Origin: Tubulanus polymorphus
Lineage: Eukaryota; Nemertea; Palaeonemertea; Tubulaniformes; Tubulanidae
Reading direction: 5' to 3'
NCBI RefSeq assembly: GCF_964204645.1
Contig: NC_134025.1
Span: 31,650,001-31,714,000, forward strand
DNA length: 64,000 nt
The notes under the pieces were generated by a model. The model saw nothing but the letters and a program-made list of their open reading frames with translations. It made no database searches and was not told the DNA's origin. The translations under genes were made by a program, and so were the position numbers. Positions 1 to 64,000 of this stretch are shown here, in pieces (within the stretch, counting starts at the first letter, position 1; the number at the start of each line of letters is the position of its first letter).

Positions 1-1099
1 GTAGGAGTAGGTTTGGACCAGCGCTGAATATAGGTTTTAAAACATTTCTTATTCAGCTTCAGTTATACATTCATTCGACATTTTCTACCGCTGTCACGTG
101 ACCAATTGTTTTATGTTACTTACCAGGTACCTTTATCAATAAAATGTATATACCTACCAGCGCCACCTACAATCTTACCTCCAGCGCCACCTACAATGCC
201 ATACTCGTATGAGAGGGGTTGAGATTCTGACCGCATGTCTAAAAAAAAAGCCTCCTCATCTCGGTAAACATAATGTCCTCTTGCAAAACGTTTAAACACT
301 CGGGGAAATAATTAATGACATTCGTCTCCTCCTTCCTCTCCTCCTCAGCAGTGCTCGTCCATATCCTCCTCACCACAACAAACAAACAACAGATGTAAAT
401 AATTTATACCGATTTAGACTTTAATTTCATAAAATAGTTGAATATTTACAGATATAAAAAGTATCTCACACATTGATACACGCACACAACTGTGTATCAG
501 ATACAGTTTGTGTATCAAGAGAAACCGACCAGTTGTCAGTTCGGGAATATTATTATCATTATTATAACTCTTCAGAGATCAGATTTTCATTAACATTTTT
601 TCTATCGTTTTTCGAAGTTTCCCAGCTACTTCCGGCAAATACAAATACAAATCAACGCTTTATATTGATAATCGTAATTATTTGACGCAGTCAAATACAT
701 AAATAGATAAGCCATTTCTAATTGGAAGATGTTTTCTTTTTAATTGCAAACTTCTATTTCAAATTGCGAAAGAATCTCTTTCTGATAAAAACACAATATT
801 TCTATTTACATGTGACTCTATTTCTCGTTTATACAACTTCATGTTCATTAATGTACACTATTTATCTATGATTGTATATTCAGATTGTATATATATGTAT
901 ATTAGTTATGTACAGAATTGAACTGTTTTAAGGGACATCACGTCTTCTCGTGATTTAATTTTACTCCCGAGTTTAACACAGAAATGACACGACATACACA
1001 TTACTCCGCGGCGACAGTATTTTATACTTCACATCGGAAGAACCTGCACACACACTCACCATACAACGTCTTATTATTATGCTTTGAAAATGACGCGAT

Positions 1100-1124
1100 C
1101 CTCACTAACCAGGGACGGTGTTAG
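1100..1124. repeat. Single inverse monomer of the 21.4-kb minisatellite
   Basis: CTAACCAGGGACGGTGT at 1105-1121 is the exact complement of the unit core ACACCGTCCCTGGTTAG; the match extends a few bases on the left with one mismatch. Confidence 0.7.
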
Positions 1125-1496
1125 TAGTAAAACACTTACTCTGGCTAGCGAGGACCACACAATGATATTGCTACTCCAATGCGAATTGAAAATTTACAAA
1201 CAATACATTTCACAGAAGAACCGGACATTCAGCGATTACAACCCAAATTATCACCAGGACCCAGTTGCACAGTTGTAGGAGACTTAGGTCCAGAATTTAT
1301 CAAAAGACTCGTTTTACGTTGTTAGACTGGATTTAGAAAGAAAATAGTTTTAAACTGGTCTTTAATCTAAGTGCAACTGACCCCTGTAACTTTATAAAAC
1401 AACCTGTAGTTGTTTCAAGATTAGATTTTACGGATTTAATTCAATCTAAGATGTTTCGATGTTTATATGTATCTAGAAGGATTGATTATTTTCACC

Positions 1497-1504
1497 TCCT
1501 CTCA

Positions 1505-1545
<41 letters not shown>
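1497..1545. repeat. (CT)n microsatellite
   Basis: Nearly pure CT dinucleotides. A (GA)n run of similar size lies about 165 bp downstream. Confidence 0.95.
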
Positions 1546-1546
<1 letters not shown>

Positions 1547-1708
1547 ACACTCACATATTATACTAACTATTCAACCTTCTTAACATTTCCTAACTGTGTG
1601 GTAACCATGGTAACGGAATTTGCATCTACCTAGGCGGCGGCGGCGACGACGGCAATATGGGGGCTAGATGTTGATGTGATATTGTGTGTAAGAGATTAAA
1701 AGAGTTGG

Positions 1709-1713
1709 AGAGA

Positions 1714-1773
<60 letters not shown>

Positions 1774-1774
1774 C
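1709..1774. repeat. (GA)n microsatellite
   Basis: Nearly pure AG dinucleotides, complementary to the CT run at 1497-1545, so the two could pair in one transcript. Confidence 0.95.
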
Positions 1775-1908
1775 AGGTTTCTCATCTCATCATTATATCC
1801 ATGTATACATGTATATATATAAATGTTGCAGCCATCAGGAGACATTTTTAGATCAAACACATAATTATTATAGATATCATTAATATATACTAATGAATGG
1901 AAAACGCA

Positions 1909-2078
1909 GCTGAGTATTGAGGGGTCGGAGTGTTGAGGGGCAACTGAGTATTGAGGGGTCTGGGGGTGTTGAGGGGTCGGAGTGTTGAGGGGCAACTGAG
2001 TATTGAGGGGGGCGGAGTGTTGAGGGGCAACTGAGTATTGAGGGGTCTGGGGGTGTTGAGGGGCAGATGAGTACTGAG
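1909..2078. repeat. G-rich minisatellite (tgttgagggg-type)
   Basis: Nested units of gagtattgaggggtc, tgggggtgttgaggggtc and ggagtgttgaggggcaact. Causes the Pro-rich minus-strand frames. Confidence 0.9.
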
Positions 2079-2162
2079 GAGATGAACTCCAGGCCTGGCA
2101 AGATTAATTCAATCCAAAATTTTGTTGTTGCTATAGAAAATTTCCAAACTACTATAATTTGG

Positions 2163-2251
2163 GATTGTTGCTGTCGCTATGATACGATATGTATTGTTGA
2201 AAAAATAATTCTTAACTCAATAAATAAGGTATCATAGCAACGGTAACAATC
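2163..2251. repeat. Imperfect inverted repeat (24-bp arms)
   Basis: GATTGTTGCTGTCGCTATGATAC (given here as its 23-base left arm, split: GATTGTTGCTGT + CGCTATGATAC) faces ggtatcatagcaa + cggtaacaatc at 2228-2251, with about three mismatches and a 42-bp loop. Could be a small foldback element or an RNA hairpin. Confidence 0.5.
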
Positions 2252-2910
2252 GGAAACCAGGGGTGAAATGGGAATTGTCAAAACTACATAAAAATTCTAA
2301 TGACATCGGTTTTTCTACAACAACTGAAGTTCTTTACACCAAAGACTGAATCAATTCAATTCATTCGGTTTATTGAATATATAACAACTGGCGAGCGAAA
2401 TAGTTCGTTTGGTACAAATCATCATCAGATAATTAACAGAGGTGAAAAATCAATAGATTCCTCTCTGATATCAGTACATCGCATCACAACCATTCATCAA
2501 TGATTCTATTTTTAAGGTGGCTGTAGTTAGTTGTCATAGCTGGCAGATTATTCCAGTAGAATAGTTCGGGTGAGGAGAAGGGAGGGAGAGGGGGTCGGGT
2601 GAGGAGAAGGGACGGAGAGGGGGTCGGGTGAAAATATATTCACAAGTTTTGAAATGTGATTATTGAATTTCACTAGTTGTTCGGGGAGGTGTGGTTCACT
2701 GCTGCTGCTGCTGCTGCTGCTATTTATTGTGATTTATATTTGAAAATATCGAGGATCAATTTTTGCAAACACGTTTCACTGTTACTCCGGTCACGTGGTA
2801 CGGTTTATATTACACTCGTATCTATTTGGTTAAACTTCGAGTAAATTCCATTATTGAGAAATATATAAAAACGTAACAACGATCAATGAATAGTGAGTGA
2901 ACAGCGCGAC

Positions 2911-3074
2911 ACCAGCATCTAAATCTTAGATCAAATTAAATCCTAGGTTTAATAGTTAGGCAGCACGAGCATCTAAATCTTAGATCAAATTAAATCCTAG
3001 GTTTAATAGTTAGGCAGCACGAGCATCTAAATCTTAGATCAAATTAAATCCTAGGTTTAATAGTTAGGCAGCAC
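2911..3074. repeat. 54-bp tandem repeat, 3 copies
   Basis: Unit agcatctaaatcttagatca, aattaaatcctaggttta, atagttaggcagcacg. Copies are essentially identical. Confidence 0.93.
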
Positions 3075-3257
3075 ACGTTGAAAGCTTGATTCCTAATAAT
3101 AAAATAAACATCCTATAATTAATTCTAATCCACGGAATAAACCGCTGTTGATGAACATAAAAATGCAAAATGTTTTTGAAAAGAAGTTTTAGTTGTTTCT
3201 GTTTACATTAATTGATTGTCTTTGACACAATTCGCCTCTACATAGAACATTTATACC

Positions 3258-3392
3258 CCCTTACTATCCCCCTGCCCCCTCCCCTTACACTACACCACCC
3301 ACCCACAATAAACACTTATTACTTACTACTATCCCCCTGCCCCCTCCCCTTACACTACACCACCCACCCACAATAAACACTTATTACTTACA
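3258..3392. repeat. 65-bp tandem duplication
   Basis: Two copies of ttactatccccctgccccct followed by ccccttacactacaccaccc and aataaacacttattac. Confidence 0.9.
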
Positions 3393-5454
3393 TCTCCATA
3401 CTATCTTATTTAAGCTTTGTTTGAGAATTGAATTTATCAATCTTAATACAACATGAATTGAAGATAGCTGAGGAGATGTAAAATCTAATCTTTGAATAGT
3501 CACGATCAAGACACGATTAAAACAATGATGACCCCGATAACTAATTTCAATAAATTCTGGAAGAATTTCAATTTACAAGTTATTTATACATATTTACAAC
3601 AATGTAATTGTTATTTACAACAATGTAATTTATAGCGCGTTGACATTCAGAGAATTTTACACAAAAAAACTATCACATATAATAAAATAGGCAACAAATA
3701 TATTCATACCCAGTTTAAATTATACTCTCGCTCTAAATCGAGAGTATCCCTGTTTATTCCGGATTGTTCCGAGTAGTATATACGGATTAACGTTAATCCC
3801 TGTTAAACCGGATTATCACAAATATTAATCCCACGATAAAATACACATTATTCGGTTTCTGTATAGATTATAAATCTAATGATTGATTGTACCTTAAACT
3901 GTTGGGGGGGTATAAGGGGTGTTTTTTAGGGGGACCTGCTGGTTAACTCGTTGATTATTACGGATAGTGACGTAATTAACGCCTTACTAATCATACATTG
4001 TTTTCTATTGTTGTAAGTGTGAAAATTTGATTGCTTAGTAACGACAGCTGTAAATAAAATGTATTGTTTATGATTGTATTTGATCAGTTATAAAAATAAC
4101 GGTCATTAACGGGGGTTAATTAGGAGGGAAAGTGTTAATTACTAATTCACTTATTGAGCAGGGTTTATTATGAGAAAATTAAGTCGAGTAAAAAGTGTCA
4201 AAATTCACAAATCGCTCTAAACTAAAATAGTTTAAAACTAGTTTCACGTTTATCTATTTGTTGTAAATAGTCCTGAATATTAGGATATATTGAATAAACT
4301 CAAGGAAGTATTTCATTATTATTGTCGGATTCTATATTAAGACGATGGATATTTTTAGCGAAAGTCGAAAATATCGTGAATCGTGGATAATATTTCTAAA
4401 ATAAGTTTCTATATTTCTGCAGTAATGATTCACACACACGCGACACGACGCGATGAATTGTGAGTGAGAGTGAATGAGCTGGACCCCGCTACTCTTGATA
4501 CGGACCCCGCTACTCTGTCGTATCCGATATTTTACGGATGGATTTCAGAGGAAACTCCGAAGAGAATCGCGGAATGACAAGAATTCCATAAGACGGAGAC
4601 AGAGACAGAGAGAGATAGCGAGCGAGGGAGAGATGTGTCAGTAACATGCAAATATGAGTGACTCATAGCAGGCAGCGCAATACATTCATTATTACAATGA
4701 CTAGTCCTGGAGTTCATCATCAGTATTTATCATAAATCCAGGGGTTTATCCTAGTTTTAAACCCGGTTTAACCCGAGTTAGTTTGTGCGCGTTTAGAAAT
4801 TAATACGACGTTTAAAGATGACTGTTAGAAAATACGGGTTTAAAACTAAGACCGGAAAATCAGAAAGAAATACATCAGAAATTTCTGATTAATCTTAATT
4901 TTTAATTCGTTATTCATTTTTGCGGCTTCGAATCGAACAAAGAAAACATCAAACAATCGATTTTTAAGCGAAGATCTGATGTTTTAATGAGTTTTGATAA
5001 AGTAAAGATTTAAATCTATTTGATGAAGTATTCAAATTGACACAGCGCCGCTCGGTTCAATCCCACTCACTCACTCACACACTCACACACTCACAACTGG
5101 TCTCACAGAGCAATTAATTCCTATGCACTACGAGGACTTCCTTTAGAATTACGAGTTCTCGAGTAGCTTTTCATTTTGTCAAATACATTTCGCTGTTTAA
5201 CAAATAAACGTTGGTGAAAGGACGTTTGAGTGCGTGGTATAATTAATTGTTCAAGCCAGTAAAGAAAAGAGAGAGGGGAGAGAGAGGGGAGAGAGAGGGA
5301 GAGAGAGGGACATTCTCTGAAACTCAAGACTTTGCAAACTAAAGTTGAAGTCGTCTATTTCTATAGAACAATGATTTGTATTCTAAGATTATAACAATAG
5401 TAACACGCTACAGGCTAAACCGTCTCTTCTCTCTTCCTCTCTTTCTCTTCTCTC

Positions 5455-5485
<31 letters not shown>

Positions 5486-5568
5486 GTCTCTCCACGTATG
5501 TGGTGTATTAGCTAAACGATACATATAATAGTCTGACCAAAAATCGTTCATTGACGCGACTTCACACA

Positions 5569-5574
5569 TTTAAT
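5569..5574 (-). terminator. Candidate poly(A) signal of frizzled-5/8
   Basis: On the minus strand this reads ATTAAA, the commonest variant poly(A) hexamer, about 350 bp beyond the frizzled stop codon. I saw no canonical AATAAA on the minus strand in the first few hundred bases of 3' flank. Weak evidence from a single hexamer. Confidence 0.25.
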
Positions 5575-5919
5575 ATAAAAAGTTTGTAGTTTGTAAAAAT
5601 CATGACTGGCCTCAACCAGATATATCACTCTATCTCATTATTATATCATCATTTCACGATATATCACTCTCTTATATATCTCATCATTTCACACATGTTT
5701 TGATGATAATAAATACGACAATATCAATAATTCGCGTTGTAAAAGCCCCCTGGCGGCAGATTGAGGAAAACAATACCCTGTTTCCGGTAACCGATGGTTG
5801 ACTTTGAGCAAGGTCCTGAGGTATTACAAATAATAAGTATCTTAAATAGTTTTTTGAGCATTAATTTTGTGTAATATGGCTCAACACTGCAGCGCCCTCT
5901 ATACCGGAGGTACTGTTCT

Positions 5920-7611
5920 TCACACGTGACTTAAAGGTAATTGTTTACTCCCGTGATAACTGGGGTTGCTATACTTACTAATCCTAGATTGACTACCGGC
6001 AGTAGAAACAGATCGTCGGCACAGCCGGCCGTAGAACCGTCGCCACGAGTCTAAAGTCTTACCGCTCCAAATCCAAAATCCTGAAGTAATTCCTACGACT
6101 AAACACATAAAGTATTTTAACATGAAAACTGAATAGTCAGGTCTGATCGGTTCGGCTGTCAGACACCGACAATTGTGACTCGTTTCCCAACTTTCACGAA
6201 AATGTTGTTCATAGAAGTAGCAGGCGATGACGATAGTCGCCGGTACCGTGTATAAAACCGAAAATACTCCTATTCGGATCATTAGTTTTTCCAGTTTATC
6301 TGTTTTCTGTCCACCTTGTGCTTTAATAACGTTACGGATTCGGAATAAGGACACGAAACCGGCCAATAGGAACGATGTTCCGATGATTAGATACACGAAT
6401 AGCGGAGCCAAAACGAATCCGCGAAGATTATCGAGATTCTGATTCCCGACGAAACAGATTCCCGCGATCGGATCTCCGTCAACTGACGACATCGCTAGAA
6501 CTGCTATACTCTTCACAGACGGTATCAACCAAGCCGCCAGATGAAAATATTGCGAATAGCTGGCGATAGCTTCCTGTCCCCATTTCAATCCAGCGGCCAG
6601 GAACCAGGTAAAACTCAATATCACCCACCAGATCGACGACGCCATTCCGAAAAAGTATATAAACAGAAAGACGACAGTACATACGGCAGGTCCAGTCGTA
6701 TCGTATCTAATAAACTGACCGTCACAAGCTACAGCCTCGTGGCCCATAGCAAGTCTGATTATATACCCGAGACTAACCATAAAATAACACGCGCTCAGGA
6801 AGATTATAGGCCGTTCCGGATATTTAAATCTCTGCATGTCGATGAAAAATGTGCTAACGGTCATCGAGGTCGAGATACAACATAAAATCGACCATAAACC
6901 GATCCAAAACGACGCGAATGTTTTCTCCTCGGGGCTGAAATACGTTCCTTGACAAGTTTTCACGCAGTTTTTGACTCCTCCGGTTGTGATACGGTTATAA
7001 TAGCCGCTAGTTTCATCCACGACTTCAACCATCGGATCGTTACAACGACAAGAACAACCTTTAACGGTAGATACTGATAGCGGGTCGTGAGTAACGGTCG
7101 GTGCAGGGTAGTATTTCGGTTTAGGCGCCGGTGTCGGACTCGACGTATTGAAATCCATACATAACTGGTCCTTATCCCCGTATAAAGGTAGATTTTCGCA
7201 TCTCATACGTTCGGGCCAGGCGAATCCGTACTGTCGCATTAGCGGCGCGCATCCCGATTTGGCCCGCTCGCAAACTGACCGACAAACAGGTAAATTCTTG
7301 TGATAATTCGTCATACAAATTGGAGCGTACATACTGCACAGAAAAAACCGTAAATCCGGCGAACATTGAATCTCGACTAACGGCCAAAACTGATGAACTT
7401 CCAGACCGGCCTCGTCTTGAGAATCGTGGTTAAATTGATTGGGCATGAATGTCATATTATACCCGATACCCCGACACATCGGGATCGTTATTTCTTGACA
7501 TTTACGGGGTTGATCCGAACCGGCACCGGCGAGTGAGGATCCCGTAAACATCAACACTAATAATACTAACACATCCATCGTGTTAACCCACATCTTCGCA
7601 GAGTTCGACAT
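5920..7611 (-). CDS. fz5/8: Frizzled-5/8 Wnt receptor, intronless, complete
   Basis: Seven-pass membrane receptor for Wnt ligands, 563 residues in one uninterrupted reading frame. A hydrophobic signal peptide (about residues 12-30) precedes a cysteine-rich ligand-binding domain whose ten expected cysteines are all present (C38, C46, C83, C92, C99, C110, C114, C121, C138, C151). A linker with two further cysteine clusters (about 186-220) leads to seven hydrophobic helices between about 233 and 516. The Dishevelled-binding KTxxxW motif is K518-T519-L-D-S-W523. The protein ends in LSHV, a class I PDZ ligand like that of vertebrate FZD5. Possible N-glycosylation sites are N52 and N155. The motif at the start of the cysteine-rich domain ([16 protein letters not shown]) and the [19 protein letters not shown] block are typical of the Fz5/8 subgroup rather than Fz1/2/7, Fz4 or Fz9/10. 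The first ATG is chosen (context AACGATGT); Met7 and Met12 are possible alternatives. A single coding exon is usual for this subgroup. Confidence 0.97.
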
Positions 7612-8140
7612 CGTTCCTTTAACTAATTCATTCGATTAATACTCACGATTTAATTTACTCGCGTAATAAAGTTTAGTCCACGCGTAAATATTCTGTTTAT
7701 AATGTATTAAATCCGTATGAAGTATAGTTTTCCATATCCATAATGTGTTTTAATACGCGGTGGAACGAGTTCTATAAAATCCTGTACACACTGTATAATT
7801 GTCGGTGTTTGAATGGGACAAATTTCGGGGGTTGAATTCACTATCCCTAATCCGCCAAGCGAAAATGCCTAGAAGCGTCTCAAATTCAGCTGCTTGTAAA
7901 GAGCGCAGCTCACACCTTTGTGATGGAAGTGGGCATGTCAGAAATCGACGGCGCTGCGATTAGTCCAACATTGACAGCTGCCAATCACTAACGGCGCTTT
8001 CGTTGAAAGCGGTGGATTATGCGGTGACGTCACGGCTCGTCATAATCGTTGGGAGGCGCGAATGGATCGTATGGGAATCAGGAACCTGCAAATAGAGACA
8101 ATATCGCTGTAAGATTGTGCTGCAACTGACGTCAGAATCT
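7612..8140 (-). promoter_or_regulatory. Probable 5' flank/promoter of frizzled-5/8
   Basis: The sequence directly upstream of the frizzled start is locally richer in CG dinucleotides around 7840-8070. It contains two perfect CRE palindromes (TGACGTCA) at 8025-8032 and 8127-8134, plus a CCAAT box at about 7981. No TATA box in the minus orientation was seen. CREs and CCAAT boxes are typical of proximal promoters. The transcription start is not defined, so the boundaries are approximate. Confidence 0.45.
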
Positions 8141-9557
8141 GGAACTAGAAAATATTACCGCAGTGCAAAATGTATTTACAAATCTGATTTATATAACTCA
8201 ACAACATAGCCGCACGTCAGGGCCCCGAGAGAGAGAGCAGACTATAGGAACCCGCGAACAAAGACTAACCAAATAACAGCTCTAATGCCATTCAAAAAGA
8301 TATTATCAATTTTCTGCATTTATTGTTTACCCAAGTTCAAGATTTATACGAATCACCCGTCAAATTTTATATTCTATTCAAGCATTGTAGCGGAGAAAAT
8401 TCTTTCAACTGGCGCACTCAGTTTTTATAGAGTTTGATAGAGTCTGATAGAGTAGGCGTACAACTTACTCTTCTGAATAAATACAATTAAATACATTTCA
8501 TCCCTATAAATATCTTCGTGTTATAAAATCTATACATTTTAATAAATTCCGTAAATATAAAACAGATATTCTAAACAGTAAATAAGATAATACAATCACC
8601 GAGCGACGAGCGTAAAATCCAACGCCGAGATAAGATAAGCAATTCGTAACTATGCGTTACATTTCTAGGGTTTGATAATCGGCGATAATCTGAGATTATC
8701 AAATCGATAATCTTATATAAACTATATGGTTATTAGATTCGTTAAATTTAACCCCTATCTCAAACTGAAAGTGTCAGTATAAGGTTTGTACAATGATTTT
8801 TAATTGTTGGAATTAACGTGAAAACGTTCATTGTATTCAAACACGTCGTCGCTAAGGAATGAAATTAGTGATTGTTCTAATAAAACACGTGATTATAGCG
8901 TTAACAACAACAATGAATTAACTGATTGTTGACAAACTGTTAGAACTAATGACGTCATGATGTGTTTATTACGTGTTCAACACCGGTTCAAACTGTTAGA
9001 AATGTAACAAACTAAAATAAACTCCAGGCGTCAATAGGAAATTTACTAAAACATTGCAACAATTTAAAAATATCGTCTATCGGTGAAACATCTAAACATT
9101 TAGAGTCAAACAAACTTTAGGTATAAAATTACTCAAATATCGTGCCATCTCTTGTTTTTACCATTTCGATGACAGTTTCAATCGTTCTAATGTTTCACAC
9201 TTTCAACGTATTTCAACGTAAATGGATTTTACATTAAATAATACTATATCAAAATGTTCATGTAAAAATTCAAGTAAAAAGAAGATATTTTTAAGCTCAT
9301 TATAAAAGAACCCCAAAAACTGCAGCCGTAAATGATGAATTCACTCCCATTTCTGATGAAATTATTCAGTGAACCTTCGTAATTTAACACAAAATCTAGT
9401 TATAAACTGTAACTATTTTTCTTAACATTCACTGAATTTGTTGTGTTAAAAATACGAACGATTTAATTTTCATCGAATTCATGATTTTTTTTTTGCCGCT
9501 ACGAAATTTACACTAAATCAAAACAATCACAATTGAAAATGTTGTGCGTACTAACAA

Positions 9558-9648
9558 GCTCAGCTCGGCTCGGCTCGACTCAGCTCGACTCGGCTCGGCT
9601 CGGCTCGGCTCAGCTCGGCTCAGCTCGGCTCGGCTCGGCTCGGCTCAC
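9558..9648. repeat. (GGCTC)n pentanucleotide repeat
   Basis: About 18 units of cggct with occasional cagct or cgact variants. Confidence 0.93.
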
Positions 9649-10335
9649 CTCTTTCGCTTTAGTTGGAAAATTTGTCCAGGAAAAATCCTACAAAATATCC
9701 CACACTAACCTGTATCGACAATGAGAAAGAATCGCTTCGGGCGAGATTGTGTTTATTAAACTGGACAAATAGGGTTTTATGGAGAGCACCTCGGAGGGAT
9801 TGGAATCTTGGGTCCCACCTATGGTTTTAACTATTCGCATTTTCGAATAACTTTTCAACACCGGCTGTCAGTGAACAATAGCCGAAATGACTGACATATT
9901 AACGTCGTTTTATTTTTTCTTAATCACCCATGCATTTCATGTCCCCTGTCGTAGCCACAATATGTAGGATCTTTACAAGGAAGCTTATAGTGAATAGGAC
10001 TATTGTTGATGACACTCGGTCTAAAGAACTACTACCCAGTCATTACAGTAAAAAGGTGTCAAATACGACAAGAAAAACTCGAATAAGGTCACACAACGAC
10101 TAATACATGACAACTCGCTTTTAAAGTTTTCTATCAATTTGTCTCGTTACAATTGAGATATTGAAGTCCAACCCAGGAAATTAGAATCACCGAAACTGGC
10201 TCTAAACCTATCTGTGAGAAAACTGAGGGGGTGGATGGTGCTGACACCTATTGTCCAATGCGCTGTGGGATTTAGATAAACTTTGGTTTAATTACTTATG
10301 TCCAGTGTCCAAATAGACTCGTCTAGCCGAATTGT

Positions 10336-10492
10336 ATCCAGTCTAGAGATGCCCGTTGCCAGTCTTGAGATGAAAAGTATCAGGACTAGAGATGACCAGT
10401 CTCGTGGAATAGATGACCAGGGCTCAGTCTAGAGATGACCAGTCTCGCGGACTAGATGACCAGTAACCAGTCTATGGATGACCAGTGTCCAC
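10336..10492. repeat. Degenerate 17-30-bp repeat (agatgaccagtct)
   Basis: Repeated agatgaccagt preceded by ctagaga or cggacta; irregular spacing, old and diverged. Confidence 0.6.
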
Positions 10493-11139
10493 TATCGGGC
10501 CTAGATATCCAGGTGACAGATGATTGACCAGTCAGTGGGATGTAAATATATCTAAGCAGGAAGTTTATATAGAAAGAGGAGGATGTGCTATAGTAATAAC
10601 AAGGGTACTTCATATCTATATGTGACCAGTTGAAAGAGTTGACTGAGTTGAGAGGAGTCGAGAGGGATATGTCAGCTCCACTAATACCACACACATACAC
10701 ACACTGTGAGTTATAATAATACCCGAGCCGTCTCTCACAATTCCGAGAAATTCTCCACCGCCAATGGAAAAAAATCCTATCCAAATAAAAGTCTGAGTGT
10801 TTACACAAGGTCGAAACAGTAAAGACAGTCATTGTTTTCCTTGTAGAAGTTAAGAATGGAAACATCGCTACTTAAAATTTCAGTAATTTCGACACGCTGG
10901 CAGTTAACCTTTGCCCGGTATTCGGCGGAAATACCGGTTACCAGTCTAGTTCCGGGTACTAGTCTAAATACAGCATCCTATGCGCCTGATATGTAAGAGG
11001 TCCACGTCACCGGAGACTCGTATATGATACGATTATTGATATTCCATCAAAACTTATCAAATTGTTAAGAATAAAATCAGGTAACTTGAAACGGTTTTAT
11101 TAGTATGTGAATATCATCACGATGACCTCATCGCCCTCT

Positions 11140-11282
11140 CTGCTACCCGTGGCCCTCCCTGCCTCCCGTGGCCCTCCCTGCCTCCCGCGACCTCCCTGCC
11201 TCCCGCGACCTCCCTGCTTCCCACGACCTCCCTGCCTCCCGCGACCTCCCTGCCTCCCGCGACCTCCCTGCCTCCCTCCTGC
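11140..11282. repeat. 18-bp minisatellite (cctccctgcctcccgcga)
   Basis: About seven copies with minor variants. Both Pro-rich and Gly/Arg-rich frames across it are by-products. Confidence 0.92.
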
Positions 11283-13628
11283 CTTGCAGCGTTATAATAC
11301 AGCACACATCAAACTGCATCAATCTCTAAACCTTATATGATTTATTTGATAAGTAGAAATCAGCTTACCCCATCCCCCTTACTCAATCCCCCCTCACCCC
11401 TCGAGGCTACTGCTGTATCACTCTACAGCCTTCAATATCTATATCGATTGATCCCCCTCCCCACACCCCCTCACAACAGATCAACCTCTCATTTCAAATA
11501 ATTCCGTCCGCTCAGAGACACAGCTATAAATATGAGAGTATCAGATATTTAACTCGTCTGAATTGTTAGATTTAATCCTAGTTGTTTAAATCCCTCTGAT
11601 TTACCGGAATATAATCAGAGATTTCATATTCTCATTCGGGGAATAAAAATAAAGTAATATTTGATTTCTGTCGTTTAAAAAAAACGTCATTTGTTACCGA
11701 TACAAAGAATACATTATTCATAGTCTGTTCCAAACCCCGAGGTGCTGAGCTTACTGCGGCACGTGAGTGAAATGACCCGTACACAAATTCGTAAAACATA
11801 CAAACACGTCACGTGATCGCTAATCGATTTAAACAGACAACAAAAAACTGTGCAGCAATCACTCGTGCGTGAGGTCACGTGACCTACTCGCATTGTGACG
11901 TCATCGCGATGATGCCCACAGGTTCAGGGGGTATACACATCTAACCCTGACCCTCAAAGCTATCGGTTTACATCCCTTGCTAGTTTTGGATACTGAAACC
12001 AAGGAAGCAAAAATGACCAAACTGCAGATTGATTGAATCTGTCTCTCTTTAACGTGTTTGATACTGAAGCGAGCTCTAACCCTACTGTCGCTGCTTATAC
12101 TACAACTTAGCGCCCCCTGGTTAAAATAAATTAGAAATATATCTATAGGTTAACTATATAATAATGTGAATCAACACAAATAGAATATAATTAATTTATC
12201 ATTGAGTTGAATCTAACATAGATTGTTTGACCGCTTTTTGGGCAGTGAACGACCTTGACCTTTCATTGTAAAATAGCGAATCGCTATTAAGAGATTTGTT
12301 TGTAAAAAAGGTTGAAGTTAAATCGTCTGCTATCGGATTATATTCGCATCGTCGCCTCTGTATCAATCTCTCTCTCCGTCTCATTATGTGTTGATAAAAC
12401 TGAGGAAAAAACGATGCACAAATGTTTATCAAATATTCCGTCACTATAGAAACAAACCGGGACTAAAACATCGCCGAAATATTCTCTAATCTTCAATCGC
12501 TTTGTTTGTACGGATTTAAATTCGATCTGCAGAAAGTTGAAAGAGTGAATTCTTAAGTTTGTGAAACTGTATTTTAAGTTTGTTTCGCCTGATATTGAAT
12601 TGTGTCTGGAGATTGTAAAGAGTCAGGGTTGTTACAATGGATACGCGTAGTTCCACAGTAGATGAGATGGGAGGAGGTTATTTGAAGGGGCCTCGGGGCC
12701 TCGCATTAATCCTCTATGACCGCTCGATTCATCTCAACACGGCAGCATATAACCCGATATTACTGAACGCCAGTGACCTTCACCTTGCACCACGATGACG
12801 TCACGACACCGAAAGGTATAGCTGCTTAGAGATGAATCTGAGACCCGATTAGAAAGACGCTTTTGAAGACGCTGTAATTCAAGGACGGAAGGAACGGACA
12901 CAACACGGTTAAGTCAGAGAATGGCGAGTTTAGTAGTGTTTGATATGAGATATGATGAGAGAGGCGTTAGGGGCGTTTGGGGCGTTAGGGGCGTTAGGGG
13001 TTTAACGGCATTGGAAAAAATAATCCAGTTCAGAAAGATAAGCTACTCTTCGTACATCAGCGGACTGTCCAACTCTCTCTCACTGTATAGATGGCTGGTC
13101 CTCTCTCACTCTGCCTCTGGTCCGATTCTTTCTCTCTCTTCCCCTCTGTACACGTCACTCTCAGGAGACAGTGTACATATTGTAGTCCTTTGGTCCAGTG
13201 TTGTCGTGTTGAGTCAGTGAGATGTTGTACTAATACCGTTACCTGAGGGCTTCAAATCTCAAACATCTATCACCAGATGTTTAATATGCATCTTGATTCG
13301 AACCTTTGAACTTTTGATATAACATTCTCTAAACTCCAATCACAAAGAAAATACAGCAGTCGAATATCGCATATCTTAGTGTCTTATATCTCATGCATGT
13401 AAGAAGTTTTAGGGGCGAATTTCACGCTATATTTCTATAACCAGATGGTCAAGTGTTAATGGTCAAAACAAACTCTCCAGTCCAATGAATTAGTCAATAT
13501 TGCGCTGTGTATTAATTGAGTATTTCACTTGTTATGATATAAACGCGAGCGAGGTCGAGCGGGGCTGAGCGGGCCGGGTGTTATTTATATAGACCGAACT
13601 GGTTTCAATACCAGGTGGCCTCCCTACT

Positions 13629-13996
13629 GAGTATACACAACATTCCGCTCTCTCTCTCTTCTTATACTGTTCTAATTAAAATCACTCCCGCTAACTCTAG
13701 TCTCTGTTCCATCTCCATCTCGATCCTTTCTCTCTCCCTCAACTCTCTCCTAGTCCACCTCCTCTATCTCAACCTTCTCTCCTCTCTCCTTTCTCCTCTC
13801 CCCTCTCTCTTTCTCCTCTCCTTCCATCTCTCCTCTCTCTTTCTCTCCCCTCCTCTCTCTCTCCCCTCCTCTCTCTCTCCCCTCCTCTCTCTCCTCTCTC
13901 TCTTCATCTCCCTCCTCTCTCCCCTCCTCTCTCTCTCCCCTCCTCTCTCTCTCCTCTCTCTCTTCATCTCCCTCCTCTCTCCTCTTCTCTCTTCAC
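13629..13996. repeat. Pyrimidine-rich CT tract with internal duplication
   Basis: Long ctctctcc-type sequence; a block of about 60 bp ending cttcatctccctcctctct occurs twice near 13880-13980. Confidence 0.9.
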
Positions 13997-14626
13997 CAGG
14001 CTAGAATAACATCTTTAACAATGACGTCATTATCGATAGATGGCGACACAAGACGGTGTTATAATTATTAATTAGATATGAACGCATTGTTATCGCGACC
14101 CGAAAATAATGATGTTATCATCATCAATGCATCTTCAATGTTCATCGGAGCAGAATTTACAGCTAACTGACAGGAAATGGCACATCACTAGTGGTATTAG
14201 AGAGGAGGGTTCTCTTTGGTTTCATCACGAACACAAATTATCGAAATTAGTTTTAATTATGAATGTCTCGCGGTGTGATCTATCACATGCCTGATTACAT
14301 ACACTGATTATAACGCACCGATAAATAGTTCGTGAAGCTAGTGTTATTTCAGATCAGTTTTATGAGTTTCACTTTCAAATCAGTTCATAATTAGACCTTT
14401 GATCTTCCGAGCTAAAATATATTGTTCAGAGTTTATGAAATTATTTCGAATCTGTGTTATGTCCTAGTTTTCCTAAAAATATATATTTTAATCGATAAAT
14501 TGCCCTCCTAATCGCAGGTACATTTAGTATCATAGCGGGTATTGTTAGTGAAATAGAGTCGCCACACCTGACTGGTCACCAGTCAACCACACTAACCGGA
14601 CAAATTCCCCAACACTCTCAGTCACC

Positions 14627-14854
14627 AGAACTCTATGGTCTAGTGGTAGACACTCTGGTTTGGTACGTGAGAGACCCGAGTTCGAGTCTCAGCCGAGCTA
14701 GGGTTAGGGTTATGGTGGATGGAGCTAGGGTTAGGGTTACGGAGGACCTAGGGTTAGGGTTATTGTGGACCTAGGGTTAGGGTTATTGTGTGGCTTGGTC
14801 TCTATATTTTGGTGCCCGAGGAAGCCGAGGTTTGCATTTTTTGAATAGAGTTCT
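14627..14854 (+). mobile_element. tRNA-derived SINE with TAGGGT-rich tail, copy A
   Basis: Starts AGAACTCTATGGTCTAGTGG with a pol III A box (TGGTCTAGTGG) and a B box (AGTTCGAGTCT) at tRNA-like spacing, resembling tRNA-Glu. The body continues GCCGAGCTAGGGTTAGGGTT and has four blocks of telomere-like TAGGGT. It ends ATAGAGTTCT, the exact inverse of its first ten bases. A second copy (27586-27691) shares the head and the start of the tail. Confidence 0.75.
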
Positions 14855-16242
14855 GTTCACCGATCTCTCTATAGCTCCGTTGTAAAACTTTCTTATAGGT
14901 TGCGTCTAAGAGTTAATCCTTCTAAATGCAGTAGTTTAATCCAGGGTTACGAGTTACTTCACTAATCCCTTCTGCTAAAAGAGTCGGGTTACACCGACCT
15001 CCTAGTGACAGGTATAGGCGATGATTGACAGAATAAATCTATTCCTGGATTAACGGATTCTAACTCAAGTATAATTGATCTGTTATATAACAGACTAAAT
15101 AGCGATAAATACCTGTCGGTAAACACACTAATCTAGGTCACATGTGCCTGTCAAAATAACGCGTTAATCTAGGCTACATGAGCCTGTTGAGTAACGCGTT
15201 AATCCTAATCAGGAAAAATCTACGGATTAAACTTACTTGGAAGAAAAGAGAATTAAATTCCTTACTGCGGTTTAAACGGAGTAACAAATCTCGGTTTAAT
15301 CGCTCCGTAATAAGATCTCGAAAATGACAGGTCTATAATGTAAAGTCTTATCGTATGTGTCAGGGTGATAAGTGTGTTTAGTGGTGGTTTATCAGTCAGT
15401 GTGATAAGCAGTTACCCTCCTACTGTGTTATTGATTTACTCTAACACTAAGTATATTTGCATGTAAATCTATTTAACACTCCAGGAGTAATATTTACTCT
15501 TTGAATTAGTGTCAGTCAAACTATACGCGATGAAGTAAAAGTCTCTGTTGTGAGGTGTATTATTTACTCCTCGTTTGTTGTTGAATTCTATTTTCTGCCA
15601 CGTGTTTCATGTTTTACAAAGTTCTGTCGGATTTTGTTTGCGTTTCATGTTTTCTATGACCTGAACATTCTCTGCACAAACTCGAATCAAATACAGATTT
15701 ATCTAGTTTGAATTATTGTATTTACCCCCGATACAGAGCTGATCTAACATACGACTCGTAGCTTATGACCCAGAGAGATCGACTCCTCTCTATCTGATCA
15801 ACTCGCTACTATCCACAGATTGCGACAAGAATCTTCTAACTAAAGTCTGTAAGTGTAAAACCCGCTATACAAAATTAAACAGATTCTTCGAATCTTCGAA
15901 TTCTATTTATTAAGAATTAAAAACAAAATACACTGTGACGTTTCGAACTGTCAACAGATATCACACGTGACGACGATCTGTAGTAAGAGTTGTCACTGTC
16001 ACTGTGTTCGGGCTACGTGACGATGATCTGTAGTGAGAGTTGTCACTGTGTTCGGGCTATGAATCAGTTCTATGTCTATCGTGAAGATTTGTAAAGCTTT
16101 ATGATGACAGATGTCCCTGGATGCGCGATACTCTAACCATTGACTGCCAGAGTCTGTGTCTGTCTGTGGGGTTAACGAGACCGTCACTAATTATTGAGGC
16201 GGGGCTGACGCATTCTACCGAGCCATAACGGGCACGTGTCTT

Positions 16243-16358
16243 AACAATAAATTCGAACCCGGGACTCACCTACCAACACGTGTTAGCGATCAAGAAACCG
16301 ATACCAGTAACTTGCACAGCTCGCATCTCTGATGTCCCGGGTTCGATTCCTCCCAGTA
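16243..16358. mobile_element. Two tRNA-like B-box fragments back to back
   Basis: GGTTCGATTCC at 16340-16350 (plus) follows GTAACTTGCACAGCTCGC, as in a tRNA body. About 80 bp upstream the minus strand carries GGTGAGTCCCGGGTTCGA, a second B box facing the other way. This looks like two truncated tRNA-derived elements inserted head to head. Confidence 0.4.
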
Positions 16359-16785
16359 AACTCGCTATCAGAAGTCCCTCCTGTGCGCCTCATCCGCCCG
16401 AGTGTTAGCAATTAATAACCTTGACCCGGCGTGTCAGACGACACCTGTAATTAGTAACGCACTATAGCTCAGGTATTTCGCAATATCTTTTTTAATGTTA
16501 CATTTATCAGAATGTTACCATAGTAACGAGAATTCCAGTACGGATTGTATGATTATAATGGTGTCACAAGCGGAGTGAGCGACAGTGTTACGGCTGCTGT
16601 CTGTCGCTGCTGTCGCTGCTGTCACTGTCTGTCAGTTTGTATTCGTTTACTTCGTTAAACCTTGTTTTATGAATTGGTAAAGAGAGGATCATGTGACCAA
16701 TTTACGAGAAAAGCCGTGATAATTCGAGATGTCTTTACAGTTCGATTTAGTATCGAATAACAATAGAAAACGTATCACTTTGCAT

Positions 16786-17087
<302 letters not shown>

Positions 17088-17924
17088 CCAGGTACTTACA
17101 TCAACGTCCAACGCCCTTAAATTCTATATTTCCTGTTTAAACCGATACATTATTGACAAAATCAGAAAAAAAATCCTAAATGTCAAAAATACAAGGTAAT
17201 GATTTAAACACGTAGACTGCATATAGAATATACCGGAGTAGTTTAATATCGATCGCCACTATAAACATATACATAAAAAATAAACACCTATCGGTTATAT
17301 TAGCCACCCGAGAGGACGATGACGTCATACCTGAGTGGATACAGCAGCGCGGTGGATAGACAGTTCCTCCTCAGTGGATACATGTGGATACATTCTCTCA
17401 ACGCGTTGATACACATTCCAGTCGAATGAGTTCCATATTAACGCGTCTATGCTGTAAACTCCTGCCACGTCCTTACTACAATTTTCTAGACGAATTGATA
17501 AATTTGTCAAGGTAGATTTGAGGGATTTGTGGTCGAATTCTCGCGGGGGGAAAACTAAATAATTGATGTACATTTGATAGAATGTAAAATCTGAGCGCCG
17601 AGAATAGACGACATCCTCCCTTCCCCCTCCCCCGATATAAAACAGCTATCAGCTATCCCTCCCTGCCTCTCCCACAACACATCCACAGTGTTTGAATGTT
17701 ATTTGAACACTAGAATACCGGACGATATATCAATTGAAATATCAGAGCAAACGATTTTGAGATTTCACAATTGTCACAAAAGGTTCTAATGAGGTGAGCA
17801 GGTGAAACTCGACTGCCAGGGCAGGTGATGATACTATAATCAGATAATGATGATGATATTCAAGAGATGTCATTATGTTTGTAGATAGATATTTAATTTA
17901 TCTTAAAGCTGGGCCCGATTACAT

Positions 17925-18085
17925 ATACAAGTTAAGACCAGTTTAAGTTCATCTTAGTTCTATAACCAATATTATGCTTGTATACCAATTTAAGACCAGT
18001 CTAAGCTGATTTTAGTTCTATCTATGTGATGTTAAGACCAGTCTAGACTTCAATATCACAACAACAAGATTTAAAACCACTTTAA
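17925..18085. repeat. Diverged relatives of the 56001 foldback element
   Basis: Three spaced copies of a taagaccagt(t/c)taag-like core, with ttagttctat and ataaccaat segments that also occur in the element at 56001. A degraded cluster; boundaries approximate. Confidence 0.35.
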
Positions 18086-20222
18086 ACCACGACTGAATGA
18101 GTCCTGTTGTTGTATATCAGCGAGAAAACGTGGTAGTCATAGTAATATACGTGGTTGCTAGATGACCGGTGGATGCTGTGTTAAATAGACGACCATCTGT
18201 GTAATGCGGTCACCACGCCGTAACGTCATCACTAAGAGAAGAGAGAGAGAGATATTGTGTGCCGTGTGACCGTCTTAAAAACCGGCGTCTCCAACACTGA
18301 CTAAACGCCTGCTCCAGAGACCCGCCCACCTAGTTAACGCTCTGAGTCTATTACAAAAATTACTGAATTGTCCTGGTCTGGTATTTAACGGCGCTAGCTT
18401 AATGCCATTAAAGTTCTATTGTTAAAGCGAGTAAGGAGGACACTATTAATAGGAACTATTGAGACTCGCAACACGCAGAGCTAACTCACGGTGTACTAAG
18501 GAACATATCGGACCCCCTGGTGTAGGAAGGCGTCGCTATGGCCCAATCTTGCTATGGGAATCCACCAGGCCACTAACAGTGGGTATCCTTCACCGTGTAC
18601 TTCACAACTAACCATGTGTCCGACCAGTTTTATGTAAATGACCCCCGAGTGGGTTTAATTATCACAACTTAACAAATACGGCCCGTACCCAGCTGTGCTT
18701 GAAATTGTCCTACCCAAACTTTGAACCTTGCTTAACCCCCGTCTAAACGACACGCATAGAGAATGCGGTTAAAATTCGCGATCGATAAAACCCATGCATG
18801 CAGGTATATTTTCACACCTCCAATTAGCGAGCGCGTCGTGACGTCACAATATGGCGGCAGCTGTGTTGATACAGAATTCACGGTCGATTTATTTGAATGA
18901 AACCTCGTGACGATTCGATACCGGAGACTTGTACAGATTCTGCGCATTCAAAACCTCGTTACATAATTCCAATATGGCGTATTTATAGTCGCTTCCGGTG
19001 TATAAAAACATGACGTTTTGTGTGCAGAACATATTTACAGAAGTGCAATTATAATTCAATCAATAAATAGAATATCGATCGGTTTTAGAACGAGTCAATA
19101 TTGATAAAACAGTTTGATGTTGACTCGAGTTAAATAGAAACCGGTTCGTAATTCATTCAATTAAAAACGTGTTTGAATCAAGAGTTTTAAAATGAGGAAA
19201 GGTTGAACTGCACTTTAGAAATAAACCTCCAACAGTCGCCGTTTCGTGGACAGGTTTCGAATGGTCTCTTCGTTTCGATCAGACAGTTTGTATTCCAAAT
19301 ACGTTCAGTCGAATTCTGCCCGAGTCTTGGTCTTTCGGTTGAAACCAAAAATTGACTTTTGTCTAATGTCTTATGTCAGTAGTAGTAGGGTTTGCGTGGA
19401 GACAAATAAAACCAAAACAATGATCAGACTCATGTCTCATGTCACTTGTCGTGTGTCGTATGTCGTATGCCTGGACCCAGGGTTTAAGCATCTATTGTAA
19501 TCTGCTGCTCAGATGATGGCGGCCATATTGGATATTAAACTCGACACTAATGAAATCTGTTTCTCCGAGACACAACACGAGAGATTAATAAAATCAATTA
19601 AGCTTAATTCGGCGAAAAGGATTAACATTGTGTCCAGTAAACATGCAGTATTCTATTGTCTGGGTACATAGCGTGTCGTAACGGATTACTGTATGGACTA
19701 GTGTACACACTATAACACGGCTCCCAATAGCTATTACTCATCCATTACGCGGATATAGTGAAGCTTTTTACTGCACCAAACTATTAACTTCCCTCTTCCC
19801 GATCGTAACTGTGTGAATAGAGGCAGATAATATTACATTATGAAACACTCAAAATGAGGAGACTTTCTAAAATCGTTGGCCCAATAACAATAGACGTTAC
19901 TAGTTACTATTCTCGTGGTTCGTAGTATCGGTAATAAATTCTATTAGATAGTGAATCATGCAGTCTCTTCACACTCAACACCACCATCCCAGCCCGATTT
20001 TTTATCCTCCTCAATCTGCTGGTTTTTAGCTGCTATGAAATGATATTTTCATATTTCTGAACGTTTAGTAAATCGTGAGCTATTGCTTCTATTGCTACAG
20101 TCGATAAACTTCCGGTAATGGCGGCTTCTTCCGGTAATGGCGGTTTCATGCAATTTGATGTGAATCCTGATTGAATCTTATTAAACCAAACGTTTCTGAT
20201 GTATGGATTGTCGACCACACTG

Positions 20223-20282
20223 AGGGTGTCCGTCCGTCTGTCCGTCCGTCCGTCCGTTCGTCCGTCCGTCCGTCCGTCCGTC
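20223..20282. repeat. (TCCG)n microsatellite
   Basis: About 15 tccg units with single substitutions; unusually rich in CG for this region. Confidence 0.93.
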
Positions 20283-20392
20283 GGCTCGAATATATAAATT
20301 AGATCATATATTCAATTTCCAGGATTGGGCGACCGTAAAACTAAATTAAACGTTTTTCGAGTTGAGGTGACGCAGAAATTATAGTGGAGGTT

Positions 20393-20515
20393 GTTGCAGA
20401 CATTGCAGCTGCTGCTGCTGCTACTGTTGCAGACATTGCAGCTGCTGCTGCTGCTACTGTTGCAGACATTGCAGCTGCTGCTGCTGCTACTGTTGCAGAC
20501 ATTGCAGCTGCTCTT
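20393..20515. repeat. 33-bp tandem repeat containing (GCT)n, about 3.7 copies
   Basis: Unit gttgcagacattgcag + ctgctgctgctgctact. Because 33 is divisible by three it yields an alanine-rich minus-strand frame, which I do not regard as a gene. Confidence 0.92.
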
Positions 20516-20751
20516 GAAAATGAAATATAGAATTCAACAATGAATTTTTTCATATTTACAGAACAAACGCGGTAGAGGGGAGGGAGAGGGGAGCGGGGAG
20601 CGGGGAGTGAAGAGAGGGGCGCATAGTCTGACTGTGTATCCACGAGTAGCGGTGATGGATGCAATCTGTGACGTGTGTAGAGTGCGGTTTGTGTTTGAAG
20701 TCACTGTTGCGGTGAAATGAACCGCGCAATAAAACGATTGACATCATCTCG

Positions 20752-20877
20752 CGGTGATTACATGACTTTTCATCGGTTCCGAGACACCAGCACACGCGAG
20801 GAGCAACAGCGCATTTTACGGTGATTACACGACTTTTATCGTTCCGAGATACCGGTACACGCGAGGAGCAAACCTTT
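20752..20877. repeat. 68-bp tandem duplication, diverged
   Basis: ggtgattacatgacttttca at 20753 and gtgattacacgactttta at 20821, followed in both by cgttccgaga(c/t)acc and cacgcgaggagcaa. Confidence 0.8.
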
Positions 20878-21440
20878 TACATCGGGCGGACACGCGAAAA
20901 GGAAACGGCCATATTTAATTACTATCAAATGATGGAAATAGCGTAATATTACTGGAGGCAACTTAGCAAATAAAAATGGGAACGATTCGCGTGTTAAAGA
21001 TTTCAAACTTATCCGACGATATAAGAGCTTCGACATCCGTCATAAGTCTTTCTACCATCGACGAAATGACAGTCGATTTTCTACTTTCGGTCTTTGATTC
21101 GATGTAATCGTCTGCGTACATTCAAATAGTACACAATCAACAGTGTTCTAGGTAACATAACTGTAAAATCTATATACGTTCAGAAAAAACCATTTCCCTC
21201 GAAATGACTCGGAAATGATGGTAAAACCCCCGTAGACGGCCGCTCTAATGGAACCATTCGCTCTACTAATCTTACCTTTTATCGGTAAGCATCAAATAGT
21301 CAGAGATAAATGTGTGAGACGAGAGAGGTAAAATGGAAGGTAAGCTCGTGACTATCGTGTAATGTTAGACTGCAGAGTTTCAGTCAGTCACAGGGCGTTA
21401 CCGGTCTAGTGTCACCCAGTATATACTAATTACACGTCTT

Positions 21441-21668
21441 ACATCGACACCGTCCCTGGTTAGCGAGGTACATCGACACCGTCCCTGGTTAGCGAGGTAC
21501 ATCGACACCGTCCCTGGTTAGCGAGGTACATCGACACCGTCCCTGGTTAGCGAGGTATCCACACCGTCCCTGGTTAGCGAGGTACATCGACACCGTCCCT
21601 GGTTAGCGAGGTATCCACACCGTCCCTGGTTAGCGAGGTACATCGACACCGTCCTTGGTTAGCGAGGA
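21441..21668. repeat. 29-bp minisatellite, about 8 copies
   Basis: Unit acatcgacaccgtccctggt + tagcgaggt, with a shorter variant starting atccacacc. A lone inverse unit lies at 1100-1124. Confidence 0.93.
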
Positions 21669-21935
21669 TTGGACTATGGGATCAATAGGGCAAGTTTTGG
21701 ATATGATTGGGCCTCACAGTAAGCCAGGGCGCTTTGGGCCTATAACTAGCCGCCATGTTTGCTGCTGCACTGGACGCTATTGGATTTTGATATTGCCAAT
21801 TATTTCACTCATTTCTAGAGGAAGAACGTGTCTGCGGCAAGCGAGTATATGGGAGACAGATAACAGGTGCGCGATGGCTAATTAAGCGACCGTGCCCCTG
21901 ATAATCAGCTGCTCCCTCTCTCCCTCTCTCTCCTC

Positions 21936-21968
<33 letters not shown>

Positions 21969-22483
21969 GATTTGTCGCTTCTGAGAAATCACTTAATAAG
22001 CGCTGAGTCTTTTGAAGGAGGGTGACTTAACACTTCATTAGTGATACATCTTACAGTAAAGAGGATGCGACCTGTTAGCACGCGACATGATGTACATAAA
22101 CCAACACCACACCAGCAGCGGCAGCGGCAGCGGCGGCAGCAGAGTGTCAACTCTAATCGTATTCAGTAAAGAGAGGTTTTAAATCAGTGATATAGAGAGT
22201 AGAGAGGGGGAGATGTCTGAGGGGTCAAATGAGTAGGTTTAGTAGCAATCAGTCAATATGAACACCTGATCACACTAAGTACACACTGGTACTCTACCTA
22301 CCCGGGGGGGGGGGGCAAGCGACTCCCACCAGAGTGGGGACGTGTAGCGCCCTCTAGCGGCGTGTGGGCAGGGGCGAGTGGGGCTCCAGTGTGGGCAGGG
22401 GCGAGTGGGGCTCCAATGTGGGCACTAACGATTGATTCCTGAATCTTTTTAGATATTGCGACATAATGTACTACTGCAACCCC

Positions 22484-22563
<80 letters not shown>

Positions 22564-22584
22564 TAAGTAAGTAAGTAAGTAAGT
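22484..22584. repeat. Compound (CCAG)n-(TAAG)n microsatellite
   Basis: About 19 units of ccag followed directly by five units of taag. A run of 13 G lies nearby at about 22303-22315. Confidence 0.95.
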
Positions 22585-23109
22585 CAGCCATTCATGCATT
22601 CATTCTAAACTTTTCTTAACGAAGAAAATGATTTTATAAAATATTAATCTTCTTCAAGAAGAACTAGTTATTTTTTCACGATGTTCGATGAAGAAATGAG
22701 CTGCAGGCTGAACATTGTCAACAAGTGCTCGGTAGGATGTAACCGGAAGTATAATATACAGACAACTGTCTTCTGATGAGACTTTGAAGTCGTCTGCTTC
22801 AGGCAACACACGAGTATCCTCATTACCTTGGATATCTCGGAGTAGAGAGATATGTATCCCGCGGACGTAACCGCAGTATGCGCGTTACGATCAGACGCGC
22901 AGACGGTTATTAAAGTCTCTCCATGTTTCTACCTGGTGAGCGCGATCTAGCAGTAAAACTATTTGATGTTCGATCAAATCTTACAAATTTATAAATATTA
23001 ATATCGCATCTTTTTTATGCCGGTTTAACATGGAAATATCTCCGCAATAATTTCACAGAGGAAGTGCAGCTATTATATCCTTGCTCTGACGATAATCTAG
23101 AATAAAAAA

Positions 23110-23480
23110 TGAAGTCCGAAATGTTTCCTTCAACAACGTTTCGACTAACGACTTTAGTTTAACGTATCTGATTTTATGATTTTATTCGACTATATCCTGA
23201 AAGTCATCTCCAGGATCTACTGTTGTTGTCCATTAAATGAAATACTCTGAATCCGTGTTGTAAATATAATAAAAAAACTTCACAATACGAGTCCGAAATG
23301 TTTCCCAGAGCTATTGTAGTTAATACTACGTTTACCTCTAGTTTGTATCACATCTTATTCTTAATTATAGTCTATTTGTCCTGGAATATTTCTCATAACT
23401 CTCGTTTTACAATTAGTAACATTATGCAATCGACATTTCGACTATATTTTAATAGTCATCATCAGGAACATCAGGATGGA
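23110..23480. repeat. Dispersed repeat, two adjacent diverged copies
   Basis: gtccgaaatgtttcc occurs at about 23114 and 23292. Each is followed some 100-180 bp later by a tcgactatat segment and then aagtcatctccagga or tagtcatcatcagga. The joining segment ctgaatccgtgttgt recurs at about 40059, and the inverse gggaaacatttcggactc at about 40598. This indicates a mobile repeat family of unknown type. Confidence 0.45.
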
Positions 23481-24084
23481 AAGGTCAGATGCACTGAAGT
23501 CATCTACAACTATCAGTTATAGATGAAATATCAAATCATTTGTTTGTTTTCTAACAGTGTCGAGATTCTCTCCATCCTAAATAAATCATTATTTCAACAT
23601 TATGGCAACTACTTTAGAAATGAATCTGTAAAAGCTATGTATAATTTGATTAAATTGCGAGTAATTGTGAGTGTTTAGTTCTCTGGAGAGGTTAATGCAT
23701 CTAAATCGTGCCACTATTGTAGCAAAACTCATCAAAATATGAATTCATAGAAATAGTTAGTCTTATAAAACACACGAGCAAGTCGTCACGCAATGTAAGG
23801 GCTAGGGTTAGAGGCCCCTGGTGCGAGTTGTTACTAAGGCTTTAACTCACAGCTGTTGAACCACTCCTCTCTCTACCTCTCTACGGGGGATAACGTCGTA
23901 TGTCACACGTTTTCATTGTTGCGTTGCCATGATTACCACAAAAGACAGGATGCATTGTTGTAACAGGCGGTGTCAGGATTGTCCCCTCCCGCAGTAACAT
24001 CACTATGAATATCACAATCTATCATTCAATAAACAATTATTACTCAAACGGTTTTAGTGACGCAACACAGCTGACACATCACTC

Positions 24085-24540
24085 ACTACCTCATAACCCA
24101 CCGGGGTCGTTGGAAATCCGCTGCACCGGCTGGCGGCTCCACTTGTGGTGGTTGTGGGGTAGCTTATCTCGGTCCATTCAGCGAGGTTGTCTGCTCAGTA
24201 CTTCCTCGCATCTCCGCACAGTTCCTTGTTGTATGTTTTTGGAGAATCTACCTGATTTTGGCACATGCCCGTATCATCTATAATGCTTCCTCCTGTTACC
24301 TATGGTTTCAGTTGGTCGTTATAGTACCTTACTCATTGGTGATAGATTGTCGGTCCTGTTCATTGGCTGATGTGGTCCGTGTATGAGATACCAGGAAGTC
24401 TTCTGAAGCCAGGATGCTCCTTGCTGCACAGTCCAGGATTCGCGTGCAGGAGAATGACCAGTGCATGCCGAACCCTTTACCTTGGACCTGAGGGTGATAT
24501 TTCGATCTCTCCAGATGGGACGCTTTGCCACTGCTGCTGC
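24085..24540 (-). mobile_element. Degenerate LINE, 3' end of the reverse-transcriptase ORF
   Basis: On the minus strand three frames together carry the order of motifs found at the C-terminus of many animal LINE reverse transcriptases. IWRDRNITLRSKVK lies near 24515-24475, then an ARESWT-like motif, then a VSHTRTTSANE segment. GHVPKSGRFSKNIQQGTV lies near 24272-24219, and ADNLAEWTEISY near 24188-24153. The pieces are split by frameshifts and stops (for example the TGA before ADNLAEW), so the copy is dead. The endonuclease and catalytic RT parts are absent, so this is a 5'-truncated insertion. Confidence 0.75.
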
Positions 24541-24723
24541 TGCTGCTGCTGGAACCAGGGGACGGGAGATCTAACCTCGAGATCTGACACCAGGGGACGC
24601 GATATCTCAGAAAATAGTTAGTTCTATCAGCTGCCACCAGGGTATATTTTAGATTTTTCGTAATATGTGCCGGTTATTTCAATCGAACAAGATTTAATTA
24701 ATAAACTTCGAACACAACGAACT

Positions 24724-24899
24724 AAGAGACAGAAACAGCGAGAGAGGGAGAGAGGGAGAGAGGGAGAGAGAGAGAGAGAGAGAGGGAGAGAGGGAGGAGA
24801 GAGAGAGGGAGAGAGAGAGAGGGAGGAGAGAGAGGGAGAGAGAGAGGGAGAGAGAGGGAGAGGGAGAGAGAGGGAGGAGAGAGAAAGAGAGGGAGGAAA
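24724..24899. repeat. Purine-rich (GA/GGGA)n tract
   Basis: gagagaggga-type sequence of about 175 bp. Confidence 0.93.
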
Positions 24900-25579
24900 G
24901 ACTCATGCACACAATGAATTGATACAATAATAATAATAGTCAATGCTGCGGCTTCAGTTCGCGTGTTTTCATCACGTTTAGTTCTGATAAAAACAACACT
25001 CGTATTCCTCGCGCTAATAATAGCGTGTAACCCAAAACCAAATCACTCCTTCCTCTATCGCGTGAATCATGAATGCGTATTGATCTTATTATCGTAAGTA
25101 GCGCCGCGGTGGTGCGCGTTTTAAATATGGCGTCGTTGCTGACCAACACTTGACGACCTAACGGAAATACTTGTTGGCGCCAGACCTGTCCCGAACTGTA
25201 TTCGTGTTGAGACTCGTCAGACCTCTTATATCAGACACTAATCATAGTGAAACCACTGCGCCACATCTCCACATCTCTGCGCTCTCGAGAGAGCGTGAGA
25301 TCGCGCTGATAGTGCACGGCAGGGTTTAGGCGCCATTCCGGGCACCGCGGATCACGTTTCGTTTCGTCGAACAAGGATCACGTGATCCACCCCGCAGTGA
25401 CGAATCGTTCGATTAAAGACCGCTAGGTGTCACGCTGATTTTAAACTAACCCCCCACGTAGTTTGAATTGGAGAATTGCTCTCGATACAATAACCCCGAG
25501 AGATGAATGTCGATTATTGAATGTCGAAATTTAATAAAGTAGTTCGAAAGACATACGACATATAAACTGACCACCAGAG

Positions 25580-25595
25580 TAGCAGCAGCAGCAGC

Positions 25596-25654
<59 letters not shown>
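25580..25654. repeat. (AGC)n tract with one interruption
   Basis: About 25 CAG-type units broken once by a GTAGC. The minus-strand alanine-rich frame through it has no recognisable flanks. Confidence 0.95.
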
Positions 25655-25656
<2 letters not shown>

Positions 25657-26070
25657 TCCAATGACTCAGAACTACTGCACTAGTGTTCACTACACGTTTG
25701 ATGACAAAAACTCTTCAAATAGCTTCACATCGTAATTACAGCACAAACCCGAGTTCTGCGGCGACACTCCGCAGAGAGAGTAATCTTCATCTTATCTGAC
25801 CTCTACCCACCAATAACTTTCATATTGCTATTTTTATTAAAACTAGGAATCATTTTTGCCCGTCAAGTTACGATTGTCAGTTGACACTGTTCTATCCCTA
25901 GGCTCAGTCAGTGTCAGTCATAAACAGTAATTTTCTGTCGTGGAATGACAAAAACCCATCAAAACTGAACGTGGCTGTCTGCAACATGTTGAATTCTTAT
26001 CCGCTCTCCTCTCTCTCCTCTTTCTTTCTTCTCTCTTCCTTCCTTCCTAAAGAAAAATTACTTTCAAACA

Positions 26071-26376
26071 CACAACCTCGCTACCCTCTCCCTCCCTCCT
26101 CTCCCTCTCTCCTCTCTCTCTCTCTCCTCTCTCCTCTCCCCCTATCTCTCTCCCTCCTCTTCTCCCTCTCCCTCCCTCCTCTCCCTCTCTCCTCTCTCCT
26201 CTCTCTTCCCTCTCTCTCTCCTCTCTCCTCTCCCCCTATCTCTCTCCCTCCCTCCTCTCCCTCTCCCTCCCTCCTCTCCCTCTCTCCTCTCTCCTCTCTC
26301 TTCCCTCTCTCTCTCTCCTCTTTCTTTCTTCTCTCACTCTCTCCTCTCTCTCCTCTCTCCTCTCTCTCTCTCCTCC
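26071..26376. repeat. Pyrimidine-rich CT tract with internal duplications
   Basis: ctctctcctctccccctatctctctccctcc-type blocks (longest exact internal copies about 60 bp) repeated twice or more. Confidence 0.9.
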
Positions 26377-27585
26377 TCGGGATATGCGAGGATTTTCGTT
26401 GGTAATTAAAAGATTTTAAGTATAGAGATTTTATTTGAGACACTTCGCCTCGAGGGATCTACACAACTGACTTTTGTATAAAACAGTTTGGATGTCGAGT
26501 AAGAGATTATCTTTACATTGAAGAGTCTGAAAATGTGAATGAAATTGAGATAATAATCCTTTACAGTATGACATACAGTCCGAGTCCTGCTAGAGGGGAG
26601 GGGGAGGAGGGAGGGGAGGAGGGAGAGACATCCAGTTAATGCATTCAGACATGTAATTCGATACTAGGTTAGAAGTATGTAATGGACCATGTAGTAGACA
26701 GCCAGCCCGTGTCCGACTTAAGTGTTACTTTCAGCAAATCATACTGGACTGACTGGTAATAAAGAGATACATCTATAATGCCTATTATTTATTGGTTTAT
26801 CTGTAAAAGCTTCACAAATTCCATAAAACAAACTTTTCGCATTTAAGAATCAAGTCTCATTGCAAAAAAGTTGACCTAATAGTGTATGGCGGTGCAAGTA
26901 TTGATAGTGGGCCTAGAGGCCCTAGGGCTGGTATCTCCCATCTCTCTCTCTCTGTTCGGAGCAGCCAAGGACTGGTACTATTCTCGGATTAAATCAGGAG
27001 GAGTTAATAATACTCTGTGGCTATTCTATACACCAGGAGTAGGCTCTACACACGGAGTATTAATGATTGTTGTCACCGATGATTCACCATCATATAGAAT
27101 TACTCTATAAACACTAAAGCCCCGAAACAAGTAGCTTTCCTAAAGCTATTGTGTCTTACTAGAATTTCAGTCTCTTGACAATCTATAAAAAATCCATTCA
27201 CTCCATTCTACATATTACTACATCACATCCGCCAGTTATATACACAACTTATATCATACAGAACAGAACCCTTTAGCAATAACTGCATTCAACTGATTCA
27301 TTTCATTACAAGTTTCTATTCAAAATATCTCATAATTAAAGATTAATTTAATATTTTCATTACGTCATTTCTATTTCTATCCGGCAGTCAGCTCAACTCA
27401 AGTCAGCTCAACTTCCATACAGCAGTTCTTTTATTCTAAATAGAATTACTATTGGACTGAAAATACAAGAAACGTCGTCGTTTTACCCAAAAATCGAACA
27501 TGAAACCTAGGGCTCGAACTTAGGGCCAGACGTAGTATGTCTAGTTACCGTAGGCAAAAGCAAAATTATACCTTGGATCTACGAT

Positions 27586-27691
27586 CTACAATCCTAGCTC
27601 CACCATAACCCTAACCCTAGCTCGGCTGAGACTCGAACCCGGGCCTGTCATATAGAAACCCAGAGTGTCCACCACTAGACCATAGAGTTCT
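27586..27691 (-). mobile_element. tRNA-derived SINE with TAGGGT tail, copy B
   Basis: Inverse-orientation copy of the element at 14627. On the minus strand it shares AGAACTCTATGGTCTAGTGG, the B box GGTTCGAGTCT, CAGCCGAGCTAGGGTTAGGG and the following ttatggtgga. Its tail is shorter and lacks the closing inverse decamer. The cloverleaf is broken, so it is not a working tRNA gene. Confidence 0.72.
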
Positions 27692-29383
27692 ATTAAACAT
27701 CGAGGTTTGAAATTTAGTCTGATCATTATGGTGACCAGTTTTAGGTACGGTGACCCATTGACCAGTCATGTGTGACATTGGTTAAACCGGATGTATCATT
27801 CTCTTATTATAATAATTTCTCATTTTCTGCATTTTCCAAATTGATAATTGATATTCTGTGTTTGGGTTTGAGTAAAGTCTGAAGGGTTAATATCCGAACA
27901 GAACGAGAACCTCTCTGACCCGCGCGCATCTCAGCTCAGAACAAACATCTGAATCTACTGTGTGTCACAGAAACAATGTGCATCGCGCGCTAATGAGCAA
28001 ACTAGGTCATTGATCCGTATTTCCGGTAATGGCGGACCGGGGCAGATGACGTTACCCCCGGGGCGACACGGCCGTCGCCGCGACACTCAGATCGCTACCA
28101 GATGAAAGAGAGAAGTGTCTCATTAAGATTAACACGCGTTCTGATTACGTGCTCTTAAAGTGCTATGAAATTAAACTAATCCAATAATCACTGGCTGGAC
28201 TATACACCCAACGGCTTCCATTATTAACCATCTGGTTGCTATAGACACGCTTCAAATGCGTCAATTAATTCGAGCCAACTGACCACGCACTGACCACACC
28301 TGATTCATATTAAAACCTGCCTAAACTCGCTTTCTAACCGAAATTAATACAGAAAATCTCTTGAGAAGAAAATATTCAAACTTTTTGTCGACCTCGACTG
28401 CCAGTGTTTGATTCGATCTGTGTGATTATCTGAACTCATCGCGAACTCGGATCAGAGTTCTGTATCGATCAGAAAAACACCGTAAACATCAGAGAAGAGA
28501 AGAGGAGGAGAAGGAGGAGAATAGAGAATTAATTACTGCTTCAAACAAAAACAATACAAAAAGAAAGACTATAAGAAGCCTTAGTGACGTCATTGTGGGG
28601 GTATTTCTATTAAAATTCCACCCCCTTCATTGTTAACTATTTAACGAGCCTTGAAGAAAAAACATGTGATAAAAAGGAAACACACACAGACACGTGACAC
28701 ACAGACACAAAGTGTCTTTAATGTAAAGGTGCATGGTATAAAACCGAACGGGTCTAAAAAGGTATATTGATTTATACGTCTCTCTCTCTCTCCGCCGATC
28801 CGCCATTGTTTTAATGCATCAATAAATCCAGATCGGAGACAAAGACCGATCGTGGACGTTCAGGTAAAGATGAATCATCCAACACCGGTTCCCGATATCC
28901 ATTTATGTTTCGGTAGCGAAATTTAGCACTGTATAGTGTAAAACTGTGTGTAATGTGAGATAATTAGTTCCAGACACGATACATCGAAAATCACACTTCT
29001 GCCCGATTATGAATCATTTTTGTAAAACAATCGCTTTTCCTTTGAAGCTTTAAATAAAAATGTCGACGCAAGTTTCAGCATCCAATAAAATGACGACCAA
29101 TAGAATTGGAGAAAGTTGTGACAGATTTTAACCTCTCTGCCTTAAGGAGGAATGTACACTTCAGTAATAAAATTCATTTAATTGGATCCACGGTCGTGCC
29201 GGCGGCGGGTAGATCTCTCACTATATCACGGAACTGGACTTTCTAGTGGCGCTGGAGGACTGATCGCCTAGCGGTTGAAATTGGAGAGTTATTGGTAAAT
29301 GAAGCGTGGATGCGATGTTTATTCAGATTACAGACTAGAAACAAAGACTAAAACCCAATACGAGACCTAATAACACAGGACTA

Positions 29384-29546
29384 ACTGACTAGTCACACGG
29401 GAGAGGCGGACTAACTGACTAGTCATGGGGGAAGAGGACTAACTGACTAGTCACAGGAAGAGGAGGACTAACCAACTAGTCACAGGGAGAGGCGGACTGA
29501 CTAGTCACAGGAAGAGGAGGACTAACTGACTAGTCACGAGGAGTTA
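29384..29546. repeat. About 30-bp tandem repeat (gactaactgactagtcac)
   Basis: Five to six copies of gactaactgactagtcac plus variable aggaagaggag. Confidence 0.88.
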
Positions 29547-30304
29547 CTGTAGTGATGGCAGGAGTGGAGAAGGACTAACCGATATTCAAGAGTTATTTTT
29601 CTTTCCTACACTTTTTCGCAGAAATCCACAGCCGCAACAAACATCGATTCTGTGAAGTCCCCCGCGACGCCGACTGTGGCGAGTGAGGTTCGCAGTGGGA
29701 TGAAGTTTTCAATTATCTTTGCTTTTATCAACATTTTCTGAATCATGCCTCGCCCGTTTTGAAATTGGCTCGGTTCGATATTTTTAACGAGAAAAATACC
29801 ATTTCAGCTTCGATTTAATGGAACTAAAAACATGAAAAACTCTTTTTCTTTTGCTCCCGCGCGAAAACTTCAACCTTCTTTAGACATCTTGTAAGATCGA
29901 GATATTCAATTTATGACTCGAGTGCTGCAGCTGCTGCTGCTGCTGCTGCTGTTTGCGGTTTGCGGTTTATTAATCTCAATCGCTTGTTGCATCGTTCAAT
30001 GACTGGGAGACACATTAGTCATAGTTTTATAAGACTGTTGAAACGTGTAATACTGTCTCTAACGGTCAGGGGTATTGGTTCTCATTAAGACTGTATTTTC
30101 TGATAGTAGATTTCAGCTATTGATAGCTGTAATAGGTTCTACATGAATGTCATGTCGCTCGCTGTGAGGCTACGATTGTTTTTAATATGATTCATCTCAA
30201 CTCGCAACTCGAGGAGTCGAGTCGATAGAAAAACAACACGTTTTTATTCTGTAGAAATAACGATAGCGATAGTTCCAAACACACGCAGACTACAGACACT
30301 GCGG

Positions 30305-31110
30305 TTACAGTGAACCTCACTAATAGCCCTGAACAGTGGACCTCACTAATAGCCCTGAACAGTGGACCTCACTAATAGCCCTGAACAGTGGACCTCACTA
30401 ATAGCCCTGAACAGTGGACTTCACTAATAGCCCTGAACAGTGGACCTCACAAATAGCCCTGAACAGTGGACCTCACTAATAGCCCTGAACAGTGGACCTC
30501 ACTAATAGCCCTGAACAGTGGACCTCACAAATAGCCCTGAACAGTGGACCTCACTAATAGCCCTGAACAGTGGACCTCACTAATAGCCCTGAACAGTGGA
30601 CCTCACTAATAGCCCTGAACAGTGGACCTCACTAATAGCCCTGAACAGTGGACCTCACTAATAGCCCTGAACAGTGGACCTCACTAATAGCCCTGAACAG
30701 TGGACCTCACTAATAGCCCTGAACAGTGGACCTCACAAATAGCCCTGAACAGTGGACCTCACTAATAGCCCTGAACAGTGGACCTCACTAATAGCCCTGA
30801 ACAGTGGACCTCACAAATAGCCCTGAACAGTGGACCTCACTAATAGCCCTGAACAGTGGACCTCACTAATAGCCCTGAACAGTGGACCTCACTAATAGCC
30901 CTGAACAGTGGACCTCACTAATAGCCCTGAACAGTGGACCTCACTAATAGCCCTGAACAGTGGACCTCACAAATAGCCCTGAACAGTGGACCTCACTAAT
31001 AGCCCTGAACAGTGGACCTCACTAATAGTCCTGAACAGTGGACCTCACTAATAGCCCTGAACAGTGGACCTCACTAATAGCCCTGAACAGTGGACCTCAC
31101 TAATAGCCTT
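30305..31110. repeat. 26-bp minisatellite, about 31 copies
   Basis: Unit cctcactaatagccctgaac + agtgga, repeated head to tail without spacers. Nearly all copies are identical apart from a recurring t/a change (cactaat or cacaaat). High homogeneity suggests recent expansion. Confidence 0.95.
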
Positions 31111-34100
31111 ACAAGCGCCACACGATACGGCTACAGGGGGCCTCAGTGGCACAATATGTCATACATTTGACCTCACAACACAGCAGTGGGCTATGGGCTT
31201 CATTGAATACATTGTGGACCTCATTTAGTTTGGGCTTCATACGTAGGGCCAAATGTGGGCTGGTGGGCTTCATACTCTTGCTGTCCTGGCAATTCTAGGT
31301 GTGCCTGAGCGAGGCTGTCAGACAGGATGCCCACCGATAGTCATCATTTTATATTCATTCAGTATTAACTGCTGCAGCCTTTGGTGACACGTGGTCATGA
31401 TATCTCCTTATATGGAATGAAACTAGAGAATGATTTGAATCTGAACTCGGATTCAGTTATAATCACACGATTGATCCCTAGAGATTCTAGTAATTACTGA
31501 TTTATCGTTAAATATGTAAAACCTGATTACGATTCAATGATTTAGTCATAACTGATCAAACGACATGCGTCATTTCACTAACAACATACGTTATGTCTCA
31601 ATACAAGTCGTGATCAGTCGAGCGTATTGTTCGAATAGGTTCGAATCCCAAAAATGCTCATCGGCGGGTTCGAATCCTTTTTTTTCATACGCATTTCAGA
31701 TCACGGTATAATCGGTATTTTCCGTCAATCCCCCGAACACTCCCGAGTAGGCCGTGCTATCGTCTGGTCTGCTATTGATTGTTCGGTATAAGATGTAGTT
31801 GTACTAATAACACGTATTCAATTACAGTATAAATCCTGTACAGTATTTTGTCGTCTGCGGAGCCGATTTATTCCCAGTAAGAACAGACGCGACACAAGAA
31901 TCTCTCATTCTGTTGTTAGTTTTTGATCCTATTGATCGCGCCCACAGCTGCCTGCGACCATCAAACTTCCCAAGAACTAAATAACCAATCAATACCCGCA
32001 GATTACATACATCATTTTACATCCAAATAAATCCATACTAGTAGCATCCTGCAAAATCTCTTCATTTTAGAAATTATAGATTTCTGCAGTTTAACTCAGA
32101 GCGCCGGATATAAACACCCGGATGTGACGTGTCACTACGTTCAGCCACAACTTTCCGGCGATCGTAAGGTTTCTTTTTCCATTAAGAAAATTGTTTAATC
32201 AACATTTAGACATGAAAATCCCCGACCGGCGATTAGGGAAAACTGTGATGATGATCGCCGTAATTATCCCAAAATCGTGGAAATCCTTGGCTGAAGATTT
32301 CGCCTAGAATAAGAATCCGTGTTCCATATAACAGTTGTAGATAATTAGTCAAATTCAATTCTCTTTGAAGATCTACCGTCTAACTTCGGGCCAAGATAAA
32401 CCCGCTCTTCGATCTCGACAATCGACGAATCAACCAATTAAAATTAAGATTCCACCCGTTGCTAAGTACGTCTGAATGACGTCATACGCGTATTGTTATA
32501 ACGGAGTGAATAAAGATTCTTCAGTCAATTAAAATTCCGGCAACCAATTATAGAACATAGCGACAATTTACAACAGTGACTTGAGAGGAGACAGTATTTC
32601 CACAATGAGTCACACACGTAATTCCTTCACAGAAATAAAAGGCAGCAGCAGCAGCAGCAGCAATGATCATCAGTTGAGTGTGACTGTCCCCCGGGGAGTC
32701 AGGCGGGTGTCACTATGAGCTATACTCGTCGTGGAATGAGGGAAACTCAACACTTAGTTTACTCTTCACGTTCCTTAAGACCTCGCCATATAATACATTA
32801 GATATTCGACATTAGATTTCATACGAAACCGTGAATTGAGCGTGTTAACACGAGGGGAGGGGAGGGGGAGATGACAGGGCGCCTTGAACTACCCACCCCC
32901 TTTCCGCCCTAATACTGAAATCACGTGTCTTTAAAAAATATCGTTTTTCAAATAATTTTCGAAATTCACATTTCGAAACTGGCATCACGTGACATTTTGT
33001 TTGTTAACGTTGTTTCTGCGGAGACAGTGATCATTAATCACGTGACCCGCGTTGATATTCCGATTTACTGGTGAATTGCTCTTACTGTTGTTTACCCATA
33101 ATACAACACCACTTTACCCATAATACAACACCACTTACTACTATCTAAATCAACGACATAATTCAAACAATTGCTCTTCTCTCTTCTCTCTTCTTTCCTC
33201 TCTTCTCTGCTCTTCTCTGCTCTTCTCTGAGACGAGAAGCGGAGACAGTTACTATCACTATCGTTAAAGATTCATTCAGCTCGCAGACGGAGAGAGAGTG
33301 GAGCGCTGTTGTGTCTATATTAATATCGCTTGGCGCAAACTAATTGAATTCTAGAGTAAACACTAAATGACGTACGACGACAAGTCCCTGGAAATTGATC
33401 CTCCATTGGGTTCTATTGGTTGACCTAGCAACCCCGGCGCACGCGCACTACACGGCCGATCCTCTGGGGGACAGGAAGTAAACACGGGAACCTTTTGTAG
33501 CTTTTGAAACAGTTTGATTGAAATCAAGTCCCGGTTTATGAGAGCGAGAGTTAATTGAAATACGTAGTTGAGATGATGATGGTGGTTTGTCCCCTGGAGG
33601 CACCGTCAACATTACTACACTACACCTGATGCGTACTTTACTGTGTACCGGAAGTGTTAGAGTTTCGGTCAGGCACTTCCGCTGTCATCACGATGACAAC
33701 CACAACTGACAAATTAAGAATCGTCAACTTGAGGAGACAGCGAGCCAACAGCTGCGGATATAGTTAATACATGTTGGTTTTAGTTAAACTCTTTGTGGTT
33801 AATGGGGGTCTTACTAACACATATAGTGACAATTAAAACCGCGCTCATGTAATCATGGTTTATATTAAAACAAACCTTTGAGTGACTGGTTTCAGATTTA
33901 GATCCAGTTCCACAGTTGTAAGTTGAGACTCTTATGGTTTCATTGTCATATGAAAAATAACATTAAACTCAAAACTGTGTTAAACAGGATGAATTGAATT
34001 GAAGGGGGCGCTACAGTCTATGCGAGATTATATTAAACACTTTCAGTGTCGCGTGTGATACACATTAAATTAAAGGTGACTCGGTGAATCAGGATATTGT

Positions 34101-34517
34101 ATTTAAACTCGTTCTATAGTGAAACAGGAAAACCTCAAAATTAACTCTTTCATCAACTCAGCGACGACGTTACCCCGGTAACTGTTACCCAGGTAACCAC
34201 CAAGCAGACAGACGGTGTGAACGCGCACCTGCCGGTTATAGATCGTGTCGGATTTCACGGTGAAATATTCCCTTTTTAAATGCCGACTGTAACTAATGAA
34301 TTCTTGCTCCGTGAATAGCTTTGACAGTGTGTACAGTAAACGGTAAAATAACAGAGTAGCTAACAGCGAAAAAACCAGTGAACCATTCGCGGGCGGCGCG
34401 CACCTTGCTCGCGCACCTTGTAACCCCTTTATACGGGACCACATCACCATTACACCCCTAATTGTAGTATGGGCGATTTGTTTATTATCATATCATATAA
34501 AGTCTGATTTTGGTCTC

Positions 34518-34622
34518 ATGCCCCCGGAACGGACGCTCATAGATGAATGAACGGACCCGGGAAAGGACGCTCATAGATGAATGAACGGACCTCGGAACGG
34601 ACGCTCATAGATGAATGAACAG
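34518..34622. repeat. About 40-bp tandem repeat, 3 copies
   Basis: Unit ggaacggacgctcatagatg + aatgaacggaccc with small changes. Confidence 0.9.
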
Positions 34623-35114
34623 ATGATATGAATACATTCTGTGAATATCAGATCCGATTTCAAAACAAATATGGACGGATTAATAGTTATAGGAATCGTT
34701 ATTACCAGAGACATCAAATTGCAATCATCAGTATCTCTGTGTCCCTCTGTCTACCACTCCTTACAATACGGCTCTTTGCAATATAATTGTCATGCGGTAG
34801 AATCGAATATCGTATTTTTCAGAAACCCGATACCCGATAACATTTTCTGTCTTTCTCGTTCCACTCGTTCCTTGTTTTCCATCGACCCGATCCGATGTAC
34901 CCTCCTCTCACAGTGGTACTGAACACGACTCAATATTCTTCTCCACGCAACTTCATAAAAATATTCCACAAATCTGTAGGTTGATAATTTAAAGGGGTTT
35001 TGTGATGATTCGTTATGAATTGAAACACAACGAGGGGGGTACCACAAGGTGATGAGGTGGGGCCCGGGCACCGAGGGGAGTACCGTAATGTGGGGATAGC
35101 GTACTACCAAAAGA

Positions 35115-35616
35115 GGGGAGTCTGTACCACAGTGTGAGGTGAGTGTCTGCCTCTGTACCACAGCGAGAGGTGAGTGTCTGCCTCTGTACCACGTGTGAGG
35201 TGAGTATCTGCCTGTACCACAGCGAGAGGTGAGTGTCTGCCTGTACCACAGCGTGAGGAGGGACGCTGCCTGTACCACAGCGAGAGGTGAGTGTCTGTCT
35301 GTACCACAGCGTGAGGAGGGACGCTGCCTGTACCACAGTGAGAGGTGAGTGTCAGCCTCTGTACCACAGCGAGAGGAGGGACGCCGCCTGTACCACAGTG
35401 AGAGGAGGGACGCCGCCTGTACCACAGTGAGAGGTGAGTGTCTGCCTCTGTACCACAGCGTGAGGAGGGACGCTGCCTGTACCACAGTGAGAGGTGAGTG
35501 TCTGTCTGTACCACAGCGAGAGGTGAGTGTCTGTCTGTACCACAGCGAGAGGAGGGACGCTGCCTGTACCACAGCGAGAGGTGAGTGTCTGCCTCTGTAC
35601 CACCGCGAGAGGTGAG
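35115..35616. repeat. Minisatellite of about 29-31 bp with donor-like GAGGTGAGT
   Basis: Two alternating unit types share tgtaccacagcgagag. One continues gtgagtgtctgcc, the other gagggacgctgcc. Open frames on both strands here are by-products of the repeat. Confidence 0.92.
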
Positions 35617-37835
35617 TGAGTAATAGTTAGACTGTTGATGTGGTATTACACCTGACCGCATTGAAGGCGGTGAGAAAGTTGAAGTAATAGCGCAACACAT
35701 TGAACCAACACCTAATACAGCTAGTTATCACTGCACGAGAACTTCTGAGAAATCTGGCAGTAACTTCAATAAATAGCTTCATTAGTCTAAATGAAGGCAT
35801 TATAGAGACCATGTTTCTGTAGTACCCCTCATTACTAAGAGGTCCCCCCTACACCTCGCGTGAACAGGAATCGGCACATGTTTGACTTCTGCTTTTTGTA
35901 AAATCCGACAGATATAAACATCAAGACGGGGATGCCTCAGGAACATGGATTATAGACCGGCTATGGGGTCTATAATGACCTGGGGTAAAGCTCCATCTAT
36001 TGGTTCGATCAGAAATAGTCTCTCTAGTTGTAGGTTGAAGTAATGTCGGTATTTAGGAAACGGTTGATAAAGAGTTAACTGTTTAGTTTCGATTCGGATA
36101 TGGATGACGCGATGTCTACTGAACAATACCGGAAATTACTTCTCGGTCTGTCCACAGCAGGTGCGCGCAGGTGCGCGGTCGCCGCGTGTGTTAGTGTCAA
36201 AAGAAAAGTGCCCGGATGATGAGAAGTAGTAAGTTGGAAAGTTGAGTTCTTCAGGCAACCGAGAAACAGATTAACTAAATCTGCAAAATTGATATTGATT
36301 TGATCCAAGTTATAATCCTGACCGAAGGGCTGTGATTTAGTGTTGTGGAATTTGAACGCTGTTTCGCTGCTAAAGTGTAAAGTACAACTACTTGACTCTC
36401 GTTCTGGGGGAAGATTTCAGCCTTAATTAAAAACAGATTTAAATGACGGCGTCTTATGCGCAAGAACTGATGAACAGTTTATTGACGCAACGATAGCTTA
36501 AAGCGTTCAACGGATCGATTCAACACTAACACAAACTCGCATGCCGGTGCCTGCTGCCTGTTGTGTTAAAAGCCATTAGTTTTTCGGTAAAACGACGGTA
36601 GAAACGATTTTCGATCGGATTTTTACAGACCGAATAAAAAACCTCACCTTCTCTCGTCTGCTCATAGAAGAACATTGATAATCAATTTGAATAAAAACAC
36701 GGCAGCAATTTCTTCAAAATCCGCCACCGTATTTAGATTATGACGTCATCATTCTTTCAAATCTATCCATAAAAGTTTCACCCGATAGTTAATATAGCTC
36801 AAGGGCCGGTTGTTTAAGACCTCTGCTTATTTTTGGCGAACTTTGATCTAACAACATTATAAAGTCCATGTCTAAGACCATTCTGGTCCAGTCAGACCAG
36901 TCAGAAACCCAGTATGACCAATCTTACAACAAGGGCTCATTTTCAATTTCTTCAACAAATCATCATTTTCTGTATCTAAGAGTGAGAAATGATTAACTCC
37001 AAGGTTTCTGTCGTTAGTAGATATGTCCAGTCGCTATGAAGCTGCACTGGGATGACCGTTAGGTTTTAACAGTTCCAACATCAGAGAAAGTAAACACACA
37101 CTGCTGTTAAACTAATATTAGTGGATGTTGTAACATCTGATCAAACATTTAAATATCTACTGTCCATTATTGTTGTCGTTGTGATGGTTACCGAATAGAT
37201 CGATACAGAATTATTGATCGTTCGAACCCAGGTACAATGCTCGTATACGGAATACAGTAGATCAAACTTTGACAATAACAATGGCGGTTGCTTGACTTCT
37301 CTCATTTGAAAGTTCGCAACTAGTGAGTCCCTGGCAGGCGAGGCTTCCGAAACTAGTTTTTTTTACATTTCATATTGTGCATGATTAATAGTGGACTATA
37401 TGACCCCGGCGTAGCAATACATCTCGTGATGCGGAGATTGAGAACCGATTTACCGTCAAAATGTCAGATTAGTTTGTTTAGCTCTCCGCCGAACAAAAAA
37501 CCAGCTTTTAGGAAAACAAACATCAGTTTGCAGCAGCAGCATCATCCAGATTGACTGCAGTAAAGATACGGATGCTGGGGTCGATGGTGGATGGATGCAG
37601 CAATTTTAACAGCTACCATGACGACAGAAGATGAAACATCATCATATAGTTTGGAATCTAATCTTTGAAACTGAGTCTGATCGGCTGCAGACGGTGCAGT
37701 CCCTGCGTGGCGAGTCCTGTTACACTCAGCTGCATCAGTAATCACAGAACCGGGCACCAGTCCATATTACACGAGCACAGGTCATAGTACACGGTCACCA
37801 GTCCATTCTTAGCTCGGGGCACACGCAACGTGATT

Positions 37836-37864
37836 CCATAGAACTCAAATCAAGAGTTCTATGG
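37836..37864. repeat. 11-bp perfect stem, 7-base loop
   Basis: CCATAGAACTC aaatcaa GAGTTCTATGG, flanked on both sides by tgattcc-like sequence. Isolated; no function evident. Confidence 0.5.
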
Positions 37865-40136
37865 TGATTCCTACTTAAAAGTAAACTTAATTCTACAGGG
37901 ATAGAAACGTAGTAAACCTTTACCACCGGGCTCAGAAATCAACCTTGCGGAACACCTTTAGTTAAACAGTACGAATTAAGGGAGATCCTCTATAAAACTC
38001 GAATACAAACCGCACAAAAAGAAACCGATTCTGAATTCTGAAATTCTAATTTGTCTCGATTCAGTCGATTTGTAAAATTTCATAATAAACGTAACGTGTT
38101 TAAAGACTGTGTCAAGAGCATTGAATCGAAAATCATTGACCTGATATTTTCAACTCATTATTTCATCGTTTTATTTGTTTTTGATGTGTTGCAGTTTGTA
38201 CACATATTCGAAAATAACGAATCTTCACAATTTAAACTAGTTGTGACTACTTGACCCACCTCAAAGTGCGACTAATATATTAATACGCATGCGTTAAAAG
38301 GTTTGCACTTGATCGAGCTGATGTCATTTTTTTTAGGTTCACGAACCAACACACAACTGAACTACGTTACATATCTATGTGCGTGTACGTAAAACACTCG
38401 ACACTCTATAGATTAATCGATAATACTAGTTCATGTTTAGTAACTAACTATAAATAAATATAGAAACTATGATCAGTTTAATATCGATGTTTTGATGTTA
38501 AGGACCCGGAGTACTTCAATATTTTGTTCGAGTAGTTCAGTCTGGTGGTTCCTATTCGATATAACCAAGGATTATACTTAGTCACGTAGTAAGGGCTACT
38601 CTTAGTCAGGATTAAGAGTTACACTTAGTTTTAATCAAACGTCCATGACTGATGTGTAAACATTAAAATTCATGAGATGATTCTACTATTAATCCTAGAG
38701 TTGTGTCTGTCACAGTCTACAGTGCGAGTGTTGACAGTAATTTTAGTCTAAGAGTAAGACAAGCTGGTGATGAGTAAGACTGCGGTCAACAATGGTTCAT
38801 TAGTCCTGGTGTATGTCGTTAAATTACACATATCCGGTTGTTTAACCGGTAGTCACGTGATCATCCAGAAACATGCCGCTGATTGTGACGGTAGTCACGT
38901 GGTGGTACAGTCCCTCGTACCAGGGTAAACGTCATGAAGAAACAGGACGTCGCCCGGAATCCCGGAACCAGAGGAGCTCCACCCATATACCCATTCGGGC
39001 CACGAGTTAACTACTCGGAGCCTGTTCAAATTCTTTGCCAAATTCTAATGAAATTTTTCAATTTCCTTTTAATGTTAACGACATAAAACATGGTTAATTC
39101 AGCCTGATTGAAGCTGGGACTGTAAGAACCCGTGTGCGTGAACCTGGGAGATGGAGACACGCCTGAAGGTGTTGTAGATATGAAACCTGGTGCCGTCTGT
39201 GAGTTAGATAATGATTATCAATGATTAGAATTGATGAATTTATTCTCGGATGAAGACAGATTTATCGACGTGAAATCGACTTTATATCGACCTGGATAGA
39301 CCTGGATAGACCTGCCAGCTAATATCAAAACTATTTAAACTATCTCTAAATCAATTCGAATAATATTCTTACATATCTCTCGCTCTCTCTCTATACACCT
39401 ATACGAACAAAATATCAATATTATTGATCTTATAAGTTTACACAAGTTCATTATTACCCAAGATCCTTCGCGGTATAAAGCTCGGCAGCCATTTTACCGG
39501 TATCCAATGTTACAGACGAGACAACATTTTCACTGATGTGACCTTTGTACTAAAAAGTATCGCTCCAAACCAATGCAAATGTATTGTTTTCGTAAAAATG
39601 TATCGTTCCAATACAAATGTATTGCTTCAACAAAAATGTTATGTTCAGTACTTGTACTGCTCAAGCATATTTTACTTAATTCGTAATAAATGTACTAATG
39701 ATGTTTAGCGCATATGTTTTCACTAAATGCAGTAATTTAGCGAGCGGATATAAATTAGATTGTGTATCGCTGTGGGAGTGAATGAGGTATCTCAGTTTTA
39801 GTGGCCAGTAGTAATATAATATAGCCCGGGGTTTGGGAGTAGGCTAACTGACAAACTGCGTGTGTTAAAAATTGCCTGAAGGGTTTTTGTCTAATGTTAG
39901 CTCCACTCACAATATCCTCGATCGATATTTTAGTTCTTTTGTTTTGTTTTTTCCATTTATTCGGTTTTTATCAATAAATGATTCACACCTCTTTCACCCG
40001 GAGAACACTGGCTCCGCCTAGTAGCTGGTTTACGCATTACACGCGCCCATAACATTCTGAATCCGTGTTGTCATGATGATATAAAATCCTAAACTAAGAA
40101 TGAAAAGAGTCTGAACTGTTTTATTGAACTAAATAC

Positions 40137-40330
40137 AACGTTTTGATGATTCCATGATAGTGATCTATAGGGGGACCTCCGATCTAACAACGTTTTGATG
40201 ATTCCATGATAGTGATCTATAGGGGGACCTCCGATCTAACAACGTTTTGATGATTCCATGATAGTGATCTATAGGGGGACCTCCGATCTAACAACGTTTT
40301 GACTGTATCCCATAATAGTGATCTATAACC
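40137..40330. repeat. 52-bp tandem repeat, about 3.7 copies
   Basis: Unit acgttttgatgattccatga, tagtgatctatagggggacc, tccgatctaaca. Copies are identical except the last partial one (gactgtatcccataatag). Confidence 0.92.
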
Positions 40331-40412
40331 TGGAAACAGTTCTAAAGCCAATCTTACAACTTATGACTAGTTTCAGATTTGAGACTCATATTTGGACTTT
40401 GAGCAACTGAAG
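40330..40412. repeat. Relative of the 56001 foldback element
   Basis: Shares agccaatcttacaacttatg and catatttggacttt with the element at 56001-56140 (agccaatctaacaacttaag and cacttttggactta). Truncated, without clear inverted ends. Confidence 0.4.
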
Positions 40413-40751
40413 ATGATTCTAAGGATGTAAGAGAATTACACGTCGAATAAACTACTATAGGTGCTGCTTCATTGTTAGTGTACAGTGAATCTACAACACG
40501 GACTCAGAGAATGTTTCAACAATGGTTATATATTATGAGGACAACATCAGTATTCCTGGAATACAAGTCGAATAAACTGCCTACAGCCGCTCAGAGGGAA
40601 ACATTTCGGACTCTATTTGTTTAATCACAAGTGGCCGTAATTTTTTTTCTAGTCAATATCTAGTGACATTTTGATTTATTTACGGGGGGCATTCAGTGAA
40701 TTCATTATCAGTGTGTCTAGTGTTTATCTAGTCAACGTGTGCTCTATTGAT

Positions 40752-40825
40752 GAGTTAAGGGGTTCGAACCCGTCACATCCAGTACATCAACTGATAAACA
40801 ACACTCCAATGACATAACTATAAGT
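40752..40825 (-). mobile_element. Possible tRNA-derived fragment
   Basis: Minus strand has a perfect B box (GGGTTCGAACCCC) preceded at about 50 bp by a weak A-box-like TAGTTATGTCATTGG. No acceptor stem. Low confidence. Confidence 0.3.
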
Positions 40826-41506
40826 GTTAATAATGTATTTTGCGAACCTGGGTCTCTTCTTATCTCATAAACTATTCACAGTAAACACGTATGATCGGAC
40901 AAACTTCAATCCTATTTCACGTTAAACCTGTTTTTCTATTAGCGATGGCTATAAGCGAGTCTTTGATGTATTATTTACCGGTTACAGGCGACTGGTCAGC
41001 ATCCCGATAATTACATCAATGGTCCAGCAGGGAATAAGATGATGATGATCAACTAGTGTGTGAAGATGCTGCAGTAATTATACAGATGAAGAAATATCTC
41101 CTCCCGATAAAACATAACTACAATTGATTATCTAATAATGGGGCTCCGGGAGCAATAGATAAAATCTAAAGGACATATCACATAAATAAGTGACATTCTC
41201 GCCCAGTTCTCCGGGGGAGGGGGGGGGGGGGTAGGTGAGTTCTCTCCGGGAGGAGGGATGATGGGAGAATTAGAACCACCAGTCTGACTGTATTACTGGA
41301 TACCATGGATGGTGGGTAGGTGGCTTTTTGGGCTGCAGAATATTCAGCGAGAATAGATAAAGTTACAAGATTTGACTGAAGAGTTGCAGTTGTTGAAGGA
41401 TGAACCAAAAAAAGTTAACAAGTTTTTACTACAGAAAATTAAGTCTAGATATTACCGGTAAGATGTGATCTGGTATCCCCTTAGCCGCCCTCAGTGCCAA
41501 CCTAAC

Positions 41507-41768
41507 ACCTCAGCCACACCAGGCCCTCAGCCATACCAGGCCCTCAGCCATACCAGGCCCTCAGGCATACCAGGCCCTCACACCTCACCCTTAGCCGCTC
41601 TCAGTGCCAACAGCAGCCACACAGCCCCTCAGTCTCACTAAGTCTCAGCCCCTCAGTTAACACTCAGCCCCTCAGTTTCACTCAGCCCCTCAGTTTCACT
41701 CAGCCCCTCAGTTTCACTCAGCCCCTCAGTACCACTCAGCCCCTCAGTTTCACTCAGCCCCTCAGTGC
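41507..41768. repeat. Nested ccctcag repeats
   Basis: First part repeats ccataccaggccctcag; second part repeats tcagcccctcagtttcac about seven times. Confidence 0.88.
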
Positions 41769-41941
41769 TCATTATCTCAGTGAAATCTTATATTTCTGCC
41801 TATTAGTAAATGACGTCATAATGAGATCTATTAAAGTCGTTGTTGATTTGGTTTCCTTGGAGTTAAATTACAGTCATTATACAGACATATATAAACTACC
41901 AGCAGCCTCAGTTCATCGAGCCTTATAGAAATCCTACAAAC

Positions 41942-42040
41942 TGGAACTGGGGCAACCCTACAGACTGGAGCAACCCTACAAACTGGAGCAACCCTACCAA
42001 CCGGAGGGACCCTACAAACTGGAGCAACCCTACAAACTGA
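41942..42040. repeat. 17-18-bp repeat (aaactggagcaaccctac)
   Basis: About five copies of a caaccctacaaactggag unit with variants. Confidence 0.85.
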
Positions 42041-42182
42041 TACCCTGAAACTGATAAGGCAGCCTAACCATTGACAGATACCCGAGTACAGCCGAGTTGA
42101 CCCGAGTAGACCCGAGTCGGACCGGATCACGGATGACCGATTCTCATGAATATGATAATCCTCAAATCCAAAACTCACAACT

Positions 42183-42290
42183 AGTCGCGGTGGCCGAATG
42201 GTTAGAACCGATGACTCCGCTGCTAGGGTTAGGGTCTGTTAGGGTTAGGGTTCGAGTCCCGTCTAGGGTTAGGGTTAGCGTTATCACGAC
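42183..42290 (+). mobile_element. tRNA-like (Ser/Leu-type) SINE interrupted by TAGGGT repeats
   Basis: A box TGGCCGAATGG at 42191-42201 and B box GGTTCGAGTCC at 42249-42259. The region between them is made largely of TAGGGT repeats, and more repeats follow the B box. The acceptor-stem halves do not pair, so it is not a functional tRNA. Confidence 0.55.
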
Positions 42291-45200
42291 ACCGACATAA
42301 TTCCTGATTTTTTTCTGAAAGTGCTAATTTATCGGGTCGAAGATGAAACGATAAAATTCATTTTTGTTTCGGCCAGTAATACTGGCACTATAACCCACGT
42401 AACGTTAATACAATACTGTATTTTTTATCTATTAAAACCTATTGAAAACTAAACTGTAAGATCGTGTTGTATAACACCTGAATACAGCTGGACTATAAAA
42501 CTAGTTGAATTCACCCACAACTGATGGAAATGACTCGACTTTCGTGATAACGTTTCATCTTAAAACGGTTAAGTTTGAATTGTTGTCCTCATTGAAAACA
42601 TGAAGTTGCCAAAATAGCAATTACACCAAAAATTTGAGTTCAACTTAATCGTGAAACGAAGCCCTTAACAAAACTCAGTATCCTGAATTCAGTTCAACAG
42701 CTCGAAATCTCAAAGAGCCAAATCTAAACTCACACACAACTGTGGAATTAGATCCCCGTAAATATCATAAACTTTATATCTATCACACATTGATTACTAA
42801 CTACGAACTCTGATATTCTAAATAGTAAAATCAACACGTTATAAACTGATAAATATAAATATAATGTTTATCACGACTTACCAGAATGAAGGGTTTATCA
42901 CACCGGTGACTCCAGTAGAAGCTGTTTGTGACACACACAGATTAGACGTGCTACAAACTGTGCGAAACCTCGAGTCTCACAGTTTTATCAAAACTTTTGC
43001 GCAGAGATTGAAAACCAACAACATCCACTGATAGCGAGAGAGCAGAACGCGACAGACGAAATCTTACACCTAACGACATCTACCGGCAATACGGTGAACT
43101 ATAGGGGCTGAGCTTTTAAGACGTTATGGGCGTGGATAGAGAGAGAAGAGAGAGAGAGAAGAGAGATTTGCCCGGTGGGGGAACCAGTCTGTTTGTACCA
43201 TGTCCTCCCAATACACGTGTCCCACAACTACACGCGCAGATAATACATGCGCTAAATCACCTGATACATTTAAACCAGAGTTAATCTCTAGATTAAGTAA
43301 AGATTAGAATTAACGCTTATCCGGGTCAAAAGTTCTCCAAGCACTCCAATTACCGGTACCATAGATAGAATTAGTTTAACCTGTCTGAGGAAAGGATTAA
43401 TGAGTACGGATTAGGGATGTCTGGTGTTCGACTCTATACTGGTTACAGGAGCACACACTTAATACTCTACAAACTAGAATTCTTAAATTCCACGATAGAT
43501 TTCGTTGCGTGGCATTAGAGAATTATCTGGACCACAGTTTAAAGATGGGAGATCCAGATGTATGGATAGAATACCAGGGGGCAGCAGTTGTTCTAAAAGT
43601 TGGTTCAAAGTTGTGTTTTGGATGAATGACACAGTGAAATATGAAATTGAATTGTAACCGGCAGTTTTATATGACCTTGAACAAACTATTGCCTCTGATG
43701 GTAGATTCCAGGATGTTAGGAGGTTTAATGACAGTTCAGATTCTTTTCTTTAATTCAGACTTGTTTGATGTGAGTCCCTCTGACAAGCACACCAGTCACA
43801 CCTGCCCTGAACGGAGTATATCACGGGTTTAAAGACTTTCAAATATCGGATGAAGAATTTAAAACAGGTTTTAAATGAATAACTTTGCAGAATCAAAGTA
43901 AATCGATGGTAGGGGAGCTTTAGCCTGGACATACACGTGACTTGTTTAGTAGCGAGCGAGTTAGTATTTGTGGGAGCTATTAACTGTAAGATTCAGTGAG
44001 GCGTAAGTCAAATCTATAGACTGTTCAATAATTAAACACTGCACCAGTCTCTATCTATCTTACTCTCATCAATTCATATCTATTATTTACAGGATGCAAT
44101 GAAACGGTTCCTGGTGACCTTATTGCACTAACAATAGAAATATAACTGCTCATAATGACAGATAGTGAAACTAGAGATGAGAATGTACCGCAATATATTT
44201 CGGGGTTTCTTCATGAGACGCGCGCACTCTGAGTTTCCTCACGCGCTGCTGGGCATTTTAACAGAAATCAATTTCGCTGTATATCTCGCAGGGATGATGC
44301 TGGATACTGTATCCAGGATACATTGAGTTCTATGTCCATCAGTTGTTACCTGAAGCTATTAAACTGTAACAGAAATCAATTTCTTCATCGATTGTTTAAC
44401 AATTAGTCTCTTGTTTCTATTGTCAAATTAATGAAAATTATCCGAGCAAACTGAAACCCTTTCCAGTTGGATTATTAATTATTCGATGTGTCATTGTATT
44501 GGTGAATTTCTTTGTTTGGTCCGCGCTAAAATGCGGATCGTCTTGTACGGATTCCCGAGGAGACAGGTGGCGTGTGTCACGTGACTCATCGTCGCCCCGC
44601 CGCGTCCCATCGAAACGGCGACATCTATGAGATGGAATGTGAACTAGAATACAGAACGCGCACGATTTGAATCCCGAAATTATCAAGTTTTAATTCTACT
44701 GATGTATATGTGAATTTGTCAGCAGCAGCTGCACCCGCCGCACCAGCAGCAGCGACTGGTGTCGCGATCGAGGATTCCACGTATGGCAAGCGAGGATCCG
44801 CCAGGTGCGCTAGCGGTTACTCAGTTAGTGAACTTCAATTTCGTGAACATTTCATTGAAATTAACTCTTTTCACTTATACCTATTTGATGACCTGTTATT
44901 CCAGTTAAAGGTTCATAGAAACTGAACTTATTTTCACGACGTATCGTTACGCCATCTGGTGTGTGCCCGTACCCCGTTAATGATACATAATGCTACGGTT
45001 TCGAATCCCGAATTCATCAAGTTTTTTTTAATCGAATTCTCGTTACGTTTGAACTTAACGTTTCTTTTTCTGCAGAAAGAGTCGTGAAATGTCTGGGGGG
45101 GGATGTGTTCTCGGGGTGACAATACGCGCAGCGGAAATCAGCAGCGAATCTGGAATCGCTGAAGCGATGTATCCGTTTCATACACGGTTCATTTCACACG

Positions 45201-45503
45201 ACGAACAGAAACTCGGGCTAAATACATCACCGGCAAAACCTTTCAACACAAAAAAACCAGCTTGTTCCTCTGAATCGACGAGAGGTTTTCCAGTAATTTC
45301 ATGGCCACTAGTTGCTCGTCGAGCGAGCGCGCGCACGCGTTCCACACTGTAACCGAGGTAACCGATATGTAACGGCGCTACATTGTTGTCACATCAGGTG
45401 GAATTATTTGAGCTCCGGTGAACATCCAATGCGCGCTTCCGGTCTGAGACTAACCGGTTCATCATCAGATCATCATATCTCATACCTGCCGCTATCAGAT
45501 CCA

Positions 45504-45517
45504 GTTACCATGGTAAC
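45504..45517. promoter_or_regulatory. Perfect palindromic X-box (RFX-type)
   Basis: GTTACCATGGTAAC, a perfect palindrome fitting the X-box consensus GTHNYYATRRNAAC. Similar full matches lie at 1601-1614 and 16514-16527. Confidence 0.35.
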
Positions 45518-45557
45518 GCACTCATCATATACCTCTCACCGATAAACAATTATTTAC

Positions 45558-45560
<3 letters not shown>

Positions 45561-45591
<31 letters not shown>
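45561..45591. repeat. (AT)n microsatellite
   Basis: Fifteen pure AT units. Confidence 0.97.
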
Positions 45592-45594
<3 letters not shown>

Positions 45595-45889
45595 CTGTGA
45601 GTGTGAAAGGTGTTTCGAATACAGGTGTCAGATTTTCAAATTTGATTCCCTTTTATCTATTTCGGGGTGTATTTTTTGCCATTGAATATTTTCGAGTCTC
45701 TCGAAGCAGAGAAATAAAAAAACTAGTAAACGCATTAAAATCCTGAGGGTAAATCGGCCCCGAAGATTCAATTTTGCCGATATTGATATTGATTTTGTTG
45801 AGGACGCAATATATCAGTGTTGAGTTGAACCCGAGGCTGTTTCAATGCATGTGATGGAGGAGATACTTTTTTATTTGATGATAAGGGTG

Positions 45890-46044
45890 TTAGGGGGTGA
45901 CAAGGAGAGGGGAGTGAGACGGAGAGGGGAGTGAGACGGAGAGGGGAGTGACAAGGAGAGGGGAGTGAGACGGAGAGGGGAGTGACAAGGAGAGGGGAGT
46001 GAGAAGGAAAGGGGAGTGAGACGGAGAGGGGAGTGAGACGGAGG
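45890..46044. repeat. 16-17-bp repeat (gacggagaggggagtga)
   Basis: About nine copies alternating gacggagaggggagtga and caaggagaggggagtga. Confidence 0.92.
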
Positions 46045-47679
46045 GAACGAGATATCATCTTTGAGCACTCCGTTCCGTTACAAAACTTGTATTTGGCGCC
46101 CCTTTAAGTGGAGGGGATGAGGGGAGGGGGTGGAGGAGCTGGAATAAGGGGAGGGGCGAGAATGAGGGATTAAAGAGATTTTCTGCCTTTTGTTTTGATA
46201 AATCAATAATTCTTTCATTAATCATAAAAAAACCTTTCAGAATCGATCATCTGTAAATCGGCGCTGTGTTCCCGGGGGTCAACCGAGTGCAACAGAGCCT
46301 GTGACTAATTCCAGGTATTCAAAAACCACCGGAAGTAACAGCCGCGTCACTACGGTCATTCAAAATGGCGTGACCCCGTGATGTGCGTGCACGTGTTCAG
46401 TGCATTTGATGAGTAAAACCTTTTCATAAAAAAATCAATTCATACAACAACAAAAAAAACAAATAAGAAAACGTCGTTTCTAATCACAACGCAGCGTAAC
46501 ATCTGTTGTACGGTTAAAATGACGTCATAGTCGCCTGCGCATTGTTTTCCGGTGACAATGAGAGTCTGGTAATTAAACAAGTTAATTAATCCGTGATTCA
46601 TCTGGAACCTCCGCGGTATCCTGGGATGTTGGTGCGTGATACAGTATCGAGTAACAGCCTCCCTCGAGGAGACCACACCCGACTGACTGACTGAGATCCA
46701 TCTCCTCTCTCTCTCTCTCTCTCTCTCAACTCTCTCCCAGCAGCGGGGAGGTGCTGTCTGCTGTTCCCGTAAACACAATCTATTATACAACTAGGTCACA
46801 ATGAGTTGAACCATCCCGAGTTTATTTGAAAAATCATGAAAGATCAGTTCAGGGTCGACCAGAAACTGTTTTATCCCCAACTGTGGAACTACTGGTTCCA
46901 GTTAAAATTAACCCTTAGACTGCTGGATCCAGAATCTTGATCTGAATCCCCAACACTGGAACTGAATCCCAATAATGGGATTGAATCTCCAACAATGGGA
47001 TTGAATCCCCAACAATGGAGCTGAATCCACAACAATGAAGATTGAGCATAAATCCAGTTAGGCGCGGCCTCCTCCCGGACAATGTACAACTTTCATGAAA
47101 AAAGTGGTAGAGAATTATATTTAATCGTGGACTAATAGAGATAGAGAATCACGGATTACAATGAGCTACTCAGTGATTAGTGTAAGGAGAGATAATGGAC
47201 GTGTTCACACCACGCGGATTTAAGATGCATTAGTCTGTGTGAATTCCACTGGGATCCATTCAACACCATGAGTTCCCGACACACACACACACAGTCACAG
47301 TGAAAATGACCGTTAAATAGCTGTAACTGTCCAACTCTATTACACTTACAACTGACCGAAACTTACAACAAAGCTTTTTATCAATAATTTCTAAAAGCGT
47401 TCTGACAATAGAAACTGTCTAAGATTATTAACTATTCGATATTTGGCTGAGAGTCTGCTGCGCCGTTAATCCTCGATCCCTTCTCGCTCAGCACTTACAG
47501 CAGTTTCTCTTATTAACTTAAGTGATAATTTTTTGACCGGAAGCACAGGACATTTTTATTGATCCTTTAAGATGATTATTCCTTTTTGTGTGCATCGTAT
47601 AGCCGAGTATAGCTCCCCCTAGTGGTGAATAAATGAACCGGACAAATGGACCGTTCGTATATCTGACGTCGCAAGTTAA

Positions 47680-47748
47680 TATGCAGGAGGGATTCGAACC
47701 TGGTAGAATCACGACTCGGCGCGGTTACCCTGACCTCTGATGGCGAGT
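47680..47748 (-). mobile_element. tRNA-derived element, minus strand
   Basis: Minus strand reads an A-box-like TCAGAGGTCAGGG, then GTAACCGCGCCGAGTCGTG and a B box GGTTCGAATCC at tRNA-like spacing. No 7-bp acceptor stem was seen, so a SINE head or tRNA pseudogene is more likely than a live tRNA. Confidence 0.5.
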
Positions 47749-48329
47749 GAGTAGTTCCGGACGCCGCGGAGAATGTAACAGTCTGGGACGGTCGATGCCG
47801 CGATGACGTTCTCATTTTTCACGCGTCTAATAACGCATTAATCTCTCTCTCTCTCTCAATCCGTGTTAGATGATGAATTAATAAGTTGATCGTGGTGATT
47901 GTTTTCTAATAGACCGGAGCCATCCTCGCTCAGTCAGTCGGTCGGTGGGTCGGTGGGTCGGTCGGGCGGATGAGATGAGAAACTAGTAGTGACTATCAAT
48001 CATTGTAAGCTGTCAAATCGGTGTAAACTACAGTAACCACCACTTCAACCTCTAACTCGCTATCAATTAATAGACACACTCACTCGCACACGAGGGTTTA
48101 ATTGGTGAGGAGGAGCGAGTGTCAAATATATCATGATAAACAAGGCGCAAACCGTTTAACAGCGCGCCAGTCAGTCAGGTGTTGAAACAATGATTGATTG
48201 CCGCCCAGAGAAACGTGCACATAGTCGCCATCTCGCGGGTAAACCAGGAAACTACTCTCACCCTGATGAATCTTTCGTATCTTTATTTTCACGAAATATT
48301 TCAGCCAATAAAAAACGCTATTCCGCCGA

Positions 48330-48373
48330 TCACGTGATCAATACCCAGGTCACGTGATAAATAGGTCACGTGG
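48330..48373. promoter_or_regulatory. Cluster of three CACGTG E-boxes
   Basis: TCACGTGA at 48330-48337 and 48350-48357, then TCACGTGG at 48366-48373. Evenly close spacing (20 and 16 bp). Such sites bind bHLH-zip factors of the MITF/TFE/USF type. Regulatory role is inference. Confidence 0.35.
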
Positions 48374-49794
48374 GCATTTAGACGTTCAATCATACTATTT
48401 TTCCTCCAAATAAAAATGACCGAATTCGGATGAATTTCCTTTTTTTCCTGGATCCATGTTTCACTAGAAATGATATTAAACTAGGTCTAAATACCCAGAG
48501 AACTATTACTTAGTAATCAGCGTTGTAAGCACTAATTCGTGGAATAAATCTAAGCCCTGCTGTATTAGGAAGAAGATTATCTTAATCAAATTAAACCAGT
48601 ATCAGGCCAATAAAATAGGGGCTGCTGATAATGATGAATCGATTATACAGTGATTAGTTGTGATGTAATGTTTCATCAGTACTGGTACATAATAAACTCT
48701 ATTCCGTTCACCTGATTCCGCGTCTCATAATATTTATCTAATACTTCACTAAACAGGTTATATATAATTACTTTACATACAAGTAGTACTGACACAGGTG
48801 GATAGAACTCAACTCAACCCTTCAGGTGAAGGTACGAGCTAACTTTCATTCACTTTATAAAAGAGATTTTACAATCAGTGAAAGGTTACCAAAATACAAG
48901 TTACCAAAAAGGCAACTTAAAGAGAGGTCACCAAAATCACCAAGAAGAGGTGATGACGGTGGGAGGTAAAACAACGACCTTGGGCAGCTGTAACAGACCA
49001 TTTGGGAGGTGCATAATGTTCGTTCTGTTCGCAATCATGACAGTAAAACTATTGAGCTTGGTCAAATATGTATAATATATAAATATATTATGTATGTGGC
49101 CCTTTTTGGGACTTCAGCAGTAATGTAAGATATATATAGACAAGTACATTTTTACATTGTGAAGTACTGGAACAAACATTCAGTGTTGACACTAATATTG
49201 GTTGCTGGACAAACGTTGCGATCATGATTAGAATACATTGAGACTACAGTCGATAGTGCTGCATTCCCAACCCTGGGTTACTACCGGTCGTATTTAGAAA
49301 CTACCAGTTCATCAAACTGTACTTCTGTTAATAATTCAGTATATGTCACTATGATAGATAGATAGATAAATGAAAAAATTTATTAGTCTCAATCTTTCAT
49401 CCCGACTAAAACAATAGATGATTCATTAACCTAATTCTATCTAATCACTTATTGTTTTCTTGCATTAATAAACATTTACATAATTCATCAAATAATCTTA
49501 TTACATAAGAAATCAAAACAAGCCCAATAAACCCTTTACTACTACACACTGTCTGATACCACGTGATCTATAAAAATCGATAAATTCCTGAGACTTTTAA
49601 GTAGATAGTCAGAAGGTCAAGGTCACAGATATTAAAGTCAGAAGTCAAACATCCGAAAATGTTAAAACGTAGGAGAACTAAATGTCTCTATTCTGAGTTA
49701 GAGTTTATTTGGAACTGTGGAATTTTGTGATTTAATAATGAAAATTTCATAACAAATGACTTGCGGCAAATGAAATGAATATTTCACAGTAACT

Positions 49795-49892
49795 GTGAGT
49801 TAGAGTTAACTCTGAACTCAGGATCCAGTCAACTCTGAACTCAGGAGGGTCCAGTTCCACAGTTGTGAGTTGGAGTCAACTCACACTCACTA
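49795..49892. mobile_element. GGATCC-family MITE-like fragment
   Basis: Contains ggatccagtcaactctgaac and ggtccagttccacagttgtg followed by agttggagtcaactca, matching the arms of the element at 53526-53618. Boundaries are unclear and the copy looks rearranged. Confidence 0.4.
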
Positions 49893-50687
49893 TTTTTTGC
49901 TAATCCAGAACTATAAAACCAGACCCCTGAGGCCCCAACAGTAACTAAGTTGTGAGATTAAAGGGTTGTTCAAAATGAATCCTAGAACCTCAGAACTGTG
50001 AGGTCCCTATAGGCAGCTCATTGCGGTATAACAATGATATACAATTACTATAAATGGAAGTAGTTTAGGTCAGTGATGTTAATTGACCTGCTGTATTTAA
50101 TGTGTGATTACACGGATTGAAGGGTTATAGGTCAAATTACATATTTATATACAGCAGAAACTCAATCTATATATATACATGCCTGTGGAGTTAGGGGGCT
50201 GAACTCACAGCCAGATTGTCAACAAAGTTGAAAGTAATAAACAACATCAAAACAAAAGATGTAAAAGGGACAGCGATGCCAAAAATAGTCACAAATATCG
50301 AGAACTCCACTAAAGAGGCCCGCTAAAACTAGAGAACTCGACAATAGGTCATAGTCAGTTAGTTTCATATTTTATGGGTTTAATCAAAAATGAAATATAT
50401 AATATTCTAAATTCAAACCTAACAAGAATTGGTTCCTTTTGATAGAAAGAACCGGAGGAAGTAATAGCCTAAAATGTATACCACAAACCTGTAAGATCGA
50501 GTGAAACGGCAATTAATCTCGACATTCAATTCAAGTAAAAACAGTCTCTTTCGATAAGTTGTAAGAAAATATTAAATGAATTTGAAATTACCTTCAAATG
50601 AATTCGAGGAGTCACAATAGTCAATAGTCCACACGCGCCGAGTAACAGTGGTAACCAGTTAGTGATGTTGCAAGCACTAAAACTGTA

Positions 50688-50787
50688 NNNNNNNNNNNNN
50701 NNNNNNNNNNNNNNNNNNNNNNNNNNNNNNNNNNNNNNNNNNNNNNNNNNNNNNNNNNNNNNNNNNNNNNNNNNNNNNNNNNNNNNN
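50688..50787. other. Assembly gap of exactly 100 N
   Basis: A run of 100 N, the conventional placeholder for a gap of unknown size. It lies about 540 bp before the first visible exon of the BTB-BACK-TLDc gene, whose upstream exon(s) may be lost in it. Confidence 0.99.
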
Positions 50788-51210
50788 ATTTCTGAGAAAA
50801 AATTGTGTGAAATATGAAACTAAACGGATTATGATAAATATTATGATAATCTGATAATCTTAATACGTTTGATAAAATGAGGATTGATTTGTGATGTCAA
50901 TCAAACATTGTACGCCATCTATCAATTGGATATAACACTAAACTAACATCACTAATAGATGTGGGGGTCCCCTCTCTCTGACTCTCTGTATTCCTCTAAC
51001 TGTGTGTAGGGCTTTAGTTGAAATTCCTGTAGTGCCTGGTGTGAGTCAGTGTTTAACTGTCACTGATCAAACAATCACCTGAATCCCGACACTCTCACGC
51101 GAACACTCTCACGCGAACACTCTCACACTGTATGAATTTGTTCTATTTGTGAGTTCATCATTGACTCTTGATTAACAAATCAACATTGAATCATTGAGCA
51201 CCAGTTCCAT

Positions 51211-51238
51211 CAGCAGCAGCAGCAGCAGCAGCAGCAGC
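51211..51238. repeat. (CAG)9 tract
   Basis: Pure cagcagcag run about 90 bp before the exon at 51327. Confidence 0.95.
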
Positions 51239-51326
51239 TGCAAGAACCTGTACACGTTCATTCATTAAGTTTTATACACATCCGCAGGTGTCCAGTAGTT
51301 ATAATTATGATGTATATATATTGCAG

Positions 51327-51426
51327 GTGTCCGGCTCTTGTAGACGACAATAAGAAAACTCTATCATTCCCAGAATGCAGTGTTGAAGCATTTCAAGATG
51401 TTCTCAATTATATTTATCTCGGAAAA
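51327..51426 (+). CDS. BTB-BACK-TLDc gene, first visible exon (BTB C-terminal half)
   Basis: Acceptor ttgcag before, donor gtaagt after. The first base completes a codon begun in an upstream exon, so this is not the first coding exon. It encodes 33 residues from CPALVDD to LNYIYLGK, the conserved BTB helix and turn. Exon ends in phase 0. Confidence 0.88.
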
Positions 51427-54400
51427 GTAAGTAATTAAACGACCTCAGATATATCCTTATAGCCCCTGAACCCTGGGAGTAACGAGGCTGTCTGGAGCAC
51501 TCCTCTCTCTCTCCTCACTCTCTCCTCTCTCTCCTCTCTCTCCTCTCCTCTCTCTCCTCTCTCTCTCTCCTCTCTCTCTCCCTCCTCTCTCTCTCCCTCT
51601 CTCCCTCTCTCCTCTCTCTCCTCTCTCCTCTCCCTCTCCTCTCCCTCTCCTCTCTCCCTCTCTCCTCTCTCTCCTCTCTCTCTCTCTCTCCTCTCTCTCC
51701 CTCTCTCCTCTCTCTCCTCTCTCCTCTCCCTCTCCTCTCCCTCTCCTCTCTCCCTCTCTCCTCTCTCTCCTCTCTCTCTCTCTCTCCTCTCCTCTCTCTC
51801 TCCTCTCTCTCTCCTCTCCTCTCTCTCTCTCTCTCCTCTCTCTCTCCTCTCTCTCCTCTCTCTTTTTCTGTGATTCATAACGTATTGTTGAAAATAACAG
51901 GTAATTCTTACTGAAATAATATCACTATTATTACTGTATGCTCCTCGTGGTGTATGATGTTATTCTTATGGATTTAGTATTAGGATTAGTGTAATTGAAT
52001 TCTTCAGGGATATGATGTGGGGGGAGGGGGGGTGCTGCTACCTGGGGGGTACCGGTATTGAGGTCATTCGGTACAATCATTCACGTGTGATACTTATTAC
52101 AATGTTGTATTTTTTTAAACCTGGTTTAGTGTTATCAGTGTTTAGTAATTCATGCTATGTATTCTTATTGATGCTTGATATACGTGAATCAATAATCAAT
52201 ATTATTGATTAGATAGAAAGCAGCTCTGGCTATTGAGTAATCAATTTAGGATACATGTAGTGTCTATGTGCCGAGTCTGATTTCATATTAATTGGAATTG
52301 GAAAAATAGAAAATTGTCGTTCGGTTCAGAGAGTGATAAAACATCAATATCATGTCTCTCCTCGGGGTGCAGCCCAACATCAGGTAGAGGGAGGGCTCAA
52401 TCTACTCCAGGGGGTAGGGTAGTGATGGGAGCAGCCCTACGCCGGGTGAAGGGAGGCTGAATCTACTCCAGGGGGTAGGGTAGTGATGGGAGCAGCCCTA
52501 CGCCGGGTAGAGGGAGGCTCAATCTACTCCAGGGGGTAGGGTAGTGATGGGAGCAGCCCTACGCCGGGTAGAGGGAGGCTGAATCTACTCCAGGGGGTAG
52601 GGTAGTGATGGGAGCAGCCCTACACCGGGTGAAGGGAGGCTGAATCTACTCCAGGGGGTAGGGTAGTGATGGGAGCAGCCCTACGCCGGGTAAAGGGAGG
52701 CTGAATCTACTCCAGGGGGTAGGGTAGTGATGGGAGCAGCCCTACGCCGGGTAAAGGGAGGCTGAATCTACTCCAGGGGGTAGGGTAGTGATGGGAGCTG
52801 CCCTACGCCGGGTAAAGGGAGGCTGAATCTACTCCAGGGGATAGGGTAGTGATGGGAGCAGCCCTACATGGGGGTAAAGGGAGGCTGAATCTACTCCAGG
52901 GGGTAGGGTAGTGATGGGAGCAGCCCTACGCCGGGTAGAGGGAGGCTGAATCTACTCCAGGGGGTAGGGTAGTGATGGGAGCAGCCCTACGCCGGGTAAA
53001 GGGAGGCTGAATCTACTCCAGGGGGTAGGGTAGTGATGGGAGCAGCCCTACGCCGGGTGAAGGGAGGCTGAATCTACTCCAGGGGGTAGGGTAGTTACTG
53101 GAGCAGTCCCACACTGATCCTGCGGAGCAGGGTAGTTACTGGAGCAGTCCCACACCGATCCGGCGGAGCAGTGTAGTAATATATGACCAGCAAGGTGTGG
53201 TTGAAGCTATCTATGTCAGTAAAAATGTGGTAAATTTTGAAGTCATCACAGATTGATTGACTATGATGTGATGATTCATTGTGCTGCTGCTGCTGCTGCT
53301 GCTGTGCTGGTATGCTGAGTATGTGCCGGTATTCACAGACCCTCTAGGCTCAAACCCCTCACTCACTCACTCAGTCACTCACTGATTATATAATATACAT
53401 GACTCAGCTATATCTGTGCGTAGTGCATCTTCAGGTCAACCCCCCCCTCTCTCCTCAGCACCACTAACACAAAATTCATTGATTCCTGTTGTTGTAGGGG
53501 TCAGTAGTTTGTTCAGAAGTTGCTCAGGATCCAATTCCACACGTTGTGAATCAGAGTTAAAATTTGTTCCTATTTTCAATGTGTCAAATCTCAACTCACA
53601 AATGTGGAACTGGATCCTTGTCGTTATCAGTGTAGGGGATTATCCTGTGGGATTATCTCTCTCATAGATTTAAACCTATTAAACTCAGTGGACCAGCAGC
53701 AGCAGCAGCAGCAGCAGTGCATCCTGGGGAGGGAGGGGTGGAGTCAGTCGACCACAAATCACTGATAAACAGATTATAAAATTATTTACAGTCAATAATT
53801 TAAACTCAAATCACAAACTGTCAATTTATCAAAGTCGATGAAAATAGAAATTCTTAAATCATAGTTTTGGAGGAGGGAGGACAGGGCATGTGGAACGTGG
53901 GCTGTGAGGACAGGGCATGTGGAACGTGGGCTGTGAGGACAGGGCATGTGGAACGTGGGCTGTGAGGACAGGGCATGTGGAACTTGGGCTGTGAGGACAG
54001 GGAGGACAGGGCATGTGGAACGTGGGCTGTGAGGACAGGGCATGTGGAACGTGGGCTGTGAGGACAGGGCATGTGGAACGTGGGCTGTGAGGACAGGGCA
54101 TGTGGAACGTGGGCTGGGAGGACAGGGCATGTGGAACGTGGGCTGTGAGGACAGGGCATGTGGAACGTGGGCTGTGAGGACAGGGCATGTGGAACTTGGG
54201 CTGTGAGGACAGGGAGGACAGGGCATGTGGAACGTGGGCTGTGAGGACAGGGCATGTGGAACGTGGGCTGTGAGGACAGGGCATGTGGAACGTGGGCTGT
54301 GAGGACAGGGCATGTGGAACGTGGGCAGTCTCACTTCAAGTTTATTAGTTATCGAAACGTAGAATTGATTTTTAGTCCTCCGGTCACACACAAGGGGTCC

Positions 54401-54786
54401 CTCTTTTCCCTTCCTCCCCCTCCCTCCCCTCCCTCCCCCTCCCTCGACTGTAAGCAACAGTCAACAGTATAAATCTATGAGAGGAAATCATCTCGCTCAA
54501 GGACGAGTTTGTAAAATTGTGTCTTCATCAGTCGATTGTTAGTTGATGTGTCATGTCATTTATTGTATGAGTCATAGAGTCTCTCATCGACTCAGTCAGT
54601 CAACGACTCAGTCAGTCGACTCCAGTCGTAGTCACATTCCAATCTGGAAATAGTTGCAACTTGATGATCATTTATAGAAACATCGTTTTACATAATTTCA
54701 TTGAACGCTTGAGACTCACCGCGGAGTAAGTGAGACACAGAGAGTGAGACAGACTCACCGTGGAGTAAGAGAGAGAGAGAGAGAGA

Positions 54787-54821
<35 letters not shown>

Positions 54822-57800
54822 ACAGACTCACCGTGGAGTAAGAGAGAGAGAGAGTGAGTGAGACTCACCGCAGAGTAAGTGAGACACAGAGAGTGAGAGA
54901 CAGACTCACCGCGGAGTAAGAGAGAGAGAGAGAGTGAGAGTGAGAGAGTGAGACGGACTCACCGCGGAGTAAGAGAGTGAGACGGACTCACCGCGGAGTA
55001 AGAGAGTGAGACGGACTCACCGCGGAGTAAGAGAGTGAGACAGACTCACCGCGGAGTAAGAGAGAGAGAGAGAGTGAGAGTGAGAGAGTGAGACGGACTC
55101 ACCGCGGAGTAAGAGAGTGAGACGGACTCACCGCGGAGTAAGAGAGTGAGACAGACTCACCGCGGAGACACAGTGAGACACAGAGAGTGAGAGACAGACT
55201 CACCGCAGAGTAAGAGAGAGAGAGAGTGAGAGACAGACTCACCGCGGAGACACAGTGAGACACAGAGAGTGAGAGACAGACTCACCGCAGAGTAAGAGAG
55301 AGAGAGAGTGAGAGACAGACTCACCGCGGAGTAAGAGTGAGAGAGTAGACGGACTCACCGCGGAGTAAGAGAGACACAGAGAGTGAGAGACAGACTCACC
55401 GTGGAGTAAGTGAGACAGAGAGAGAGAAAGGGAGAGGGAGAGGGAGAGTCCTAGCCCTCACTCATGTCCTAGCCCTCACCCCTGTCCCAGCTCCATGGCC
55501 CACTCCTGTCCTAGCCCTTCCTTGTTTCTTCTTGTAACCTGTCAAGATGAAACTAAATATCTAGAACCCTCAGGATACTGAGATACTGTCTCTCCCAGTA
55601 CCCACCTTACTCAATCCCACATTGAACAGTTCTCATTTTAAGACATAGAAATCATGTTTCTGATAAAAATTTGCAAGAAAGCAATTTCATGTAGAGATTG
55701 ATGATTTGTACATCTCATATTGATCATCAGTGTCAACTCTATTTACAGCTTCTCAATTTACAATTTTGTGTGGGTTTTACATTTCCACGTAGGAAGCATT
55801 CGTATGGTTTCAGTCCATGACATTTACTCCTAAAACTGTTTGATTGATTCAATATTCTGGTTTTCAGAAATTGTGTAAAATAGAATTAAAACCCACTTCA
55901 TAAACGTGTTCAAAAACGAATGAGTGGTTTCTGAAACACCGAGTCAAAAACTAAAGTCAGTCTGAAACATTCAATTAATTTTCAATTCTTAATTCTTCTG
56001 GGACTGGTTCCATAGTCATGGCTTAGACTTAAGACCAGTGTAAGACCATGTTAGTTCTATAGCCAATCTAACAACTTAAGATGAGTCTTAAGATTTATGA
56101 CCACTTTTGGACTTAAGCCCTGTCTATGGAACCGGACCCTGGTCTATTCTCCACGTCTGAATGAACAGGAACTGATGAATATTTTGTTTTTATTTTCAGG
56201 TAACGTTAAAGACCGATAATATTCTCGATATTTTAATGGTCGCCAGTGAACTGAGGTTAGATAAACTGAAACAAAATGCTGAGAGTTTCGTTTATGACGC
56301 AATGACCGTTGACAACGCCTGTAACATGATGGATAAAGCTATGAAAATTACAGGTCAGTTTCATTTATTAGAAAGAGGTTTGGGGGGAGAGGGATGAGAG
56401 GGAGGTGGGGAGAGGGAGAGAGGGGATGAGAGTGAGGTGGGGAGAGGAGGGGGGAGGGAGGGGGAGAGAGTGATGGTGTATGAGAGAGAGATATCAAATT
56501 TCAGGTCAAAATTCATAAAATCTGTTCATTATTTTGAATGCTAGTTTTCTGTGTGATTATATTTCAGGACCTGATGGAGATCTGTTTAATCAATGTATGG
56601 AGTTTGTTGAAGAACACGCTGAAGATTGTATTGATTCAGATGGATGGTTACAGATCTCTAAACAAACTCTTTGTAAACTCATTTCATCTGATCATGTGAG
56701 TTCAAAAAACTCTACAATCACAAACTCTTTGAGTTCGCTTTATAGTTTTTACTTCGGCCAGTAGGTGTCAGCACGTGATGGATGGTTTCTATTTAATTTC
56801 TAGTTTTCTGTTGAGGAAGATTTGATTTGGCAATCAGTTTTATCCTGGGCGAAATATCAGGTTGGAATCTCTGAGGAGAGTAAACCTGTCGATTGGAGCG
56901 AGGAAGAGAAGGAGAAAATCAAACAGGTAATTATTGTCATCATTCCTTTCCTCTTCACTTTTGGGTCACTAATCAGGTGACGCAACACCCTCGGTATTTT
57001 GTGGTGCCCAAAAGAAATTGCACTCAAAACTCAATACAATTAAGTCAACTAATTTTGCCCTCAGATATTGCCCGTGAAGTCCTCAGATATTGCCCGTGAA
57101 GTCCTCAGATATTGCCCTCAGATATTGCCCGTGAAGTCCTCAGATATTGCCCGTGAAGCCCTCAGATATTGCCCTCAGATATTGCCCGTGAAGTCCTCAG
57201 ATATTGCCCGTGAAGCCCTCAGATATTGCCCTCAGATATTGCCCGTGAAGTCCTCAGATATTGCCCGTGAAGTCCTCAGATATTGCCCTCAGATATTGCC
57301 CGTGAAGTCCTCAGATATTGCCCGTGAAGCCCTCAGATATTGCCCTCAGATATTGCCCGTGAAGTCCTCAGATATTGCCCTCAGATATTGCCCGTGAAGT
57401 CCTCAGATATTGCCCGTGAAGCCCTCAGATATTGCCCTCAGATATTGCCCGTGAAGTCCTCAGATATTGCCCTCAGATATTGCCCGTGAAGTCCTCAGAT
57501 ATTGCCCTCAGATATTGCCCGTGAAGTCCTCAGATATTGCCCGTGAAGTCCTCAGATATTGCCCGTGAAGTCCTCAGATATTGCCCGTGAAGCCCTCAGA
57601 TATTGCCCATGGATTATAATGGTGTTTATAATGTATATGTTACTCTTGGTTTAAGGTTATGGAAGGAGTTCCGGAACATATTCGATTGTTACAATTAACG
57701 AGTAGTACGTTTGCTGAAGAGGTCGAACCTACCGGACTTATACCCATAGAAACGGCGTTAAAATAGTGAGTAGCTCCCTCTATACTAGTCTCACACTCCC

Positions 57801-60349
57801 TCTACTGGTGAAACTAAACACTAAACAGGTAAAATGATGTTTTGTAGTTACAGATGCGCAGCTGTACCGCATAAATTCCGTAACCTAGACGACCCATTGT
57901 TGATACCACGTACGCCGTTGAATCTGTTTCAAGGAACTCAAATACTGAATAAAAACAATCGCGGTTTACAGAAAAAACTCAATGAATGGTAAAATATCTT
58001 CACCCGATCAGATATTAATGATGTTTTAAAAGATTATAAGATACACAATCCAGAATTAAGAGACTGATTAGGATTAAAAACTCAAGGAAACATTTTCAAA
58101 TTATTTTTATGGGATATTATCTGACTATATTGTGTGTAGGCATGGTAAACTATCGACTAAATGGGAATTATTGTACCGAGCTTCACGAGATGGTTCAACT
58201 GCTGATAGATTTCATCATTTCTGTGATGGATATGCTCCGACTTATATCATCATGAAGGTAAGAATGAAAGTTTTATTTCAATTTTATTGCTATTTGCAAA
58301 TTTTGGGGTTAGTAATCAAAATTTCTAAATTTTAATACAAAAACAGCTTCCGCCATCTATCCATAATAAACGGTACTAAATGTTGTAATACCGATGACTG
58401 TACAGTGCTGCCACGTGGTGGTCAGGTTGTGAACCTAGAACATAACTATAAAACTTTCCTTAAGATATGAAATTTAACCCAATACTGCTGCAAATGCAGA
58501 GAAACATGTTTTATTTGGGGCCTTGTTCTAATTGTTTATAACTACTGGTAATGCACCAGTTAATGCAGATACCAACATCAGCTGCAAAAATCCCACAAAT
58601 TCAAACATTAGGAGCCAGCTCCACAGTCCTGGATCCAGCTCCACAGTCCTGGATCCAGTTCCACAGTCCTGAGTTAAAATCGGTTTTCAGTGTTTAAATT
58701 CCAGAGTCAAATCTTAACTCACAGTTGTGGATTTGGGTCGATGTTAACAACCTGTAATTGAATAAGGTGTGATGTATTATATTTTGTAGGGTAAGAATGG
58801 AAATGTTGCTGGTGGTTTTAGTGATGTCCCGTGGACTAGTTGTGCTCCGGCTAAAGGACTTTATAGATCTTCCTATCAGTAAGTACTCTCTCCTTCTGCA
58901 GTGGAACCACAGTCTCTCATTTACTCTCCTTCTGCAGTGGAACCACAGTCTCTCATTTACTCTCCTTCTGCAGTGGAACCACAGTCTCTCATTTACTCTC
59001 CTTCTGCAGTGGAACCACAGTCTCTCATTTACTCTCCTTCTGCAGTGGAACCACGGTCTCTCATTTACTCTCCTTCTGCAGTGGAACCACAGTCTCTCAT
59101 TTACTCTCCTTCTGCAGTGGAACCACAGTCTCTCATTTACTCTCCTTCTGCAGTGGAACCACAGTCTCTCATTTACTCTCCTTCTGCAGTGGAACCATGG
59201 TCTCTCATTTACTCTCCTTCTGCAGTGGAACCACGGTCTCTCATTTACTCACCTTCTGCAGTGGAACCACAGTCTCTCATTTACTCACCTTCTGCAGTGG
59301 AACCACAGTCTCTCATTTACTCTCCTTCTGCAGTGGAACCACAGTCTCTCATTTACTCTCCTTCTGCAGTGGAACCACGGTCTCTCATTTACTCTCCTTC
59401 TGCAGTGGAACCACAGTCTCTCATTTACTCTCCTTCTGCAGTGGAACCACAGTCTCTCATTTACTCTCCTTCCGCAGTGGAACCACAGTCTCTCATTTAC
59501 TCTCCTTTTGCAGTGGAACCACAGTCTCTCATTTACTCTCCTTCTGCAGTGGAACCACAGTCTCTCATTTACTCTCCTTCTGCAGTGGAACCACAGTCTC
59601 TCATTTACTCTCCTTCTGCAGTGGAACCACAGTCTCTCATTTACTCTCCTTCTGCAGTGGTCGTTAGTTAACTCAATAATTGATACGTATTATTTTTTAG
59701 AGCGTTTCTATTTACACTGATAAATAAACAAGACGTCCCTCCGTCGAAATTCAGAGTTTTACATCATAATTTCGCGACAGTTCATCATCCCAGGTACGTT
59801 TCAGTTAGCCATCAAATAGTGTTAGCCATCAAATAGTGTGAGACATCAAATAGTGTTAGCCATCAAATAGTGTTAGCCATCAAATAATGTTAGCCATCAA
59901 ATAGTGTTAGCCATCAAATGGTAGCTATCAAATGAAATGTTGATTCAAACTAGATTTTGATCAGTATTAGAAATCAGAAATAGAAGATCCATGTCACAGT
60001 CGGTACGATTTCTATCAGAAAGTCAAGACATCATTTAATCTTGTAACTTAAGGCTCTGACACCAATTTATTCAAGTTAGCAAAATTTGTGACTGAATTTA
60101 TTCTTGTTTTGTATTTGTTGAATGTTTATTGTAAATTTTAGATTATTTTTGATTGAATCTAATTGTAGTTATGGACCGATATTTGGAGCTGGTGCCGATT
60201 TATCGATATCTGGTAATTGTTTTACTGGTTGTGAATGTTACACTAATCTACCCCACAGTTACCTCGGAGATCAAGCATCTAATAAACTATTAATGGATTC
60301 GTATTATTTCGATTTGGCCGATTACGAAGTGTTTACCCCGATACGTTGA
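51327..60349 (+). CDS. BTB-BACK-TLDc domain protein, 3' ten exons (5' end missing)
   Basis: Joined exons 51327-51426, 56200-56353, 56568-56695, 56804-56926, 57656-57765, 57848-57988, 58140-58257, 58790-58878, 59701-59793 and 60169-60349 give one open frame of 411 residues. Every intron is GT-AG and every phase matches. Order of domains: second half of a BTB/POZ fold (residues 1 to about 65, with the FQDVLNYIYLGK helix), a BACK-like helical region (about 66-200), a linker with the LLIPRTPLNLF segment, and a TLDc domain (about 252-411) with KWELLYRASRDG, GNVAGGFSDVPWTS and the C-terminal FDLADYEVF block. BTB domains dimerise and can recruit Cullin-3. TLDc domains are known from oxidation-resistance proteins and bind the V-ATPase. 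The combination resembles BTB-BACK-TLDc proteins that are abundant in some fungi and amoebae, and I know no human protein of this plan. The initiator and the first part of the BTB domain were not found. Function unknown; a cytoplasmic adaptor role is inference. Confidence 0.9.
51501..51863. repeat. CT-rich (CTCTCTCC)n tract (intronic)
   Basis: Almost pure pyrimidine on the plus strand, with a longer block repeated twice (near 51580-51700 and 51700-51790). About 75 bp after the first visible exon. Confidence 0.95.
52361..53105. repeat. 61-bp minisatellite, about 12 copies (intronic)
   Basis: Unit contains agcagccctacgccgggt, then aaagggaggctgaatctact, then ccagggggtagggtagtgat. Degenerate extra units continue to about 53170. 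Lies in the intron between exons 51327-51426 and 56200-56353. Confidence 0.93.
53526..53618. mobile_element. Foldback MITE-like element, GGATCC family
   Basis: 93 bp bounded by inverted ends: AGGATCCAATTCCACA at the left and TGTGGAACTGGATCCT at the right. Both arms continue with related sequence (gttgtgaatcagag and ctcaactcaca). Similar ends recur at 33899, 42730, 46880, 49820-49880 and 58611, showing a dispersed family. Lies in the first visible intron of the BTB-BACK-TLDc gene. Confidence 0.65.
53872..54325. repeat. 29-bp minisatellite with higher-order structure (intronic)
   Basis: Unit gaggacagggcatgtggaac + gtgggctgt, about 15 copies. A variant aacttgggctgt unit plus an extra gaggacagg appears twice, near 53980-54010 and 54190-54220, so a longer block was itself duplicated. 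It keeps all three minus frames open; these are not genes. Confidence 0.93.
54714..55440. repeat. Complex GAGA/ggactcaccgcggagtaag array (intronic)
   Basis: Mixed units built of gactcaccgcggagtaag followed by variable runs of agag/gtgag. Irregular lengths, about 725 bp. The core reversed reads CTTACTCCGCGGTGAGTC, which contains another gtgagt. Confidence 0.9.
56001..56140. mobile_element. Foldback MITE-like element, GGTTCCATAG family
   Basis: About 140 bp with inverted ends GGACTGGTTCCATAG and CTATGGAACCGGACC. The interior is also roughly self-complementary (taagaccagtgtaagacc against atttatgaccacttttggac). Related interiors (gaccagtttaag, agccaatcttacaacttatg) occur at 17925-18080, 36830-36930 and 40330-40412. 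It ends 60 bp before the exon at 56200. Confidence 0.55.
56200..56353 (+). CDS. BTB-BACK-TLDc gene exon (BTB end / BACK start)
   Basis: Acceptor tattttcag, donor gtcagt. Encodes VTLKTDNILDILMVASELRL and following residues, the final BTB helices and the start of BACK, in direct continuity with the previous exon across a 4.8-kb intron. Confidence 0.9.
56568..56695 (+). CDS. BTB-BACK-TLDc gene exon (BACK)
   Basis: Acceptor tatatttcag, donor gtgagt. Encodes GPDGDLFNQCMEFVEEHAED and following residues; the helical pattern and a Cys/acidic-rich stretch fit a BACK domain. The open frame runs past the donor into the intron, but the downstream homology requires splicing at 56695. Confidence 0.88.
56804..56926 (+). 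CDS. BTB-BACK-TLDc gene exon (BACK)
   Basis: Acceptor tttctag, donor gtaatt. Encodes 41 residues including EEDLIWQSVLSWAKYQ, the E..iw..vl.Wa signature of BACK domains, followed by a charged segment ending in KIKQ. Confidence 0.9.
57062..57608. repeat. 22/13-bp minisatellite (intronic)
   Basis: Alternation of tcagatattgcccgtgaag + tcc and the shorter tcagatattgccc. Fills most of the intron between exons 56804-56926 and 57656-57765. Confidence 0.93.
57656..57765 (+). CDS. BTB-BACK-TLDc gene exon (end of BACK)
   Basis: Acceptor ggtttaag, donor gtgagt. Encodes VMEGVPEHIRLLQLTSSTF and following residues, matching the helix pair that closes the BACK region in BTB-BACK-TLDc proteins. The acceptor lies just after a 550-bp tandem array. 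Confidence 0.87.
57848..57988 (+). CDS. BTB-BACK-TLDc gene exon (linker)
   Basis: Acceptor ttttgtag, donor gtaaaa (weaker than the others). Encodes the linker between BACK and TLDc, with an LLIPRTP segment and the QILNKNNRGLQKKLNEW helix that leads into TLDc. Confidence 0.87.
58140..58257 (+). CDS. BTB-BACK-TLDc gene exon (TLDc start)
   Basis: Acceptor tgtgtgtag, donor gtaaga. Encodes WELLYRASRDGSTADRFHHF, the most diagnostic TLDc segment, and ends YAPTYIIMK in phase 0. Confidence 0.93.
58611..58740. mobile_element. GGATCC-family MITE-like element with tandemly repeated left end
   Basis: The left end unit (gccagctccacagtcct, then ggatccagctccacagtcct, then ggatccagttccacagtcct) is present three times. 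The right end reads cttaactcacagttgtggat, the inverse of the family end seen at 53526. It lies 50 bp before the exon starting at 58790. Confidence 0.5.
58790..58878 (+). CDS. BTB-BACK-TLDc gene exon (TLDc middle)
   Basis: Acceptor attttgtag, donor gtaagt. Encodes GKNGNVAGGFSDVPWTS and following residues, the glycine-rich TLDc strand and the WTS motif. Its donor sits only about 20 bases before a 760-bp array of acceptor-like repeats. Confidence 0.93.
58890..59657. repeat. 36-bp minisatellite of acceptor-like units (intronic), 21 units
   Basis: Each unit contains tttactctccttctgcag then tggaaccacagtctctca. The pyrimidine tract plus CAG is a textbook 3' splice acceptor, present 22 times at 36-bp spacing (CAG ending from 58901 to 59657). 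The array begins about 12 bases after the gtaagt donor at 58879-58884. Since 36 is a multiple of three, all frames stay open; the resulting long frames are not genes. Confidence 0.95.
59701..59793 (+). CDS. BTB-BACK-TLDc gene exon (TLDc)
   Basis: Acceptor tattttttag, donor gtacgt. Encodes AFLFTLINKQDVPPSKFRVL and following residues, the TLDc 'saFLFsL.n' strand. This acceptor is the one that preserves frame and homology, although 22 acceptor-like sequences precede it. Confidence 0.92.
59806..59932. repeat. 18-19-bp tandem repeat (intronic)
   Basis: About seven copies of gttagccatcaaatagt with small variants, directly after the donor at 59794. Confidence 0.9.
60169..60349 (+). CDS. BTB-BACK-TLDc gene, terminal exon
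   Basis: Acceptor ctaattgtag. Encodes YGPIFGAGADLSISGNC, then an SYLGDQASNKLL stretch, and ends YFDLADYEVFTPIR before a TGA at 60347-60349. The GPiFGaG..l.I...c pattern and the final E.Evf block are standard for the C-terminus of TLDc. Confidence 0.93.
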
Positions 60350-61528
60350 TCATGTGACCACCGACGATACCCCGTGGATCTCGCGAGGATGGCCCGCAGG
60401 CCCCGTAGACCGAGCTGCTCCAAACTGCTCGTCAGAATCTATCGTAAAACTTTTAGTCAAAATCTATCGAATTCTGTTATTTATTTATTAATTTCTATGA
60501 GTGAAATCTTGTAGTATTTCTGTTTTTGTTTTCGATACACTGTATTGTATTGTATCTAATGTTTGATACATTGTAAACATTGTATTAAGTCTTGTACTTT
60601 CCGTCCACTGTTTGTTACATTGTATCCGATGTACATATTTTGTTGCTATGTAGAAATTTTTATATCATTTAATTTCTTTACACTATAAACATGATATGTT
60701 AAAGTGAATGGTGTTTACACAGACTACTCCGATAAAGTTCAAGTAATGTCTATTTATATAAAGACAATATTTGATTATATTTTATCTTATGGACATTTTT
60801 TTAATGAGTTGATAAAATCACTGTTTAAACTTCCTCATTCAAATAGATATCTCTGGTTTATGAGTTCTTTACAAACCAATAATTTATCGATGATTTCAAC
60901 TCTTTGGTTTTTGTTTCATATTGACAAGGAAAAATAGATGCAATTTATAATGAATCATTATCAGATGATATTCTATTGTCTGATGGGTGTAAAATGGAGC
61001 CCTAGATTTATCTGACTCATTCGCTGCTATTGTTGTTACATCCAAACGAGATCAATAATATTTTTACCCACGTTTTTCTGTACAATGCGTATAAATTATT
61101 AACGTCATCTCAAATATTGTAACGATGTAACTGAAATGTGAGATATCACACATTCGTTACATCGTTACGATCGCTATATCTCGATATAACCGTGTGATAT
61201 ATCATATATCAGTACATTCATTCCAAACATTTTTGAGATATTACTCGTAGACATTATCATCAGTCGAGATATTATCATTATCGATATCGATATTTTGTGT
61301 ACATTCCAATGAGATTTATTATGAATATTTTATACACAGCTGAGCACATCTGACTGTATATATTTTCTATATATTTTGATAACTGCCTTTATTGGGCGCT
61401 GCTGTATATTTGATATAGGTGTATATATACACACACCATTTCGGTGATTATTATTAGTAAACCAGATTCTATTTAACCCAGTATTTATTTATTATAAACT
61501 TTTTCCAACTATTTTGTTTCGTATTGAA
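60350..61528 (+). other. 3' UTR of the BTB-BACK-TLDc gene
   Basis: AT-rich sequence between the stop codon and the AATAAA at 61529, with the hairpin at 61119-61168. A 77-codon open frame near 60704 is Leu/Phe-rich and unrecognised; I treat it as chance. Confidence 0.5.
61119..61168. repeat. 50-bp hairpin in the 3' UTR of the BTB-BACK-TLDc gene
   Basis: Thirteen-base perfect arms GTAACGATGTAAC and GTTACATCGTTAC flank an inner TGTGA-GATA-TCACA palindrome, so almost all of the 50 bases can pair. It lies between the stop codon and the candidate poly(A) signal and would be in the mRNA. Confidence 0.6.
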
Positions 61529-61534
61529 AATAAA
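61529..61534 (+). terminator. Candidate poly(A) signal of the BTB-BACK-TLDc gene
   Basis: A canonical AATAAA about 1.2 kb after the stop codon, followed within 25 bases by a GT/T-rich stretch (gttgttttatttat). It would end the transcript some 400 bp before the KLF start codon. Confidence 0.55.
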
Positions 61535-61599
61535 CGTCTGATTTCTATAAAGTTGTTTTATTTATATATATTTCTCCTGGAAGTCTGTGACCTCTCCTG

Positions 61600-61975
61600 G
61601 TGAGACCTCTCTGTTGTTGAATTCGCAGTATTTTGACAGATCGTTAACTCCACGTGCTCGATGTTTACAACTACAGATATATTTAGTAACATTATGCCTG
61701 GGTCAATGTCTAATCCAATCAAAATTCACTTCCGTCGCACGCTTACGAGCTCGCTGATTGGCTATCGCGGATAGACCGGTATAGTAGACGCGCTATGATT
61801 GGATGTTGTATGGTAGTAGTGTATGATACAGTAACGGGGTGCCCATGGCTGCCAGTACTGAATACCGGCACCTCTCACCGCGGTACTGTGGTGACTAGAG
61901 GTTGTATTACCGGTATTACAGGCTGATATATGTATGGATGATAAAACGGACTGCAACAGGCAGGACACCGCCGCC
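61600..61975 (+). promoter_or_regulatory. Probable KLF6/7 promoter and 5' UTR
   Basis: Three CCAAT boxes lie in the expected place upstream of the KLF exon: CCAAT at 61715-61719 and the reverse form ATTGG at 61757-61761 and 61798-61802. They are spaced about 41-42 bp apart, a spacing common in NF-Y-driven TATA-less promoters. The downstream part is relatively GC-rich, with CCGCGG near 61878. No TATA box was seen. The start site is unknown. Confidence 0.45.
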
Positions 61976-62077
61976 ATGGATGTATTACCGAGCGGAAATA
62001 TATTCCGTGAATTACAAGTCGTTCATGATACGGGATTCTTCTCTTCGCAAGCATCGTTAGAGGATCACTGGCAACAG
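61976..62077 (+). CDS. klf6/7: KLF6/KLF7-type Kruppel-like factor, coding exon 1
   Basis: The 34 codons begin [10 protein letters not shown] and end SLEDHWQQ. They match position by position the 34-residue first coding exon of vertebrate KLF6 and KLF7, including the LQ.VH.TG.FS core and the terminal WQQ. KLF6/7 are nuclear transcription factors with an acidic N-terminal activation region, encoded in part here, and three C2H2 zinc fingers that bind GC-rich promoters. The fingers would lie in exons beyond the window; I found none before 64000. The start is set by homology and by a perfect Kozak context (GCCGCCATGG). An in-frame ATG at 61934 would add 14 residues without family support. The exon ends CAACAG followed by GCAAGT, so the donor appears to be GC rather than GT. 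Confidence 0.9.
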
Positions 62078-64000
62078 GCAAGTATCAGTTGCAGCAACAT
62101 CATCATCCCAGCATCCTTTTCCTCCTCTCTCGGCACCGGTACTGTCTGGACCAGTCGCTTAGCAACACCGCTTTAAAAATCAGTCATCTAAAATCGATAA
62201 AACAATATATTTATAATCGATATTTATTTGTTGCACGCAACTCTGGTCTGTGGTCTACTGTAGCTGCACCGGGCTGCTGCAGTATTGTCTGTCTGTCTGT
62301 CTGGTTCAGTCGAGCAGGCACTGGCATGTGAGCTGACAGGAGCTTCAGCTGTCACCAGACACCCAGCTCCTTAAATAAACCATTAAACCATAAATCAAAT
62401 AGAGATATTTAGGCACGCACAAGGTATATATATATATACTACTGCTGCTGCTGCTGCTACCTCTAGATGCTGGCTCTATAATACTAGATGTAGTCCAGCA
62501 GGCTGTAGAGTGACTAATATATGCTACATGATAAAAGAGGTCAGAATGAGTTCAGTATGAAAAGTGAGTCGGCCCTATCAATCAATCAGATCCCAGCAGC
62601 CAGACTCCTACTCATCAGGCTAAATATTTATACTGGCCTCAAATCCTATTGTGCAGAGCCTGGCTTAGTATTTAAATATTTACTTTCTAGGGTAGCCAGG
62701 TTTCATCCTAGCAGCCAGCTCACTCAGAGGGACAGCTGTATCATTTATTCATTTGAATGCAGTTAAAACTTACAGTCACAATTTCACATTTAAGTACCGG
62801 TACTCATAACAAAGATGTGGTCCAGGGACAGTCTGACTAGGACAGTGGTCCAGGGACAGTCTGACTAGGACAGTGGTCCAGGGACAGTCTGACTAGGACA
62901 GCAACTTGACAGTGACATTGACAGGGACAGTGACAGTGACAGGGACAGTGACTCATTGATTATATATAGTTGAACTGTATGTCGCAGTAATATAAGGCAT
63001 TCTCTACCACTATTCAATACATTTCAATTCATACAATAATTTTTTAACCCTCAATAGTCAAATGATTTTCTAGTGGTCTGGCTTTGAATGGTAGAAGTAT
63101 GTCTGCAAAACACTTGTTATTTCATGGAATATTTCAGATCATAAAATACACTAGCAGGATATACCGTGTCACAGTTTTACAAGAATAATTAATTCCTAAA
63201 TCGATTGAATATGTTACTGAACAGTTAGTAATGATCTAATCGATTTAAACAATTGTAACCCGGCCCTGGAAACAGTTTCAGTCCTCAATTGATTTAACAT
63301 AAACTGAAGAATAAATGAAGAAATGAAATTGATTTAAGAGTTAGACACAGGACCCTGGAGTAGTTTTATAAAGATGTAGTGATGTAGGCCACCTGTTCAT
63401 GTCGAGACACAGACTATTAATCATTTTACCGAATGCATTCACAAAAATATACCTACAATGAAGTTTTATGATGGATTTTATTAGGTCACAATTACTAGCT
63501 AAAAATTCAATTATTTATAGGTCGAGTGCGATAGTAACACTCCTCATAAACATATATTTAATCTCAGATCTGTGAACACTCCAAACACTCTACAAACTGT
63601 TCACAAATATTTGTCTCCGTCTTATATCGATAGTAAAAATAATATTAAGGTCGCATTTTTAAGATAACGAAGGTCATCGGGATGAGATATTCTCGAGGTC
63701 ATTCGATAGCAGACTACATTCCTTATTTGGTATTAATGAAAATACGATAAACCAGTTGTGCCACCGCGCTCGGAGTCAGTCAGCCCTCTATACGACACAC
63801 ACAGATATGTGTATAAATATTTAAGTTGTTAATTTGCTTAATTTAGATTCCTTTCTCATAATTATTGTCAATCTATCAACGATAACAATAAGAACGTGTG
63901 TTATTGAGGGTTTACTGGGCGGAGGGGAAGGGGAGGAGGGGGGTGCGAAATGTTCCTCAGATAGTGATCTGTCCAGGGGGGTTCAAGTAGAATGATAAAT
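62078..64000 (+). other. Partial first intron of KLF6/7
   Basis: No exon matching the second KLF6/7 coding exon or the zinc fingers is visible. The stretch has a (CTG)n tract near 62442-62458, a 32-bp tandem repeat at 62815-62900, short gacagtgacag repeats to about 62950, and otherwise AT-rich unique-looking DNA. A 49-codon open stretch at 63521-63667 after an acceptor-like tatttatag is unexplained. Confidence 0.6.
62815..62900. repeat. 32-bp tandem repeat, 2.7 copies (KLF intron 1)
   Basis: Unit gtggtccagggacagtctga + ctaggaca. Confidence 0.9.

What the first reader, a model, noticed from the sequence alone, without database searches (positions are those of the whole stretch)
5920..62077. 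Frizzled-5/8 and KLF6/7 are neighbours: a possible ancient linkage
The window places a clear Fz5/8 gene and a clear KLF6/7 first exon about 54 kb apart, transcribed in opposite directions away from each other. Human FZD5 and KLF7 both map to 2q33.3, and FZD8 and KLF6 both lie on 10p. This suggests the pair was linked in the bilaterian ancestor and survived vertebrate duplication. The long gene-poor interval would fit a regulatory block that keeps them together. The human positions are from memory.
Basis: partly seen in the sequence, partly recalled or inferred. Interest (0 to 1): 0.75.

Follow-up and report, generated by a model that had tools for sequence, protein, structure and literature searches.

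The report
Frizzled-5/8 near KLF6/7, vertebrate-like linkage
In this animal genome a Wnt receptor gene (Frizzled-5/8) and a zinc-finger regulator gene (KLF6/7) lie close together, as their relatives do in fish and mammals, which may be a leftover of an ancient gene order, although that could not be checked in other invertebrates here and another gene lies between them.

Summary
The two genes are real, but the empty interval is not. A single-exon Frizzled-5/8 gene (5920-7635, minus) and KLF6/7 coding exon 1 (61976-62077, plus) point away from each other, start codons 54.4 kb apart. I followed KLF6/7 beyond the window: three coding exons, three zinc fingers. The gene-poor part is about 43 kb (7.6-50.7 kb), ending at a 100-N gap, so the linkage rests on one scaffold join. 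The vertebrate side is in print: KLF7-CCNYL1-FZD5-PLEKHM3 in human, mouse, zebrafish and carp. Here the other vertebrate neighbours I tested are dispersed: cyclin Y is 29 Mb away on the same chromosome; CREB, PAR3, ABI and PLEKHM-type genes are on others. By length, one named gene falls this close with probability about 0.05% genome-wide, or 0.3-0.5% on the same chromosome; allowing 20 possible neighbours, about 1% or 7-9%. Retained ancient linkage is the best reading but unproven, since no other invertebrate genome was reachable. A shared regulatory block has no direct support.

The parts
5920..7635 (-). Frizzled-5/8 open frame, single coding exon; first ATG at about 7611
61976..62077 (+). 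KLF6/7 coding exon 1 (34 codons), followed by a predicted GC donor (CAG|GCAAGT); exons 2 and 3 lie beyond the window at C1:31724999-31725644 and C1:31728192-31728403
51190..60349 (+). Intervening gene with BTB-like, BACK and TLDc pieces (exon borders not determined; 5' end not found, perhaps in or before the gap); its stop codon ends 1,626 bp before the KLF6/7 ATG
7636..50687 (.). Gene-poor stretch, about 43 kb; no protein gene recognised
50688..50787 (.). 100-N scaffold gap between Fz5/8 and the intervening gene

Best explanation
Fz5/8 and KLF6/7 lie close here because they were already close in the common ancestor with vertebrates, and this pair stayed within some tens of kilobases while most other genes of that ancestral neighbourhood moved away and at least one other gene (BTB/BACK/TLDc-like) came to lie or stayed between them. 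Vertebrate genome duplication then gave FZD5+KLF7 (still close) and FZD8+KLF6 (same chromosome arm by recall, far apart). The genes work separately, as a Wnt receptor and a zinc-finger transcription factor. Shown: gene identity, divergent arrangement, distance, the intervening gene, dispersal of the other neighbours tested, vertebrate gene order in print. Inferred: common ancestry of the linkage. Why the pair persists (shared long-range enhancers, or slow local rearrangement) is not shown.
For: Gene identities. Vertebrate order KLF7-CCNYL1-FZD5-PLEKHM3 in the 4 species that the paper compares (PMC4686014, passages). In this genome: CCNY on C1, 29 Mb away; CREB on C10 (one partial pKID match, 32.3 bits); PAR3 on C10 with a weaker second match on C3; RH-domain genes on C3, C7 and C9; ABI on C6. 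Length-based chance of one named gene lying within the same distance: 0.04-0.05% genome-wide, 0.3-0.5% given the same chromosome. A wrong join at the gap would have to produce a vertebrate neighbour pair by accident.
Against: One genome only. The scaffold gap lies between the genes. Of the 4 genes in the published vertebrate order only KLF and FZD are close here. Another gene lies between them, one not named in the vertebrate order. Orientation differs from human (both human genes on the minus strand, recalled). The pair was noticed after the fact: 'any of 20 neighbours' gives 0.8-1.1% genome-wide and 6.6-8.7% on the same chromosome. By recall Drosophila fz2 and luna are on different chromosomes.
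Confidence: 0.57

Rival explanations
1. Shared chromosome ancestry only: both genes belong to the same ancestral linkage group, were shuffled within it, and came to lie near each other by chance in this lineage and separately in vertebrates.
For: Cyclin Y, another vertebrate FZD5 neighbour, is on the same chromosome C1 but 29 Mb away, as expected of linkage-group retention with internal shuffling. An unrelated gene between the two fits shuffling. With 20 eligible neighbours on one chromosome the chance reaches 6.6-8.7%.
Against: CREB and PAR3, also recalled neighbours, are on C10, so the linkage group is not simply intact; for one prespecified gene on the chromosome the chance is only 0.3-0.5%.
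Confidence: 0.27
2. Ancient regulatory block: enhancers for one or both genes lie in the gene-poor stretch, in the intervening bystander gene or in KLF6/7 introns, and selection against breaking them keeps the pair together. (This is a mechanism for the best explanation and overlaps it.)
For: A 43-kb stretch without a recognised gene and a bystander gene between two developmental regulators, the layout known from such blocks (the Wnt5-7 block with atxn10 as bystander, PMC8851819, passages).
Against: No conserved non-coding test was possible. The interval is 17% tandem repeat. A TLDc-type gene ends only 1.6 kb before KLF6/7. [quoted passage not shown] No Rfam match reaches its gathering score. 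Orientation is not kept relative to human (recalled).
Confidence: 0.16
3. Assembly artefact: the two contigs were wrongly joined at the 100-N gap.
For: The only N-run in the 304 kb read lies between Fz5/8 and the intervening gene.
Against: A random misjoin is unlikely to pair vertebrate neighbours (about 0.05% by length). The two 10-kb flanks share only matches of 33-41 bp, which fall in a CT repeat, so there is no sign of a duplicated flank.
Confidence: 0.07

Closest known systems
Vertebrate KLF7-CCNYL1-FZD5-PLEKHM3 neighbourhood (PMC4686014, passages seen)
   Same: KLF6/7-type and Fz5/8-type genes lie close together with other genes between
   Different: Here no cyclin Y or PLEKHM-type gene lies with them and a BTB/BACK/TLDc-like gene lies between; they diverge, whereas the human genes point the same way (recalled); 54 kb here against roughly 0.6 Mb in human (recalled)
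Ancient metazoan microsyntenic blocks, e.g. Wnt5-7 with fbxl14/atxn10 (PMC8851819, passages seen)
   Same: Developmental gene kept near an unrelated gene over long evolutionary time; low gene density in part
   Different: That block is documented across many genomes; this pair is seen here in one genome plus printed vertebrate data

Membership tests
Frizzled-5/8 subfamily | CRD plus seven-pass Frizzled domain, closest to FZD5/FZD8 among subfamilies | tested here: met
   Pfam Fz and Frizzled; FZD5 784.6 bits against FZD7 615.9; CRD best to FZD8/FZD5. No full-length FZD8, FZD9 or FZD10 chain is in that listing; no tree built
KLF6/7 subfamily | Amino-terminal MDVL...F.ELQ.VHDTG.FS...SLE..WQQ motif (recalled) and three carboxy-terminal C2H2 fingers | tested here: met
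   Exon 1 and the start of exon 2 match a recalled human KLF7 amino terminus; fingers 76-88% identical to recalled KLF fingers; three C2H2 stretches by Pfam. In one search (129 of 874 candidates scored, 159 matches, not all listed) only one listed row covers residues 1-39
Conserved microsyntenic pair across Bilateria | Close linkage in several distant lineages, above random expectation | tested here: inconclusive
Genomic regulatory block | Conserved non-coding elements or enhancers spanning both genes | not testable with these tools
   No second animal genome; no chromatin or expression data
   BTB-like, BACK and TLDc gene pieces at 51190-60349; a 43-kb gene-poor part remains. Regulatory blocks may contain bystander genes, so this does not exclude one

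The most novel reading that the evidence does not exclude
Fz5/8-KLF6/7 is an undescribed bilaterian-wide microsyntenic pair held together by shared long-range regulation across a bystander gene, surviving even where the rest of its ancestral neighbourhood (CREB, PAR3, cyclin Y, PLEKHM) has dispersed.
Probability: 0.17. Interest if true: 0.6.

Novelty: new member of a known kind. Interest (0 to 1): 0.36.

Why it matters
If the pair is close in other invertebrates, it would add a Wnt receptor and a KLF regulator to the gene neighbourhoods retained since the bilaterian ancestor, and would make shared long-range control directly testable in any animal where both genes can be edited. If not, it is a chance neighbour pair.

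Tried and rejected
The open-frame list had been cut in that stretch; on reading it whole and testing the pieces the intervening gene appeared.

Codon-usage scan of the interval: weak; 6 of 11 known exons scored below zero when left out, and it missed most pieces of the intervening gene. Seven frames from the interval, taken from the upper part of that list: 6 of 7 without a Pfam match, the seventh a chance-level one; one of the seven (57647-57763) nevertheless belongs, by eye, to the intervening gene. Cyclin Y inside the 304 kb: not found with a recalled query; the general Cyclin_N search gave 17 matches, none near the window. Rfam at E up to 1: 19 matches, all below gathering scores, several on repeats, judged chance. 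Ancient regulatory DNA paper PMC10735318: 'klf' once, in its reference list, Frizzled not at all. Sea-anemone synteny paper PMC10719294: no KLF or Frizzled in its main text. FoxQ2 paper PMC12828049: the Frizzled passages shown are in the reference list.
Full report
The window lies at C1:31,650,001-31,714,000 of a 267.8 Mb, 77-contig assembly whose first contig is 32.06 Mb. That it is an invertebrate is inferred from the single Fz5/8 and KLF6/7 found and the genome size.

Frizzled. The open frame 5920-7635 on the minus strand is one uninterrupted coding exon with the Fz and Frizzled domains. Among solved structures the best match is Frizzled-5 at 784.6 bits, with Frizzled-7 next at 615.9; its CRD is closest to Frizzled-8 and -5. 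The genome search for the Frizzled domain gave four matches, all on C1. The other three match best Frizzled-1 and -7 (L002), Frizzled-4 clearly (L004) and Frizzled-4 less clearly (L003; perhaps Fz9/10, inferred). So I count one Fz5/8.

KLF6/7. Exon 1 at 61976-62077 encodes 34 residues with the KLF6/7 amino-terminal motif (motif recalled). I fetched 200 kb downstream. Exon 2 carries the rest of that motif and the first finger, exon 3 fingers two and three, the stop ending at window-equivalent 78403. Pfam finds three C2H2 stretches in the joined protein. In the genome search with this protein (129 of 874 candidates scored, 159 matches, not all listed) only C1:31711976-31712092 covers residues 1-39; apart from this gene's own exons the listed rows start at residue 165 or later. 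The predicted exon 1 donor is GC (CAG|GCAAGT), seen in the sequence and not checked against transcripts.

Arrangement. The genes are divergent, start codons 54,365 bp apart. The only N-run in the window, and in the 304 kb that I could read, is the 100-N gap at 50688-50787. The two 10-kb flanks of the gap share only matches of 33-41 bp in a CT repeat.

The intervening gene. On the plus strand, from 403 bp after the gap, lie pieces that read as one gene: BTB-like at 51190-51435 (E 0.0075, below cut-off), BACK at 56519-56761 (4.4e-6), TLD at 58078-58332 (4.4e-7) and a TLD end at 60122-60349 (E 0.082, below cut-off); pieces at 56179, 56804 and 57632 fit by eye but have no relevant Pfam match, so 2 of 7 pieces pass a cut-off. 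The last frame stops at 60349, 1,626 bp before the KLF6/7 ATG. The first half of the BTB domain was not found in a simple motif scan. From 7.6 to 50.7 kb I read the filtered open frames and recognised no gene; this is reading by eye and can miss small exons. The whole interval is 17% tandem repeat, and 645 of 54,340 bases match the rest of the 304 kb read (compared without the KLF6/7 gene).

Neighbours. Upstream lies a PTPN23-like gene (BRO1, ALIX V-domain and tyrosine phosphatase pieces) and two rhodopsin-type GPCR frames (7tm_1); the nearer ends 19.7 kb from Fz5/8. Downstream of KLF6/7 are pieces of a cytochrome P450 (10.5 kb after the KLF6/7 stop), a cystatin and a TCP-1 chaperonin, then pieces that I read as BTBD9-like (BTB), SUPT3H-like (TFIID-18kDa family) and of the BIG/ARFGEF type (BIG2_C). 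Of 8 frames given to, 4 had no match. By recall none of these is a vertebrate FZD5 neighbour.

Comparison with vertebrates. A carp paper states that human, mouse, zebrafish and carp share the order KLF7, CCNYL1, FZD5, PLEKHM3 (PMC4686014, passages). By recall, human 2q33 also holds CREB1, PARD3B and ABI2, and 10p holds CREM, PARD3, ABI1, CCNY, FZD8 and KLF6. I placed these families in this genome: cyclin Y on C1 at 2.60 Mb (recalled query); CREB on C10 at 13.63 Mb (one partial match); PAR3 on C10 at 12.55 Mb with a weaker match on C3; RH-domain genes (PLEKHM/Rubicon type, not resolved further) on C3, C7 and C9; ABI on C6. So of six marker families placed, KLF6/7 alone is close, cyclin Y shares the chromosome, and four are elsewhere. 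PAR3 and CREB are themselves 1.08 Mb apart.

Chance. By length, one named gene falls within 54-72 kb of Fz5/8 with probability 0.04-0.05% genome-wide, or 0.3-0.5% given the chromosome. For any of 20 acceptable neighbours the figures are 0.8-1.1% and 6.6-8.7%. This favours more than chance but does not exclude shuffling within a shared ancestral chromosome.

Literature. Nine searches aimed at the pair or its setting listed no title or abstract start reporting it in an invertebrate; two listings were capped (20 of 29, 25 of 48), and the library holds open-licence papers only. PMC8851819, on microsynteny in 49 animal genomes, has no 'frizzled', 'KLF6' or 'KLF7' in its text (counts); its supplementary block tables could not be read, so the pair may be listed there. 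PMC2889900 (passages) equates Drosophila Luna with KLF6/7.

Verdict. Both genes and their closeness are sound; the empty interval is only partly so. The ancient-linkage reading is the best but rests on one genome and one scaffold join; the regulatory-block reading is untested.

Noticed in passing
C1:116,684; 10,810,578; 22,517,555; 31,656,025 (L004, L003, L002, L001): All four Frizzled-domain matches found are open frames without a break over that domain and lie on one chromosome, C1, which is 12% of the assembly; for the other three this has a chance of about 0.17% by length.
   Followed up: partly
C10:12,546,941-13,629,875: PAR3 and CREB lie 1.08 Mb apart, echoing the recalled human PARD3B-CREB1 and PARD3-CREM linkage.
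   Followed up: partly
C1:8,945,594-8,974,276 and C1:31,775,464: Two Runt-domain genes about 27 kb apart; a SUPT3H-like exon (recalled RUNX2 neighbour in vertebrates) is on the same chromosome but 23 Mb away.
   Followed up: partly
window 51190-60349: The intervening gene combines BTB-like, BACK and TLDc pieces, a combination that I do not recall from vertebrates.
   Followed up: partly
window 62078-62083: Predicted GC (not GT) splice donor after KLF6/7 exon 1.
   Followed up: no
C1:31,810,125-31,868,952: Repeated units 11-18 kb apart with the same open frames; the frame beginning RSVSIKVITKH appears at five places near the chromosome end.
   Followed up: no
window 16782-17091, 30307-31108, 52365-53106, 58888-59660: GCA triplet run of 103 copies and several long minisatellites (26-61 bp units), some giving long spurious open frames; the last two lie within the span of the intervening gene.
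   Followed up: no
window 5255-5492: Stretch matching plant microRNA precursor models on both strands below gathering score, probably a palindromic repeat downstream of Fz5/8.
   Followed up: no
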